64,000 bases of DNA from Cytidiella melzeri. Lineage: Eukaryota; Basidiomycota; Agaricomycetes; Polyporales; Irpicaceae. Of this stretch, positions 1 through 64,000 are shown in pieces. The position numbers and the translations under genes were made by a program. The stretch is taken from contig JABYQR010000030.1 in the NCBI GenBank assembly GCA_022592445.1, positions 162,201 to 226,200 on the forward strand, given 5' to 3'. Under the pieces are notes generated by a model, which saw nothing but the letters and a program-made list of their open reading frames with translations, ran no database searches and was not told the DNA's origin. Each line of letters begins with the position of its first letter. Within the stretch, counting starts at the first letter, position 1.

Positions 1-140
1 TCCCAACAAAACTACTTGTTCAGGCTGCTACCAGCACCAACTTTACTTCCAAATCTGGCTCACAAAGTGATATTTCATTCAACCTTTAGGAATTGTACTT
101 GCCGCTTGCCGGCCTTGCTAACGCTAGTAATAGTACAGAG
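1..140. repeat. Dispersed repeat, copy 1 (inverted copy at 38094-38240)
   Basis: Reverse-complementing 38094-38240 gives a sequence that matches this stretch almost end to end at roughly 80% by eye, including CTTGTTCAGGCTG, the CAAATCTGGCTCA block and GGAATTGTACTTGCCGCTTG. Here it lies just past the 3' side of the hAT-like pseudogene, so it may be the element's terminal region. The core GGAATTGTA...CTTGC also recurs near 40055 (plus) and 43660 (minus). Confidence 0.75.
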
Positions 141-175
141 AGTAATATCGTTGACATGAACAGCGAGTATGAGTA

Positions 176-2863
176 TTAGTTTGTCTCCCCTGTAGAGGTA
201 GGAGACAGTGTTATCATAGTCTGAACGTTTGAGTCCAAGTTGGAAAAGTATATCGCATAGTACCTTGTACCAGGGCTCATCAGACTGGATCTGGAAGGTT
301 CAAGGAAGAGGCTGGTACTTGCCATGAAGGACCAAGCCTCATAGGCAGAATTGCGAGAGGGTTGGCATTGGCCTGAAGAAGAATGTCGGATTGTCAATAA
401 CCTTAGTATCAAAATTGTGAGTTGAGCTATGTCGGCAGGTTAGAATGGTCAACGTTTACGCACACGGATCAAGGATGAAGCCAGTGTGGTATACATCGCG
501 GGGTGCTTGTTCTATCATTGCCTTCCATCTAAAATTGGCAATGCGCCGAATGTCTTTGCGCACTCCGTTGGGCATTGATATGTGAGGGTCTGTGATTATG
601 TCGTGCAGCTCAGCCAGGGTTGCAAGCCAGAAAATGTAGACGTCAGATACGGTAGAATATGTCAATTCAAGACACGTTGTGGCCTTGGCACCGGGGGTTA
701 ATATTATCAATAGTTCCTCTAGCTTGGCACTGAATGCACCGTTTGCGGAGCCATCGACAAAATTCTCATGAAATGCCTACATAGAATGAGGTGAGCGAAA
801 GCTATTGCTGTACTATGGCTTCACACTCCAACCTTTAGTTTGACAGTTTTTGAATTGCACAATGCCTTGATTGCAGGCATGTTTGTATGAAGTGAGCAGC
901 CGGAGATGTAAACTGTTGAGAATCTTTCCAAACAATGTGAGATCTGTCTTGATATTAAGGTCCTTACGTCTCTCGCGTAAGTGTGCATTTGCATAAGACG
1001 GTTTCCGGAAAAACTTGACCGTTTGGCGGCAGCAATCAATTGTCTACAAAAAGTCAGGTAATTCTCATTTGATGAACTACTCGTGCAATGATGGCAAACT
1101 TACTTTCTTGAAATACGGCAGGTTACCAATATCTTTCAACATTAACTGAAGATGATGTGGCGTGTCGACAAGGTTGATGATCCAGGTGAACTCTTTCACC
1201 ACAGCTGCGCGCGCCACTTGTGTATTGCCGGTACTGTCTGATACAATACCACAAAACCTTTCCGGCCCAATAGTCTTCAGAACCTTGCAGCATCATGTGA
1301 GTATTATACAATTGAGTATGAATTCTGTACATACCTTGATAATCTCTTCAGCAAGATGATCACCTGTGTGAGATTGCGCTGATGCTTTGTGTCCCTCCCA
1401 GAAGTACACATCTCGATCGGGTGTTGTTATGTGAATGATATAGACAGAATCAACACGTCGGGTTGTACTACCATCAAACGACAACGTGAAACCTTCATGT
1501 CCAGGCATTTGCAAGCACTCTAAAACCTCACTTCGTATCTGACTGGCCTTGCGAGGAATGTGAGTATTGGCAAGAGTAGTGCTACTTGCGGGTTTATAGG
1601 TTCAATCTGCATCCTTCCACATTTGTTTCCATGTGTCAACTAGTGTTGGTGGGACTCCCGCTGCAGCCACAAAATACACAACATTACGGTCATGCTGTAA
1701 GTGGTGAACTTTCTTCCCGTGCTCTTGGAACATCCCTGCAACAGATAGCTGCCCGGCTTTTTGAGGTTCGACAAGTTTAGTGTTGTCCGAGTTGGTGATT
1801 CGCAGATCTGCAACAGCCAAAGACTCAGATGATAACAACACTTTGCACTTCAAATTCTTCAGCTGCGTCGTTGCCAATTTTGAGGCTTGATACTTGTTGA
1901 CCTCCTGCCTGAGCTCTGGTGAAAGGTGCGAGCAATCCGCTGCATGTTTGAAAACACGATGGGCCTGACGGATACCTGATCAATATGCTACACAGCTGTT
2001 CTCAGCTCCTCTGCAGCGCCAATATGTCTTCATACCGTTATCGCCCTCAGGAGGGTTAGCCAGCTTTGTGCGCCAGGAAACCTTGTCCAAGAGTGGCTCC
2101 ACCTTCCAACCACCTTTTCCTTTTGCAGGAGGATCACAGTCAATATAGCGCTCCATGATGCTTGACACAAACATTTCGTGGTTGTTTTTCACCTTCTTTG
2201 CAGTACGTGTCTCTTTTTGATGCTTGTGCTGACGGCTGTCGCTCGGAACTGATTGTTTGTATCCTGCAGTTTTCTGTGTTGCGCTATTTGGCTCGGGTGA
2301 ATACGTTCCAAGTACATCAAATGCTGCCTGCTGCCACGACACAGAGTTTTCCAGTCCATCAACGGCTGATTGCAGTCCAACTCGAACATGATCTGAGAAC
2401 CGTCACCATTGAACAGTGGCCACTTGTGAGTACTCGTACCTATTACTGGTGTCATGACATAAGAAAAACTTACCAAGTCCGAGTCTGGCATGCTTTCTGC
2501 ACCTATTGCAGCCTTGGCAGCCTCAGTCAGGTTGTCAACCCACTTGAGCAAAATTGCGGACATCAGAAAACGGGTGAGGTATTTCTCAAGTGTCGAGACA
2601 ACTGCTACAAGCCCCAGACCTTGCTCCTTGAAAACAATGATATCTTTCTGATGCCCTCGAGGGCAGAACACCATCTCCAAAGCATGATTGAGTGCTCCTT
2701 CCTCACCATAGTCAACGACTGTGGTGCAACTGGGGGTGAATTCTTTGAAGCTGTAATAATCTCTACCATCTGGAATAGAGTGGGGAAGTGAAGATAAGAG
2801 GCTACAAAGGATGTGAAGCTTCGTCACAGTTTCCTGGCTCAGCTTGTCTATGATAGACAACAC
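176..2863 (-). pseudogene. Decayed hAT-superfamily transposase (BED-like finger, DUF659)
   Basis: Minus-strand fragments in transposase order. A lysine-rich stretch leads into a BED-like finger (WRC...C, then H..H..C across a stop) near 1930-2040. A DUF659 block with FTLSFDGSTTRRVDSVY lies near 1400-1480, followed by VSDSTGNTQVARAAVVKEF near 1200. A hAT core with LELTYSTVSDVYIFW and an R-I-A-N-F-R-W-K stretch lies near 480-670. Proteins of this family cut and paste hAT transposons. In-frame TGA codons interrupt it at 1980-1982 and 1602-1604, and several GT..AG introns are visible, one near 2420-2470. The C-terminal hAT dimerisation region is not visible. The upstream 2189-2863 part (about 220 codons) is open but not recognised. 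It reads as a dead copy; precise exons are uncertain. Confidence 0.75.
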
Positions 2864-2869
2864 GGGAGG

Positions 2870-5335
2870 TGAACTGCGGCACGGATTTTGGCACAGAACA
2901 CAGTAGGCTGGGCTATACTGAACAGCATAGAACTTGTCTCATTTTTTATTACCAACGTACAATTTTCATTACTGTATAACAAATTGTAACTACACTACGT
3001 ATGGTATATCTGGTGTTTGACCATTTTTGCGGAACACCGCGTGTATTTCACGGCTGGCGGCGGGAGGGCGCTTCAGAATGTTATCAACCCGTCGTTGCCA
3101 GCTTTCAAGTTAATAACATGTTATTTACACTTGTTAATAACCGAAGGTTATTAACCTACCAGTTCACCCCTGTGCTGTATGGAGCACACAGAGCATGGGT
3201 GGTTAAAAGATTGATTGTATTGAATTTTTCACATCAAAGACATTGTATATGTACAACTACTCTACTACTACTACTAGGTTCCAACTGTTTGTGTCAACAT
3301 CAACAAAGAGGAGAAACTGTGATAGTAATGGTGAGCAGGTGTTGGGACTTGAGAGCAAGAGGTAACGATGGAGTAGACATCAACATCAACACAGATGGTG
3401 GGTAGTATAGGAATAGCTTGAGCAGTTCAAGTTACCATATGATACTGTGAGATAACACAAGAGCTGCAACTGGGAGTTGCGTAGACAATGGTGGAGAGAC
3501 TGTGATCATCCACAAAAATATTTGTCAGTACCATGAGTTGACAAGCTTGAACAGCTTCGAGCAGAGTACCTGAATGCCCACGCGAGTGTGCGTAGCCTCA
3601 CAAAGAACAGCGTCCAAGAGCACAAAATTGTTCAACTTGGGACAAGTGAGCTCTGTGAGCCTGTACCCTTCTGTCACCAAATTGTTGTAGAACATGCGGA
3701 TGATGGGTACAGGGATATGTTTTACCCATCTGGGCAGTTTGAACCCATGGAGCTGCACAACGTTCAGCAGCAGGTGTGACAGTGTCAAGAATGTACGAGA
3801 GCAGTTGATATCAAAACATGCTGACAAGGAGAGGCCACACGGCGGGAGTGTGAGGAACAGTGCAGTAAGCAGTCTATGGGTGTGAGCAGTGCACCACAGT
3901 TTGTTTGGGACATCACAATTCCTGTCCACAGAGGTTTTGAGAGCCGGTGAGGAGAGTCTGTTGCTGTGTATTGCAGCATAGACTTTTCAGTGTAGTTAAG
4001 GAAGATGAGCTGTTTGCTTGTAAGCCCCAATGCTTCCTGGTCAACAGTACAAGAGGTGCAGGCAGCAGGCGAGACAATATTGTTGAACAAGAGTGCAGAA
4101 TAGGTCTTATATGTTGTCATGCTGATGGTGAGCTTGTGAGCTGTGAGTACTAGCCTTTTCAGAGCAAAGGACAGTGATGGTGACTAACTGCCCAACAGTG
4201 GTGATACATATGAACAATGAATTTGTACTTGGTTGACTGCTGAGCTGTGGGGTGGGTGGTCGCGGAAGAGTGAAGACAAGTAGCTGACAAGCGCTGTTGT
4301 GTGATGTGTAAGCTTTTACAGGGTGCTATGCAAGTTGTCGCGCCCACAACATTTCCTTGAGTCATAGCACCAATTTTTTTATTGATTTTAAGTACGGCAG
4401 AGGTAAGAACAGTTTGATAGAGATAAGATATCATTACGCAAGGGCTTCTTCTGCATGTTGAGGAAAGTGTCCACTGCAGATTGTGACTGCATCGAAATGG
4501 TTGCTTTGGAAACAGGTTACAGAGCTGCCTGTCTCCAGAGGTAAGGCCTATTTGCAGATGTCCTCCTGGGAACTCCAGAGCAGAACCTTGTTTGCTGCTG
4601 TGCTCCTGGGAACTCCAGAGCACGCAGAATGAGGCACTGGCTCTCAAGAGACAGTTGTTGGTGTCCCTGTCTCCAAAGCTGTACAGTGTTTCCTGACATG
4701 ACCATCCTGGAAGCCATTGTTTTACAAGATGTCCACTTTGGTTTTCTGATTACAGCACACATACATGCAACCATAATCCAGAAAAAGTATCCCCGAGTCA
4801 GCAGTGTTAATCACATTTGACATTGGCGTGCAACAGATCACAGCTATGTATGTATTATATATTGTATGCTGCAGACAAGGTTGATCCCAGACCTTGGTTT
4901 CCTCTAGCTTCTACCATGATGGTACATTGTTTTTTCCAGAAACTTGTTTTGAATTCACACAGTGAGCATTTGCCAGATGCTTAGATGTGTTTCATTGCTT
5001 ACTGAGATAACAATTCAAATTCACACAGTGAGCATTTGCCAGATGCCTAGATGTGTTTCATTGCTTACTGAGATGACAATTCAAGTTAGCGTTGCCGGCC
5101 AAGTCACAGACAAAAATAATATTCATCAAGGCTAGCAGTGGCAAGGACGCATCACTATCAACTCAGCATCACACATCCACACCCAGTATATAAAGCTCCT
5201 TGAACACACACATGTATATTCTATCACATTTCATGTCCACAGTTTTTTATAGTCGTGGGCTTTTATCTCAAATCAAGTACTCAAGGTCAACAAATACTAC
5301 TGTATAGAGAACAAGTGTCCAATCTAGTAGTATGC
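2870..5335. other. Repeat-rich intergenic stretch without a supported gene
   Basis: No open frame here resembles a protein I know. Visible structure includes nested palindromes at 3112-3155, two copies of CTCCTGGGAACTCCAGAGCA near 4563 and 4604, a 66-bp direct duplication at 4952-5083 and a plus-strand TATA-like box near 5186-5194 with no gene after it. CpG is scarce, as in the block at 37-49 kb, which suggests old methylated repeat DNA. Confidence 0.5.
4952..5083. repeat. 66-bp tandem duplication
   Basis: Two adjacent copies of a 66-bp unit start at 4952 and 5018, each beginning AATTCACACAGTGAGCATTT and ending ACTGAGATRACAATTCAA. They differ at very few positions, so the duplication is young compared with the surrounding decay. 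Confidence 0.9.
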
Positions 5336-5342
5336 CTAAATT

Positions 5343-6070
5343 TTATCCAAAGAAACTGACAATCTTACCCACAATCCCCTTTTTGTTGGAACTAGAAGGG
5401 CCCTCAGGAGGGTTTGAACTGTAAGGGGGGGGAGGGTCATCAGGTAGAGCAGCCGGGTCAGAAGAGGGTGCAGCCTGGCTTTTGGCAACCCAGCTTTTAG
5501 AGCCCCCACTTTTGACAACCTGGCTTGTGCTAGGGGGAGCAGCTGGCCCAGAAGAACTTGTGCTAGGGGGAGCAGCTGGTCTAGAAGAATGGCTGGACGG
5601 GCCAGGGGCATTAGGTCCATTGTTGGGCTGTCCGTGGTGGTAGTATCTGTTGTCGTCCCAATGTGACACTCCCCGGGCAATATGAAGTATTTTGTGGCTG
5701 TCTTTGAGCGCTGATGTGACAGCACCAGGGGCAAGGAGTGCTGCCTGTGTTTCCAAGGCAACAGCCTCTGTAGCAGCCACCTCTCTTCTTGCCAGTGATT
5801 GGCAGTTTTCCACTCTATCATCACAACCATGTGCTTGGTGTTGCAACCTTTGCAGATTGAGGTCAGTAGCAATTGGCTGGTTGGACAGACTGAAAGTGGG
5901 TTGTAAGAGACACTCTTGTTTCAGAACACTGCATGAAGTGTAAGTACTCACTGTGATTTCTTGTAGAAGACCTTGGGGGAAGGTGTCAAGGGGATGGCAG
6001 ACACAGTCTCTGCATGGAATATGCTGGTCACAATGGCAGCAAACAATGCGAGAGGGGTTGAGAAACGCAT
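5343..6070 (-). CDS. Small secreted protein, shared-signal family member A
   Basis: Model: exons 5952-6070 and 5343-5889 with a 62-nt GTGAGT..TTTCAG intron; 666 nt, 221 residues, whole codons. The ATG at 6070 opens a hydrophobic signal peptide starting MRFSTPLALFAAIVTS and ending near VSAIP, shared with genes at 27286, 42030 and 49328. The mature part is unrelated to the other members. It has a neutral N-terminal half, a Pro/Ser/Ala-rich middle with PAAPPSTS twice and a PPPPY motif, and the tail KKGIVGKIVSFFG. An untranslated-leader intron (6131-6185) and a TATA box (6263-6270) precede it. A secreted role is inferred from the signal; function is unknown. Confidence 0.65.
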
Positions 6071-6262
6071 GATGAGCAAGAATGCAGAATGTTGAAAGGT
6101 GATTGCAAAGTCAGCACCAAGTCAGCTCAGCTGTAAGCATGATTTCAGCCCAAGGTGAGTGAACCGTGATTGACCATGTACTCACCGACCTGCGCTTGTT
6201 GAAAACTGGGGCTGAGGGCAAAGGGATGGTGGTAAGTGGTAAAGGGATGGTTGCAAGTGGGG

Positions 6263-6270
6263 TTTATATA
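6263..6270 (-). promoter_or_regulatory. TATA box of secreted-protein gene A
   Basis: On the minus strand this reads TATATAAA, followed about 80 nt later by a GTGAGT..TTACAG leader intron (6131-6185) and then the ATG at 6070. The spacing fits a fungal core promoter. Confidence 0.55.
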
Positions 6271-6399
6271 GTTGAAGGGGATTCGGGTGAGGTAGGTAAC
6301 CATGGTAGGAGCCCCTGTCAATGAGTTATAATCACGAAATATCTCCCAAATCATCCCTTCATCATGTTTTGTTCAAGTCTCAGATGTTCTGTGTTGCAG

Positions 6400-7030
6400 G
6401 TCACTGCAAATCCTACAAACTCGACTAGTCACAGAAAACGGGGCTGTGAACCTAGTTACTATGCCAAGGTATTCGGACGTGTCTCATGATGTATTCTTGG
6501 CATTGTGGCTTCGTAACGAGAGGTGTGTGCCGTGGAACCGATATCAACAGCAACAGCCTGTACAAGACAGAGAGGTTCTCTTCGAATTCAGTACTACCTA
6601 CTAATATTCTGAGCAGGACAATGGCATATCCATTTTGAGATTGACTGACAGCAATTATTATGCGACTCACACACACATATAAGCAGGTACGACAATTCAT
6701 TGACTTCAGTCAGCTTTTGAAATAGTATCATTACTTACCCGCCAGTGGCGAGGGTCGATGGAGTAGCAGGTTCCCGCCCTTTGACACGTCTAAGGGATCT
6801 TACACGATATTCGAATTTACGCGTACAGCACAGCATAAGCCTCAGCCCCGCACCTGTTCACGAAGCGGGCATTGTCTATCGGACCCCGTTATTTGACGCC
6901 GTTATAACAAGATCATCTTCAACATCTCCCGTCGTCTGGTTATACAAGAGCAACAAGGATAATCCTCCAGATGCAACGCACGCAGTCCTGTCTCTCTTTC
7001 CTCTACTTGTACCATAGGACCTTTTGCGGG
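6400..7030. other. Intergenic, nothing recognised
   Basis: Open frames here are short and lack family motifs. CpG frequency rises at about 6.4-6.8 kb, marking the passage from repeat-like DNA into the gene island. Confidence 0.4.
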
Positions 7031-7032
7031 AT

Positions 7033-8375
7033 ATGGGGCTAGTCACGACTAGCGGACTGCTTTTGCTCTCGATGATTTTGACGACGGACATGGCTGCTAC
7101 TACTGCTGCGACGACAGCTGTGGACCCCAAGGACAACCCAAAAATCCGTCGAAGTGTATTCCGAACAATGCGTTGACGACCATTGGCCTCAGTAAGTGTC
7201 TCGTTCTTTTTGAGTTGAATGTCTTCATAATCCTGATATTCTTTACGACTCGATCAGTTCTCACTGTCATCGTCGCTATTTCCCACACATGGCTGATTGA
7301 CAAGACAAAGGCAAAGTACATGCTGGCTATCGTCATCGCCGAGTGCTGTATGTGTGATTTCCATTTCATTTTTTTTTGGCTGGCACCAAGTCACTTGTGG
7401 CTCATGCTACCCTTTCCGAACAGGCTATGGGATTGGAATTGCTGCCCGCTACGGCTTACACTCCGATCCTGACAGTCACGGTATATACATCCTCGAATAT
7501 CTCTTTATCACCCTCGCGCCGTGCGGCTTCATCGCCATGGAGTATGTCATACTTGGCCGCCTCGTGCATTGCCTCAACGGGGACAAGCATTTGTTGATAC
7601 GGCCGTCGAGGGTCACGAAGGTGGTGTTCGTTGCGTCGGATATCATCACCTTTTTGATACAGGTTTGTGATTGCTATTGTTATGAGACTCGGGAGAGCAC
7701 TGACAGGGACCTTCTTTGTAGGCTAGCGGTGGTGCGATAGCTGTTTCATCTCGTACCGACATCAACAATGTCCGTCTCGATGAACACGTATGTCGAAATT
7801 TCCACCACTCCGACTCTTGAAATACACGTTCGTAACACCGTCGGACCCGTCTACAGAAGTATTTCTGCTGGGCCATATCCTCCAACTCATCTCATGCACA
7901 TTCTTTACCTTTATGCTCCTGCACTCTTAATTTACCATGCGCAGGTATGAGTTGCAAACGTGGTGGAGAGACGGTTTGTATGGATTGCCGTGGCACAAAG
8001 ACTGGCGTGCTCTGGCGTTTACTACGGTCTTGAGCTGCGTGGGACTGCTCGTCAGTCGTTCCACTTCTCGCCTCAATGTAAGCTGCCAACGCCTGGTTAT
8101 CTCGATAGGTCCGTTCAACGAACAGGACCATCGAGCTATCCTAGAACGACTCCGGCCCTCTCACCGCCAAAGAAATCTTCTTCTGGGTTCTCGACTTTGT
8201 GCCATTGTTGGTCGCTATCTCACCCTACATTCCTTTCTGGTCAGAACGGTTCATTGGACGTGACGGGGGTCTGGAAAAGGAACATCAGTATGGCTCTGGA
8301 GTTATGTTTCAGACGATGCACGGCGAGTCGACGCAGAGTATCTGTATTCGAATAGCGGGTGTAGTTCATGGATGA
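7033..8375 (+). pseudogene. RTA1-like membrane protein, disrupted copy
   Basis: RTA1 proteins are multi-span fungal membrane proteins linked to lipid-translocating or stress-resistance roles. Conserved pieces are IPNNALTTIG, ISHTWLIDKTKAKYM, LAPCGFIAMEYVILGRLV, the VASDIITFLIQASGG block, VRSTNRTIELS and AKEIFFWVLDFVPLLVA. Introns are clear at 7192-7257, 7348-7423, 7663-7721 and 8051-8108. The ATG at 7033 starts a signal-like segment. Four lesions are seen: a base seems missing from the A-run at 7140-7144, another at the exon start near 7860, an in-frame TAA lies at 7928-7930, and a TAG at 8142-8144. Both stops could come from C-to-T change at a glutamine codon. It may be a true pseudogene; the two indels could instead be assembly errors. 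Confidence 0.7.
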
Positions 8376-8703
8376 ATTTGTAGATTCAGTGGTTATGGGC
8401 GCGAACATTTTTTTGCATAGCATGGGGCTAAGATACCGAGTGTAGTGGACAATACAAAGTAGATAGCGTAACCAAAAGCCTGTTCATGATACCACACTCG
8501 ACTAGTCGACCATAACTACATGAATTTACTAGCTTGTGCTAATTGAACGCTGCGAGGGTGTGAACAACCTTTGGAGGACTAGAGTAGGCAGTTCAGTGCC
8601 ACTCACGATAGAACATATGACAGAAACGCGTGTGTTCTAGAAAACGTGTCGATAGCACATTCGGATTGCGGGCGATGGAAGCGAAAGCACGATTGGGCAA
8701 GGA

Positions 8704-9318
8704 TCACAAGTCTTGCAAAAATGCGGCTAGACCTGTGCTACCTCCCGCAGACCGTTCCTTCTCCTGCCGCTCTTTGTTACGGGCCAGCATATCCGATAAG
8801 CCAGACTTTTTCTTCTTCGCGCGTGCTTTGCTGCGGTCGTCTGTAGGTTTTGGATGCTGTGTGGATTTCGAAGGATTTGGTCCGGTCAAGGTCGTGGACA
8901 GAGGCCAAGAGGCAGAGACCTGAGGGTTGGGTGTTGGAATGAAGCTGAAGTCCGGGACAGCGTTGTTTACCGAGGTGGTCGTAGGCTGTTTGGTGACTCC
9001 TGGTGGTGGATCGTCAACCGGTACCTCTTGTTCCTTGCTGCACACCATGCACGACTTCCGCAACACCCGAAGATAAGGCTTGCCAGATCTCCGCGAGGCG
9101 CTCTTGCGCACCACCCGTACAGAGCCTGTGCCTCCCAACAAGTACGTTCCACATGTTATACAATGAGTCGTGTCAAAGGTGTGGCTAGCGGCGTTTGGAG
9201 AATGGATTAGGCGAGAGCGTGTTACATGAAGAGCTGCGATAGCTGGCGAAATGCTCTGTACAACTCTTGGTATAGCGAGCTGAAACTTTAGCGTCGCTGG
9301 ATGTACTTCAGAGGCCAT
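8704..9318 (-). CDS. RNase P/MRP protein subunit, Rpr2/Rpp21/SNM1 type
   Basis: Single-exon model of 204 residues starting MASEVHPATLKFQ. The frame extends upstream but only through a non-ATG codon. The middle has HCITCGTYLLGGTGSVRVVR followed by RVLRKSCMVC, the paired-cysteine zinc ribbon of the Rpr2/Rpp21/SNM1 family. The C-terminus is basic (KARAKKKKSGLSDMLARNKE) and ends LAAFLQDL, as in SNM1-like proteins. Such proteins bind the RNA of RNase P or RNase MRP in the nucleus or nucleolus for tRNA or rRNA processing. I cannot tell which enzyme it joins. It is divergent from the BTB-like gene at 9667, with about 350 bp between the starts. Confidence 0.7.
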   Translation of the reverse strand: MASEVHPATLKFQLAIPRVVQSISPAIAALHVTRSRLIHSPNAASHTFDTTHCITCGTYLLGGTGSVRVVRKSASRRSGKPYLRVLRKSCMVCSKEQEVPVDDPPPGVTKQPTTTSVNNAVPDFSFIPTPNPQVSASWPLSTTLTGPNPSKSTQHPKPTDDRSKARAKKKKSGLSDMLARNKERQEKERSAGGSTGLAAFLQDL

Positions 9319-9666
9319 CGTCGACAGTGGCAGAGACAATAAAGCCGCTAAGTGAGAACCGGCGCCAAATGCATTGTACTTGCCGCAAAGCGCCGAGGGA
9401 CCGTGTTTGTCCTAAAAAGGCAACGTGGATGTTATTGTCTGCTCGTGTTATTGTTCTGCCCTTATACTCTGTCCTCATTTTAGCCATGCACCCTGCGCTC
9501 CGCACCCTTTCTTCACTTTCGTCTTTCCCTTCTGCACCTCGCTTTGACAGCGAACCATTAGCTCTTTGCAACACCCACGACCGTGCTCGTCAGACTCCTC
9601 TCACAACCTCCTGCTGGCCACATTCATATACAACTCAAGTTTCGTCAACGCACCCTTCTCACTCGG

Positions 9667-11230
9667 ATGTCTACCGCATCTATCCCTCGCACCACGAGTA
9701 CTACTCGCATTTCCAAGTCTCCCAAGTCTCCACCAGCATTTCCAGAAGAACGATTTGTACCCGTATCTTCCGTCAAGATGGCTCCCAAGTCACATCGACC
9801 ATCCCTCACTTCTCCAATGAACTGGCTCGGCAGGTCCTCCAGCTCATCTAGCACAGGATCATATGCGCCCTCGAAGCCTGTTCGCATCTCCGAGCCTTTC
9901 GGCACAAGCTCGCTCGACAGGCTAACACGTAGCGGTCAGCTCGGTACAGGCGCTATCGTCGTGCGTACACCGCAAGAAGCCCTTGCAGGCCGCACGAGGA
10001 GTCCGGAGAAACAGGAGCGTATACTTGAAGAGGAGAACGAGGCAGGTGTGGGGCACAGTGCAGACGAGGGTCGTCCTGCCAGTCCGCCTCTCCCCCCTCT
10101 TCCGGGTGACGAGGATGACGAGGAGGCTCTATCTAGCATGTCTAGCACTCCTTCTCCTCCTTCGCGACCTGTTCCCCCAACACCGATTGAAGAGGAACCT
10201 GAGACTCCTTCGACAACTAGTCCGTCTAGTTATAGTCCAAAGTCGAGCACTTCGTTGAGGGTCCTCGACCAATTCCCGCCAGTTCCTGCTCTCCCTGCAA
10301 ACATGCCACCATCTCCCCCACAGGCTCCGTTCGACCCGATTTTGCTGTCGCCTGCTCCCAACGGTGCAATCGACCGCAGCAAGATCATCGTGTCTCTGGA
10401 GACTGCGACTATGACTTACAAGGCCACCCTCAACACGCTCATGTCACGATCATCGTTCCTTGCTACGTACCTACAATCTTTATTGCGGTCACAAGAAGAA
10501 GAGCCGCAGTCGTCTCTACCGCGCGACTCTCAGAGTTCTTTCAACTCGATATTCCACAAGCACCTCGCGTCTTCTGGACTTCTCCCGTCAACTTCTACGT
10601 CCATTCACCTGTTCCTTGACCGCCCAAGTGGACCGTAAGTTCTTTGTTTATTGTAGTCCACTGAGCTTCAGACTGACGATGTGTCCAAGATATGCTCACA
10701 TCCTTTCGTATTTGCGCACCCCGGTATCGACGCCAGAACATCCTGCGGCGTTACCACGTGCAGTCCAGCTCCTTTCTTCGTCGTCATCTCGACTCGAAGC
10801 GTTGCTGGAGCTCCGCGACGAAGCCCGTTACCTCGACCTAGACGAGCTATACAAGCTGTGCACGGATGAATTGCGGGCTCGTCAGAGCCTTGGTCTTAGC
10901 AGGCCGTCGATGCATACCCGCGGGATGAGCAGCATGAGCGTGAGCTCTGGCTCGGTCAAGAGTCTGGGTATGGGCCCACTCCGGGAGAACCTCAAGCAGT
11001 ATGAGGGAGAGGACTACTTCGACCTTCATAAAGGGAAGAGGCTGTCCAGAGACTCTGGCCTCGGCTCTTCCACAAGCAATTCTGTGGCAAGCGCGAAGGC
11101 AAGGGGCAGCATAATGCCAGAGGTCGTCACGACCCCGTCGTTGGTCTCATTCGGCCTTGCACAGCGTCCCAAGCTCCAATCGAAGAAGTCGTCTTCCGTG
11201 CGGGGTCGCCCAACAGGCGACTGGATTTAA
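9667..11230 (+). CDS. BTB/POZ-like (KCTD-type fold) protein with disordered N-terminus
   Basis: Exons 9667-10634 and 10690-11230, intron GTAAGT..CCAAG; 1509 nt, 502 residues. The ATG beginning MSTASIPRT was chosen because the longer frame starts at a GTG. The first ~230 residues are Ser/Pro-rich and acidic, and look disordered. From about residue 240 there is a BTB-like pattern: IIVSLETATMTYKATLNTLM, SSFLATYLQSLL, then across the intron IHLFLDRPSGP and YAHILSYLRTP, and EARYLDLDELYKLCTDELR. This resembles potassium-channel tetramerisation-type BTB domains, which mediate oligomerisation or ubiquitin-ligase adaptor roles. A Ser-rich tail follows. The partner is unknown. Confidence 0.65.
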
Positions 11231-11531
11231 CGAGTACAATGGTTTTTGACGTTCATTTTGGGAAAGCCCCAACTGGTATTTAACGACCTCGTTCGCTCTG
11301 ACTTCGTCTATGTTCACCTTACGACTGCCGACTGCTTTAATGCGACCCAGGATATTGTCCGCTAACGCTCTTTCTCTACTGATCATTGTACATTAGCCAC
11401 ACACACCATGCCTGTCCTTACCTTCTTGTATCCTTATAGAATTTGTACTTGTACTAGGTATACTTTGTGGAGATGTTTTGCACGCTGCGGCGCCATTTGT
11501 TCCGTAGCAGTGGCAATCAATGACATTTCGT

Positions 11532-12030
11532 TTAACGCTTCGGCGCCCACAACTCGTACAGTTCTTTGTCCGCAGGATCGAAGCAAGTCACGATAGACGG
11601 GTCGGAGCGAACGACCAGCTTTCTGACCGGTGTGCCTATGTTCATCAGCTGCATATTTTGCGCGGATTGGAGTGCAGAGAGGCGCAGGGAGGGACGAGAG
11701 TCCAGTGCACGCGAGATGTTGCCCGAGGTTGAAGCTGTGGCTGAGCTTGGGGGTGAAGCGTTTTCAGCTGGCCGTGGAGAGCCCTGTAGAAGCAACGTGA
11801 AGCAACGTGTAGAGAGAGTACAAATGAGTACGAGCTGGGGTATTCGTAAGCGAACCTAGCTTGATCTGACCGGTTGAGGAGTGGAAGGCCGTCGGTTCCG
11901 CAGACTGGCATCGGGGTCTGTTGGGACGTCCCGACCTATAGAGACAGTGAGAAACGGCCTGCAGCAACAAGGTATCAGTGTGGTCACCTGGAGAAGTAAA
12001 AGGCGATGTCAAACGCGTCGAGGATGCCAT
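11532..12030 (-). CDS. Small unrecognised protein, three exons
   Basis: Exons 11988-12030, 11871-11935 and 11532-11783, with 52- and 87-nt introns. The total is 360 nt, 119 residues, whole codons. The start ATG gives MASSTRLTSPFTSPGRD after splicing, then a basic and proline-rich stretch (RNRRPSTPQP). The C-terminal half contains LRLSALQSAQNMQLMNIGTP, then SIVTCFDPADKELYELW. I do not recognise the family. The clean splice phases and the conserved-looking C-terminus argue for a real gene. It is divergent from VID27, with only about 175 bp between the two ATGs, so the promoter region must be shared. Confidence 0.55.
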
Positions 12031-12205
12031 GAATGTGCTAGTTTTCCTCACCAGAGGTGCAGAGTTGAGGAGCGTGATGGCCAAGCTGTGACATAACGTG
12101 ATCTTGAGTCACGTTGATGTGACCGAACGCGGCGCGATCGGTGCGTCACAGGGGCCGCAAACAAGTTGAAGCACTTCAAGAGCTTTCTTTCTGACCACCA
12201 CCACC

Positions 12206-15016
12206 ATGAATATTTTCCGCAGTTGTACGTGTTTTGCTGATCCGGCATGGTTCATTTGCTGATATACATCTCTACCAGTGATGGGAAAGGTCTGGCGTAA
12301 GTCTCAGATCAGTTTTCGCGCACCAAGCCCGCCTTGACATCATCGTCTTTATCTTAGACGATCCTAATGCTGCAGAGGTCGTGAAGATATCCGAGGGTCA
12401 GCTGTATCTGGTTCGGGAAGAGACTATTCGAAGTGACAGGGAGTGCATGTGCGTATACTTATGTAAGAACGCGCTTTCGAATGAGAATTCGACCTCTGCT
12501 GCACAGATACAACGATGCCATGGCCACCATCCGGCGAGTACCCTCCATCGACCATCACTTTCAGCTTGTCATCACCCGAGTATACGAGGATGGTGATCAG
12601 GAGCTGCTAGAGGATGAGGATGAAAGTGAGTTTAGAACTTGTTTGTGCTTTTTGAAAGGCCAAAACTTTTCGCAGCGGACGAGGAGCGTACGTTCCTCAT
12701 TGGGGAGGAACTGCACTTCAGGACGGGCCAAACTGATGGCGACCCTACTTTCATATGGCGGGATATCGAAGGCGACGCCACCGAGTTCTATGAGTTTGTT
12801 GCAAGAGGCACCAATGAACCGACGAGGGCCTTCTTCGAGACTTGTATGTACCGGGCTATGTATGAGCGGAAATACAAGACCACTGCCGACAGTACGCAGG
12901 ACAAGGATTTGGCGGAGTTCATCTGGCAGTGCGTAATTTCGTATTACCTGAAGCGTGTTCTAATCAGCGCACATAGGCCTCCACCACCCAAGAATGAGAA
13001 AGCCAAAGCCACCAAGAAACGCTCTACATCCTCACAGTATCTAGAAGAGCCTATATCCTCTCAAGCTTCGGCCTCCCAGTCTACCGCATCTGAAAGCGAA
13101 GTGCTAGAGGCGCTACCAACACCACACATTGATCCTGGCATACAGACCTACACCGGTGCAGTTGCCATGCTTCACCGCCATGACTATGAGCAGGGCAGAT
13201 TTGTGCAGGAGCACGCAGTATTTGCACAGATTGTCCGACTAGTCAATAGTCCTCCATTCGAGTACTACCTCATGGCAGCAAATGGCGAACACGTTTTTCT
13301 AAGCCATCAGATCACTTCCGACATGAACCAGAACATCGCCAGGAGCATCAAGTCGCTAACATGGAACCATATCAGCGACGGCATTGGGGAAAGTTGGTGT
13401 TTGGAGTTCTATGCAGACGAGGATTTCAAGAACGTCATTGAGGGCCTGACGATCGCCCTTTGGGAACACGGTAATCAGTTTTCATGGGCAAAGGCAAAGG
13501 TACATATATGAAACTACATCTTGTGCTCTGTCTTACCCAATGTTAAAAACAGGCGGATGAGCAGGCATATGCAAGGAGCGCCAATGAGGATGTCGAAATG
13601 AAGGATGTCGAGGACGAGTCTGATGACGAAGAAGCTGTCCTCGATGAACTTGGTGAGTGCTTTTCGTCTCTTACAATCGAGAACAGATGTCTCACCATAT
13701 CGCAGAGAAAGAGGATGATGACGAATCAGAACAGGAAGACGACGATGACGTCTCTGAAGACGAGGAAGATCGACCCCCAGCGTTGGGCAAAGGCGAGAAG
13801 AACTCTCAGCTGACCGTTGGCTATAAGGGCGACAGATCATATGTCGTTCGTGGCAACAACATTGGTGTCTTCAGTCATACAGGAGATCACGGTCAAGTCA
13901 AGTACCACGCGACTATTGGCAAGATTGCGGTGCCGAAGACTGGACGTGCCATCAAGCCCAAACAGGTTATGCTACACGAGCAAGACACCAAGATGGTGAT
14001 CATGGACGAGGGCGCGCCGAACTCCCTCTTCGAGCTCGACATCGAGCGCGGGAAGATCGTTGAAGAGTGGAAGGTGAACGAGAACATCCCTGTCAAGTAC
14101 ATCGCCCCCGATAGCAAGTTCGCACCGATGACACGCGAGCAAACGTTGGTAGGAGCCTCCGGGAACGCACTTTTCCGAATCGACCCTCGCATGAGCGGCG
14201 ATAAGATGGTAGAAAGCCAGTACAAGCAGTACGCGGGCAAGAATAAATTCTCAGGTGTGACCACCACTGCTGCAGGCAAACTTGCCGTCGCATCCGAGAA
14301 GGGTGACATCAGGCTGTTCGACGCGATTGGCAAGAACGCGAAGACGGCGCTGCCTCCGCTTGGAGATCCCATTATCGGCGTGGATGTCACATCGGATGGA
14401 AGATGGGTGGTCGCAACGACGAAGACATACTTGTTGCTGATTGATACTTTAATCGGAGAGGGACGCTATGCGGGCAGTTTGGGCTTTGATAGGAGCTTCC
14501 CTGCGGACGCGAAGCCGATACCGAGGAGATTGCAGCTGAGAGCGGAGCATGTTGCGTATATGGGACATGCGGTGGATTTCACGCCTGCAAGGTGCGTCAT
14601 CGCATGTTAGTATCAAGTGCCACACGTCAACTGAAACCAACTCCAATCGGACAGGTTCAACACAGGCGAAGGTCAGCAAGAGAACGCGATCATCACCTCG
14701 ACAGGCGAATTCGTCGTCGCGTGGGACTTTGGCAAGGTCAAGAAGGGCTTGCTCGACAGATACGAAATCAAGAAGTACGAGGATCACGTTGTGCAAGACA
14801 ACTTCAAGTTTGGTGATGATAAGGAAATCGTGCGTGTTCTTGTCTCCTGCTCTGCTTGGCTTTGATTGACTCGTTTACTTTACGTAGATTGTTGCAATGG
14901 AGAACAACGTCGTTGCTGTCAACAAGAAGGCTCTGCGTAAGCCGACACGAGCGTCACTCGCCACGCCGACGAGGAACTTGCGTAGTCGGTCAAGTATCGT
15001 GAACAGCCCGTTTTGA
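12206..15016 (+). CDS. VID27: VID27 family protein
   Basis: Ten exons: 12206-12221, 12279-12296, 12358-12448, 12507-12625, 12676-12928, 12977-13499, 13553-13652, 13706-14591, 14655-14829, 14888-15016. The sum is 2310 nt, 769 residues, close to the yeast protein length. The N-terminus is MNIFRMMGKVW followed by an EGQLYLVREE segment. The middle has FIWRDIEGDATEFYEFVARG and RAFFETCMYRAMYERKY. An acidic linker (near 13600-13770) precedes the conserved C-terminal WD/beta-propeller-like domain with IATIGKIAVPK-type and VDVTSDGRWVVATTKTYLLL repeats, ending NSPF. Yeast Vid27 was linked to vacuole import and degradation, but its molecular role is poorly defined. All splice sites are GT..AG and no lesion is seen. 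Confidence 0.93.
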
Positions 15017-15560
15017 TCTCTAGCGGTGTTAGTCTGTCCTGGAGTGTTACGACGTAAGAAAAAAAAACAATGTAAAGTCTAGGTAATCAGTATTTTCTAT
15101 ACCCGTCGCCCGTGTTGGTAGCTTTTGACATCATGCGTATTACCCTGTATCTCTGTTCACCAGCCTCCATCAATTTGTGCACCCAGATTGTTTGTATGCG
15201 ATACCTTGATGACTAGTCCCAGGATCTGAAGCTCGTAATGAAAAGATTCTATATTTCCGCCGCATCTGTATCACTTGTTATTTCTGTGGCCATAGACGTG
15301 CATGGTTCACTACTCTGCTCCGTTCAGGCTCTTCAGAGTCCTCATCATCTTGACTCCGTATTGCGTAACACTTGCTGCCAGTGTTGTCGTGGTGATTTCT
15401 GTCACAGGCAGCACTCGTCAAGCGGCTATCCCAGGTATTTTTAAAGACTTATATGCATGAGTGTAACGAAAATAGCCAACGTGTGTGTAGTGCAAACGGA
15501 TGCAATGCGGAGTCATCATGAGCGTCAAACGAGAAGGATGAGTGAAACGCGAATTACCGA
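15017..15560. other. Intergenic stretch with one weak small ORF
   Basis: Downstream of VID27. An ATG frame at 15238-15444 (68 codons) starts with a hydrophobic segment and holds a few cysteines (CCQCC), but no relative is recognised and splice-like signals interrupt it. Treated as unproven. Confidence 0.3.
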
Positions 15561-15569
15561 AAGCGGAAA

Positions 15570-16720
15570 CAGCGCTGAATGACTACGATTCCAACCACCG
15601 CTGAAGCCGCACGCGGCCTGTTTGCGTTTTTGCAAGCCTTGCTTCCCTTCCTACGTCTTTTTGTATGTGTTCATCGGTATCCCGACTTGTTTCGTCCGGC
15701 TAAATGTGTAATAGAAACCCGAAATTCACCGAAAACTAGCGGGGGCACAAAAGACAATGCGTCAAATCGGGCTACAGCTCATCGCGGAAAAAGAAGGCAT
15801 TAATCGTCGTTGCGAGCGGGCAGGGCAATATCGAGAGTCTGGAAGGATGTCCACGGGCGTGATCTGGTGACGTTGCTCATCAAGGCAAATATACCCGAGA
15901 GTCAACGGTTAACAGACGAGGAGGTTCTCGCGCGTAAACAAACCCTGCATTTTACAGCCAAGCAACTTATGGAGGTCCCGACATTCATCACCGCAGGGCA
16001 GGATAAAACGTATACGGCGATAACGTGGACGCTACTCGAACTGACACATCATTCAGAAGCCCAACGCAACTCCAAGATAAACTTTTCACTGTTTCGACAG
16101 AGAATCCGACCATGAAAGAGCTGCAAGCACGACCTCGCCTAGACATGGTCGTCAAGGACGCTTCGGCGCTGCGTCGTTATCCATTCGTGCCGTATACAGC
16201 TCACATAGCGATGTAAGGCGACGTAATCCCTTGTGTCATGCCCTGTACAGACAGAGATGCTGTTCAAGATATGAGTTCGGTATGTGAGCTGTCTATGTTC
16301 TTTGGGTTTGCTGCTCAAAGAATATCAACAAAGTGCAGAAGAGCGACATTGGCATCGTCTCACTTCAATCTGTGCACAGATATAAGCTTTACTGGGGCGA
16401 AAACGCCGTGGAATTCATTTTGCGTCGTTGGCTCTTTGCCGTGCTTTTTTTTCATGAATACTAAGCACCATATTTCCTGTTCAATATACCAGAACGTTGG
16501 GAAACCCTTCCGGACTTCGTTGCCTCCCTCCCTGGTGTGTTCGGCCATCTACTCACTTTCCTCGGAGGACCCAGGTCATGCATCGGATACCGTTTCTCAC
16601 TCGTCAAGTGCGTGTATACAGACTTTTTTGTGACCAAAAGCTGACCCGCTCTCATCAATAATCGTAAAATGAAAGCCTTGCACTTCGCACTTCGTCCGTT
16701 CGTATTATTTCGAGCCGGAT
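15570..16720 (+). pseudogene. Cytochrome P450 relic
   Basis: Scattered frames carry the P450 C-terminal half in order: a K-T-M-R-Q-I-G-L-Q-L-I-A-E-K segment near 15750, GRDLVTLLIKANIPESQRL near 15870, an I-helix-like FITAGQDKTYTAITWTLLEL near 15985, and PTMKELQARPRLDMVVKDAS near 16110. An E-R-W-E-T-L-P-D-F stretch near 16500 and the heme-binding FLGGPRSCIG at 16558-16587 follow. P450s are heme monooxygenases. The ExxR region is altered (VVKDASALRR in place of a KE-LR motif), frames shift repeatedly, and stop codons fall between the pieces. The N-terminal membrane anchor and substrate-recognition half are missing. A dead gene rather than a functional enzyme. Confidence 0.8.
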
Positions 16721-17257
16721 GTCCCTGCAGATAAGATCAAGGCGAAGAGAAACGCTGTCCAGCGTGCTGTAGTTGTTGGGGACGATGGCAAGGAGGAAGC
16801 GACGACGCCATCCCTCATTAGGCCGTATGTCCACGCATAATACTTGAGCGGTTCAGGCTCCCACCGGGGATATTTTTTTGGCTTCAAGTTGGACTGTACC
16901 GCTTGAGCAACTTCACACAGTATCCGCGTATAGCATGCTGCCGACGTCAACGGATCGTGCTGTTTTCTCACTATACATATGACGGTGCGTACAATACTCT
17001 AAACCTGGTTAGCATAATCCATACACCCGAACATAATCCACTCAAAGCATGACAAGCAGTCTTCCACCTGAGGTATCACATGTCCTGAATTGACGCCAGT
17101 GTTATGTTCACACCGTGTACGAGGTTTAGCGGGCTCGCAGCCGTCGAGCGTCGACGGATGATCCTTTCATCCATGCACCTATATATATTGGCCTCTACGT
17201 CAGGCCGCGGTAAACCGGGAAGGCTAACCCCAGCTCTGTTCCCTGTGAAGCCTCGGT

Positions 17258-19024
17258 ATGTCCCTGCACCTCCATCCCCCCTTTCGTGCGGAGCACCTTG
17301 GGTCGTTGAAGCGACCTGCCAAGCTCCTCGAGAAACGCGACGCATTTGACAAGAAGGAGATCTCGGCAGAAGAGTTGAAGAACACTGAAGATGAAGCTAT
17401 CAAGGCGATCGTACAAATGCAGCGCGAAGTAGGGATTAAATCTATTACGGATGGCGAGTTTAGAAGGTATGTTTCATCTCAAATTATTGTTGTTGTGCGA
17501 TATTAATATTTGAACGAAGACATATGTTCTTCGACGGAGTGTTTGATAATATGGAGGGAATGGAACATGTACCTGAAGGTAGGACTTTACCGGCGTTTCA
17601 TTTTGTAGCTGCTAATGACCTATATATCAGTTCCATTATACATGTTCATGGTACGTCCATACTCTAGACCGTCGGCACTGAGTCTACTTACAACAACACC
17701 AGGAATACGTGCCCGACTACATAGCGTTCAAGAAATGGGAGTTCAAGGGTGCAGATTCTTACATCTGCAAGGTATGGGGTCCGACATTCCATCGTTTGTT
17801 CTACCATAACTGTCATTGCTACACAGGGAAAGCTGAAGAGGACGAAACCGTTTTACGTTCCTCAGTTTGAACAGCTGAAAGCATTCACGAAGCCTGAAGT
17901 AGATTTATGCTGATCTCTCCAACTTGCGCAATGCTCATACCACATACTCCACAGGAACATGCGGGTCTCAAAATTACAATGTGCGCACCCGAGTGGTACC
18001 ATCTGCGCCACGGAGAGTATGCCTACGACAAAAACATTTACAAGAACGACGGTACGTGCACGGACGAGCAAAACGCTGTACTTTGATCACCCAACCGGAA
18101 TTTGGCTCTCCAGCGGAATACTTTGCAGATATTGCAGTCGCATATCAAGAGGAGATCCAAGCTCTGTATGAGGCGGGTTGCAGTACGTCAAATGATATCC
18201 TGTCAGCCGATTGAAGAGTCGATTCATACCAATCCACCTTTCAGGAAATATCCAGATTGATGACCCCTTGCTAGCCTACTTCTGCGCCGAGTCTATGATC
18301 AAAGGCATGGAGGAACGTGGCATTGACCACGAAGCTATTTTGGACACTTACATCAAGGCCTATAACGACTGCCTCAAGGGACACCCGAAAGATATGACTG
18401 TTGGCTTGCATCTTTGTAGGGGTAATTTCAGAGTAAGCCCTAGCTTCTGCACTGTATGTCAGAGCGTGATTTCTTGACGAAAGGTGTCAATAGGGTGGCA
18501 TGCACTTCAGCGAAGGTGGCTACGACCGCATCGCGATCAAACTGTTCACGCAAATTGACGTGGACGTCTACTACCTCGAATATGACACTGAACGCGCGGG
18601 AACCTTTGAACCTCTCAAACATCTCCCGAAGCATAAAGTAGTTGTCTTGGGATTGATCACGTCCAAGTTCCCCAAGGTAAGTACCGAGCTGTGCTTTTCT
18701 TCCTATGCAGTTCATGGATGCGCGTCCGATATAGCTTGAAGACCCCGTGGAGCTGAAGAAGAAGATACACGCAGCTGCAGAGGTTATTGCTGGAGGGACG
18801 GAGAAACGGTCTTTTGAGGAAGCGATGAACCAGTGCGTGATTTTTCTGTCAATTTTACGTTATGCTTTCTCTTACCGAGCAACGATGTCGGCAGGATCTG
18901 CATCAGCCCTCAGTGCGGATTCGCATCTCACGCTGAAGGAAACCCGGTCACCGAAGAGGACGTGAAGCGCAAACTGGCACTGGTTGTTCAGACTGCGAAG
19001 GACGTCTGGCCCTCAGACGCATGA
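17258..19024 (+). CDS. Cobalamin-independent methionine synthase-like protein (MetE C-terminal family)
   Basis: Eleven exons: 17258-17466, 17520-17578, 17631-17650, 17703-17771, 17827-17898, 17955-18051, 18114-18182, 18245-18432, 18494-18676, 18735-18832, 18895-19024; 1194 nt, 397 residues. It starts MSLHLHPPFRAEHLGSLKRP. Family motifs are SITDGEF, NIQIDDPLLAYFC, VGLHLCRGNF, GGMHFSEGGY, VYYLEY and the C-terminal ISPQCGFAS. The H-x-C in LHLC, the acidic residue of LEY and the C of PQCGF fit the zinc-thiolate site of MetE-type methyltransferases. Length matches single-domain, short MetE-like proteins rather than the two-domain 760-residue enzyme. The true methyl acceptor is not clear. No lesions. 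Confidence 0.85.
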
Positions 19025-19685
19025 CTCATGATGGGCATTATCCCCTGGTTTGAGGGGGTAAACTGAATCAGTTGTATTTTAGCGGTCCACTGTTACGAAG
19101 TAACCTTGTATTGTAGGTTCACCAGCGCATAGTCTGGGAAAATGTGTTCAACCACAGGCCGTGGAGTTTATTGTATCACATCTGCAGGGGAAAACCACGA
19201 TGTGAGGCGTAGCTAAACGTTAGACGTAGGCCTGTACGAAGTGCGTTAGCTATGCTGCGCGAAGTGACCATGGGAGGAAGACTAGAAATGGTTTGCCTGC
19301 TATGTTTTCGGTCGGTGATGCACACCTTAAAGTTGAGTAATCGACGTGGCGAGCCGTAAGATCTTCAGGCAAAGACGTCTAAGCTCTTACCTTGTTACGG
19401 TCACGAATGGGAGTTTCAAGCAGACAAACTTCCACCACAACGAAGGATGACAGTTGAATCAATTGAGGATTTGGCGAACGTACGTAGACTACACCAGGTA
19501 ACCCATTCGCTCGCACAAGGCTCTGCGCCTGGTGGCCGTAGCACAGTTGCAGGCGGTATGAACCAGCCACAATCCTGCGATTAGCATGTTTTACAGGCAG
19601 ATGAACATACACCCAGCCGCGATATAAGCAAGACTTTAGGACAGCGGTAAGCAACAGATTCTTGCTCAACGCCATAAACGCACCT
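19025..19685. other. Intergenic between convergent genes
   Basis: Lies between the convergent ends of the MetE-like and DUF6533 genes. A minus-strand ATG frame (19379-19675, 98 codons) has no recognisable motif and is probably chance. Confidence 0.4.
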
Positions 19686-21212
19686 CTATACCATAGATGT
19701 GTTATGATCTGGCTTTTGGAGTGGATCGTCTGATAACTTTAGTCGTGAGTGATCTTCTTGGTCGGACGCAGGCGCGACAGAGTGTGCGACTTCCCGCTCA
19801 TCATAACCAGAGTGGAGACTCTCATCTAGATTACCAATCAGGCTGCGGCGGAATTGCAACGTCGGGACTGAGAGAGTCGAAATGTTCGAAGCGTGAAAGT
19901 TATGATGCGCCGTCCAGCGGAGATTCAGAATAAAGCGGGAGGAAAGAATAGAAGTGATGCTGTAGTTAAAATGAGTCAAAGTAAAGTATACGGTAGATTG
20001 CACCCACACAGTTATGAATGGCCCAACAAATGTTTTACCCTGCAATAGACTTGTAGAGATATTCAATTAGTGGGCAAAGACCAAACTACTTACCGTTGTC
20101 TCTTCTACAATCATCTGACTGATGTTGAGGATTAAAAAAACGCTGCGAAGAAGTGAGCGAACGTCTTCATTTCGACCACCAGTAAAAATCACTTGCATGA
20201 AGTACAACGTGCCTGTAGACAAGTCATATGATGAGCGTATGCATGAGTATATTGAGGCAACATTGACTACAAACTATCGCGCATCATCAAAGTGGACAGG
20301 CTGGAGCTCAAGCCCACCGCGTTGGCAGATCTGAAAGTCCCTGCTGTCTTGACCAAGGTAACGACCAGAAGGATAACGTCCGCCATGATGACCGTTATTC
20401 GCGTTGCCCGAGTCACTAAAGATGCACGATGAGTACTATTGCTTGATGCGTCTAGTGTATATCCTACATCTATCGAGTAGTATGTCATTTACGACGTTTC
20501 AAGACCTTTTGAATATTAGGATGACGTACTGTGCTTGAAGTAAAGGGCTCATGGGCACTAGCACACCGCAAACGTCGACACCTGGGATAGCCACGCTCGT
20601 TGATATGCTTGCCTGATACTGCCAATAGACTGGTCAGCCGAGTTCAAAGCCATGCTCACTTAACTCACTGAATTTGCCCCTATAGGCACACAACCAAGGG
20701 CAAACACGGATAATCCCAAATATTTGCGATATCCCCAGGGTGAGATCGCAAAGGCACGCAATGATGCGAGTACTAAACCATAGCATATTAGACGTCTTCC
20801 ACTGCGGGGTCGGGTAATCTCACAAGAGGATTGGAGCAGCAGGAGTACCGCGAGCACGCTGCAGCTACAGTAGAAGTACAGCGAGCTCAATGTTCGAATC
20901 TGACCGACATTCCACAAGCGTACCTCTGCAGAAGACGTTAACCGCACAGTCGAGATGAAACATTTGTACAGGTACACTCACATTTGCGCCTGTGCCGGAA
21001 ACTATTACTACAATACTGTAAGCCAGTAAACAGTATCGATTTGCGATCAGGAGGATGGAGGGTGTCGCGAGCTCCCGTCGCCATACAACTAGAATCTCCT
21101 GTTCCAATGTGATTACATACTCGTACACAACGAACGCTGTGTCAGATCACATTGTCAGCGCAAGGTTGGGGCATGATCCTTGCTGCATACCGAGAAGAGC
21201 GATGGAAATCAT
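19686..21212 (-). CDS. DUF6533-domain multi-span membrane protein
   Basis: Basidiomycete proteins of this type begin with a DUF6533 domain and have about seven membrane spans; their role is unknown. Splicing an exon at the ATG (21212) to the next gives FVVYEYVITLEQEILVVWRR and IANRYCLLAYSIVVIV, the domain signature. Further hydrophobic exons follow (LRDLTLGISQIFG-like near 20740; RITVIMADVILLVVTLVKT near 20380). Then come a T-L-Y-F exon (20094-20212) and a last exon (19686-20039) with YSITSILSSRFILNLR and a polar tail. The final introns are 20213-20274 and 20040-20093. Exons in 20480-20900 were not resolved base by base, so a hidden lesion is possible. Confidence 0.65.
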
Positions 21213-21239
21213 GGCATTGGTACGAAACGAACTGAGATA

Positions 21240-22525
21240 CATGCTTATTCAGTGAAGCACAATTATTAGAGCGAGTGGAGTTCACCTGAATAGCTCGGCA
21301 CGGAGCAGAAGGCTACCTTCTTGAGACATGTCAAATGTCTTGAAGTTAATTGAAGCAGGGGTGTGAGTTGTAGCGTACATATCATCCACCAAATACCCAT
21401 ATGTATGGCTGCGAAAATGTTGGCGATGGTCAAGCGAGGTCGTAGTTATGGTGTGAGATAACTCCGGCGAAGCTGGAAGTGCGTGACTAACAGTCTCCTG
21501 TCGGTGGTCAGACCAAAAGTTCAACTCGGAAGATGAACAGCATTGTCGTGCACGTTGATAGTTACAACGCCTGAGTGCAACAGCATACCGGTTCGTTGAT
21601 GAGCCAAAACACTGATACCAACCTATAGCATATCAATCACGTTGCTGGTCATCCAGATTTATGAAGCCAAACATGGAGAATGTTATTGCTCACCTATGTA
21701 CCATCATACATCTCAATAAATGAGCCAAGATAGTAACTTGAAGTTGGTCATACCATGACGTTATGAATCACATCGGTTCTGCTCGCAACGGAATCACTTG
21801 AAGGTAACTGATTCTGATTTTCGACGCCACAGTTGAGAGCAACCGTAGCCAACTAGACAGTAGTACGAGAGTGACGGCGGGTTGGTCAGGTTATGCTGCC
21901 TGTGGATGTGATGATCGCGCTTTGTTGTTAACCATGGTCTGTGTTGTATCTATCCCGAGGAATTGTTTCAGGTGATGGTAGCAGTTCATACCCGCAGTTC
22001 ATTGAAGCGAACTTGCAATCAGGCGATGTTCTTGACAAGGACGTTACCTTCCATTCTTCGACTATCTTGTCGCGCTTGCGATTTAGATCGAAAAATTAGA
22101 AAAGTGTGCTGTTGGGGGCGTGAGTAGCGTCAGTACCTGAAAGAGTTTGGCATCATACCTTCACGGAGAAACGAATGAGAGCAGTAAAGCAGGACGTTAG
22201 CTGTACATGGTCGCTTTGTACTGCAGGAAGTGCGAAGTGGTAAAGAGCTGCCTAGATTAGTAGCGGGGGGATGCAGTAGCTTACGGTAGATTGACGTTGT
22301 AAGTTGAGCTTTAGATCTAGCAGAACAAAATTTGTTCCTTCCACCATTAGAACAAATTTGGGCAGATTGAGGGCGTGTACACTGCTGACTGGAAGCACCA
22401 ATATAACCTACACATCTACAAGCATCTGGAGTTCAGTTGACAAGCATTAAACCTGATAACTCACAGAGGCATCTTCGTGATAAGTGAGGTGCGGATAAAC
22501 CATCTACTGTACTGTACCTACTGAT
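21240..22525. other. Intergenic 1.3 kb without a recognised gene
   Basis: Only short frames. A short self-complementary motif AACAAAATTTGTT with a related AACAAATTT lies near 22322-22352. Nothing else stands out. Confidence 0.4.
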
Positions 22526-22530
22526 TTGAG

Positions 22531-23549
22531 CTATGTTAATGCATCTTCTGGTCCCAACAGACTGTCTACGAAGTCGGCAAATGTATCCCAAACCTCGTCT
22601 GCGGGAGTCACGCCAAGACGATCTTCGTCTCCTGGCCTGTACTTGCCCGTCTTCACTGGAAGTAGGCAGCAAAATCAGCACTATTCGGTCAAATGAGCGC
22701 AGTGATGTTCACCAAGTACCCGCCACAAGCCCAACTCTACTGCTCCTCCACCAAGGTCAGTCTCGACGTCGTCCCCGATAATGACCACCTTTCCCTCAGA
22801 GTTGTGGGAAATTTCGGAATCGTGGAAGCTGTCGATGACGGCTTCGAAGAAGGCACGACTTGGCTTGCCGACGGCCTCTGCTTTGACCCCTGCGGCATTC
22901 TCGAGCGCCGCTACAAATGGACCTGGGCCGAGTGAGAGCGTGTCGTTCGACGAGGACGAGGATGATCGGATGTACTTTGCTCTGTGCGTCGCGATGAGCG
23001 GTTTGTGATCGAGGAGAACGCGAAATGCGGTGTTCAGGTGTTCGTACGTGAAAAGGGAGGGTGCAAGGCCCACTACGACAGAATCATAGTCCTCTTTCGA
23101 ATCTGACGATGATGCTATTGCCTGTACTATTGAGTGTGTAAGACCGCTAATAGATGTGGAAGCATACAGGCACCAGATAGGCCGCAGAGCACTTCCTCTT
23201 TCGATGACTGCTCCAGAAGGCAGAACGGTCGCACGAGTCTCTTCTTGCGCAGCTGGCTATTCAGCGCGCCGAGACTGGTCCACATTTCCCTCCCTTTGCC
23301 TGAGTCGTCCAGTCCGCTTGTATGCTGCAGCTCGAAGCCCATGCTCTGCAGGCGTCGTTCAAGATCTACGCGTCCTTCTTTGCTCGTGTTGCTGCAGAAT
23401 CGAAAGGGGATCTGGTGGTTTGCATTATTACTCCTTCGTAAACGCGAGAGAGCGTTGACTGCGCCTGGCGTGGGTGACGAGCCAACATGAAGTGTGCCAG
23501 AGAGGTCGATGAGAAGAGCAGAGATGGGCGGTCGTGAGACAGTCGGCAT
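22531..23549 (-). CDS. HAD-superfamily phosphatase, HDHD2-like
   Basis: Exons 23168-23549, 22720-23126 and 22531-22650; 909 nt, 302 residues. The ATG gives MPTVSRPPISALLIDLSGTL. The D-L-S-G-T is HAD motif I with the nucleophile aspartate. A serine/threonine motif II follows in RFCSNTSKEG. The cap region contains VVVGLAPSLFTYEHLN. A GKPSRAFFEAVIDSF segment supplies the motif III lysine and VVIIGDDVETDLGGG supplies motif IV acidic residues. After an intron ending CAGTGAAG, the tail GKYRPGDED..PADEVWDTFADF matches the usual family ending. HDHD2-like proteins are cytosolic phosphatases with no settled substrate. Divergent from the arrestin-like gene (275 bp between ATGs). Confidence 0.85.
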
Positions 23550-23823
23550 CTGTGCGTGTGGGACAAGAAGTGCTGCTGATGGATCTATGACTTCATCGAT
23601 TACTTACATTGGATAAACAATTCCAAGTAAGCAAAGCGGTGGCCACATTAATGACTTTTCTATTACTTGTTAAGATTGCAGTTGTTACATGCTTGAGTCA
23701 GACGTTGCATGTGGATCTACGGCCGAACACTGTGCTCCCGGCGCGCTGACCATATGCTTCACCCAACACCCTTGAGCTTCTCTTCACAGCCTTCACCCTT
23801 GACCTCCACCACCAGCTCTCGCA

Positions 23824-25665
23824 ATGTCGACCACCTCTTTGCCGTCCTACAACCCCGCCTTGCTGCCCAGTGTCTCCCGCACCCCGACCTACACTGCCGA
23901 GCCACAGGCGTACGAGCAGCGTCTCGCTCACAACCCGCCATTGAGACCAAGACCGTCCGGCGAGTTCACCAAACACTCAAAGGCCGGAGGGCTCGCACTT
24001 CGGTTCCTCTCACAAGAAGAGAACATTCCCCTTCCCGTCTACGGAACAGGGGATGTGGTCGACGGCATCGTCGACATTGCAAAGACCGATGGCGTCCACG
24101 CGGTCGATGTCAAGGTATGCTCGAGCCGCGCTAGCCGTACCTTATGCACCTGATAATTGTCATATAGATCAAAGGTACCCTGCGATTGAAAGAGGTTGCA
24201 GAGGGTGGCCAAGTTAACTACGAGCTCTGCATCTCCCGCCAGTCGCTATGGAACAAGGATCGGAGCCCGGGTCCATGCCCATCTTCTCTCTCCTTTACTC
24301 TGCAGCTTCCGACCACGTTCACCGATGGGAAAACGGAATACGTGCGTGCTTCAATGCTAATGCTCTCATGTCCCTAAATGTACGCACATGTGCGTATTTA
24401 GCCTTTGCCCCCCACGCACGAGGTGCACATGAGTGGCCTTCCTGGATTCAGGGCAAATGTCGAGTACATCGTCACTGCTACCATTGACAGAGGCATTGTG
24501 AAGAAGGCGACTTCCTTCTTCCCGAAACAAGACAAGTGAGCATCTTCACACAGCACCCATAAATCTTATACATACATCCGTTGTGGTGGTGCTCCCTACG
24601 ACCACAATGACACTATAGGGCGTGCTGCGCAGCTCGGGCCTGCGAAAACCCAATTCTAACAGCTTATTTTGCCAGTAACACGATCTCGACGGAACTCTTC
24701 TATTACCCACGAGCACGGCCGCCTGCGCCTTTGCCGCCCCCCATGACTGTTGAGCCCAAGACGGGCATAGTCGAAACTCCGCAATGGAGATGCTTTGATT
24801 CTGTCATCCCGAGGCATGTGTCGAGCGTGGAGGACATCACCACAAAGGTTTGTCCGTTGTGGGGCTAAAACTTCTCGCGCTCATGTTTCCCAAACTCCGA
24901 TAGCTATACATTCCGTCCTCACGGGTGTTTGCGTTGTCGGAGCCGATACCTTTCCATCTCGTATTGAAGTCGACGACGTACTCCCTCGCTGCATTCGCGC
25001 CATATGGGCCCACTGCCTCTCTGCTCAGCCCACATAAGCAGCACACGCGCATCCAGCTGCTCAGACAGACTATTGTCGACGTCCGGTGCGTGCTTCGTCT
25101 AAATGCTGCCATAACATTTACAACAGTCACGCACTGACTTTTGTTTGCTTTGAAAAGAAATGCGGAAGTCTTCGGTACGAAGACCGACATCTGGCGGGTG
25201 TCCAACGTGGGCAACGGCGTATTCCAACGCGGGGTACGTAATTGCTCTCTCTGGTAGGTGGGTTTTCGCAAAGACACAGCTGATATCTCATGGCGCAGAC
25301 GGAGGGATCTGAGTTCCTCAGTTATCACGGCGAAATCCGCATCTCCGAGGACGTCAAGGTCGGCAGCTTCCGTGCAGGCGGTCTCCAAGTGAAAGTACGT
25401 TTTCTCTCGTCTGAATTTTTTTTTGAGTGCTGACTTTGCTCGTCGCTAAACCTAGGACTACATTGTATTGTCTATGATCCCTCCAGACGTAACCAAGTCT
25501 CCCTTCAAGGAGCTCCGCCTCGTCGTCCCGGTGCGCATCACGACAGATCGGTACACGAACGACGGGTCTGTGGCCCTCGATGCATTGGCGTACGACGCGG
25601 ACTCGGCTCCGGCGAGCGACGACGACGCCTCGTCACAGCGTGTGGCAAATTATAATGACATCTAA
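23824..25665 (+). CDS. Arrestin-like (N-terminal domain) protein
   Basis: Eight exons: 23824-24114, 24168-24341, 24402-24535, 24676-24847, 24904-25085, 25158-25233, 25299-25394, 25456-25665; 1335 nt, 444 residues. After a Pro-rich N-terminus comes LALRFLSQEENIPLPVYGTG and VDIAKTDGVHAVDVKIKGTL, then SLSFTLQLPTTFTDGK and PPTHEVHMSGLPGF. These fit arrestin-fold beta-sandwich proteins of fungi, which act as adaptors for membrane-protein ubiquitination or pH/nutrient signalling. The C-terminal half has VLKSTTYSLAAFAP and LSMIPPDVTKSPFKELRL. No PPxY motif was seen in the part read closely, so a ubiquitin-ligase-recruiting role is not shown. No lesions. Confidence 0.75.
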
Positions 25666-25900
25666 CTATCAAGTGCAGCCATTGCGCCCTTCCTGTCACG
25701 AGACTGGCAGGGAAATGAGGGTTCGATCCTAGATGGCTTAGACTTGTTTGTACAAAATAAATTTGTAGTATTGTCAGTTGGTCGATTGATTGTATTTTCT
25801 TGCTGTGAGAGCATTATTTCTTTTAACTTCTGTTGTAAGAGTCCTCTGGATAGTGTACGACAATGCTAGTGGTACGTTACAATTCTGGCTAACTACTTTA
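25666..25900. other. 3' flank of the arrestin-like gene
   Basis: T- and A-rich downstream sequence with AATAAA-like signals near 25757, ending at the MITE. Confidence 0.4.
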
Positions 25901-26061
25901 GGGCCTGATCGGCGCCGCATTATGTAGTCGACTTATAAATAATCCCCCGCCAATAAGGAAATAAGTCGCTGTGGAAATAAGTCGAATAAAGCGCTGGATT
26001 ATTTTATATGGCGGGGGATTATTCCATAATGCGACTACATAATGCGCAGCCAATCAGGCCC
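25901..26061. mobile_element. 161-bp foldback MITE, PIF/Harbinger-like
   Basis: The ends GGGCCTGAT and ATCAGGCCC are inverted. Nearly the whole element folds back: GCATTATGTAGTCG pairs with CGACTACATAATGC, and AATAATCCCCCGCC pairs with GGCGGGGGATTATT. A TTA triplet flanks both sides (25898-25900 and 26062-26064). A 3-bp TTA duplication and GGGCC-type ends fit PIF/Harbinger non-autonomous elements. It carries no coding frame. Confidence 0.85.
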
Positions 26062-26064
26062 TTA

Positions 26065-26845
26065 CAAACATTGCTGATCTAGCCACCACATTGTCATAAT
26101 GTCGATTCCCCTTGGTTGTCATTGTGGAACAATGCTTGGGCATTGTGGATTGTTGTCCAAAGCTTCTGGGAATGCATTGTTAAAACCTCTAGGCTAAGCC
26201 AAAAAAACAAGCAAGAAAAACAAAAAAAAAACAAAACAAAAACAAAAACAAAAAAAGGAAGAAGAAGAAAAAACCTTCTAATATCAGTTCTGGCCTAATT
26301 GGGTAGGTGAACAAGCTCTCAAACATTTGAAGCTGAAATGGTGGCTACATCAATAGCTGATGGATCCTGCATGAAAAGGTAATCTAGGTGTGAAACTACC
26401 ATCAAATGTGCCTGGGAGTGCTGCATGCTCTACAGAACACTTTGGGCCCTCACTGTCTGTTCTGGAATACGAGAGTGCTCCGTGGAGCTATGTAGGTGCC
26501 ACAGACTTTGTTTTGTCCCCTGATGTAATATGCATCACATGAGAAATTTGTAGAGAATAAGTGACATTCTACATACCTTTGATTCCAAACTTCTTGATGA
26601 GAACCCCAATTCAATCCTTCGCTTGAGCCAGCATAGCAGTCAAGGAAACGCACATAGTTGTACATTGTTGTTATTTTAGGTTTCTGCCTTATTTTTGTTT
26701 GTTTCTGCTTGTTCCCGCCGACCACCTTTCATCATTCCGCGCGGATAACTAGTTTCGACATTCCATTTTTATCCTATCCGTTTTCCCAAAATAATATAAA
26801 AACCCTGTAATTTTGTGGCTATCCAATAACATTGTGTTCATTCAT
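26065..26845. other. Intergenic with an A-rich simple tract
   Basis: Includes an A/C/G tract of about 70 bp near 26200-26272 (AAAAAC repeats followed by GAAGAAG). No gene recognised. CpG falls again here. Confidence 0.4.
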
Positions 26846-27286
26846 TCATGCCAACCTCCCGTGCGCGCTCCAAAACCCTGCAAAAACAACATACATGGCT
26901 AGAGAGGGCATATCATTTTGAACTTTTTCTGCTATTCTGTCAAGAGGTATGTTTTTCTTGACCAGCAAATTAGCTCTCCTCCACATGGTGTCAATAATGT
27001 ACTCCATGGCCTTTGAGAAAATCCTGTATATGTTGTTGGCAGCCTCTAGTGAAATGATGCCATTGACAGGGTTGTGATAAGGCACCATTCCCTCCTTTGA
27101 AGGGTTGGCTTGGCGATTTGTATGCAATGTATGCCCTGGTAGTGCTAGGCCTGTGATCTCATCCACCAAGTTGTCATGGCTCTTGTAAGCAGATGGGAAG
27201 CCATACGGAATGGCAGACACAATCACCATGTGGAATGCACTGGTAACAATGGCAATGAACACAACAAAAGAGGTTGAGAACTGCAT
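26846..27286 (-). CDS. Small secreted protein, shared-signal family member B
   Basis: One exon, 146 residues, from the ATG at 27286. The signal MQFSTSFVVFIAIVTSAF, then HMVIVSAIP, aligns without gaps with the genes at 6070, 42030 and 49328. The mature part (about 120 residues) is different from them. It has a Tyr/His-rich start, a helical middle (LEAANNIYRIFSKAMEYIID), two basic residues (VKK), and an aromatic C-terminus. No family is recognised. A TATA-like tract lies near 27377-27385 and the shared GCATCAGCACTGCACAT motif is just upstream (27395-27412, minus strand). The solo LTR at 27590 begins about 300 bp upstream of the ATG. Secretion is inferred; function unknown. Confidence 0.65.
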   Translation of the reverse strand: MQFSTSFVVFIAIVTSAFHMVIVSAIPYGFPSAYKSHDNLVDEITGLALPGHTLHTNRQANPSKEGMVPYHNPVNGIISLEAANNIYRIFSKAMEYIIDTMWRRANLLVKKNIPLDRIAEKVQNDMPSLAMYVVFAGFWSAHGRLA

Positions 27287-27394
27287 TGCAGTGTAGGAGA
27301 TTGAGGTGTGATGGAAGTGTTTGAAGACTGCTAGTGCTGAGGTGATGCTGAGGTACAAGGATGATGGCAAGGGGCTCTATATATCTTTTAGCAA

Positions 27395-27412
27395 TATGTG
27401 CAGTGCTGATGC
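27395..27412 (-). promoter_or_regulatory. Shared upstream motif of the secreted-protein family
   Basis: On the minus strand it reads GCATCAGCACTGCACAT. The same motif lies upstream of the genes at 42030 (41785-41802) and 49328 (about 49082-49098), each time followed by an AT-rich TATA-like tract. It is probably part of a duplicated promoter. Confidence 0.6.
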
Positions 27413-27589
27413 AAAAAAACATGTACACCTGTGTCTTGTTGACATGCCAGCTGAGATATTAGATAGTCCTGTAACTCAATCAGAAGTTCTAGCAACCAAC
27501 GTCAATTTGACAGGTGGCTGTAAAGATGTCTTGTTGATTCAGCTTCTGACAGGATGTCACTTGTGTTCTGTTGACATCCAGATTGATAT

Positions 27590-28266
27590 TGTAACAGTAA
27601 GGTTACTACTCACCAGTTAAGTTGTTAAACTTGAGGGGATAGAGTGAGATAGAGTGTGAGAGAGGTGGTGAGCGAAGTACAAGAGAGTACTGAGTAGTCC
27701 TTTATCAACAGAGTGGATAAGACTGAGGGGATATGCCCTCAGGAGTGCCTCTATATATACACAAAGGGGAGGACCCCAGGTACTACCCTAAGACCCCCAA
27801 TACCTACATGAGTAAGCAAAGTAATCTACCTTACTAAGCATGCCCTATGCCCTAGTGGTGCCACTTCAATAATCAACCAATAGCAATTGTCCCCATGACC
27901 TGACCCCATGACCCAGCTCCAAGGCTAGACTTGTTCTAGCTTGTTCTAAGACAAGGCTAGACTTCTCCAGAAGGTTCTATGAACTATGACATCATCTAAT
28001 GGAATGTTCTATACTATGACATCATAGTTCCAGCAAGTTCCACAAGGTTCCAGAGAGTTCTATCATGTGATACACAGATAAGAAAAGGAGCGCATCAGCG
28101 CATCAATTGATAGGCACTGAGAATAAGCGCTGGAATAGGCGCCTGATAAGCGCCAGATAAGCGCTGGATAAGCGCCTGAATAGATGCTGGATAAGCGCTT
28201 AAATATTCCCAATAATACCGTTGCCTGGTAAGGCAAGTCTTGTAGAAACATTGAAAATCTGTGACA
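27590..28266. mobile_element. Solo LTR of the chromodomain gypsy family
   Basis: Begins TGTAACAG and ends CTGTGACA, 677 bp, flanked on both sides by GATAT (27585-27589 and 28267-28271), a 5-bp target duplication. Almost the whole sequence matches the LTR at 59764-60488. It lacks one stretch of repeated GCGCATCAGCGCATCA present there. No internal region remains, so it is a recombined solo LTR. It is less decayed than its surroundings, hence fairly recent. Confidence 0.93.
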
Positions 28267-28274
28267 GATATATC

Positions 28275-28289
28275 AAGTATTTCTGTCCT
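28275..28289. repeat. LINE target site duplication, left copy
   Basis: AAGTATTTCTGTCCT here is repeated exactly at 36714-36728, directly after the poly(A) tail, as expected for target-primed insertion of a LINE. Confidence 0.93.
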
Positions 28290-28297
28290 GCCTCTTC

Positions 28298-28720
28298 ATG
28301 GACATCCCCGCCAAAACGCCTACCGCATGGCTGCAACTACAACGCATCATTAGATCCCTCAAATATACAGCGTTCCACAACGGCATCGGTGTGAAGTGGG
28401 ACCTTGACATCGCCTGCACCGGCTGTGGAGGCATGGACCACTGGCGCGGACTATGTCCTTTCCGGGCAATCCCTGGATGGAACGGCTCGCTCATGAAGAG
28501 TGAAATCCCCGCTGACAACGCTTGCACAGACGAACAATGGGACTCTCATCCACCTCCAAACTCCCACGACAACCAGACGTCGCAAAAAGGACGTCGAGGC
28601 AACAACACCTCTTATAGAGCCCGGGGCAGCTGCGAAGGCGGAGGCAGAGGCCGAGGAGGTCGCGGACGAGGAGGAAGAGGAGGACGTACTCCTAGTTTCG
28701 ACGACACCACCTCCCAATAA
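28298..28720 (+). CDS. LINE ORF1-like C-terminal fragment (zinc knuckle, RGG tail)
   Basis: 140 codons from the ATG at 28298, only 8 bp inside the element's 5' end. It aligns with the C-terminal part of ORF1 at 29325: MDIPAKTPTAW against MDVPTQDTHAW, then CTGCGGMDHWRGLCPF against CSGCGALDHPRPICPF, a CX2CX4HX4C knuckle. The tail is a run of RGG/GRG repeats, typical RNA-binding sequence. It looks like the end of a second, related ORF1 cut by 5' truncation, so the intact element may have two ORF1 genes. Confidence 0.75.
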   Translation: MDIPAKTPTAWLQLQRIIRSLKYTAFHNGIGVKWDLDIACTGCGGMDHWRGLCPFRAIPGWNGSLMKSEIPADNACTDEQWDSHPPPNSHDNQTSQKGRRGNNTSYRARGSCEGGGRGRGGRGRGGRGGRTPSFDDTTSQ

Positions 28721-29324
28721 GCGCACAACCAACTGTACCCACCCCGCTTCGCTCTTACTTGCATCCATACACTCCTCCACCAGCACATACCCGCTCGTCG
28801 TCTCTCTTGGACCCAATCACATAACCCTCAACCCGACTCACCCCACTATAAACTTTACATACAACCCAACCGCTCGCTCGCATCAATCTCCCTCTATAAC
28901 CATTGACTAGCAATCATTGTCCCATACCACCATTGCATGTTGCCGTAGAACATCTCTCTGGTAGAAGAGACTCTCCGAGGCTGTATAGTATGACTTCCCA
29001 AACATCATGATACCGAGAACCTATGTAGCATCTGTACCTGTACGACTACCCCCCCACATACCCCGACTCCTGTCACGAACACGAACTCTGTACTACCAGC
29101 CTACCCCACTCTCATACTGTTTATGTAGCACTTCTCCCGTTTTGTATCACCGGTACCCATAAACAATCGCAGAAGATTGACCAATGTAAAATGAGCGATC
29201 ACGTGCGGTATCAACACCGAGGCGTCCGCCGACAACGGCGCTCGACCACCCAACACACTTCGTACACATAACACAATCACCATCGTACACTAGCAGCCAT
29301 TCCACTCGTATCATATCATCGAGT

Positions 29325-30746
29325 ATGACGACCTCCCAGGACTTTCAAAAACACTTCAATACCTGGCGCTATATGATGGGACCCACCATCGCGCATCGGC
29401 GCGACAATCTGGCGCCCCTCGCTGCCCCGCCCTCTACTCAACAAACCTCGCACCTCTTCAAAACTTTCTTCAACAACTGGAGAGCCTCCATGGGAGAACT
29501 ACTAGACGAGAGGCTTGACATCTCCGACCCTACACCACCATTACAACAAATGCATATAACGACGACCCCCCCTCAACCCGCCCCACACATCCTCGACGAT
29601 ATCTCCTCAGAAACCAAGGCGGTCCACCATCCTCGTAGTGAACAAACCAGGACCACCCAAAACCCTGACGATAACATCAACACTCCACCTCCGGATTCCT
29701 ACTACGAGCTACCGACGTCCAGCAAGATCTGGACGGCAACACCGCCTGAAGACTGGCCGTTCATCCACATCAACGATCCGTTGGGTGTCCTACGCCATGT
29801 ACGCCACGACGGAGTCTCCTCCATCCTTAACGACTCGACCAACCTCGTCATGATCCACATATGGGATGCACCCTTGCCGTCCCAAATCTCCAACCTCATC
29901 ACCGCCCTACTTAAGGGCCTCCAACGACTACTCCTCCCCGTAGAGCAACCAACCATCCACATACCCCCAACTGCTCATAGCACCTCACTGCACCCTCACT
30001 ATCATAAGCCGACAGTCCTAGGCATCAGTAACCTCTCGACCGAAGCAAGGGAATTCCTCCTTGAGCAGAAAGTCTTCTCCCTCAAAGATCCCCGACTCAC
30101 CTTCTTCACCCACCGTCCTGCCATATCGACGCCATCCTTCATCACCATGCTTACAGGGTTTTCCGATCTACGTGACATGGATACTGTACGCATCAGCATT
30201 GTCAACACCCTCCTCCGATGCCCCACGGTCTCTAGCCTTATCACCGCTATGACGGAACACCACCCCTCCTACCAACACCTACGCACCGTTGAAGCACTGC
30301 AAGCAGTGGTCCAAACGACCCAAATCACCTTACTCTCCATGTTCACCCCCCGAGGGGATAATGTCTCTCAAGTCTGCTTGTACATGGATGTGCCAACGCA
30401 GGATACCCATGCCTGGTGCTCCCTCCACGATGCGATCCGTGGCCTCATCTTCCAAGGCCCGCTCAACAAACTCTGCATCGCCAAAGAACTACCAACTCCC
30501 TGTAGTGGTTGCGGAGCATTGGACCACCCCCGACCGATCTGCCCCTTCCACACTGTTCCCGACTGGAATGGCACCACCTCGCACAACCAACTACGTGCCA
30601 TGGACTCCGCTGCGACAAATCTGTCAAAGCAACAAAAACGCAAGCACAAGACAAACAAACACTACGAAACGATCGACCTCTTCCCGGTCGGCCCCTACAA
30701 CCCTCCGCAACCCTTTCGCAAACATGTAACTATCACCCCCTTGTGA
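29325..30746 (+). CDS. LINE ORF1 (Gag-like RNA-binding protein)
   Basis: 473 residues from ATG at 29325. N-terminal half is polar with a repeated pair, FQKHFNTWRYMMG and FKTFFNNWRASMG, followed by a low-complexity Pro/Thr linker. The middle has a VRHDGVSSILNDSTNLVMIH region that may hold an RRM-like fold. Near residue 400 is CSGCGALDHPRPIC, a CX2CX4HX4C zinc knuckle. The tail is basic. ORF1 proteins coat the LINE RNA. The reading frame is intact. Confidence 0.85.
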   Translation: MTTSQDFQKHFNTWRYMMGPTIAHRRDNLAPLAAPPSTQQTSHLFKTFFNNWRASMGELLDERLDISDPTPPLQQMHITTTPPQPAPHILDDISSETKAVHHPRSEQTRTTQNPDDNINTPPPDSYYELPTSSKIWTATPPEDWPFIHINDPLGVLRHVRHDGVSSILNDSTNLVMIHIWDAPLPSQISNLITALLKGLQRLLLPVEQPTIHIPPTAHSTSLHPHYHKPTVLGISNLSTEAREFLLEQKVFSLKDPRLTFFTHRPAISTPSFITMLTGFSDLRDMDTVRISIVNTLLRCPTVSSLITAMTEHHPSYQHLRTVEALQAVVQTTQITLLSMFTPRGDNVSQVCLYMDVPTQDTHAWCSLHDAIRGLIFQGPLNKLCIAKELPTPCSGCGALDHPRPICPFHTVPDWNGTTSHNQLRAMDSAATNLSKQQKRKHKTNKHYETIDLFPVGPYNPPQPFRKHVTITPL

Positions 30747-31359
30747 ACGACCCTGTTCGCAAGAAGCCCCGCTCCATTCCGTAAGCCTGTTTTCATTGCA
30801 CCGCATCGATTGCACGTCGCCCCCATATTGCATCATAAGCCTCAATGCACACACATCACCATGACCCACCGCATGACACAATATCCTTTCTGGTACACAC
30901 GCTCCGCCACCCTGAACTTGCATATCCATAGACTTGTAACATAAATCATCAACTGTTTATTATCGCACCACCCGCATAGCATGTTTATTGTTGGAAATGA
31001 CAATCCCTCCCATTGAGGTTATAACGACGCCATGAGCATGGCTGAGACGGCACTCAGCCACATAGCGTGAAGTCTATGACGAACTGGAGGCCGAAATGTC
31101 TCGTCTGCAAACGACTCGGCCAACCAACCCCCCCCAGGCCCACATTTACTGCTTGAACAGGAAAGCCCGGGGGGTAGGACTGGTACTCCTTAACGAACCA
31201 AAACAGTGACCTATTTAGGTCTTGGACCAACCGTGGGCTGCAGTCCAGCCTAAGTCTCAACCAATTGGTGACCTGGGCCGACCAGAACCACCAATTAACG
31301 CAGACATACGTCCCCCTCGGATAGTGGGCCAACTATTGCCACTTCTCGCTAGTCTCCGT

Positions 31360-32760
31360 ATGCGAGTAGATGTGAATTCGGAGCCTGAACATACCACAAA
31401 CCAACAAACGGTGCAACGTCTCGGTCTTGGTGATAGCCTTCCCAGACCTCGAGATCAGGTGGGATACGCCACCGCCCCCCCGGTCAATGACAGGTCAGGG
31501 ACGAACGTAGGTGGACCCGCAAACTTAGAAGGAGAGGACGACCACCCTCCTCATAGTCATTCTCCGAGCTTGACCTCAGAGAATAATAATGATAACCATA
31601 CTCACCGGTCACTACAACTAAACGGCGACCCCCCAAGTAGTGACATTCAACAACCACCTGTAGACACCCCCCACCGCAGGGGTCGTCAACGTAAGTCTAA
31701 AAAACACACCGGAAAGAAAACGTACGCCAACGTGCACGTCGCCTCCCTGAATATGAGGGGCCACGGCACCATGTCGCTAAGCGATCCTGAGAGTAAATGG
31801 GTTCATGTAAATAACCTGATGAAGTCAAGAAAAATTGGTATCCTCGCGCTACAAGAAACGCACCTTACCGACGCCTACGTGGACCAACTACACCAAGTTT
31901 ACGGTCGACGTTTACACATTATCAACTCTGCAAACATTGACCGCCCGAACGCACACGGGGTCGCCCTCGTCATCAACCGAGAAATCATCTCAGCGGATGG
32001 AATTCAAACCTGGCAAATAGTGCCAGGGAGAGCGCTCCTCGCAAAGATCAACTGGCATAAAGACGAAGCGATCTACGTGCTAGCCATATACGCACCTAAT
32101 GATCCGACATCGAATGGTGCCTTCTGGCAAAGTGTCCAGACCGCCCTTGAGAACCAGGGCATACATAAACCTGATGTAATGCTGGGCGACTTCAACCTGG
32201 TAGAAGATCCCCTAGACCGCCTACCTAGCCACAGCGACCAAACGACAGCAGTAGAGTCTCTAAAACAAATGGTCCTTGAATTTGAGCTGATTGACGGATG
32301 GAGATCTGTTCATCCCGACCTACGAGCATACACCTACGGCATGTCTGCAGCCGGAAGTAAATCACGCATTGACAGAATATACATGACCTCACCTCTCCTG
32401 GCCACCGCAACCGAATGGCAAATTGCTGATACAGGAGGCGTGGATACAGACCACCAGCTAGTTTCTGTGAAAATATCAAACCAGAAAGCCCCATTCGTAG
32501 GGCCGGGACGCTCGGTCATGCCCATGATGCTCCTTCAAGATAAAGAAATCAGTAATTATCTACACACTCGAGGCTTACAACTTGAGCGTGATATCGCCGA
32601 CTGCCTCCTAGAGCGTACGCCCGATAACAACCCGCAAACCCTTTTCCAAACCTTTAAACAAGACCTCACAGACCCAACTGGAGTCCCTCTTAAACGGTGC
32701 CCTACAAAGCAACCAGGAGAATATCGATCTCACCGTTGTCCTGCTCCAACAAAAAATTAA
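31360..32760 (+). CDS. LINE ORF2, N-terminal part: APE-type endonuclease
   Basis: The frame is open from about 31222, with the first ATG at 31360. Endonuclease motifs appear in order: ASLNMRGHG, ILALQETHLTD (catalytic E), HGVALVINRE, LGDFNLVEDPLDRLP (D..N), SRIDRIYMTS, and DTDHQLVSVK (D-H). This nuclease nicks target DNA to prime reverse transcription. The frame drifts out near 32670 and ends at 32760. The sequence after it continues in another frame into the reverse transcriptase, so a small indel splits one ORF2. Confidence 0.85.
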   Translation: MRVDVNSEPEHTTNQQTVQRLGLGDSLPRPRDQVGYATAPPVNDRSGTNVGGPANLEGEDDHPPHSHSPSLTSENNNDNHTHRSLQLNGDPPSSDIQQPPVDTPHRRGRQRKSKKHTGKKTYANVHVASLNMRGHGTMSLSDPESKWVHVNNLMKSRKIGILALQETHLTDAYVDQLHQVYGRRLHIINSANIDRPNAHGVALVINREIISADGIQTWQIVPGRALLAKINWHKDEAIYVLAIYAPNDPTSNGAFWQSVQTALENQGIHKPDVMLGDFNLVEDPLDRLPSHSDQTTAVESLKQMVLEFELIDGWRSVHPDLRAYTYGMSAAGSKSRIDRIYMTSPLLATATEWQIADTGGVDTDHQLVSVKISNQKAPFVGPGRSVMPMMLLQDKEISNYLHTRGLQLERDIADCLLERTPDNNPQTLFQTFKQDLTDPTGVPLKRCPTKQPGEYRSHRCPAPTKN

Positions 32761-32800
32761 CGAACTCACCAAAACCAGAGCAGAACGCACAAGAGTTGCA

Positions 32801-35800
32801 ATGGCGGCACACTACAAAGTGGAAGGAGAGACCATTAGTAAATACTGGTCAAAAATTAATACTGATCACAAACCCCGAGATATCATTTTCGCCCTCGAGC
32901 AAAAGTCTGACCTCCCCAATACCCCACCACAGGTAGAGACACGGTCCGACCGCATGGCGGAACTTGCGCAAAATTACCACAACGACCTCCAACAAATCAA
33001 TATTGACCAGAACAGGGAAGAGGAACGGCGTGCCGCCATTGATAAAGCGCTCGCCTTCATAGACCGAGTCTTCCCACAACACACCCAAGAAGACCTGGCC
33101 AACCTATCCGATGCATCCGATGTTAGGATTGCCCTGAGGGCCTCGGAGAACGGTAAAGCAACAGGCCTGGATGGGCTACCGTACGAACTTTGGAAAACCC
33201 TTGACCAACGATACCTGCGATCGCGAGACTCAGATAACGTCTCCTTTGACATTGTTAAGACACTAACAGCGGTTTATAATGATCTTGAACTACATGGCAT
33301 CGCCTCAGACAGTCGCCTCACTGAAGGATGGATGTGCCCTATCCTGAAACCTAACAAGCAAAATAAGCATGACATCGCTAACTATCGTCCGATAACACTC
33401 TTGAACTCAGACTTCAAGCTCTTTACCAAAACCCTGGCAGGGCGACTAGCAAAACACGTGCACACAATTGTACACGAAGACCAAGCGGGCTTCATCCGTG
33501 GCAGAAGTATCTTTGACCAAATAAAGCTCACCTCGCTAATGCTCGACTACGCCAAAGCCGAGGAAGTCAACGGCGTGATTATTGGCCTCGATCAGGAGAA
33601 AGCGTACAACAAAATGCGCCACGACTATATCTGGGAAACACTGGAACGTCACCAAGCACCAGGCCGTTTCGTGAACACAGTCAAAGCCCTGTATCAATCA
33701 GCATATACTACCGTAATTATTAATGGCGAAAAAAGCACACCCTTTAAAGTAACCAGGGGGGTGCGCCAAGGTGACCCCTTGTCTTGCCTCCTTTTCAATA
33801 TGGCGATAGAACCTCTTGCCTGTATGATACGCAAGTCCACAATTCGAGGGATTCAACTCCCGCGCGCACCTGACCGGACTGTCATCTCTCTCTTTGCGGA
33901 CGACACCACTACCTACCTGTCTGAACAAGACAGTTATGCGGAGTTGGAAAACATATTGGACACCTGGTGCCTTCCGTCCGGAGCGAAGTTCAATAAAGAC
34001 AAAACAGTTGCTATCCCTATTGGGTCAACAGAGTATCGAAAATCAGTGGTCGACACACGGAAATTGGACCCGAACGCACCCTCCCTGCCAGACGACATTA
34101 CACTTATTCCCGATGGTAGCGCAACCCGAATGCTGGGAGCGTGGATTGGAAACCATACCGACGCGGAGGCACCATGGTCACCTGTAATTGCTAAAATGAA
34201 TACCGCCCTGTCTCGGTGGAAAAAATGTAAACCAACACTGAAAGGAAAACGACTCATTGTTCAGATGATTGTGGGAGGCATGAACCAATACCTGACCAAA
34301 GTGCAAGGGATGCCAAAACCAGTTGAAACCACGATACGGAAAATAATGCAAAACTTCATGTGGGACAACAAGCGAGTACCGCCCGTTAAGGCTGAAACTC
34401 TCTGCCTGCCACTAGACCAAGGCGGTCTGAAACTCCTAGATCTCCACGCAAGAAACGAAGCGATTGAATTAACTTGGTTGGCAACGTACCTACGACGAGA
34501 CCCAAAACGGCCTGCATGGACCTACATCGCAGATAACCTGTTAGCCAGAAATATTATTGTAACCGACCGGTGCATCCAAGAAAACGAGCAAGACAACATG
34601 TTCACTCAGACATGGCGCGCTAGCACACACCCCAAGTCGAAGCTACCAGCACCTCTCAAAAACATGTTGCGAGTGGCCAAAAAGTATAACGCAACACTAT
34701 CAGCCGTCAAACTCTCCGATCAGATGAAAGGGGACCTACCTATATGGCACCATGTCGGGTCGAAGAAGTCCCTACGTTGGCTAATACATTCCACTGCAGG
34801 CCAATGTCTCCTGAATAACCACAATGTATTCACTGTTGATGACCTGCTCAAAGTACTAAGACGCACCCGACCTGAGAACAGAGACCATGTTAATCGCTCA
34901 TCATGCTCCTGTCAAATGTGCACGCAAGATAGAGAGAGAATCGGATGCACTCACCCATTACGATGCTGTTCAGCCGCCCAGCAACTCCTAGATAACTTGA
35001 ACATCAAATGGAAACCCAACTACCTGCCACCAGATGACAAACTCACCCTCACTCGACACCGCAAAGACAAGAATCGACGAGCACTCCTTGAAGGCAAAGC
35101 GCTGACCTTCAATCCCAGCGTAACCGCGGGAGACAATGTCTCCGACGGGTTCTGGGTGTTTGCCAATCCTTCCGTCACCTCACACCTCCCAGCCCATCCG
35201 GCCCTCACCCCGCCCGGTGGTCGTTGGCACAAAACCGTGGTATACACAGACGGATCCTGCATCCACAATGGAGCGGCCAATGCGCGCGCGGGCACCGGAG
35301 TGTGGTACGGCCCCAACGACCCTCGAAACCTGGCAACCCGTGTGCCAGGGTCACCGCAGACCAATCAAACTGGAGAAATTCTAGCAATACAACGCGCGGC
35401 AGCTCTGGCTCCGCCCGCACAGCCCCTCCATATCATCAGCGACTCACGATACACCATCGACGGCCTCACTGTTCACTTACCAAAATGGCGCGATCGAGGT
35501 TGGGTAGGGGTGAACAATGCACTCCTTTTCCAAAGCACCGCATACCACTTGCAAAAAAGATCAGCTGTAACCACCTTCGAGTGGGTCAAAGGACATACCG
35601 GGTTAGAAGGAAACGAAGGAGCAGACAAGCTCGCGAGTCTAGGTGCTGCGAAAGAGCTCCCGGACGACGTCGACTTTACCATCCCAAACCAATGGAATCT
35701 CACCGGAGTCAAAATTACAGCACTGACACAAGCCGTCGCATACGCTGGGATCAAACTGGCCAAGCCCCCCACACCCCGAACAGCAGCGGAGACTAACCTC

Positions 35801-36244
35801 GACAAAACATATCACTGTGTCCACGATCACCTAGGAGGACAGTACCCCACTAGGGCTACAATTTGGAAATCCCTGCGACACAAGGACATTGAACGCAAGA
35901 TATCCAACTTTCTATGGAAAGCAATGCACCATGCACTACGAGTAGGGAATTACTGGACGCACATACAATCCCTGGAATACAGGGCCAACTGCTCCATCTG
36001 TGGAGAAGAGGATTCTATCGCCCACATCCTCACCGAATGTGATGCCCCCGAGTGCACCCGTATATGGACACTGTGCGAGAACCTATGGAGACAAAAAGCC
36101 CCCGATATTCCATGGCCAGGGAAGCACATCGGTAATATCCTGGGTGCACCGCTAGCTGACTTTAAAACAACGAATGGCCGACGCCTAACCGGCCCCTCTC
36201 GACTCTACCGAATCATGATGACTGAATCAGCTCACCTTATCTGA
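32801..36244 (+). CDS. LINE ORF2, C-terminal part: reverse transcriptase and RNase H
   Basis: 1147 codons from the ATG at 32801, in frame with open sequence from about 32670. RT motifs: GLDGLPYELWK, NYRPITLLNSDFKL, HEDQAGFIRGRSI, GVRQGDPLSCLLFNMAIEPL and the catalytic LFADDTTTYL near 33895. RNase H I follows with YTDGSCIHNG, an E in TGEILAI, SDSRYTIDG and GNEGADKLASLG, all four acidic positions present. A finger CSICGEEDSIAHILTEC follows. The TGA at 36242-36244 is premature: the same frame stays open to 36562 (KWMSVMNARLTLDRELTRPK), so about 105 residues are cut off. Confidence 0.9.
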   Translation: MAAHYKVEGETISKYWSKINTDHKPRDIIFALEQKSDLPNTPPQVETRSDRMAELAQNYHNDLQQINIDQNREEERRAAIDKALAFIDRVFPQHTQEDLANLSDASDVRIALRASENGKATGLDGLPYELWKTLDQRYLRSRDSDNVSFDIVKTLTAVYNDLELHGIASDSRLTEGWMCPILKPNKQNKHDIANYRPITLLNSDFKLFTKTLAGRLAKHVHTIVHEDQAGFIRGRSIFDQIKLTSLMLDYAKAEEVNGVIIGLDQEKAYNKMRHDYIWETLERHQAPGRFVNTVKALYQSAYTTVIINGEKSTPFKVTRGVRQGDPLSCLLFNMAIEPLACMIRKSTIRGIQLPRAPDRTVISLFADDTTTYLSEQDSYAELENILDTWCLPSGAKFNKDKTVAIPIGSTEYRKSVVDTRKLDPNAPSLPDDITLIPDGSATRMLGAWIGNHTDAEAPWSPVIAKMNTALSRWKKCKPTLKGKRLIVQMIVGGMNQYLTKVQGMPKPVETTIRKIMQNFMWDNKRVPPVKAETLCLPLDQGGLKLLDLHARNEAIELTWLATYLRRDPKRPAWTYIADNLLARNIIVTDRCIQENEQDNMFTQTWRASTHPKSKLPAPLKNMLRVAKKYNATLSAVKLSDQMKGDLPIWHHVGSKKSLRWLIHSTAGQCLLNNHNVFTVDDLLKVLRRTRPENRDHVNRSSCSCQMCTQDRERIGCTHPLRCCSAAQQLLDNLNIKWKPNYLPPDDKLTLTRHRKDKNRRALLEGKALTFNPSVTAGDNVSDGFWVFANPSVTSHLPAHPALTPPGGRWHKTVVYTDGSCIHNGAANARAGTGVWYGPNDPRNLATRVPGSPQTNQTGEILAIQRAAALAPPAQPLHIISDSRYTIDGLTVHLPKWRDRGWVGVNNALLFQSTAYHLQKRSAVTTFEWVKGHTGLEGNEGADKLASLGAAKELPDDVDFTIPNQWNLTGVKITALTQAVAYAGIKLAKPPTPRTAAETNLDKTYHCVHDHLGGQYPTRATIWKSLRHKDIERKISNFLWKAMHHALRVGNYWTHIQSLEYRANCSICGEEDSIAHILTECDAPECTRIWTLCENLWRQKAPDIPWPGKHIGNILGAPLADFKTTNGRRLTGPSRLYRIMMTESAHLI

Positions 36245-36684
36245 GGGTTGCGGTGTGAACGCAGGATAGACCGCAACCACCTAGCAGACCCCACCCATTC
36301 TAAACGTGAAATCGATAGCAAATGGATGTCCGTCATGAACGCACGGCTAACCCTCGACCGCGAACTAACAAGACCAAAGTATGGTAAGCGGAAACTGCCT
36401 AAAGGAACGGTCCTGCGCACCTGGAATCGCATCCTACGACACGAAAACCAAATGCCAACTGACTGGCTCAAAGGTTGGGTTTTTAGTGGGTATGGGTCCC
36501 CTGTTATAATTCACCCTCTACCGGGTGAACAGGGAGTATCGAGTCCCACACTTCGTGCGTAAATGCATTTTCTCCCTTTTGGATTGATGGGGTGAAACCC
36601 CCCTGCTACAGTGGGCGGAATGTGGAGTTGACCTTGTTGACTGCCTGCTGCCAGCGAAGTCACCCGTGACTAAGCACACTCTTC

Positions 36685-36713
<29 letters not shown>

Positions 36714-36718
<5 letters not shown>

Positions 36719-36728
36719 TTTCTGTCCT
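36714..36728. repeat. LINE target site duplication, right copy
   Basis: Exact repeat of 28275-28289, immediately downstream of the poly(A) tail. The first two A residues could also belong to the tail, so at least 13 bp are certain. Confidence 0.9.
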
Positions 36729-36924
36729 CAAACATTTAGAACCCCTAGTGACAGAGTAAACTGGGCAGGTGTCTGTTCAAGGTCATATGCAATGTCTTGT
36801 TGGATCAGCTCCCAAAACATGTCACCTGCTCCATGTTCAAATGCAAGCTGATGCATGGAGTAGTCCAGTATTCAAACAATCAGGAGCCCTAGTAACAAAT
36901 GCCAAATTAGCCAGTGGCTGTTCA

Positions 36925-37368
36925 ATTACAATTCCTGAAGGATGAGGAATTGTTCCAATGTGCTCCAGCACATTGATACTTTTTCAGATGTGACCCTCTT
37001 GTCCCCCAAAGTGTAGGAATATGATGGGAGAATACAGTTGATGGCATCACACTGACTTTGTTATCAGCCCTTTATAACTTTGTATCAGATCACTTTTGCA
37101 ATCAAAATGCACCTTTGATTTTGTACAGATGCATATGGGCACAGATCTGTACAGAAATGCACCAATAAATAGCCATATCCTACGGCAACATCCTGGTACA
37201 AAAATCCTGTCAATTGAAGTAGAATTGAGCAAATTATGGCCAGTCTACTGAAAAAAGTCACTCAAACTCAGATTCAAACTCCATTGTTGCTGGCACATGA
37301 TGTCAAACCCTGGTCAGGTACATGTACAGCAGTCTACAGACATTGATTCCTCTCTGAACAAGGCATAC
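36925..37368 (-). repeat. Repeat family R1, copy 1 (inverted)
   Basis: Its reverse complement matches 39340-39845 through GCCAGTCTACTG, GATCACTTTTGCAATCAAAATG and TCTGTACATAAAATA-type blocks. Related direct copies lie at 41205-41600 and 47045-47665. It is interrupted or ended at 37369 by an LTR. Confidence 0.8.
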
Positions 37369-38083
37369 TGTCACGGAGACAGAGCTCAATGCAGCAACTA
37401 GGGACTATAGCACAATTTTATCACCACCTATAAACCTTATTCAGGTATCTATCCCAGTAAAGACCAAGATAGTATTCTGACTACCAGCTATGTAGTACCG
37501 AGGGGTTTGCTTACCTAGCCCAGTAAGGAACAAGAGGTCGAGATGGGGGGTTAGGAGCATACATGCAGCAGTATAATAGACTTCAGGGACCTGCGCACAG
37601 ACCATGTTAAGGGCAGGCTTTGCAAGAAGCCTTGTGAACAAAGAACAATAGAACTACCTAAAGGAGAACAATAGCTATCGTCTGGACTCTGCCAAGACCT
37701 CTACTCGTGAGAGAATCTATCTAAAAGGAGACCAGTTATTGTGTTCCATTCCCACACCTGTGAGAACATTTCTACATAAAGAGAACAATAGGGAAAGAAC
37801 AATAGGAGTTCATGTGAACAGTATCAATGATGTCAAACCCTAGCTATGGGCTGAGCCATGTGGTTGTAGCCATGTGGTCTTACATAAGCTGAGTCATGTG
37901 CCAGTGTGATGTAGCAGCAAGTAACATGATCATGTAGAGCATCTGAGCCACGTGATACGGGGGCTTAATAGACGTGCAAGTGGTTTGTGCAATGAGGATT
38001 GCAACTGGGTTGCAGCCCAAGGTTTTTGAAGATAAAAACAAGGGGTAAATTGCAAAAAATAAGGGCTAGTCGGGCCATCCACA
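37369..38083 (-). mobile_element. LTR, second family (LTR2), minus orientation
   Basis: Read on the minus strand it begins TGTGGATGGCC and ends CTCCGTGACA, about 715 bp. It matches the plus-strand copy at 59201-59763 over most of its length (TGTTCTCACAGGTGTGGGAA, CACGTGGCTCAG-type blocks, CATCTCGACCTCTTG). No coding internal region was seen. No clear 5-bp duplication flanks it, so it may have been rearranged. Confidence 0.75.
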
Positions 38084-38093
38084 ACAAATTCAC

Positions 38094-38240
38094 TTGCCAT
38101 ATTATTGACTAGTGTTAGTAAGGCCAGCAAGCGGCAAGTACAATTCCTGAATATTGAATGAAGTATTACTTTTTGAGCCAGATTTGTAAGTAAACTTGGT
38201 GCTGGTGACAGCCTGAACAAGTGATTTTGTTGGGAATAGC
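38094..38240 (-). repeat. Dispersed repeat, copy 2 (inverted relative to 1-140)
   Basis: See the entry at 1-140. It directly follows the LTR2 copy. Confidence 0.75.
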
Positions 38241-38489
38241 TTCTTTGATCTGTTATGTATAGTAAGTTGGTGGTTTGTCTTCACTGGAGCACACGATCAT
38301 TTAGGGAAGAGGAGGGACTATGCTGTATTGTTTGAAGTACAACAATGGGTGTGAGTACAGAATTAGACAAGTTTGTGGAGTAGAGCATGGAGATAAAGAT
38401 TGTTTGACATGCATCTTCTTATTAATGGTGTTGAACTATGTTAAATAGCTTAGATACAATTTGGTAAACTGCAGGAGCAGGGTTACAAA

Positions 38490-39262
38490 TGATGATGTTG
38501 TTGGGTTGTGAAACTGTGTGGGAGCATGGGAGGCAGTGCTCTATGCTGATGCAACCATGTCCTGTTGATGTCTGAACTGCCTCAGCCCCATTAAAACTGC
38601 CACGGGCTATGTTCTGATTGTAACTCCTGCTTATAGAGCAACTAATGGTTGTAAAACTTTGTGGAACAATCTGATGCAGTGCTTGCTGCTGATGCAACCA
38701 TGCCCTGTTGATGTCTGAGCTACATCACCCCTATTGGAACTGCTACAGCTGTAATTCCTGCTTAGAAAGTATTGGTTGTGAAACTTTGTGGACCAATTAA
38801 ACACAGCGCTGGCTGCTGATGAAACCATGTCCAGCCGATGTCCACATTGCCTCACCCCCATCAGAGCTGCCACACACTGTTTTCTGATGGTAACTACTGC
38901 TTATAGAGCAGCTGGTGGTTGTAAAACTGCATGAAAGAATCAAAGGCAGTGCTCAATGGTGATGCATCCGCGTCCTGTTGATTTCTGGACTGTGTCAGCC
39001 CCATTAGAACTGCCACAGGCCATGTGCTGATTTTCACTCCTCCTTAGATAGCAACTAATGGTTGTAAAACTTTGTGCAACAAGCCGACACAGTTCTTGCT
39101 GCTGATGCAACCATGTCCTGTTGTGTCTGAACTGCTTCACCCCCATTGGAACTGCCATAGGCTGTGTTCTGATTGTAACTCCTGCTTAGAGAGCAACTCA
39201 CAGCTGTGAAATGTTTTGAAAGAATCAGATGCAGTACTCACTGCTGATGCAGCCACAAATTT
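38490..39262. repeat. Tandem array of a ~144-bp monomer, five to six units
   Basis: The phrase GCAGTGCTNNCTGCTGATGC recurs at about 38531, 38676, 38802, 38946, 39089 and 39232, spacings 145, 126, 144, 143, 143. Each unit also holds a CCTGTTGATGTCTGAACTGC-like stretch. Units differ by 10-25%, so the array is old. Single units occur at 40905-41150 and 46735-46990. Confidence 0.85.
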
Positions 39263-39289
39263 ACATTGTTTAAGAATGGAGGGGTTGAG

Positions 39290-39850
39290 AATTTGTAGTT
39301 AGCTTCTAAAGTACTGGTAATTCTTGCTCAGAGCCAATACTATGTGTGGCATGTCTTCTGATTGTATTCCTTGTTCAGAGAGCAAGCAATGTCTGTAGAC
39401 TGCTGCCCATGTACTTGACCAAAATTTGACATCATTTGCCAGCAGGAGTAGAGTTTGAACCTGAGTCTGGGTGACTTTCTTCAGTAGACTGGCCATAACT
39501 TGCTCAATTCCACTTCATTTGACAGGATGTTTGTACCAGGATGTCAACATAGGGCTATCCAATCGTGTATTTTATGTACAGATCTGTATCCATATGCAGT
39601 CTGCAAAATTCAAACACTGCATTTTGATTGCAAAAGTGATCTGATACAAAGTTACAAAGGGCTGATAACAAGGCCAGTGTGATGCCATCAGCTGTATTCA
39701 TTGTTTTGTTCTTGAGGCTGTTACTGTCTGTATTCTGCCATCAAATTCCCACACTTTGGGGGACAAAAAGGTCACATCTGAAAAGGCATCAATGTGCTGG
39801 AGTACACTGGAACAATTCTTCTTCATTCTTCAGGAATTGTAATAACAATG
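39290..39850 (+). repeat. Repeat family R1, copy 2
   Basis: Inverted partner of 36925-37368; related to 41205-41600 and 47045-47665. Ends in TTCTTCAGGAATTGTAATAAC, which overlaps the start of the R2 inverted repeat. Confidence 0.8.
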
Positions 39851-40095
39851 CTCATATATGGTTTCACAATGGGATACACACTGACATACATACTGAACAC
39901 AATGGTCATACTACAGAAATAAGCTGTGATCTGTCAACAACAGTTGTTTAAGGATGCAAATGTTCAGTTGCAATATACATGCTCTACCATAAACTAAACA
40001 CATCCTTTCATATAAAAAGTAAAACATTCAAATAACATTTTGGCCTTCAGGAATTGTATCTTGCCACTTGCTGCCCTACTCCCGCAAGTAAGTCA
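39838..40095 (+). repeat. Inverted repeat R2, left arm
   Basis: Matches the reverse complement of 43640-43890: AATGCTCATATATGGTTTCA, GAACACAATGGTCATA, and TTCAGGAATTGTATCTTGCC are found in both arms. The arms enclose about 3.5 kb that includes secreted-protein gene C. Confidence 0.85.
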
Positions 40096-41200
40096 CTTTG
40101 CTACTGATAGCAGCTTTACTAAAGACGGTCAAATGTATTCAACACGTCTAGAGGCAGAGATGTGATGCACAGTCGAAATCCCACTTGCTGTCGTAAGAAC
40201 CTAAGACACACGAGCAGAACGAGTTAATCCAGGTGCGAAAGAGAAAGAGCACGATTAGCATAATGACTGTACCTGTGACACACAAGCAGAACGAGTTAAC
40301 TACAGGTACAGGCTGTGAGCATATTGCATATGTGAGGGACAACAAAGAATACTCACTCCAGGTGCGAAAGAGAAAGAGCACGATGGAGTGTCAGGAGCGG
40401 GGGTGAAGGTATATAAGACAGAGCCCTCAGGCGACCCAAAAAGGAATATCTGTGATACAGATGTGTCTGCGTGAAGAAAGAACAATAGAGCGACCATATA
40501 CAGAAAACAAAAGAGAGTCCGGTAACTACTAGTCCGTGAGCCGGAGCTGAAAAGCCATTATTTACTAAGTAATTTTGTTAAGAATAGCTATCTTGCTGAG
40601 TAGTTATGTTACTGGTGTCAAATTGGATCAAGTATAGCCTTGGATAGTTACTTGGACAAGTGACTTTGTTCCTAAAAAGTACTTCAGTAAATAACTCTGT
40701 TCCTGGTAATATCTTTGCCAAGTAAGTTGGTCATGAATATTGGCTTTAGTATATGCATTTGTTATTGGTCACACCTATGATAAGCAACTTGATCTGGGAT
40801 AAATTTACTGTTAAACAATTGATATGTTTAGTTGTGAGCAAAGCAAGCATACATTAATAAAGGTAGTCACCAAGGGGCTTCATATATCTTGTCATTAATT
40901 TTGTGCAGTGTTTACTGCTGATGCAAAACATGATTCACATGCTCTAAAAACAAAAAGGTTGGAAATCTCCTATTAGAACTAGGTCTCAGAACATGTTACA
41001 TGTGTCCTGTTGATGTCTGAACTGTGTCATCCTTATTTGAACTGCCACAGGCTGTGCTCTGATGGTAACTCCTGTTCAAAGAGCAACTAATGTTTGTGAA
41101 ACTTTGTGGAACAATCAGTTGCAGTGCTCACTGCTGATACAACCAACAATTTTCATCCTCCAGGAGTAGGATTGGTTCTTATAATTTGCTTCCAAAATAC
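40096..41200. other. No gene; two related 40-bp segments and a promoter relic
   Basis: CAGGTGCGAAAGAGAAAGAGCACGA occurs at about 40230 and 40359, each near a CACACRAGCAGAACGAGTTAA block, so a roughly 130-bp unit is duplicated. A promoter-like relic of the secreted family lies at 40865-40945 on the minus strand. Nothing coding is recognised. Confidence 0.5.
40865..40945 (-). promoter_or_regulatory. Orphan promoter relic of the secreted-protein family
   Basis: AAGGGGCTTCATATATCTTG and the following GTGCAGTG...CTGATGCAAAACATG match the promoter of gene B (27368-27420), AAGGGGCTCTATATATCTTT and GTGCAGTGCTGATGCAAA. No signal-peptide frame follows in this orientation. A second relic lies at 46685-46760. 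Confidence 0.6.
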
Positions 41201-41204
41201 TGGT

Positions 41205-41600
41205 AATTCATGCTTATATCGTGCATTGTGTTCTGATGATGATTCTTGCCCAGAGAGCAAGCAATGTGTGTAAGTTGCTGTACAAGTCTACAATAGACTT
41301 GAGTGCCTGGCCAATATTTGGCATCATTTTGCTGATGTGACAGCAAGTACAAGAGTGCAGTTTTAATCTGAGTCTGAGTAACTTTTTCAGTAAACTGGCC
41401 ATACCGTGCTCAATCCCACTTCCATTGACAAGATATTGGGCCAGGATGTTGGCACAAGATAGGGCTATCTGATGATGTATGAAATGTATAGATTTGTGCC
41501 TATGTGCAGTCTTTCAAAATCAGAAATGGTATCTTGATTGCAAAAAGTGATCTGATACAAAGTTTATAAAGGCTGATAACAAAGCTGGTGTAATGCCATG
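41205..41600 (+). repeat. Repeat family R1, copy 3
   Basis: Same order of blocks as 39300-39700 (AGAGAGCAAGCAATGTGTG, CTGAGTCTGAGTAACTTTT, AAAAGTGATCTGATACAAAG). It lies about 430 bp upstream of gene C, as R1 copy 4 lies upstream of gene D. Confidence 0.8.
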
Positions 41601-41784
41601 GTGAGGGTTGTGACTGAAAGCACAAGCTGATTCACGTAGACCAGTGCTCAGAAAATTCTGCACAACACAGCCTGCAGTTTTAATCAGACTGAGACAGCTT
41701 GAAACCCTGTATCAAGACATTTCCAAACCTCCCAGCCCAATAGTACCTCTGACCACCTGTGCAGTATTTGCTGCATCATTTGTT

Positions 41785-41802
41785 GCATCAGCACTGCACA
41801 TG
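41785..41802 (+). promoter_or_regulatory. Shared upstream motif, gene C
   Basis: GCATCAGCACTGCACATG followed by AGCCAGAAGATATAATG. Downstream is a 63-nt intron in the leader (41902-41964, GTAAGT..CTTACAG) and then the ATG at 42030. Confidence 0.6.
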
Positions 41803-42029
41803 AGCCAGAAGATATAATGAACCCATTGGCATGATCCTTCTACATCAACACAACCATTGCCATTTGCTCCACAGCACAATTCACTACTTCAGCACTGATT
41901 GGTAAGTAACTTGTGATCTGTGGTGTACTGACTATGGTTCAATGTGCTAAAACTGCTCTTACAGCTAGCTGTCTTACCATTTTACAAAAAAATTTCATTG
42001 TCCCTCAACATCCTACACTTTTTGTTGTC

Positions 42030-42449
42030 ATGCAGTTCTCAATCCCTCTTGTTTTGTTTGCTACTGTCCTCAACTGTGCATTTCATGCTGGGTCTGTGTC
42101 TGCCAAACCACACAGCCCTGCCTATAGTCAAGGCAAATATCCAGCATATGGGCATGAGTGGGCCAAACCTTACGGTAACTTTTCAAGTCTTCATGTCTTT
42201 CATCCAATCCATCTGACCAAACAAATTCCAGAGTTGGCCGAATCTGAGCTCTCACACTTAGACAAACTAGGCCGGACTGATCCTGGTGCTTATCAAAAAC
42301 TTAAAGAGAAGATGGAGAAAGTTTGGCACCAAGGAGATGCACAACCAGTACCAGGTACCATTGAGTTTGCCATGTACAAGAAGGTAGCCAACCGCTTGGA
42401 GTGGAGTCAATGGTCACAAGATTCTAAGACTTACCGGTCAGCCGAATGA
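42030..42449 (+). CDS. Small secreted protein, shared-signal family member C
   Basis: 139 residues when read without splicing. The signal MQFSIPLVLFATVLNCAF, then HAGSVSAKP, aligns with genes A, B and D. The mature part is hydrophilic (SHLDKLGRTDPGAYQKLKEK, then a Trp-rich ending LEWSQWSQ) and unrelated to A or B. A 57-nt segment (42175-42231) has GTAACT and TTCCAG ends and sits where gene D has an intron. It keeps the frame, so two forms of 139 and 120 residues are possible. A longer upstream frame exists but the shared ATG and leader intron favour this start. Secretion is inferred; function unknown. Confidence 0.65.
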   Translation: MQFSIPLVLFATVLNCAFHAGSVSAKPHSPAYSQGKYPAYGHEWAKPYGNFSSLHVFHPIHLTKQIPELAESELSHLDKLGRTDPGAYQKLKEKMEKVWHQGDAQPVPGTIEFAMYKKVANRLEWSQWSQDSKTYRSAE

Positions 42450-42852
42450 AGTGACTGGATGATTTCATGCTAGGTACCAGCTTTAGTAAATATAAAACAC
42501 AATTCTGAAACCAGTATATGTAAATATTGAGCAAGGTACCAGTGTCCACCCTACATAACCACCATGACAGCTATTAAAGCTGTAACTTGTATGAAGATCT
42601 AACACTGGTGCCATGTATGTTTGCACCAAGAGCACAGTCAAGATGTTGCAGTCAACTTCCCCACCTCATGCAATGTGGTGCACAACAAATGACAGAGCAA
42701 GGAATTGCAGAGCAGCAGGAAGAGATCAAAAGTTACCAGAGACACGTGCAGATTTGTTCTTTCTTCAAAATGTACTCATGCTTACCTCACTGAGGCTCAG
42801 GGAATAATCTGAACTCATACTCCTAAAGAAAACCTTGGCAAGTTTCCCACCC

Positions 42853-42853
42853 T

Positions 42854-42903
<50 letters not shown>

Positions 42904-42905
42904 AG
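42853..42905. repeat. CT microsatellite
   Basis: About 50 bases of CT dinucleotides with one TTT interruption near the end. Confidence 0.95.
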
Positions 42906-43169
42906 GCAGAAGTCCTACAACAACTTTACATGGATAATAGCTGCTGCCTCACAAGAACTGGTGGTTCAGGGCATTGAATTTGATGAACAGGTCTGTTGTC
43001 TGGAAATGGTTTTTACTTGTCAAATCTGGACTGTGGTTGCTGCTATGGATAGAAAATCCAAGTGCTACACATTTTTACCTTCTACTTCACAATCAACTAG
43101 CTAGCTGTTGCTTTTCACACAAGCTTTGTTGCTTCCCAAAACCAAATTTCAATCAGCAGCAGTTGCAAC

Positions 43170-43620
43170 ACAACCATGCACTCATGGCTGGCAAAGATAT
43201 CAATATCTCCAACCCATTTCAAGGCCATTCTCCATTATTGGCTCAACAAAACGTCTAAATTTTGACAGACCTGTGTTTGTCAGTTGCACCTCACCCATGT
43301 CCACACCACTTTTTCAAGAAACATTTGAGGTTGTTTCTAAATCCTCATGCCCAGGCTTGCTGGTCCCTCCATCCACATCACTTGAGCAACCATGATTGTG
43401 TGCCCACAGCATTTCATAGCCTTCTGCCACTCTCACCTTGTACACCAGCACTTGGTGAGTCAGCCAGTGCATATTCTCCCATGTAGCAATGCTTCATACC
43501 TTCTGAAACAACCCAACTGCTTGTTTGTTGATCTGTGCAACAAGACCAGACAGAGAACCCCACCATTGGAAGCTCTGAGCAGTACTAGAGAACAAGTCAA
43601 GTAAGAAGTAATTAGAGCAG
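43170..43620 (-). pseudogene. CpG-decayed copy of the hypothetical gene at 52325-53182
   Basis: Plus-strand sequence matches 52290-52740 in the same order and orientation, for example CATAGCCTTCTGCCACTCTC here against CATAGCCTTCCGCCACTCTC there, and CTTGTACACCAGCACTTG against CTCGTACACCAGCACTTG. Most differences are CG in the other copy against TG or CA here. Frames are broken. It and the peroxygenase relic at 46160 form one old duplicated segment. Confidence 0.85.
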
Positions 43621-43639
43621 ACCAGGCTCAAGTGCGGAT

Positions 43640-43890
43640 TGCAGGAGTAGGGCCAGCAAGTAGCAAGATACAATTCCTGAAGTCCAAAATGTGATTTGAA
43701 TGTTGTACATATTAAATGAGAGGATGTGTTTAGTTTATAGTAGAGCATGTATATATTGTATCTGAACATTTGCATCCCTAATTAACTGTTATTGACAGAT
43801 CAAAGTTTACTTCTGTAATATGACCATTGTGTTCAGTATGTCTATCAGTGTGTATTCCATTGTGAAACCATATATGAGCATTGTTATCAA
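43640..43890 (-). repeat. Inverted repeat R2, right arm
   Basis: Partner of 39838-40095, see there. It abuts the decayed gene copy at 43170-43620, so it probably inserted into the duplicated segment. Confidence 0.85.
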
Positions 43891-44162
43891 TAATATGGCA
43901 AGTGAAATAGCTGTCACCATGTAGGCAATTCCACACAAGTTGAGCTCATATCTACTAGCCTGCATAGTATATACAAATTTGAATGAAATGTCATCACCTC
44001 TATGATAGCAGGTACACTTTTTCTTTGATGTGATGTGCCTCAAAGCATTCATGCAGTTGGAAATAGTTTGCCTGTTACATGAGCCATTACACTTGAAATA
44101 TTCTTCCAGCTATTCTTTGTGCAGTGCCATAGAGTAGATCTAATGTTAAGATACTATCATTC

Positions 44163-45014
44163 ATGCGGTGTTTGTAAAAACCCGGCGCTCAGCACATTGC
44201 GCTGAGAGCTCCCGCCTAAATCTGTCAAAAAGTACATAGAACTATACCTGTGCATCTTGATAGTATGCTGTATTAAATTCACGCTTTTTAGAGAGGAACA
44301 GCGAGCTGCGGCAGGATGTCAAAGAGGGGTAGAAGAGAGAAGGGGTGTTTGTAAAAACGTCACGGTTGGTCACACCGGCATGAGGTCAGCATATTGTCAC
44401 TCCAACGCGGCTTACCATATGTAGTATCACCATCAGCTGAGCTCATCAGCGAGAGCAGTGTTCGTAAAAAGTGTGTTTGGGTAGATTACCATGTGTATTA
44501 CAAGGTCAAGAATACTGAACACTTCGACGTGAATCAAGAAAGAAGGGGCCGCAAAGCAGTGGCTAGAAGTTGCAGCAAGCAGGTACCAGACGCAAAACGC
44601 AAACACGATGTTGCGACGAGGCTGCGATACGCCTCTTAGCAGAGTTTAAACTGCGCTCGGTCTCAAAGTCACACATGTCTCGATATTGTTCGTAAAAACT
44701 ACTCTACACATGTACACAGAGCAATCAGGCTGCTGGAGCAGCTTTCAATGCAATATTAGTCACTTTGCTTCTGCAAGACGGTCATAAAATATGCAGTACA
44801 TCAGTCAGAATCTCTATCCATCAATCTGAGTAAAGTACAGAAACTCACTGCTTTGTCTCTACCGACTTCATCCCTCGCATTTATACTACTTTGCTTACAC
44901 CAAAATAATGCTATAGTCGTCCTTTATTGCTCACAGTATACTTAGAATATTTGGACGTGCGCAAGTATCGAAAGTACTAGTGTTCGTAAAAACAGGTGTT
45001 TACAAACACTGCAT
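44163..45014. mobile_element. 852-bp non-autonomous DNA element with subterminal TGTTYGTAAAAA repeats
   Basis: The ends are inverted: ATGCGGTGTTTGTAAA (44163-44178) and TTTACAAACACTGCAT (44999-45014), 15 of 16 matching. TGTTTGTAAAAA or TGTTCGTAAAAA recurs at about 44169, 44346, 44460, 44690 and 44983. It has many CpG sites inside a CpG-poor block, so it is a later insertion. Its short frames do not resemble a transposase. Target duplication not evident. Confidence 0.6.
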
Positions 45015-46150
45015 CAACAATAGTATATCACAGTATAATGCTATTGATTTTGAGCTTGTAACTGGTAAAAGCATCTACTCACAAAGTTCTCCTACATTGT
45101 TACCAGCTGCATCTATGAAAGATATATCTTGTAGATCCTGATGCAGGCAATCTTGATTGATGATTATACCATCTCCAATGTCACTATCTCAAAATTCAGA
45201 TCTTTGAAGATATCACAAAGCATTGTCAAGTAATTATAGCCTGTCAGAGGTGATTTTTTTCATTTGTCACTATCCTTAATCTTGATGTTGATGAGTGTAG
45301 TAAACAAGCTATCATGCACACAACTATATGATCAACTGTTCCAGTTGAATTCCTTGAGGCCAAGTCAATTGGGTAGTACTGGGTTCAAATTGATTGTTGT
45401 GTCTTATGGGTTTGGTTGAGTATTTGACTTTTTCCAAGTCCTTTCTACCCTTGTTGATTGATTTTATACCTTGCACCTCACTATAAAATTCAATATCAGT
45501 TGTGACTTGAGCAGAGACAAATTAGTCTACTGTAGCATTTATATGTTCACTTGGTTGATCTTCTAATGTATGATTGACTGTCTTATTGATATTCTATCTC
45601 CCTTGGTTCTGTTCAATGTTTGCCAGACTGCCTCTTCAAATAGATCCTCAATGCTGTGAACATCTTTACCATGCCACTTTCATTGTTGTGGCAGAGTTTT
45701 GAATATGTAATCTATCCCTCTGACATGTCACCATGATGATATGCAATGATTACCACAAACACCTTTGGGTATTTTTTCACGAATCTTGATTAAGTGATTT
45801 TGTCAAGTAGTGCTAAAGCAGCAAATTGCTGTCTTAATTGTCTAACAGTCCTCATATCCTATGCTTATTTGAGAGGTCTTGTGTAACTCATGGTATGTGG
45901 TAAGTTCACCCATGAGACAAGCAAGCATCAATGGACTTTTGTCAAAAGATTGACTCTGAGCCCAGCAATGCACCTTGAGAGATTCTGCTTGCATTTAATT
46001 GTAGCTACTGATGCAGTATAGAATATTCTTCTGGCAGAGTTTTAACACATTGAACTGATGCATTTCATCAATTGGTAGCCACAAATCCCCACACTTAGTT
46101 GATGAGTAATACCAGTAAAACATGATCGTTGAGGTCTGCAAAGAGATGTG
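45015..46150. other. CpG-depleted sequence without a recognised gene
   Basis: AT-rich with almost no CpG and only short frames. By position it may be decayed sequence between the two duplicated gene relics, but I see no clear match to 52.8-53.5 kb. Confidence 0.4.
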
Positions 46151-46159
46151 TAAGTGTGG

Positions 46160-46492
46160 CAAACTGGCTGCATTGCCTCAGTGGAGTTGTAAGTTGTCAT
46201 GACATACACACAATCAGGTGCTATAGGCTTGTCAGCTTTGTATCCAGTAGACTCAGTTGGATAAAATATAGCTTCCAGCCACTCCCATCATGAGATGTTG
46301 TGTCACAGGTGCTTCAGGCACAAACCCACACTCATTCTATCCTCTGCAAGGTGGAGACTCTTGTGTTCCATGTCATGCCATGAGCTTTATGGCACACCGC
46401 AGCTATATTCCTTGTGACAGCAACTAGATTAACACAGAAATCACTATCAATCCACTCATGGAGTGCTTCCATCTTTCCAAGCCTCTTGGTAT
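46160..46492 (+). pseudogene. CpG-decayed 5' fragment of the peroxygenase gene at 53698
   Basis: Matches about 53505-53945: GCATTGCCTCAGTGGAGTTG against GCATTGCCTCGGTAGAGTCG, TCACAGGTGCTTCAGGCACA against TCACAGGTGCTTCAGGCGCA, and CTCATGGAGTGCTTCCATCT against CTCATGGAGTGTTTCCGTCT. Nearly every CpG of the intact gene is TpG or CpA here. About 100 bp around the start codon is deleted and the 3' three quarters of the gene are absent. Confidence 0.9.
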
Positions 46493-46684
46493 ACCTAGCA
46501 CAGGGTGTGAATAGATACTTTGCACCTGTGCCAGTCGTAGTCCTTTCAAACAGAACATGTTGATCATTGGATATCCATGGATAGTATCACAACACTCATG
46601 GCGGCACTGATGCACTGGTCCTCCTCCTTCCTAATCTGTCTCCTCAGGTGGGTCACCACTGGACATATTGTTAAAGGTAGTAAA

Positions 46685-46760
46685 CCAATGGTGGCAAGGG
46701 GCTTCATTTTTCTTGTTGTTAATCTTGTGCTGTGTTTATGACTGATGCAACAATCAGATG
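46685..46760 (-). promoter_or_regulatory. Second orphan promoter relic of the secreted family
   Basis: GGTGGCAAGGGGCTTCATTT and the following TGCTGTGTTTATGACTGATGCAAC line up with the promoter of gene B (27368-27415) and with the relic at 40865. The TATA part is decayed. Confidence 0.5.
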
Positions 46761-47665
46761 TAGCACTCTTTAGCACTCACTGTCAACGCAAAACAGTTAC
46801 ATGCTTCAAGATTATAGGAGCTTATCAGAACTGACTTCCAACACATGTTACATGTGTCCTGTCAATGTCTGAACTGCCTTGTTGTCATTGGAACAGCCAC
46901 AGGCTGTGTTCTGCTGGTGATCGTTGCTCAGACAGCAAGTAATGCGTGTGGAGCTTTGTGAACAATTGGTTGCAGTGCTTAGCACTGACACAACCAGAAT
47001 TCACCTGCTCCAAAGAATAAAGATATCAAATTGTCTCGTAAGAGTCAGCTCCTGAAACACTGTTGATGCTTCCTCAGAGCATGTAGTGCTTGCGGATTGC
47101 TGTACATGTCTACCATAGGCTGTGTTCTGATGGTAATCTCTGCTCAGAGAGCCAGGAATGTTTGTAGATCAGTTTATATGTCTATGTCTACAATAGATTT
47201 GAGTACCTGGCCAGGATGTAATATTATCTTGCTCATGGGCCAGCAAGTACAAGAGCAAGGTTTTTGGTCTGAGTCTGAGTGACCTTTTTTCATTAATCAA
47301 TCCCAGTTCAAATGAAAATCTTCTTGGGCCAGGGTATGGGTATAAGATAAGGTCATCAGATAGTGTGGAGTATGTATTCATTTGTGCCTATGTGCTGTCT
47401 GCAAAAGTCAAAATTTCATTTTGTTTGCAATATTCTCATACAAAGTTTCAAAGAATTGATAGCACAGCCAGTGTAATGCAATAATTGTGTTTATTGCATT
47501 AAATCTCATAACTGTTACTGTTTATTGTTTGTATCTGCCATCAGATTCCCACTCTTTAGAAGACAACTGGGTCACATCTGTAAAAGTACCAATGTACTGG
47601 CATGTGAACCAGAACAATTCTCAATTCTTCAGGCATTGTAAAAGTGCCCACTGCCAATTTCTTGC
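46735..47665 (+). repeat. 144-bp monomer copy plus repeat family R1, copy 4
   Basis: 46735-46990 resembles a unit of the 38.5-39.26 kb array; 47045-47665 follows the R1 order and ends with a TTCTTCAGGCATTGTAAAAG version of the shared end. Confidence 0.75.
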
Positions 47666-47810
47666 ATATATTATTGGATAGTATGCAGCTAACCTATGCA
47701 ATGTGCAGTGTCTAGTAACTATCTGTAAATTATCAAACTCTAGGTAGATATGCAGGTTAACCTACAGGTACCTGTTAGTAACCATCATCCATGCTCAGCT
47801 CTATACTAAT

Positions 47811-48255
47811 TTGGGACCTGTGATATCTACATGAGTAAGTAAAGCAATCTACCTATTCCAAGCATGCCCTATGCCCTAGTGTTCTCACTGCAATAGTTGA
47901 CCAATAGCAGTAGTACTGTTTACAATCCAATGACAAAAATTTTCAAGCTAGACTTGATCTAGCTGCTTCTATGACTACTGTTGACAGATACATGATGTTC
48001 CATCAGGTTCTTCAATCTACTTTGACAGATCCCTGATATTTAACCATGTTTCAGCATCTCTTATCATGTTCCATAGGGATCACCATGTGGTTACACTGAT
48101 AAGCTAAGGAGCATATCAATGCATCAAGAATAGGAGGTACATTGGTACATCAGTTGATAGATGCATGTAGGTGTATCCATGGACTCATACAAGATCCCAT
48201 CGTGAATGTTGCCTTATCAGGCAAGTTTGAGACAACAATGAGAATCTGCAACAAA
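47811..48255 (+). mobile_element. Old, decayed LTR of the chromodomain gypsy family
   Basis: Shares CTACATGAGTAAG, CTACC, AAGCATGCCCTATGCCCTAG and TGCCTTATCAGGCAAG-like blocks, in order, with the LTRs at 27590 and 59764. CpG-containing GCGC units of those LTRs are lost. Ends are not clear. It shows that the family has been inserting here over a long time. Confidence 0.75.
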
Positions 48256-48390
48256 ATTGAAATTGCCACACAGCTCTCAACCCAGATGTAAAGTTTTTTG
48301 GGAAGTCAAGCAATGCTGTACTAACAGCTAGCCACCATCTTGTTGTCACCCAACTACTATGCAACCACTATCTGACTGCAAATTTTTGGC

Positions 48391-48558
48391 TGTACTTACT
48401 ATTGATAAGGACCAGAAATTGCAAATTGTGGCTGTACTTACCATTGATAAGGACCAGAAATTGCAAATTTTGGCTGTACTTACCATTGATAAGGACCGGA
48501 AATTGCAAATTGTGGCTGTACTTACCATTGATAAGGACCGGAAATTGCAAATTTATCT
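48391..48558. repeat. 42-bp minisatellite, four units
   Basis: Units start at 48391, 48433, 48475 and 48517, each TGTACTTACYATTGATAAGG followed by ACCRGAAATTGCAAATT. Being a multiple of three, the array is open on both strands (plus: LTIDKDQKLQIVAV repeated). Confidence 0.95.
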
Positions 48559-49081
48559 GTGTGGACCAGTACCACATGGTTACCCACAACTTCATCATGG
48601 CATGCAGAACATAGCCTGCAGGTGTGATAAGGATGAGACAGCTTGGAAGTTGACAAAAACACATGTAATATTTGTTTCTACATCACTGTGCATAACAACC
48701 TGTAGTTGCACAATTTCTGTGCAGCACCCAGGGTTCTTTTTAAATTGGGTGAAATTGTCACAGTCAGTCACAAATGAACACAAGTGATCCTGCCAGTGTG
48801 ACAAGCCAATGATCTTGTTAACCACTACAGCTTGTGTTCTGTTTTCACTCATACCTCTGATTGTACCCTGCTTTTCAGCAACCAGCCTTGTTGAGCCAGC
48901 ATGGCACAATGACTGACCCAAGATGTCAATCTGTGACTGACTGAGACAACCTAGCAGGCCAAATCAAGAAGGCTGGGCATCTCAGAAAATTGTGCAACTG
49001 CATTTTGTTGCACAAAGCAGCGCAAGACATATACAACCCTTGATAGAGCATTTTTGCTATCTGTGTACTAGTATTCAGTAC

Positions 49082-49117
49082 ATCAGCACTGCACATGAGC
49101 AACCAGATATATATATA
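49082..49117 (+). promoter_or_regulatory. Shared upstream motif and TATA tract, gene D
   Basis: CATCAGCACTGCACATGAGC is followed by a TATATATATA tract (49107-49117). A 63-nt leader intron (49200-49262, GTAAGT..CTTACAG), the same length as that of gene C, lies between this and the ATG. Confidence 0.6.
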
Positions 49118-49327
49118 CCAAGCCCCCAGCCTTGTAAGTATCTCAGTACACCTTCATCCACTCCAGGTCTTCAGGTCTTCATTGCTGCAGTGCTGGTCAG
49201 TAAGTACCTCATTGTTGGCATTTCACTGGCCTTAGATCACAGTGCTGAAACTGTTCTTACAGCTAGCTGTATTACTATCCCTTCAACCCTTTTCATCACC
49301 CTTCAACATCCTATACTGTTGCTTGCC

Positions 49328-49650
49328 ATGTGGTTTCCAACCTCTTTTGTGTTGCTTGCTGCTGTTGTTACCAGTGGGTTCCATATGGTGGCTGGGTCTG
49401 CCATACCAACTGGGAAAGGGCTAGATGAACCCTCTAAACTCATTAACGGAGCTAGACCCACTGAACCTCAAAGTAGGTGACTCTCCCAGTCTGCATGTTT
49501 TTCACTCATCTCACCAACTGGATGCCAAAAGCATTTGCAGGATTTTACCAACTCAAGAATTTTCTACCAGAAGCTGACCAGTTGAAAGCAGCAGGAATAC
49601 CCAAGAACCCGCCACCACCATCAGAGGGTTCCGGGGCAAAGAAAGACTGA
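49328..49650 (+). CDS. Small secreted protein, shared-signal family member D
   Basis: Exons 49328-49472 and 49541-49650 with a 68-nt intron (GTAGGT..TTGCAG, phase 1); 255 nt, 84 residues. The intron lies at the position of the in-frame 57-nt segment of gene C, and the two introns are similar in sequence. The signal MWFPTSFVLLAAVVTSGF, then HMVAGSAIP, aligns with A-C. The mature part is only about 58 residues: a polar first half, QLKNFLPEADQLKAAGIP, then NPPPPSEGSGAKKD. Without splicing the frame stops at 49480 after 50 residues. Secretion inferred; function unknown. Confidence 0.6.
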
Positions 49651-49699
49651 GGCTTACAGACTTGAGATGCAATTGTTGTAGTAGTAGGCAGGCTCTCAA

Positions 49700-52290
49700 A
49701 CTGCTGTATCTGAATGAGCGACTGGATATGTTGTACTGGGTAGCAGTGGTAGTGCTTATAGTACAAGTCCCTAGTCCTATAATCTACAGTATGTACATGT
49801 CAAGGATTGTAAACAGGCCTGTATAGCAGACATGGGTGTTATCATCCACACCGACGCAGGTGGTTCGTATGTTCACAGCAATGTGCCGAGAGGACGGTCA
49901 AGATGTCTTAGTCAGCTTCTTCACAAAGGAGATTTTACGATCAGTGCAGAGCTGCAGGAAAAGATGGCACTGCTTCGCGTGCAATTTTACTGGAAAAAAA
50001 CACCCGCAAATTTGACCTTGTTTCAACATGTGGTCACTCTTGTTACCTCCCTTTCTGAGATTCGTACTCTTGAATTCAACTTCAACAATTCCGTTACCCC
50101 CGTTTTCTCTCAGTCTCTCTTACAGAGGCGGAACGTCTAAAATCGACTTTACAAGGACAATGGCCATCACCCCACGAGCGCAATGGGTTTGATGGACGTC
50201 AGCTCTGTCGTGCAACGAGCATTGACGTTGATACTCATCAATTCTCCCGACTTTATCTGACATCCTGCTGGCCAGTCTCCTCCTCTTCAAGACTCTCCCC
50301 TGATCAACATCCCAGGCTACACCACGTACTCGAGGTAGGTTGGGTCCAATTTACATTCAATCTCACGCACATGCCCTCCCTCGCATATTTTTTTCATGCT
50401 CCTTGGCTCATATACTACCACTTTCCATCGGATTCAGGTCAGCTTCTAGTCAAAGGACCTCCCTTAGGCCTTCTATTGTTGGTTGCCCGCTGCCCGCTCT
50501 CACAACTATACTTTAAGACCTACGGCGGTTGGCTCTCTCAACAATGTGCTTCCTCCAGGGCGGGACTTCGCACTCATCCCACCGCACCGTCATCGTCATC
50601 TACATATATACACATCCGATGTACGCAGCGCAAACCCGTCTGAGCCATTCCATAACTATGTCTTGTACCGACTTGCATGCACTATAGGCTATAGCTCTTT
50701 CGTTGAACCGCGAGATCCAATCTTTGTCTCACTTGAACACCCGATAGCACATCTTCTGGCAAAGGGAGAGGTTAAAGGTACGAGCTTGTCCCAAGATCAC
50801 GGCACAAGTCGTAGCGCATCTGAGCAAACGTCTACACGTCCCATGTGCACATTGTCGAAGACACTTTCGTGCCGACAGTACTCACCTGCAATGCGTTGCA
50901 ATCTCACCTTGACATTGGGCTGGCCGCACGCCCATGCGACTGTACAACGAACTGATCAACCTTGCTCTCGCTCCGAAAATCCGTCAATCCAATGGCGCAC
51001 GACGAGACGGCTCTTTCCAAGTCCACAATGAGACAGGTGCACCCCTTCGCCGGTCGACTGACCTTGTCACACGGTCAACATTCACGCTCCCTTCATAACC
51101 TCTGATGTTCTGCGGGCCTCGCTTGTTTGTTTTGCCTTCTCTTGATGACTCTGATTGGGTTGAACTGATCTTTACCTTCACCGAGTTCACATCGTGCTGC
51201 AGCGCGAATACATCAATGTCGGGACCCGATGGCGGGGTTCTTACATGTTTGAACCAATGATTATGATTTGTGGATCGGATTAGAGTAATGAGCGGGACGC
51301 ACCACACGATATACTACGTGTTGTCAAAGTATTCCAAGACACAGAACGTTTCTGGTCACTATGGAACTCTGAAGTGGACCGAGAGAGTTTGGAGAGGGGT
51401 GCGTTCAAGTGAAGAAGTGAAGAGTTCACGTCACGACGCGAACCGAGTATGAGTATAATGCAGTCTACCAGCCACGTACTGTAGCGGTAGGAGGCGGAAG
51501 GACTAAAGAGGCGGCCAGATGATAGTAGAAAGCCTTATGATAGGAGGACAGTGAGGCAGAATATAATCATCACCAGTGGTTTTGGGAGCAGCGTGGCACT
51601 TACAATCTTGAGAGTGCAGCTAAACAACCTGAACGGAGTTAACTATAAGAAATGTCCGCGTTAGGATTCCGAGTCTTCTGATCGATAGTTTGACGGCGCT
51701 GTACGTAGCCTCGTAAAGCTGAAGCTCCGATCACATACTGGATCTAGTACGAGCCACACAGCTCAGGAATTTGGCGCGCCCGAAATATAGTTGGTAACGT
51801 ACATGTTGATGAAACTCGTTGGTTGAACCTGACCGACGACACGTTGGCTGTTGCGAGGTTTAGCTCTTAGGGCTTAACAAGTTGGCAACTTGACGAGATC
51901 ACCTGGGTGGCAATGTGAGATCCAGCAATTACAATCAAAAGGATGGTTTGTCTATCGAATGCTCACCCCAATTCCCGCGGCGGTGGATGGACAGAATCGA
52001 CGTTATTCATCTCCCGCCCGTTAAAAGTTTGTGATAGGTTTGACATGCCCATGAGGATAAGTCACAGGAAGTATATGGACGCAGATGATGTGGGGAACAA
52101 CTTGGTACTGTTTGTCGCAAGATATGTCGTACTGTACTTCTAGTTAGCGATGTCTGACGCGAATGGTATCCATTATGGCATTGCATTCTTACTTCCATTT
52201 GATAATCTACGAACTGTCTTCTGTTTCCGCGCCAGCGTTGTCACTGCCAAAACAAAAGAAAATGGGCAGTATGTAACAGTCGTCTCCAAC
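49700..52290. other. Sequence without a supported gene, possible F-box-type relic
   Basis: CpG frequency returns to normal. Frames near 49830-50330 (EIRTLEFNFNNSVTPVFSQS, ERLKSTLQGQWPS) and 50400-51000 have the look of a decayed or intron-split protein, perhaps an F-box-like one, but I cannot assemble or name a gene. Nothing recognised in 51.1-52.2 kb. Confidence 0.35.
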
Positions 52291-52324
52291 ACAACTATGA
52301 ACTCACGGCTGGCAAGAACAATCA

Positions 52325-53182
52325 ATGTCTCCAACCCACTTCATGCCCATTCTCCATCATCGGCTCAACGAAACCTCTGAACGTCCACGGGGTCGGGTCC
52401 GCCAGTCGCACCTCGCTCGCGCCCGCATCGCTTTCTCGAGACGCAGAGTTGATGCTTGCGCTTGAGTCTTCATGTTTCGGTTTACAGAACCCTCCATCCA
52501 TATCACTTGGACGACCACGATCCTGTGCCCACCGCATGCCATAGCCTTCCGCCACTCTCACCTCGTACACCAGCACTTGATGAGGGAGCCAGTGCAGATT
52601 CCTCCACGTAGCACCGCTCCATACCTTCCAAAACAACTCGATTGCCCGTTCGTTGATCCGCGCGACCGGACCAGACGGTGTACCCCACCATCGGAGGCTC
52701 TGAGCAGTACTAGAAGACGAGTGTTCATAGTTGGTGCCGGACCTGTGCGCATGTTTAGACCAGGCTCGGGCGCCGGCTGTGAGTCCAGCCTTGTTAGGGA
52801 CAAGATAGGCTTCGACGCAGGTTTCTTTTGAGGGCGGCGGCATGCAGTCTAGAGCTGAGCCTACTGTATACGCTAAGCCATGTTTTATGTACAGTGACAG
52901 TAGTGAATGCTCTGAGCTGTTGGAACAGTAATCCATGCTTGAGCCTCCGCGCTGGAGGAGATCGCGCAGTCGAGCGCGTCCGATGGTTGCCGATGGGTGT
53001 TCCGCCATGTTGTGGCAATGCGGGTTGGGTAGAGCTTCATTCTGTTTCATCAGGCTTGAGTGTTCAGAGGAGACGTGGGCGGCGGGCTGTGAGCGTGGCG
53101 ATGTGTCGGTTTGGAATACAGCCTCCTGGACTACCACGCTGCCATCTTCCTCTGGTGTAGGTATCATGATATCGTCGTCCAT
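52325..53182 (-). CDS. Conserved-looking hypothetical protein
   Basis: Single-exon model of about 285 residues from the ATG at 53182 (the longer frame begins with TTG). The N-terminal ~90 residues are polar and acidic. The rest looks structured: LAYTVGSALDCMPPPSKETC, AYLVPNKAGLTAGARAWSKH, WWGTPSGPVARINERAIELF, WRNLHWLPHQVLVYEVRVAE, GYGMRW, and near the end TPWTFRGFVEPMMENGHEVG. I believe similar proteins occur in other mushrooms, but I cannot name a family or function. A CpG-decayed copy lies at 43170-43620. Divergent from the peroxygenase gene (about 515 bp between ATGs), and the pair was duplicated together. Confidence 0.6.
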
Positions 53183-53625
53183 CCTCTCATGCAATTACAA
53201 GGCTTCAACCTTGAGTGGCCACACTGTGCTCGCGACGAGAGAGACACTGTGATGGTCAAACGATGAAGACGAGATTTAGAGTCCCGATTGTGATCTCTCG
53301 TTCGATCGTGTTGATCGTAGATTCCAGCGCCTAGCCTTGCGCCTTTGTCCCTCGTGTTGTGCTGTTTGAGCTTTGCTCAGGCTGTCGACTGGTGATTTCT
53401 TGTCGGGCCAGGGACATTTACGATGGCTGGACATACCTAACATCTGGCCTCTGCCACTATGGGCAAGATCTGCAAGGGGCTGGCTAGTCGGCAAAGAAAT
53501 GGTTGCGTGCTGCATTGCCTCGGTAGAGTCGTAAGTCCGTCGTGATGCGCTCACACTGGCACACGGTCTCTATATGCTCAAAAGTACACTTGTCAGCTTT
53601 TAGCAAAGTAGACTCAGTCGAGTGC

Positions 53626-53632
53626 TATATAA
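53626..53632 (+). promoter_or_regulatory. TATA box of the peroxygenase gene
   Basis: TATATAA, 66-72 bp upstream of the ATG at 53698. The decayed copy keeps the matching region near 46265 as AAAATATAG. Confidence 0.6.
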
Positions 53633-53697
53633 CTGCCAGCCGCTCCCCCCTCGTCCCTCTTCGTAGCCCACATTCACCCACTGCCTCCACCTCAGCC

Positions 53698-54897
53698 ATG
53701 TCATCCTCTTCCTCAACGTCGGTGCATACCCACGACGAGGAGAAATGTCCCGTCACAGGTGCTTCAGGCGCAAACCCACACTCATTCCGTCCTCCGCAAG
53801 ATGGAGACTCGCGTGCGCCTTGCCCCGCCATGAACTCCATGGCGAACCACGGCTACCTTCCTCGTGACGGCAAGGAGATCAACGCGGACATCATCGTCAA
53901 GGCACTCATGGAGTGTTTCCGTCTCTCCAAGCCTCTTGCATGGTTCCTCACTCACGGTGCTCTCACTCTACTCCACCAAGGCTCAGGCAACTTCCAGCTC
54001 TCCGATCTCGCGAGGCACAACCACATCGAGCACAACGCCTCTCTTTACCACCCAGATGCAGGCCCGCGAGAGGAGTATGCGCCGATTCATGGAGACCCAG
54101 AGTTGCTCGACTTGGTGTTCAAGGACTCGGAGGGTGGCGTGGTTATGACTCCAGAAGACGTCGCGCGCGTTCGCGTCCGACGTGAACTGACCTCGAACCC
54201 ACCTCTCGACTTTATCCACGCCGAGCTCGCACGCGGGGAAATCTCTATCGTCCTGAACATGTTTAACAACCCCGACCCAGAGCTCCATGCGAGCAAAGGT
54301 GTCCCGCTCATGCGTCAGACGGCGCTAGGCAAGGTTTGGGGGGCGTTGCTGAGGAAGAAGCGGGATCCACAGACAACACCGTTGGACGGTGCGCCGATTG
54401 ACAGGATGCGGTATTGGTTCGAGCACGAGCGGCTGCCTGAGGGATGGAAGCCGTACCACAAGACGACGTTGACGCAGACGATCGTCACTGTCAGCAGGAT
54501 GAGGAGCAAGATGCACGCGCTCGAGAGAGAGAACAAGAAGAAGGCCAAGTCAAAGCCGATCTCTGTGCCTGTTTCTGCTCCACCAGTTGTCGTGGAGAAG
54601 GTTGAAGAGCGCAAGTCTTTGTCCGTTCTGGACGAGGCCTGCTCGGAGTCAGAAGGCGAAGATAGAAATACCCTCACCGTCCCTCCTCTCATCCACACAC
54701 GCGATGGTTCCGCGACCTCCGCGACGAGCAGCACGTTCTCCGATGCGTTGCACACACCACAGGCTTCCGAGTTTGTTTCACCCGCTGCGCCAAAAGACGT
54801 TCACCCGCACGAGCTATACCTTCCCGAGATTGTCGAGCACAGCACTCAGAAGATCACTGATATACCCACTGTCACTACCATTGTCACTGCGTGCTGA
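53698..54897 (+). CDS. Heme-thiolate peroxidase / unspecific peroxygenase family protein
   Basis: Intronless, 399 residues from MSSSSSTSVHTHDEEKCPVT. The motif PCPAMNSMANHGYLPRDGK holds the P-C-P whose cysteine ligates heme in this family. The second motif, DLARHNHIEHNASLYHPDA, contains the E-H-N that replaces the E-H-D/E-G-D metal-and-catalysis site. These enzymes use peroxide to oxygenate or halogenate substrates. No signal peptide is seen, so this member may be intracellular. The last ~120 residues (after the RERENKKKAKS-like basic stretch) are Ser/Thr-rich, an extension beyond the catalytic domain. A CpG-decayed 5' copy lies at 46160-46492. Confidence 0.85.
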   Translation: MSSSSSTSVHTHDEEKCPVTGASGANPHSFRPPQDGDSRAPCPAMNSMANHGYLPRDGKEINADIIVKALMECFRLSKPLAWFLTHGALTLLHQGSGNFQLSDLARHNHIEHNASLYHPDAGPREEYAPIHGDPELLDLVFKDSEGGVVMTPEDVARVRVRRELTSNPPLDFIHAELARGEISIVLNMFNNPDPELHASKGVPLMRQTALGKVWGALLRKKRDPQTTPLDGAPIDRMRYWFEHERLPEGWKPYHKTTLTQTIVTVSRMRSKMHALERENKKKAKSKPISVPVSAPPVVVEKVEERKSLSVLDEACSESEGEDRNTLTVPPLIHTRDGSATSATSSTFSDALHTPQASEFVSPAAPKDVHPHELYLPEIVEHSTQKITDIPTVTTIVTAC

Positions 54898-54899
54898 AC

Positions 54900-55740
54900 A
54901 CCTTTTTGCGTTCATGTTTATATTCCCCTCTCATGTAGCATAGCAAAGTTAGTGTACGTGCCTGCTTATTAGTCATCATTTTACTCTCTTTTATCGGATG
55001 CTTTAAGTAGTGCACCGCGTCCCCTAATGTAAGCATATGCATGTGGACTGTCTCAGCGGGCCACCTTAGGCCTCCGGAATCCTCTCACAGAGCATATATT
55101 AGGCGCCTGCCATAAATCAGTATTATTAAACGTTGGCGGTGCCAGAGACAATACAAAATGTAGAACTATACACATAAACTCCCAAGCGAATGCGATGTCG
55201 GGCGTTATGACCGCGGGGTATGTCGTCGCGGCGACGAAATATCACTGAGATGGGTGTGAAACACCGCTCCGACAACCAGCCCATCATAGCTTAGACGAGG
55301 CTAAGTCATCAGGCCTAGGACATACCACATTCATCCGTCCTGCAAGAACTGTCAGAAAGTAGCAGTTGCAGCGGGCACTTGCAGCCGCAGGCCACCTCGT
55401 GGCCGGGGGTCTATGTCTCCCTTTCTGTCTCTGCCAAGTACAGGTTGTGACACTTGGGTGGTGCCTGAACACCACTGCCTTGCTGTCCGGTCCACACCAC
55501 TCATCTGAGGACTGTATAAAACAACCCACAAGCGGGACAGGCGCTGGCAGCCACTTCATGGTTTCAGATTATGGTCTCACATGTAACTATGTTACACACG
55601 GACCTTTATAAATTTAGATTAAAAAAGAAAAACCAGCCCATCATATAATCTATCTATAGCCAGTTAATCTAGACCAGCAATAATAGACAATAAGCGTACA
55701 CAATTATCCTTATATGCACAGTTCAACTATCTGACCACCA
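54900..55740. other. Intergenic with no recognised gene
   Basis: AACCAGCCCATCATA occurs at about 55275 and 55632, flanking roughly 350 bp with a TATA-like CTGTATAAAACAA near 55513; this may be a small insertion, but its ends are not convincing. Confidence 0.4.
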
Positions 55741-55870
55741 TGTTATGTGTGAGCAGAAGCCGCGAGAGACTCGGGCAATAGATGTATTGATCCCTCTTTG
55801 CTTGAGCTGGAATGGACAGCGCGGAACAAGCAAATGACATAGTCAAAACAGCAACAAGATGTAGATACAG

Positions 55871-56119
55871 CTAATTCAAAGTACAATTGAACAACACAAG
55901 CTGCCCCTGAAATTCTGTCCAAATATCCCTGCAAATCTCCTCGCACGTAAGTGCAGCTACAGGTTCAGGTAGGAGCTTCTGTGCTGGGCCAGGGGCACAC
56001 TTCAGCTTGAAGTACGCCATCCAGGAGTCAAGGAAACTGCCTTTAAAAGGAATGCCAGTGTTCCAATCAGGCCAGTTGGAGCCAGCAGGAAACTCGGGAT
56101 AGGTGCCGACGAACACCAT
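55871..56119 (-). CDS. Small unrecognised ORF
   Basis: 82 codons from ATG. It holds PEFPAGSNWPDWNTGIPFKG and SWMAYFKLKCAPGPAQKLLP, then LTCEEICRDIWTEFQGQLV. The composition is protein-like with three cysteines. No family recognised; it may be an exon of the gene just upstream (56183-56633) or an independent small gene. Confidence 0.35.
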   Translation of the reverse strand: MVFVGTYPEFPAGSNWPDWNTGIPFKGSFLDSWMAYFKLKCAPGPAQKLLPEPVAALTCEEICRDIWTEFQGQLVLFNCTLN

Positions 56120-56182
56120 CCAGTACAGCAGAGCACCTCACGACCATTGGGGATGTGTCCGATCTAAGACAGTCATGAGGAG

Positions 56183-56633
56183 TCAACGCTTGACGCTGTT
56201 GAAAAGCAATGCCCAGGATGCAAACGACTTGCAGTTAAAATGTTTGAGGTTGGTTGCAAATGTAAGCGGGTAGTCCGAGTCGGTCTCCTGTGCTGAAAGT
56301 GTGAGGTGCGTGTCACTCGACGCAAGGTGCAATGTACTTACTGGTGGGAAGGTGACCGCGAAGTCATAATCAGCCTCTTCACCTTTCACCTTTGTGGGGC
56401 GCACTGTTGCCGTGAGAAATCCAGCAGCCTCAGGAGGCACTGCAACTGTTACTGTGAGGGGCTGTGAGAATGTCAGTGTTCAACCAGGGGGCTTGATACC
56501 GTAGTGGGCTTACCACTGAGTCCAATGCGCACAATAAGCTGTGGATTTTAATCCACACGGGAACACGACAGAAGTTGTCAACCCCTTCACTGTGTTGGTG
56601 CGGTCCAGGCTTGACCATGAAGACAGTTGCCAT
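56183..56633 (-). CDS. Small unrecognised protein, three exons
   Basis: Exons 56514-56633, 56342-56461 and 56183-56287, with 52- and 54-nt GT..AG introns; 345 nt, 114 residues. It begins MATVFMVKPGPHQHSEGVDN. The middle, LTVTVAVPPEAAGFLTATVR, reads like a beta-strand-rich domain. It ends SWALLFNSVKR. All three exons join in phase 0, which supports the model. No family recognised. Confidence 0.5.
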
Positions 56634-56930
56634 GGTAAAGGAGAGTGGGAGATGTGGAGAGGGCTGGTGATGCTGACCAAAACGTTGACAAAGGGGAGAA
56701 AGCCAACACCAAGGGAGTTTGCACAATCACGTGCACCTCTCCATCAATATCAAACAATCTCAAACGCATTGATGGGCTCGTACAGTCCTCTCCTTTCTCT
56801 AAGACATGTGCACAAAGCTTGAGCAACATTGTAAAAAGTGAGTGACACAGTTGCTGTCTTGTATTGCACAATCTGACACAGCTTAGGTTGTGATTGTGCT
56901 ACCTTTGCTCATCAGTCAGCATGTCCACAA

Positions 56931-58790
56931 ATACTCTTGCTTATGGCTTAGACCCTACAGGTGCGTACTTAACATTGGCTCTGTTTCTCTACACATGTCA
57001 ATAATTTCTACACAGTGTGGTCTATAGGCCCCAAGGACCAAGTGACATGCTTATTGTGTCTGAGCCCCACAAATGGTCTTCCACTCACAATGGCACGCCG
57101 CTACGCTCAGGGCCACAAATCTACAGCCCGGCATCAGCAGCGTGTCCAGTACCGTCAGCAGCTACAAGAGGCCAACATGGAGTGCGCGAAGCTGTAAGAT
57201 ACAGAATTACAGAGACAAGAAATGCAAGGAATTGAAGAGTCTTCAGACATATCTCAGGAGGAAGACCATCTGGTGGACACGTCTCAAGATCCAGTCCCAT
57301 TCAGTGAGCTCTGGAAACCCAAAAATTGTGAGCACAGTGTCAGCATGTTAGAGGTAAATGAGGAGGAGAAGGAGAAGGAGGAGGAGGAGGAGGAGGAATT
57401 TGCTGCCAATAGTGCTGAGCACGATGAGATGTTGGATCCAGACTATGAGCTGTTTGAGGATAATTTGCAAGATGAGCACGTAGGCAGCGCTATTGAGCAG
57501 GATACCGTAGGAGAAGATGAGCCGTCCTATCTAGGTATGAGGTATTACATGATGGAAATGTCCTGCTGAAAATTCATCATAGGCATACCAGTGTTTTCAC
57601 ACTCAAGTCAGCCATCTGCTCAGGATACATTGTTCTGTCCATGGATGTCCAAGTCAGTAAGTATGCGTGAGATCCTACAGTCAGATAGCTACTCATCTTC
57701 ATTAGCTTGTTCTCACAGACCTCTTGTTAACATCTCTGTGTCTGCGGTTCTCGGATGCACAAATCAGTGCAATGCTCAGATGGGCCAAGGCGTTACATGC
57801 ACGTGATGTTCCAACCTTGTACGCTATCAAGAAAATGTGCCAGGACCTCCATCGTCTGGTTGGAGATCCCACAAAGAAAGTTGTAAGTCCTAGCAGCAAT
57901 ATCTTTTACATCAACGATATTGGGGCTGCAGTTGCAAAGGTATGGATTGTATATCTTGTAATCAAATCTCAATCTGGACCTGTTCTAGGATTACGCAAAT
58001 CCTTTGACTTGATTTGCAATGTCCAACTTTCCTGAAGACCGTGGAGGGTATATGTCTGAAGCACAGAATGGTTTCAAGATGCTTTGCAATGGCCCTGAAG
58101 GCATTGTCACACCTGCTGTAAGGTTTCAAGGGAAGATCTTTTTCACTCAGGAGCTGCTTCAGCGATCCGACACATCCTATTTTATACCGGAGTGGTTCTT
58201 TGTGGATCATTGTAGTTCACAACAAGACCTAATCCTAACTGCTGGAGGCACCCCAGAGAAACTTACAGCATTAGGCTGTAGCGTTTCTTGGACTGAGGTA
58301 AGGTACATCTTCAATTGGATGTATTTTTTCTCACTGGTTGATTAAATATAGTGTGGTTTTGTTGTAAGCAACCAACAGATGCTATGTCCTGTGGCTACCT
58401 TAAAGGTTCCCTTTGACGAATTGTATGGGTCATATCCTGAACATGTCCAGCTGTTCTCTTGTGTGTCTCAATAAACCTACTTAGTGACTTCCTCACTTAA
58501 CTTAATTTGCACAGATGAGTCTCGGAAATACGCCAAAAAAATGCCAAATCCTGTTCAACAACTTGCCAAGGGCAGGATGTGCTACACTGTCCCAGTCATT
58601 CTGTTCATCAATGATGTTTTTGGCAATGTTTCAAAGCAGTGAAACAAGCATCATGTTTTCTACACCTTTAACACAAACTTGCCACAGGAGATGATAGAAA
58701 AGGAATTCTTGGTCAAGTTTGTCTCATTGTCACCACATGCGTCTCCAATAGAGCTTGTAAAGGCTGTCTGTGACTCAATAAAGTAATTAC
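56931..58790 (+). pseudogene. Decayed large transposon-associated protein
   Basis: Pieces on the plus strand in order: a Cys-rich start (DQVTCLLCLSPTNGLPL, RRYAQGHKSTARHQQ), an acidic Glu run near 57360-57400, MLRWAKALHARDVPTLYAIK, INDIGAAVAK, MSNFPEDRGGYMSEAQNGFK, LLQRSDTSYFIPEWFF, and VPVILFINDVFGNVSKQ followed after a TGA by NKHHVFYT and VKFVSLSPHASPIELVKAV. I recall the last blocks from large repeated proteins of mushroom genomes, probably transposases or their partners, but cannot name the superfamily. Stops near 57197 and 58640 and missing parts show decay. Confidence 0.5.
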
Positions 58791-58883
58791 AGTCCTGAAT
58801 TCTGCTGCAGAAGAATTATACTGATACTTTTCACACACTTCTCAAATAGTTCAGCAGCTCAGAATGGTGTTTGACACGGAGAC

Positions 58884-59050
58884 TGTGAGACACTAACACA
58901 CACCCCGGACACAAAGGGACCAGGCACAAACACACCTGACCTACATTCATGCATACCCTCAACCCCTGCCTACATGTAATTGCCTCTCGCAAGGTCAGGT
59001 GTGTTTGTGCCCGGTCCCTTTGTGTCCGGGGGGGTAAGTGTCTCAACAGG
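58884..59050. mobile_element. Foldback (MITE-like) element of about 165 bp
   Basis: Left arm GGACACAAAGGGACC and CACAAACACACCTGACC (58906-58941) pairs with GGTCAGGTGTGTTTGTG and GGTCCCTTTGTGTCC (58993-59028), and the pairing extends to GAGACACT and AGTGTCTC at the outer ends. A stem of roughly 55 bp with a loop of about 50. No coding content. Confidence 0.8.
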
Positions 59051-59200
59051 GCTCGACGTGAAAAACAGGGACACAAAGTGGATATCGACGAGGAGGTGGT
59101 GGCAGGCGTGAAGCAAAATGCTCTCACCAGCTATCAGACTTTGTTCAAGTATCTAGCCCAGTAAAGACCAAGCTAGCATTGAGTACTACTAGCTATGTAG

Positions 59201-59763
59201 TGTCATGGATGGCCTGACTAGCCCTTAATTTTCGCAATTTACCTCTTGTTTTTATCTGTAGAACTCCGGGCTGCAGCTCAGTTGCAACCTTTCCTACATA
59301 AACTCCTTTGCACGTCTATTAAGCGCCCGTATCACGTGGCTTAGACGCTCCACACGGTCACATTACTTGCTACTACGTCACACTGGCATGTGACTTAGCT
59401 TAAGTAAGACCACATGGCTACAGAACACATGGCTCAGCCCATAGCTGGGGTTTGACGTCATAGATACTATCCACATGGGCTTCTTATTGTTCTTTCCCTA
59501 TTGTTCTCTTTATGGAAAGATGTTCTCACAGGTGTGGGAATGGAATACAATAGTTGGTCTCCTTTTAGATAGATTCTCTCACGGGTAGAGTTCTTGGAAA
59601 GGACTAGACAATAGCTATTGTTCTCCTTTAAGTAGTTCTTTTGTTCTTCATTCACACGGCTTCTTGCAAAGCCTGCCCTCAACATGGTCTGTGCGCAGGT
59701 CCCTGAAGTCTATATATACTGCTGTATGTATGCTCCTAGCCCCCATCTCGACCTCTTGGTCTT
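59201..59763 (+). mobile_element. LTR2 copy, plus orientation, interrupted by the chromodomain element
   Basis: Begins TGTCATGGATGGCC. It matches the reverse complement of 37369-38083 up to CATCTCGACCTCTTGGTCTT, where the next LTR starts. The bases before it (59140-59200, AGCCCAGTAAAGACCAAG and on to CTATGTAG) match the missing far end of LTR2 but in opposite orientation, so two copies or an inversion meet here. Confidence 0.75.
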
Positions 59764-60488
59764 TGTAACAGTAATGCTACACTCACCAGATAAGTTGGTT
59801 AACTTGAGGGGGGTGTGGTGAGATAGAGAGTAAGAGTGGTGGTGAGCGAAGTACTGGTGGGTACTGAGTAGTCCTGGTTCAACAGAGTGGATAAGACTGA
59901 GGGGATATGCCCTCAGGAGTGCCTCTATATATACATGAAGGGGAGGACCCCAGGTACTACCCTAAGACCCCTAATACCTACATGAGTAAGCGAAGTAATC
60001 TACCTTACTAAGCATGCCCTATGCCCTAGTGGTGCCACTTCAATAATCAACCAATAGCAATTGTCCCCATGACCTGATCCCATGACCCAGCTCCAAGGCT
60101 AGACTTGTTCTAGCTTGTTCTAAGACAAGGCTAGACTTTTCCAGAAGGTTCTATGAACTATGACATCATCTAATGGAATGTTCTAAACTATGACATCATA
60201 GTTCCAGCAAGTTCCACAAGGTTCCAGAGAGTTCTATCATGTGATACACAAATAAGGAAAGGAGCGCATCAGCGCATCAGAGACAGAGGGCGCATCAGCG
60301 CATCAATTGATAGGCACTGAGAATAAGCGCCGGAATAGGCGCCTGATAAGCGCCAGATAAGCGCTGGATAAGCGCTTAAATAGACGCCGGATAAGCGCTG
60401 GATAAGCGCTTGACAAGCGCTTAAATATTCCCAATAATACCGTTGCCTGGTAAGGCAAGTCTTGTAGAAACATTGAAAATCTGTGACA
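59764..60488 (-). mobile_element. 3' LTR of the chromodomain gypsy element
   Basis: 725 bp from TGTAACAG to CTGTGACA. The internal region lies to its right and is coded on the minus strand, so this is the 3' LTR. It contains GCGCATCAGCGCATCA and GATAAGCGC repeats. The solo LTR at 27590 matches closely. The other LTR is outside the window. Confidence 0.9.
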
Positions 60489-60503
60489 TTACCCCCCCTT
60501 CTT
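60489..60503 (-). other. Polypurine tract
   Basis: On the minus strand it reads AAGAAGGGGGGGGTAA-like purines directly before the 3' LTR, the usual plus-strand primer of LTR retrotransposons. Confidence 0.8.
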
Positions 60504-60724
60504 GCTTTGAACTCCGTGCAAAGAGTTTTGAACGAACACCTTGGTCATTGAGTCCACTTTTTCACCATTGTCAAGAGGGTGCCTAAGCAGTTCCGAGTGA
60601 CTCTAGCGGCTTCTACCGACGCCCCTGACGGGGTTCACACCTCATTGGCTGATGGTAGTCTAGTCCGTACCCTCCTCGGTTGCGTCATTGGATCGTGGAT
60701 GATCCTTGGTGTGTTGTTCGTGAC

Positions 60725-62663
60725 TTATACACAGTAAATCGTAGCTGAGCGAATAGCTCGGGGATGATTGTCGTAGAATTTCTTGATCGCTTCTTGAGCG
60801 TGCGTGATGTTTTCTACAGGTTCCCACGTGTCGTCGTTTGGTCCGTAGCCTTTCCAGCGTATGTAATACTGAAGCTTTTTGGCACGACCTGTACGTCTTG
60901 ACTTGAGAATCTTCTCGACTTCGTATTCTTCTTCTCCGTCGATGATATCTGGCGGAGGCATCTCCAGCTTTTGGCCTTCGAATTCAGGTTTGTTGTACGG
61001 TACCAACTTGCTTGCATGGAATACAGGGTGTATCCTTGGTGAACGTTCGGGCCATTCCAGTCTGAATGTGACCGGCGAGAGCTTTTCAGCAATCTTGAAT
61101 GGACCATAGTACTTGGCTGACAGCTTATGTCCAGATTTTTGGTAGTCTCTCAGATCTAGCATGACCTGATCGCCTTCGTTGAAGGGAACCTTCTGAACGT
61201 GCTTGTCATAGTACCATTTCATGCGTTCAGCCGCAAGTTGTAACGCCGCTTTAGCATGCTCTTGAGCTTGCAAGCGGTTCCACATGATGTCATTCATGTC
61301 AGACCTTTTCAGGTCCTTAGTGAGCGTTGGACCAGCTCTAGGGTGTCTGCCGTATTCGAGGTAAAAAGGCGAGTGCTTAGTTCCCTCGTGCGCTGCATTG
61401 TTGTATGCAAACTCAGCCGAGCTGAGCAATCTAGCCCAGTCGTCATGTAGTTGATCAACGTAACAACGCAGATACTGTTCGAGCGTTTGATTAACTCGTT
61501 CAGTTTGACCATCAGTTTGCAGATGATATGCAGTAGTCATCGTAGATTCTATCCCTAGCATTTTACACCATTCCTGGAATAAATCTGCTGCGAATTGTGG
61601 ACCTCGGTCGGAAATGATTTGCAAAGGTAACCCATGAAGGGTCCAGACTCTCTCATAGAGTAGAGCTGCAAGATCTTTTGCCGAGAACTCGTTTACAATA
61701 GGGAAGAAGTGCGCCCTTTTGGTGAGGCGGTCTACAACTACGCAGATAGCATTGAAGCCATCAGACTCTGGTAACTGAGTAATCAAGTCGACAGTCATGA
61801 TATCCCATGGTTCGGCCGGAACCGGATTAGGGATGAGTGGTCCATAAGGCTGTTGTCACGACCATGCACACTTTTTCCTTTCTTTTCCTTTTATTTTTGT
61901 TATCCTACCTTCTCAATTTCCTTATCTTATCTTATCGATGGTACATGGCTACTGCATGTGATCAAGTGCATGTGACAGACTGGTCACATGATCATAGAAG
62001 GTGCTGGAACATTGTAGAACATCGCACCATAGCACACCATACATTCCCACGGCAGTGTTAGGAGTACAGACCCGGTACCAGGGGTCCTTGTTTGAGATGT
62101 ATATAAACCCACCCTGTAGCTCCCTAAAGACCTCAGATTCTACCTCCTGGTCTTTAGGTGACGTCCACCTTGTACCTAGTCCTTCACATTACTAATATAA
62201 CCTGGTCTTTAGCTCATTGTCAGCTGATCCCTCGTCGTCGTGTCCCCACTCCTCCTCATCACCTATACTCCTGTCGTCATCGTCCACGCGAGTTCGCTCG
62301 TCGTTCCTCCCCCCCTTGTCGTCACTCCCTCGCTCTTCATAGAGTTGGGTTGTGTTCCTGACAGCTGTTGCGGACGAGTCTTCATCCGCTGACATGTGTC
62401 ACAGCCTGTCACGTATTTCTTGACATCGGTGGTTAAACCTGGCCACCAGTAGTTTCTCGAGATCAGTTCGTACGTTTTCCATCTGCCAGGATGTCCGGCA
62501 GAAGGTAGATCGTGATGCATCTGGATGATTTGGCGTCTCAGATCTAATTTCTGATCTTTGGGGATGTAGACTTTTCACGGTATAGGAGTAATCCGTTCTC
62601 AAAATTCCATTCCTCAAGTGATTTCTTGAACTCCCTAGGACCAGAGTTAAGTAACTGCTGATA
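60725..62663 (-). pseudogene. Chromodomain gypsy pol, integrase and chromodomain, split by a nested LTR
   Basis: From the right: HHDLPSAGHPGRWKTYELI and CDTCQRMKTRP form the integrase HHCC finger (62400-62520). A solo LTR (61854-62363) then interrupts. The core resumes at VDLITQLPESDGF (D), ISDRGPQFAADLF (D) and QTDGQTERVNQTLEQYL (E), a complete DDE triad. It ends in a chromodomain (EEYEVEKILKSRR, YYIRWKGY, DDTWEPVENI, 60800-60990) that may guide insertion to heterochromatin. Removing the LTR and one copy of its duplication restores the frame exactly. Two small frame errors lie near 62575 and 62690. Confidence 0.9.
61854..62363. mobile_element. Nested solo LTR, third family
   Basis: 510 bp from TGTCACGACC to TTCCTGACA, flanked by GCTGT at 61849-61853 and 62364-62368, a perfect 5-bp duplication. 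It sits inside the integrase reading frame. No internal region, so it is a solo LTR, later than the host element. Confidence 0.93.
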
Positions 62664-62664
62664 G

Positions 62665-64000
62665 TCATTGGTGAACTTTGTCGTTCATGAGTGCTTCCTT
62701 GACCCATCTCAGGATTTCATCATTGTTGATAGGCGAGTCATGAGAGTTTACAATAGCAGAGATGGCAAAAAACTCGGGTTTAAGGAGAATTTTGTCCTCG
62801 TTATCGGAATTTACCCCCTCTTCATGATCTGGCCTCCTGGACAGAGGATCTGCGGTAAGCATGGTCTTTCCGGGTTTGTGCCGGAGCACAAAATTGAATC
62901 GCGTGAGGTATAACGCCCATCGCGCTTGTCTCCGAGTCAGCTTCTGGGCATTCCTGAAATATGTCAGGTTTTGGTGATCCGACCATATTTCTACGGTAAT
63001 CGGATGTCCCTCCAGATGTTGACGATACTCTTCCAGGGCGCGGATAATAGCCAACAACTCTTTATCGTATATCTCATAGTTACGTTCATGGACGTTGAGT
63101 GATTTAGAGTAGAAGGCTACTGGATGCCACAGCTTGTCAGCTGGATCCAGTTGTGATAGTACCACTCCTGTAGCAAAGTCGCTAGCGTCTGTTTCCAGAC
63201 GGAAAGGGTTTTCGTCATCTGGTATCCTCAGAATGGGTGCTGACGTAAAAGCCTGTTTCAGACTTTGGAAGGCCTGTTCCTGAGCATCTTTCCAGATCCA
63301 GGGTTGGTCCTTCTTTGTAAGAATAGTGAGCGGTTTCGCATGTTTAGCAAAGTCCTTGATGAAACGCCGATAGAAGTTGGCGAAGCCTAAGAAGGCTTGG
63401 ACTTGCTTAACCTTTTCAGGTCGCGGCCACTCAGTAACTCCAGTGAGTTTGGCTGGGTCCATCTCGATGTGTCCGTGAGAAATGATCATGCCTAGGTACT
63501 CAATGCGATCTTTTTCAAAGAAGCATTTTTCCGGTTTGGCAAATAGATCGTTCTCGCGTAGACGCTTGAGCACTTCCTGTGTGATACGACGGTTTTCCTT
63601 CTTGTCTTCAGTGAAGATGAGGATGTCGTCAGATACACCATGACATGTCCTTCTAAGATCAAATCACTCAGAATTTCATTCATCATGGCTTGGAACGTCG
63701 CAGGTGCGTTGCTGAAACCGAAATACATCAACTTGGCTTCGAAAGACCACGGTGTGTGATGAACGCCGTCTTCCATTCGTCACCCTTTCGGATGCGAACG
63801 TTATTGTATCCCCATCTAAGATCAATCTTGAGAAGACCTTAGCTTTGCTTAACGAATTGATTAAATCGTTGATGCGAGGTATGGGGTACCGGTTTTTCAC
63901 CGTGATGTCGTTCAGTTTTCGGTAGTCTTGCACAAGGCGCAACGAGCCATCTTTCTTCTTGACGAAGAACACAGGTGCTGCAATCGGACTTTTCGATTTG
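62665..64000 (-). pseudogene. Chromodomain gypsy pol, reverse transcriptase and RNase H (runs off window)
   Basis: From the right edge: [20 protein letters not shown], then [30 protein letters not shown], and the region of the catalytic Y-L-D-D near 63630. RNase H follows with LETDASDFATGVVLSQ and KELLAIIRALEEYRQHL and WSDHQNLTYF. Three apparent single-base deletions lie near 63828, 63743 and 63630, and the last breaks the catalytic motif. The protease and Gag are beyond 64000. Confidence 0.9.

Follow-up and report, generated by a model that had tools for sequence, protein, structure and literature searches.

Cytidiella melzeri, a polypore (Polyporales) whose family consists of wood decayers, has a large family of genes for predicted small secreted proteins with a conserved leader and hypervariable mature parts, and leader-like sequences occur in at least 202 places of its genome, spread over 154 contigs. 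Judged from sequence, the reading that we favour, with somewhat more confidence than doubt, is a lineage-specific, effector-like secreted family under diversifying selection, the 5' module of which is kept alike by function and probably by gene conversion. The 202 places are the union of several genome searches (some further rows, C207 and C35:171918, and 5' fragments were left out, and among the places added from further searches the open frame was read in only part of them). With the leader of W27286, a gene of the window (the whole 64,000-nucleotide stretch of DNA analysed here), as protein query against the genome, 173 candidates were retrieved at E≤10; 150 of these were scored and none had a stop within the leader. 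A DNA query with positions 49328-49650 retrieved the gene at 27286 (E 1.5e-8) by a match covering the leader. The further genomic copies that a preliminary description of this DNA called for are therefore present. In a literature search, largely of abstracts and open papers, no publication was recognised as describing the leader family and none naming C. melzeri was found.

The window contains four members (Table 1). The preliminary description had placed them at these ATGs, with leaders aligning without gaps over 27 residues; both points were confirmed, and the gene models give the same limits. W6070 encodes 221 aa with a Pro/Ser-rich C-terminal half, and the NCBI model P0017, of its paralogue L019, splices out the counterpart of its coding intron. 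The 87-aa product of W49328 is identical to the NCBI model BC835DRAFT_1412654 (P0027). Upstream of W27286, a 5'UTR intron signature was looked for and not found. Residues 49-64 of W42030 are the pro motif GNFSSLHVFHPIHLTK; its mature part was predicted to form helices with modest confidence (mean pLDDT 67, pTM 0.37), and in a PDB fold search with this predicted structure the best match was no better than E 2.4. The structure prediction for another member, L022, was weak (pLDDT 46, pTM 0.25).

Table 1. Family genes and predicted 5'UTR introns in the window (positions are those of the window)
Feature	Position	Strand	Structure
W6070	5343..6070	-	gene model: exon 1 6070-5952, intron 5951-5890 (GTGAGT..TTTCAG), exon 2 5889-5343
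W6070 predicted 5'UTR intron	6131..6185	-	GTGAGT..CTTACAG signature
W27286	26846..27286	-	single open frame without intron, 146 aa
W42030	42030..42449	+	single open frame without intron, 139 aa
W42030 predicted 5'UTR intron	41902..41964	+	GTAAGT..CTTACAG signature
W49328	49328..49650	+	exon 1 49328-49472, intron 49473-49531, exon 2 49532-49650
W49328 predicted 5'UTR intron	49200..49262	+	GTAAGT..CTTACAG signature

The leader is constrained as a coding sequence. Read from the alignment, 33 leaders combine a hydrophobic stretch with a VSA/IP-like junction, and among 43 leaders (from 52 members, after removal of near-duplicates and L070; 903 pairs) pS was 0.442 and pN 0.236 in the true frame, with pN below pS in 877 of the 903 pairs; the bias was reversed in frame +2 (pS 0.248, pN 0.302) and weaker, in the same direction, in frame +1 (pS 0.365, pN 0.266). 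The preliminary description had allowed that such constraint might be lacking. Past residue 27, frame 0 stays open for a median of 112 codons, whereas the medians of the two alternative frames are 26 and 11 (33 members, picked by leader similarity). Exon shuffling at residue 27, the origin proposed earlier, was rejected, because in 21 of these 33 members the leader frame continues open for at least 80 codons and no splice boundary is needed there; the coding introns of W6070 and L019 are placed later, after about residue 39-57. The proteins are mostly shorter than 300 aa (L014 has 318), and none of the 10 submitted to a Pfam scan scored above the curated cut-off (best match, L012 to DUF2793, E 0.0027, 18 bits vs a cut-off of 27).

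An ordinary dispersed repeat with a frame open by chance would fit the many copies in CpG-poor DNA with repeats close by, and the CpG-poor setting noted earlier is real (observed/expected CpG below 0.5 in the first 450 bp of 23 of 33 family genes vs 33% of the window's 450-bp bins). However, the in-frame constraint on the leader, the long open frame behind it and the naming of 26 of the 28 proteins found as NCBI gene models (predictions only) make this explanation barely credible.

Conservation extends upstream of the leader: the upstream DNA with its predicted 5'UTR intron is more conserved than the mature coding part. The intron signature was present in 28 of 33 members (shuffled mean 0.62, maximum 4), although two of the 28 (L029 and L017) look accidental. 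Between the copies L068 and L069, 12 of 53 synonymous sites differ in the mature part vs 0 of 235 sites in the 5' flank and at synonymous positions of the leader (p 5e-10); between L061 and L063, upstream conservation ends at about -47, in an alignment with large gaps. A transposon unit carrying the genes was rejected, since similarity is mostly confined to the 5' module and repeats near the loci lie at differing distances (20 loci of about 8 kb and the window were compared).

The DNA matches that span the ATG have a median extent of -12 to +81 (1407 of 1806 ordered pairs), with an interquartile range of 79-90 for the 3' end; longer shared stretches occur in L014/L036 and L015/L030. These end points speak for a mobile module of upstream DNA, 5'UTR and signal peptide that recombination would have placed before different sequences, the mature parts being independent in origin. 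This explanation, which we consider unlikely, though the most probable of the rivals, also draws on additional copies of the 5' piece in tandem (seen in pairs with L016, L026 and L012, and in C384 and C45), on mature parts unlike the others (Pro/Gln-rich in L060, Pro-rich in P0018) and on the lack of correlation between leader distance and mature similarity (Mantel -0.067, p 0.15), which also does not favour simple vertical descent.

Against it stand the relationships among the mature parts, which the preliminary description had called unrelated and completely different past residue 27. Hypervariable they are, and many have no link to any other, but the pro-region motif is common to some members and faint similarity reaches further: beyond residue 60, 7 of 435 pairs (30 of 43 proteins used) match at E≤1e-3, whereas 20 shuffled sets give none. 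The mature parts of L068 and L069 are homologous (39 of 89 residues identical), and, as noted, 21 of 33 members need no intron at residue 27. Of the 36 members outside each three-member seed, two seed profiles recovered 10 and 9 at E<1 (21 and 16 of 1989 controls), while a third recovered only 4 (33 of 1989); the controls were shuffled or reversed sequences, single ones of which reach E 0.001. Part of the seed-profile signal is the pro motif. A separate protein comparison with the pro-region counted in gave 34 matching pairs, 9 of them near-duplicate pairs. A profile of a two-helix core, the segments of which were cut by eye, performed weakly: with an empirical threshold of p≤0.05 it recovered 6 of 35 held-out proteins (binomial p 0.007). 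The six include the near-identical L058 and L059, and W27286 is among the 29 missed. Some mature parts share a faint helical core, and many are without any link.

The precursors appear to be laid out as a signal peptide, a pro-region, often a dibasic Kex2-like site and then the hypervariable part. KR or RR within residues 36-85, putative cleavage sites, were found in 23 of 35 members (12.0 expected, sd 2.7) and are lacking in the other 12; the pattern [LIVF][TENQVAS][KR]R, the form of which was picked after viewing the sequences, was found in 17 of 35 (1.27 expected). After residue 27, 30 of 43 proteins have no cysteine, 6 have one and 7 have two, never more. The DNA motif GGTRACTTTCCCAGTCTGCATGTCTTTCAT..CTCACCAAA, which reached a score of 16 or more in 18 of the 50 sequences examined (near-duplicates L073 and L074 each counted), was rejected as a second intron for the majority of members, being in the leader frame in 16 of the 18; in W49328 and L004 it is out of frame and is removed by the NCBI models P0027 and P0015.

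Pairs of similar copies, chosen for similar leaders and not sampled, show where the differences accumulate (L070 was excluded from the later pair statistics because of single-base deletions, apparent assembly errors, scattered over its gene and 3' flank). In L058/L059, 19 of 333 mature bases differ vs 0 of 518 elsewhere (Fisher p 1.3e-8); in L068/L069, 93 of 291 vs 1 of 350 in the 5' flank, leader and pro-region; in L060/L061, 243 of 494 vs 1 of 301; and in L061/L062, 195 of 487 vs 3 of 136 in the 3' flank. Such concentration is not universal, because L071/L072 and L075/L076 are identical throughout, mature part included, and in L073/L074 the 5' flank has diverged as well (5.4% vs 7.0% in the mature part). 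The comparison of dN and dS proposed earlier for signal and mature parts showed pN below pS in the leader (see above) and gave a divided result for the mature part. In four unsaturated pairs dN exceeded dS (0.072/0.015, 0.441/0.261, 0.168/0.062 and 0.081/0.055; CMH p 0.0013), L061/L063 alone being significant among the first three taken singly (Fisher p 0.015; others 0.14 and 0.18); in five saturated pairs dS exceeded dN (CMH p 0.0006), and all nine pooled showed no dN excess (odds ratio 0.86, p 0.19).

The island-like divergence between like flanks in L058/L059 and L061/L062 might suggest a programmed or targeted mechanism that alters the mature segment alone in otherwise identical copies, and the only other genome match of the L058 mature part is L059, so that no donor of a conversion patch was found. 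We nevertheless hold such a mechanism to be very improbable: 18 of the 19 mature changes in L058/L059 are non-synonymous (one is synonymous), which indicates selection, transition/transversion counts (12/7, 34/47, 23/35) show no strong bias, and the two identical duplicate pairs are unchanged in their mature parts. A further reading, antigen-like diversification, would see two to three hundred dispersed loci with a concerted 5' module and, beyond the pro-region, a hypervariable mature cassette diversified by strong selection and by recombination between copies, yielding a strain-specific repertoire for combat or non-self recognition; we rate it as rather improbable.

Under diversifying selection on an effector-like family, the explanation we prefer, each gene would begin with a conserved 5' module, made up of proximal upstream DNA, a 5'UTR usually with an intron, and the signal peptide, and would continue with a short pro-region and the hypervariable mature part. 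Cleavage after A25 (VSA/IP) would take off the signal peptide, and in many members a Kex2-type protease would take off the pro-region, leaving a mature protein with an extracellular role. There it may serve as the contact surface of a molecular conflict. The likeliest opponents would be competing wood microbes, a plant host or a role in self/non-self recognition being less likely, and selection would continually alter the mature part. The 5' module would stay alike through its need in secretion and shared regulation, and may also be exchanged by ectopic recombination or gene conversion. Hypervariable secreted families of large size are usually discussed in parasites and venomous animals; a counterpart in a fungus whose family decays wood would suggest that microbial combat or recognition in wood can drive a similar arms race. 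The copies with identical flanks and an altered mature part would offer a direct test of conversion, selection and a dedicated mechanism.

Several known systems resemble this family in part. The candidate secreted effectors of powdery mildews likewise form large lineage-specific families with faintly similar mature parts, but the host here is a Polyporales basidiomycete, and no RNase-like fold was seen in the weak structural models. HYPs likewise have a variable domain within a conserved gene frame; they are single-gene loci with many alleles differing in the order and number of motifs, whereas the one C. melzeri assembly has many loci differing by substitutions and indels. The conotoxin superfamilies (PMC3862624) share the signal/pro/mature layout and the conservation of non-coding parts (introns) while the toxins differ. 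Most of them have three exons, corresponding roughly to signal, pro and mature regions, whereas in C. melzeri signal and mature part usually lie in one intronless frame, the conserved intron is in the 5'UTR, and in place of a cysteine framework there are at most two cysteines after residue 27 in all 43 proteins. The effector-like small secreted proteins (SSPs) of saprotrophic fungi (review PMC7105643) resemble this family in being short and orphan, in their signal-like leader and in the wood-decaying family of the host; among the 10 C. melzeri proteins scanned, Pfam gave nothing above cut-off. Phlebia radiata, as cited there, has 430 SSP genes in total; in C. melzeri, a single family with a common 5' DNA module occupies at least 202 places.

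The leaders of the four window members W6070, W27286, W42030 and W49328 (the first ~27 residues, a putative signal peptide) are as the preliminary description gave them, and they align without gaps with 29 further leaders under the consensus MQFSTSLxLFAAIVTSAFHxVTVSAIP, in which M1, A25 and P27 are invariant in 33/33 sequences. Other genomic copies, proposed there as a check, were found at at least 202 leader-like places on 154 contigs of the genome (49.7 Mb, 731 contigs, with the window at C224:162201-226200): the W27286 leader gave 173 candidates at E<=10 (150 scored, stops in none), three further searches added 16, 11 and 10, and a pattern search 15. The pattern with at most two mismatches matched 351 times (reversed control, 91), which makes ~260 places a fair guess. 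Members were inspected in two sets: first 33, made up of the window's four and of 29 loci with the best-scoring genome matches, and then 19 more. Three protein searches yielded 28 distinct proteins, 26 of them BC835DRAFT_ models of C. melzeri, a member of Irpicaceae (Polyporales); P0028, among the 28, is the window's own.

By its substitution pattern the leader is coding, and the constraint held: across 43 leaders (903 pairs), pS was 0.442 and pN 0.236, with differences of 0.301, 0.175 and 0.399 at codon positions 1, 2 and 3; the relation was reversed in shifted frame +2 (pS 0.248, pN 0.302) and had the same direction, more weakly, in frame +1 (pS 0.365, pN 0.266). Past residue 27, the leader frame has a median of 112 open codons, whereas the two alternative frames have 26 and 11; a run of at least 80 open codons occurs in 21/33 members in the leader frame vs 3 and 1 in the alternatives.

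Upstream sequences have in common a predicted 5'UTR intron (CTGGTCG/GTAAGT ... TTACAG/CTAGCTG), with donor and acceptor at the right spacing in 28/33 members (shuffled sets: mean 0.62, maximum 4), of which L029 and L017 are possibly accidental; W27286, L004, L022, L025 and L035 lack the signature by this test. NCBI model P0002 translates an upstream exon, which we read as joined across this intron. Pairwise DNA matches cover the leader in 85-87% of member pairs and bases -150 to -50 in ~19-29%, compared with <=2% past +150; the non-coding 5' DNA is therefore more conserved than the mature coding part. Offset matches at L016, L026 and L012 and on contigs C384 and C45 hint at tandem extra 5'UTR/intron pieces upstream, possibly alternative first exons.

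DNA encoding the pro-region motif G-[DN]-F-P-S-L-H-V-F-H-x-x-D-L-T-K or a variant occurs in 18/50 sequences, and 16 of these carriers have it in frame with the leader. Judging from predicted gene models, this stretch is an exon in some copies and an intron in others. KR or RR lies within residues 36-85 in 23/35 members, where 12.0 would be expected. The more specific form [LIVF][TENQVAS][KR]R is present in 17/35 (1.27 expected). The contrast is inflated because the members are related and this form was chosen post hoc. Identity breaks after three residues past LERR in L068/L069 and two past ITKR in L060/L061; the first change in L058/L059 comes 26 residues past SKR.

Positions of repeats and pro-motif DNA
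Feature	Sequence	Position	Observation
Dispersed repeat	window	37409-38087	~82-97% identity (all three repeats); recurs within 8-kb surroundings of other family loci
Dispersed repeat	window	59764-61855	as above
Dispersed repeat	window	27590-28266	as above
Pro-motif DNA	window (W49328)	49473-49531	out of frame, spliced out in NCBI model P0027
Pro-motif DNA	L004		out of frame, spliced out in NCBI model P0015
Pro motif GNFPSLHVVHRLDLTK	L014 (minus strand)	625-1581	~6 repeats within a 318-codon frame; the pro-region is therefore itself amplifiable

Pairs of copies were chosen for similar leaders (equal or near-equal scores in the W27286 search) and compared with the pro/mature cut set at base 150; among the first six, L064/L065 and L066/L067 turned out not close. 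Counter to hypervariability of the mature part are L071/L072 and L075/L076, with zero mature differences, and L073/L074 (flank 11/204, mature 8/114). L058/L059 (contig C482) are an inverted pair ~5 kb apart, diverged solely in the mature part, and L071/L072 (C278) an identical inverted pair ~9 kb apart. The L058 mature part matched L059 and nothing else in the genome.

Differences between copies by region, and mature dN/dS
Pair	5' flank	Leader	Pro	Mature	3' flank	dN/dS
L058/L059	0/200	0/81	0/69	19/333	0/168	0.072/0.015
L068/L069	0/200	1/81	0/69	93/291	19/193	0.441/0.261
L060/L061	1/151	0/81	0/69	243/494	64/103	
L061/L062	12/143	3/81	4/69	195/487	3/136	
L061/L063						0.168/0.062
L073/L074						0.081/0.055

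Mature changes in L058/L059 are 18 non-synonymous and 1 synonymous. The comparison of signal and mature parts suggested earlier showed lower pN than pS in the leader and a mature dN excess in the four unsaturated pairs, those with dN/dS values in the table (CMH odds ratio 2.28, p 0.0013), but a dS excess in the five saturated pairs, all with dN < dS (0.66, p 0.0006); over all nine the odds ratio is 0.86 (p 0.19). Because we chose the split by saturation ourselves, diversifying selection on the mature part has support but not proof. Even synonymous sites of L068/L069 differ, at 12/53 in the mature part vs 0/235 in 5' flank plus leader (p 5e-10), which is hard to fit to selection alone after a single duplication; the simplest addition to selection would be that the 5' module (upstream DNA, 5'UTR with predicted intron, signal peptide) undergoes recombination or gene conversion.

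Past residue 27, 34 pairs among 43 proteins match at E<=1e-3 (shuffled mean 0.1), a count that includes 9 near-duplicate pairs and the pro-region; past residue 60, with near-duplicates removed, 7/435 match vs 0 shuffled. Of three seed profiles, two pick up further members well above control (10/36 and 9/36 at E<1, vs 21/1989 and 16/1989 for the controls) and the third barely does (4/36; controls 33/1989), a signal owing in part to the pro motif. With a two-helix core cut by hand (L..L, hydrophobic helix, P, E.A.W), 6/35 held-out proteins are recovered, and structure prediction for W42030 gives three main helices with modest confidence. Together these therefore suggest a faint helical core in part of the family and no visible link in another part; the statement that sequences differ completely after the leader is overstated. 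P0006, which is not among the 26 C. melzeri models, shows the same pattern, with the L022 leader little changed and a strongly different middle; it could come from a further copy, a different strain or a different species.

A Pfam scan gave no match above cut-off in 10/10 proteins, and at most two cysteines follow the leader. The anatomy, which combines a putative secretion signal, likely pro-peptide processing, a hypervariable product with these features, and relatives that fall in one species for 26/28 proteins, fits effector-like proteins in biological conflict. Competition with wood microbes would be our first choice of role because of the habitat, C. melzeri presumably living on wood. Such a habitat is consistent with the wood-decaying, white-rot habit that PMC12770999 gives for its fungal family.
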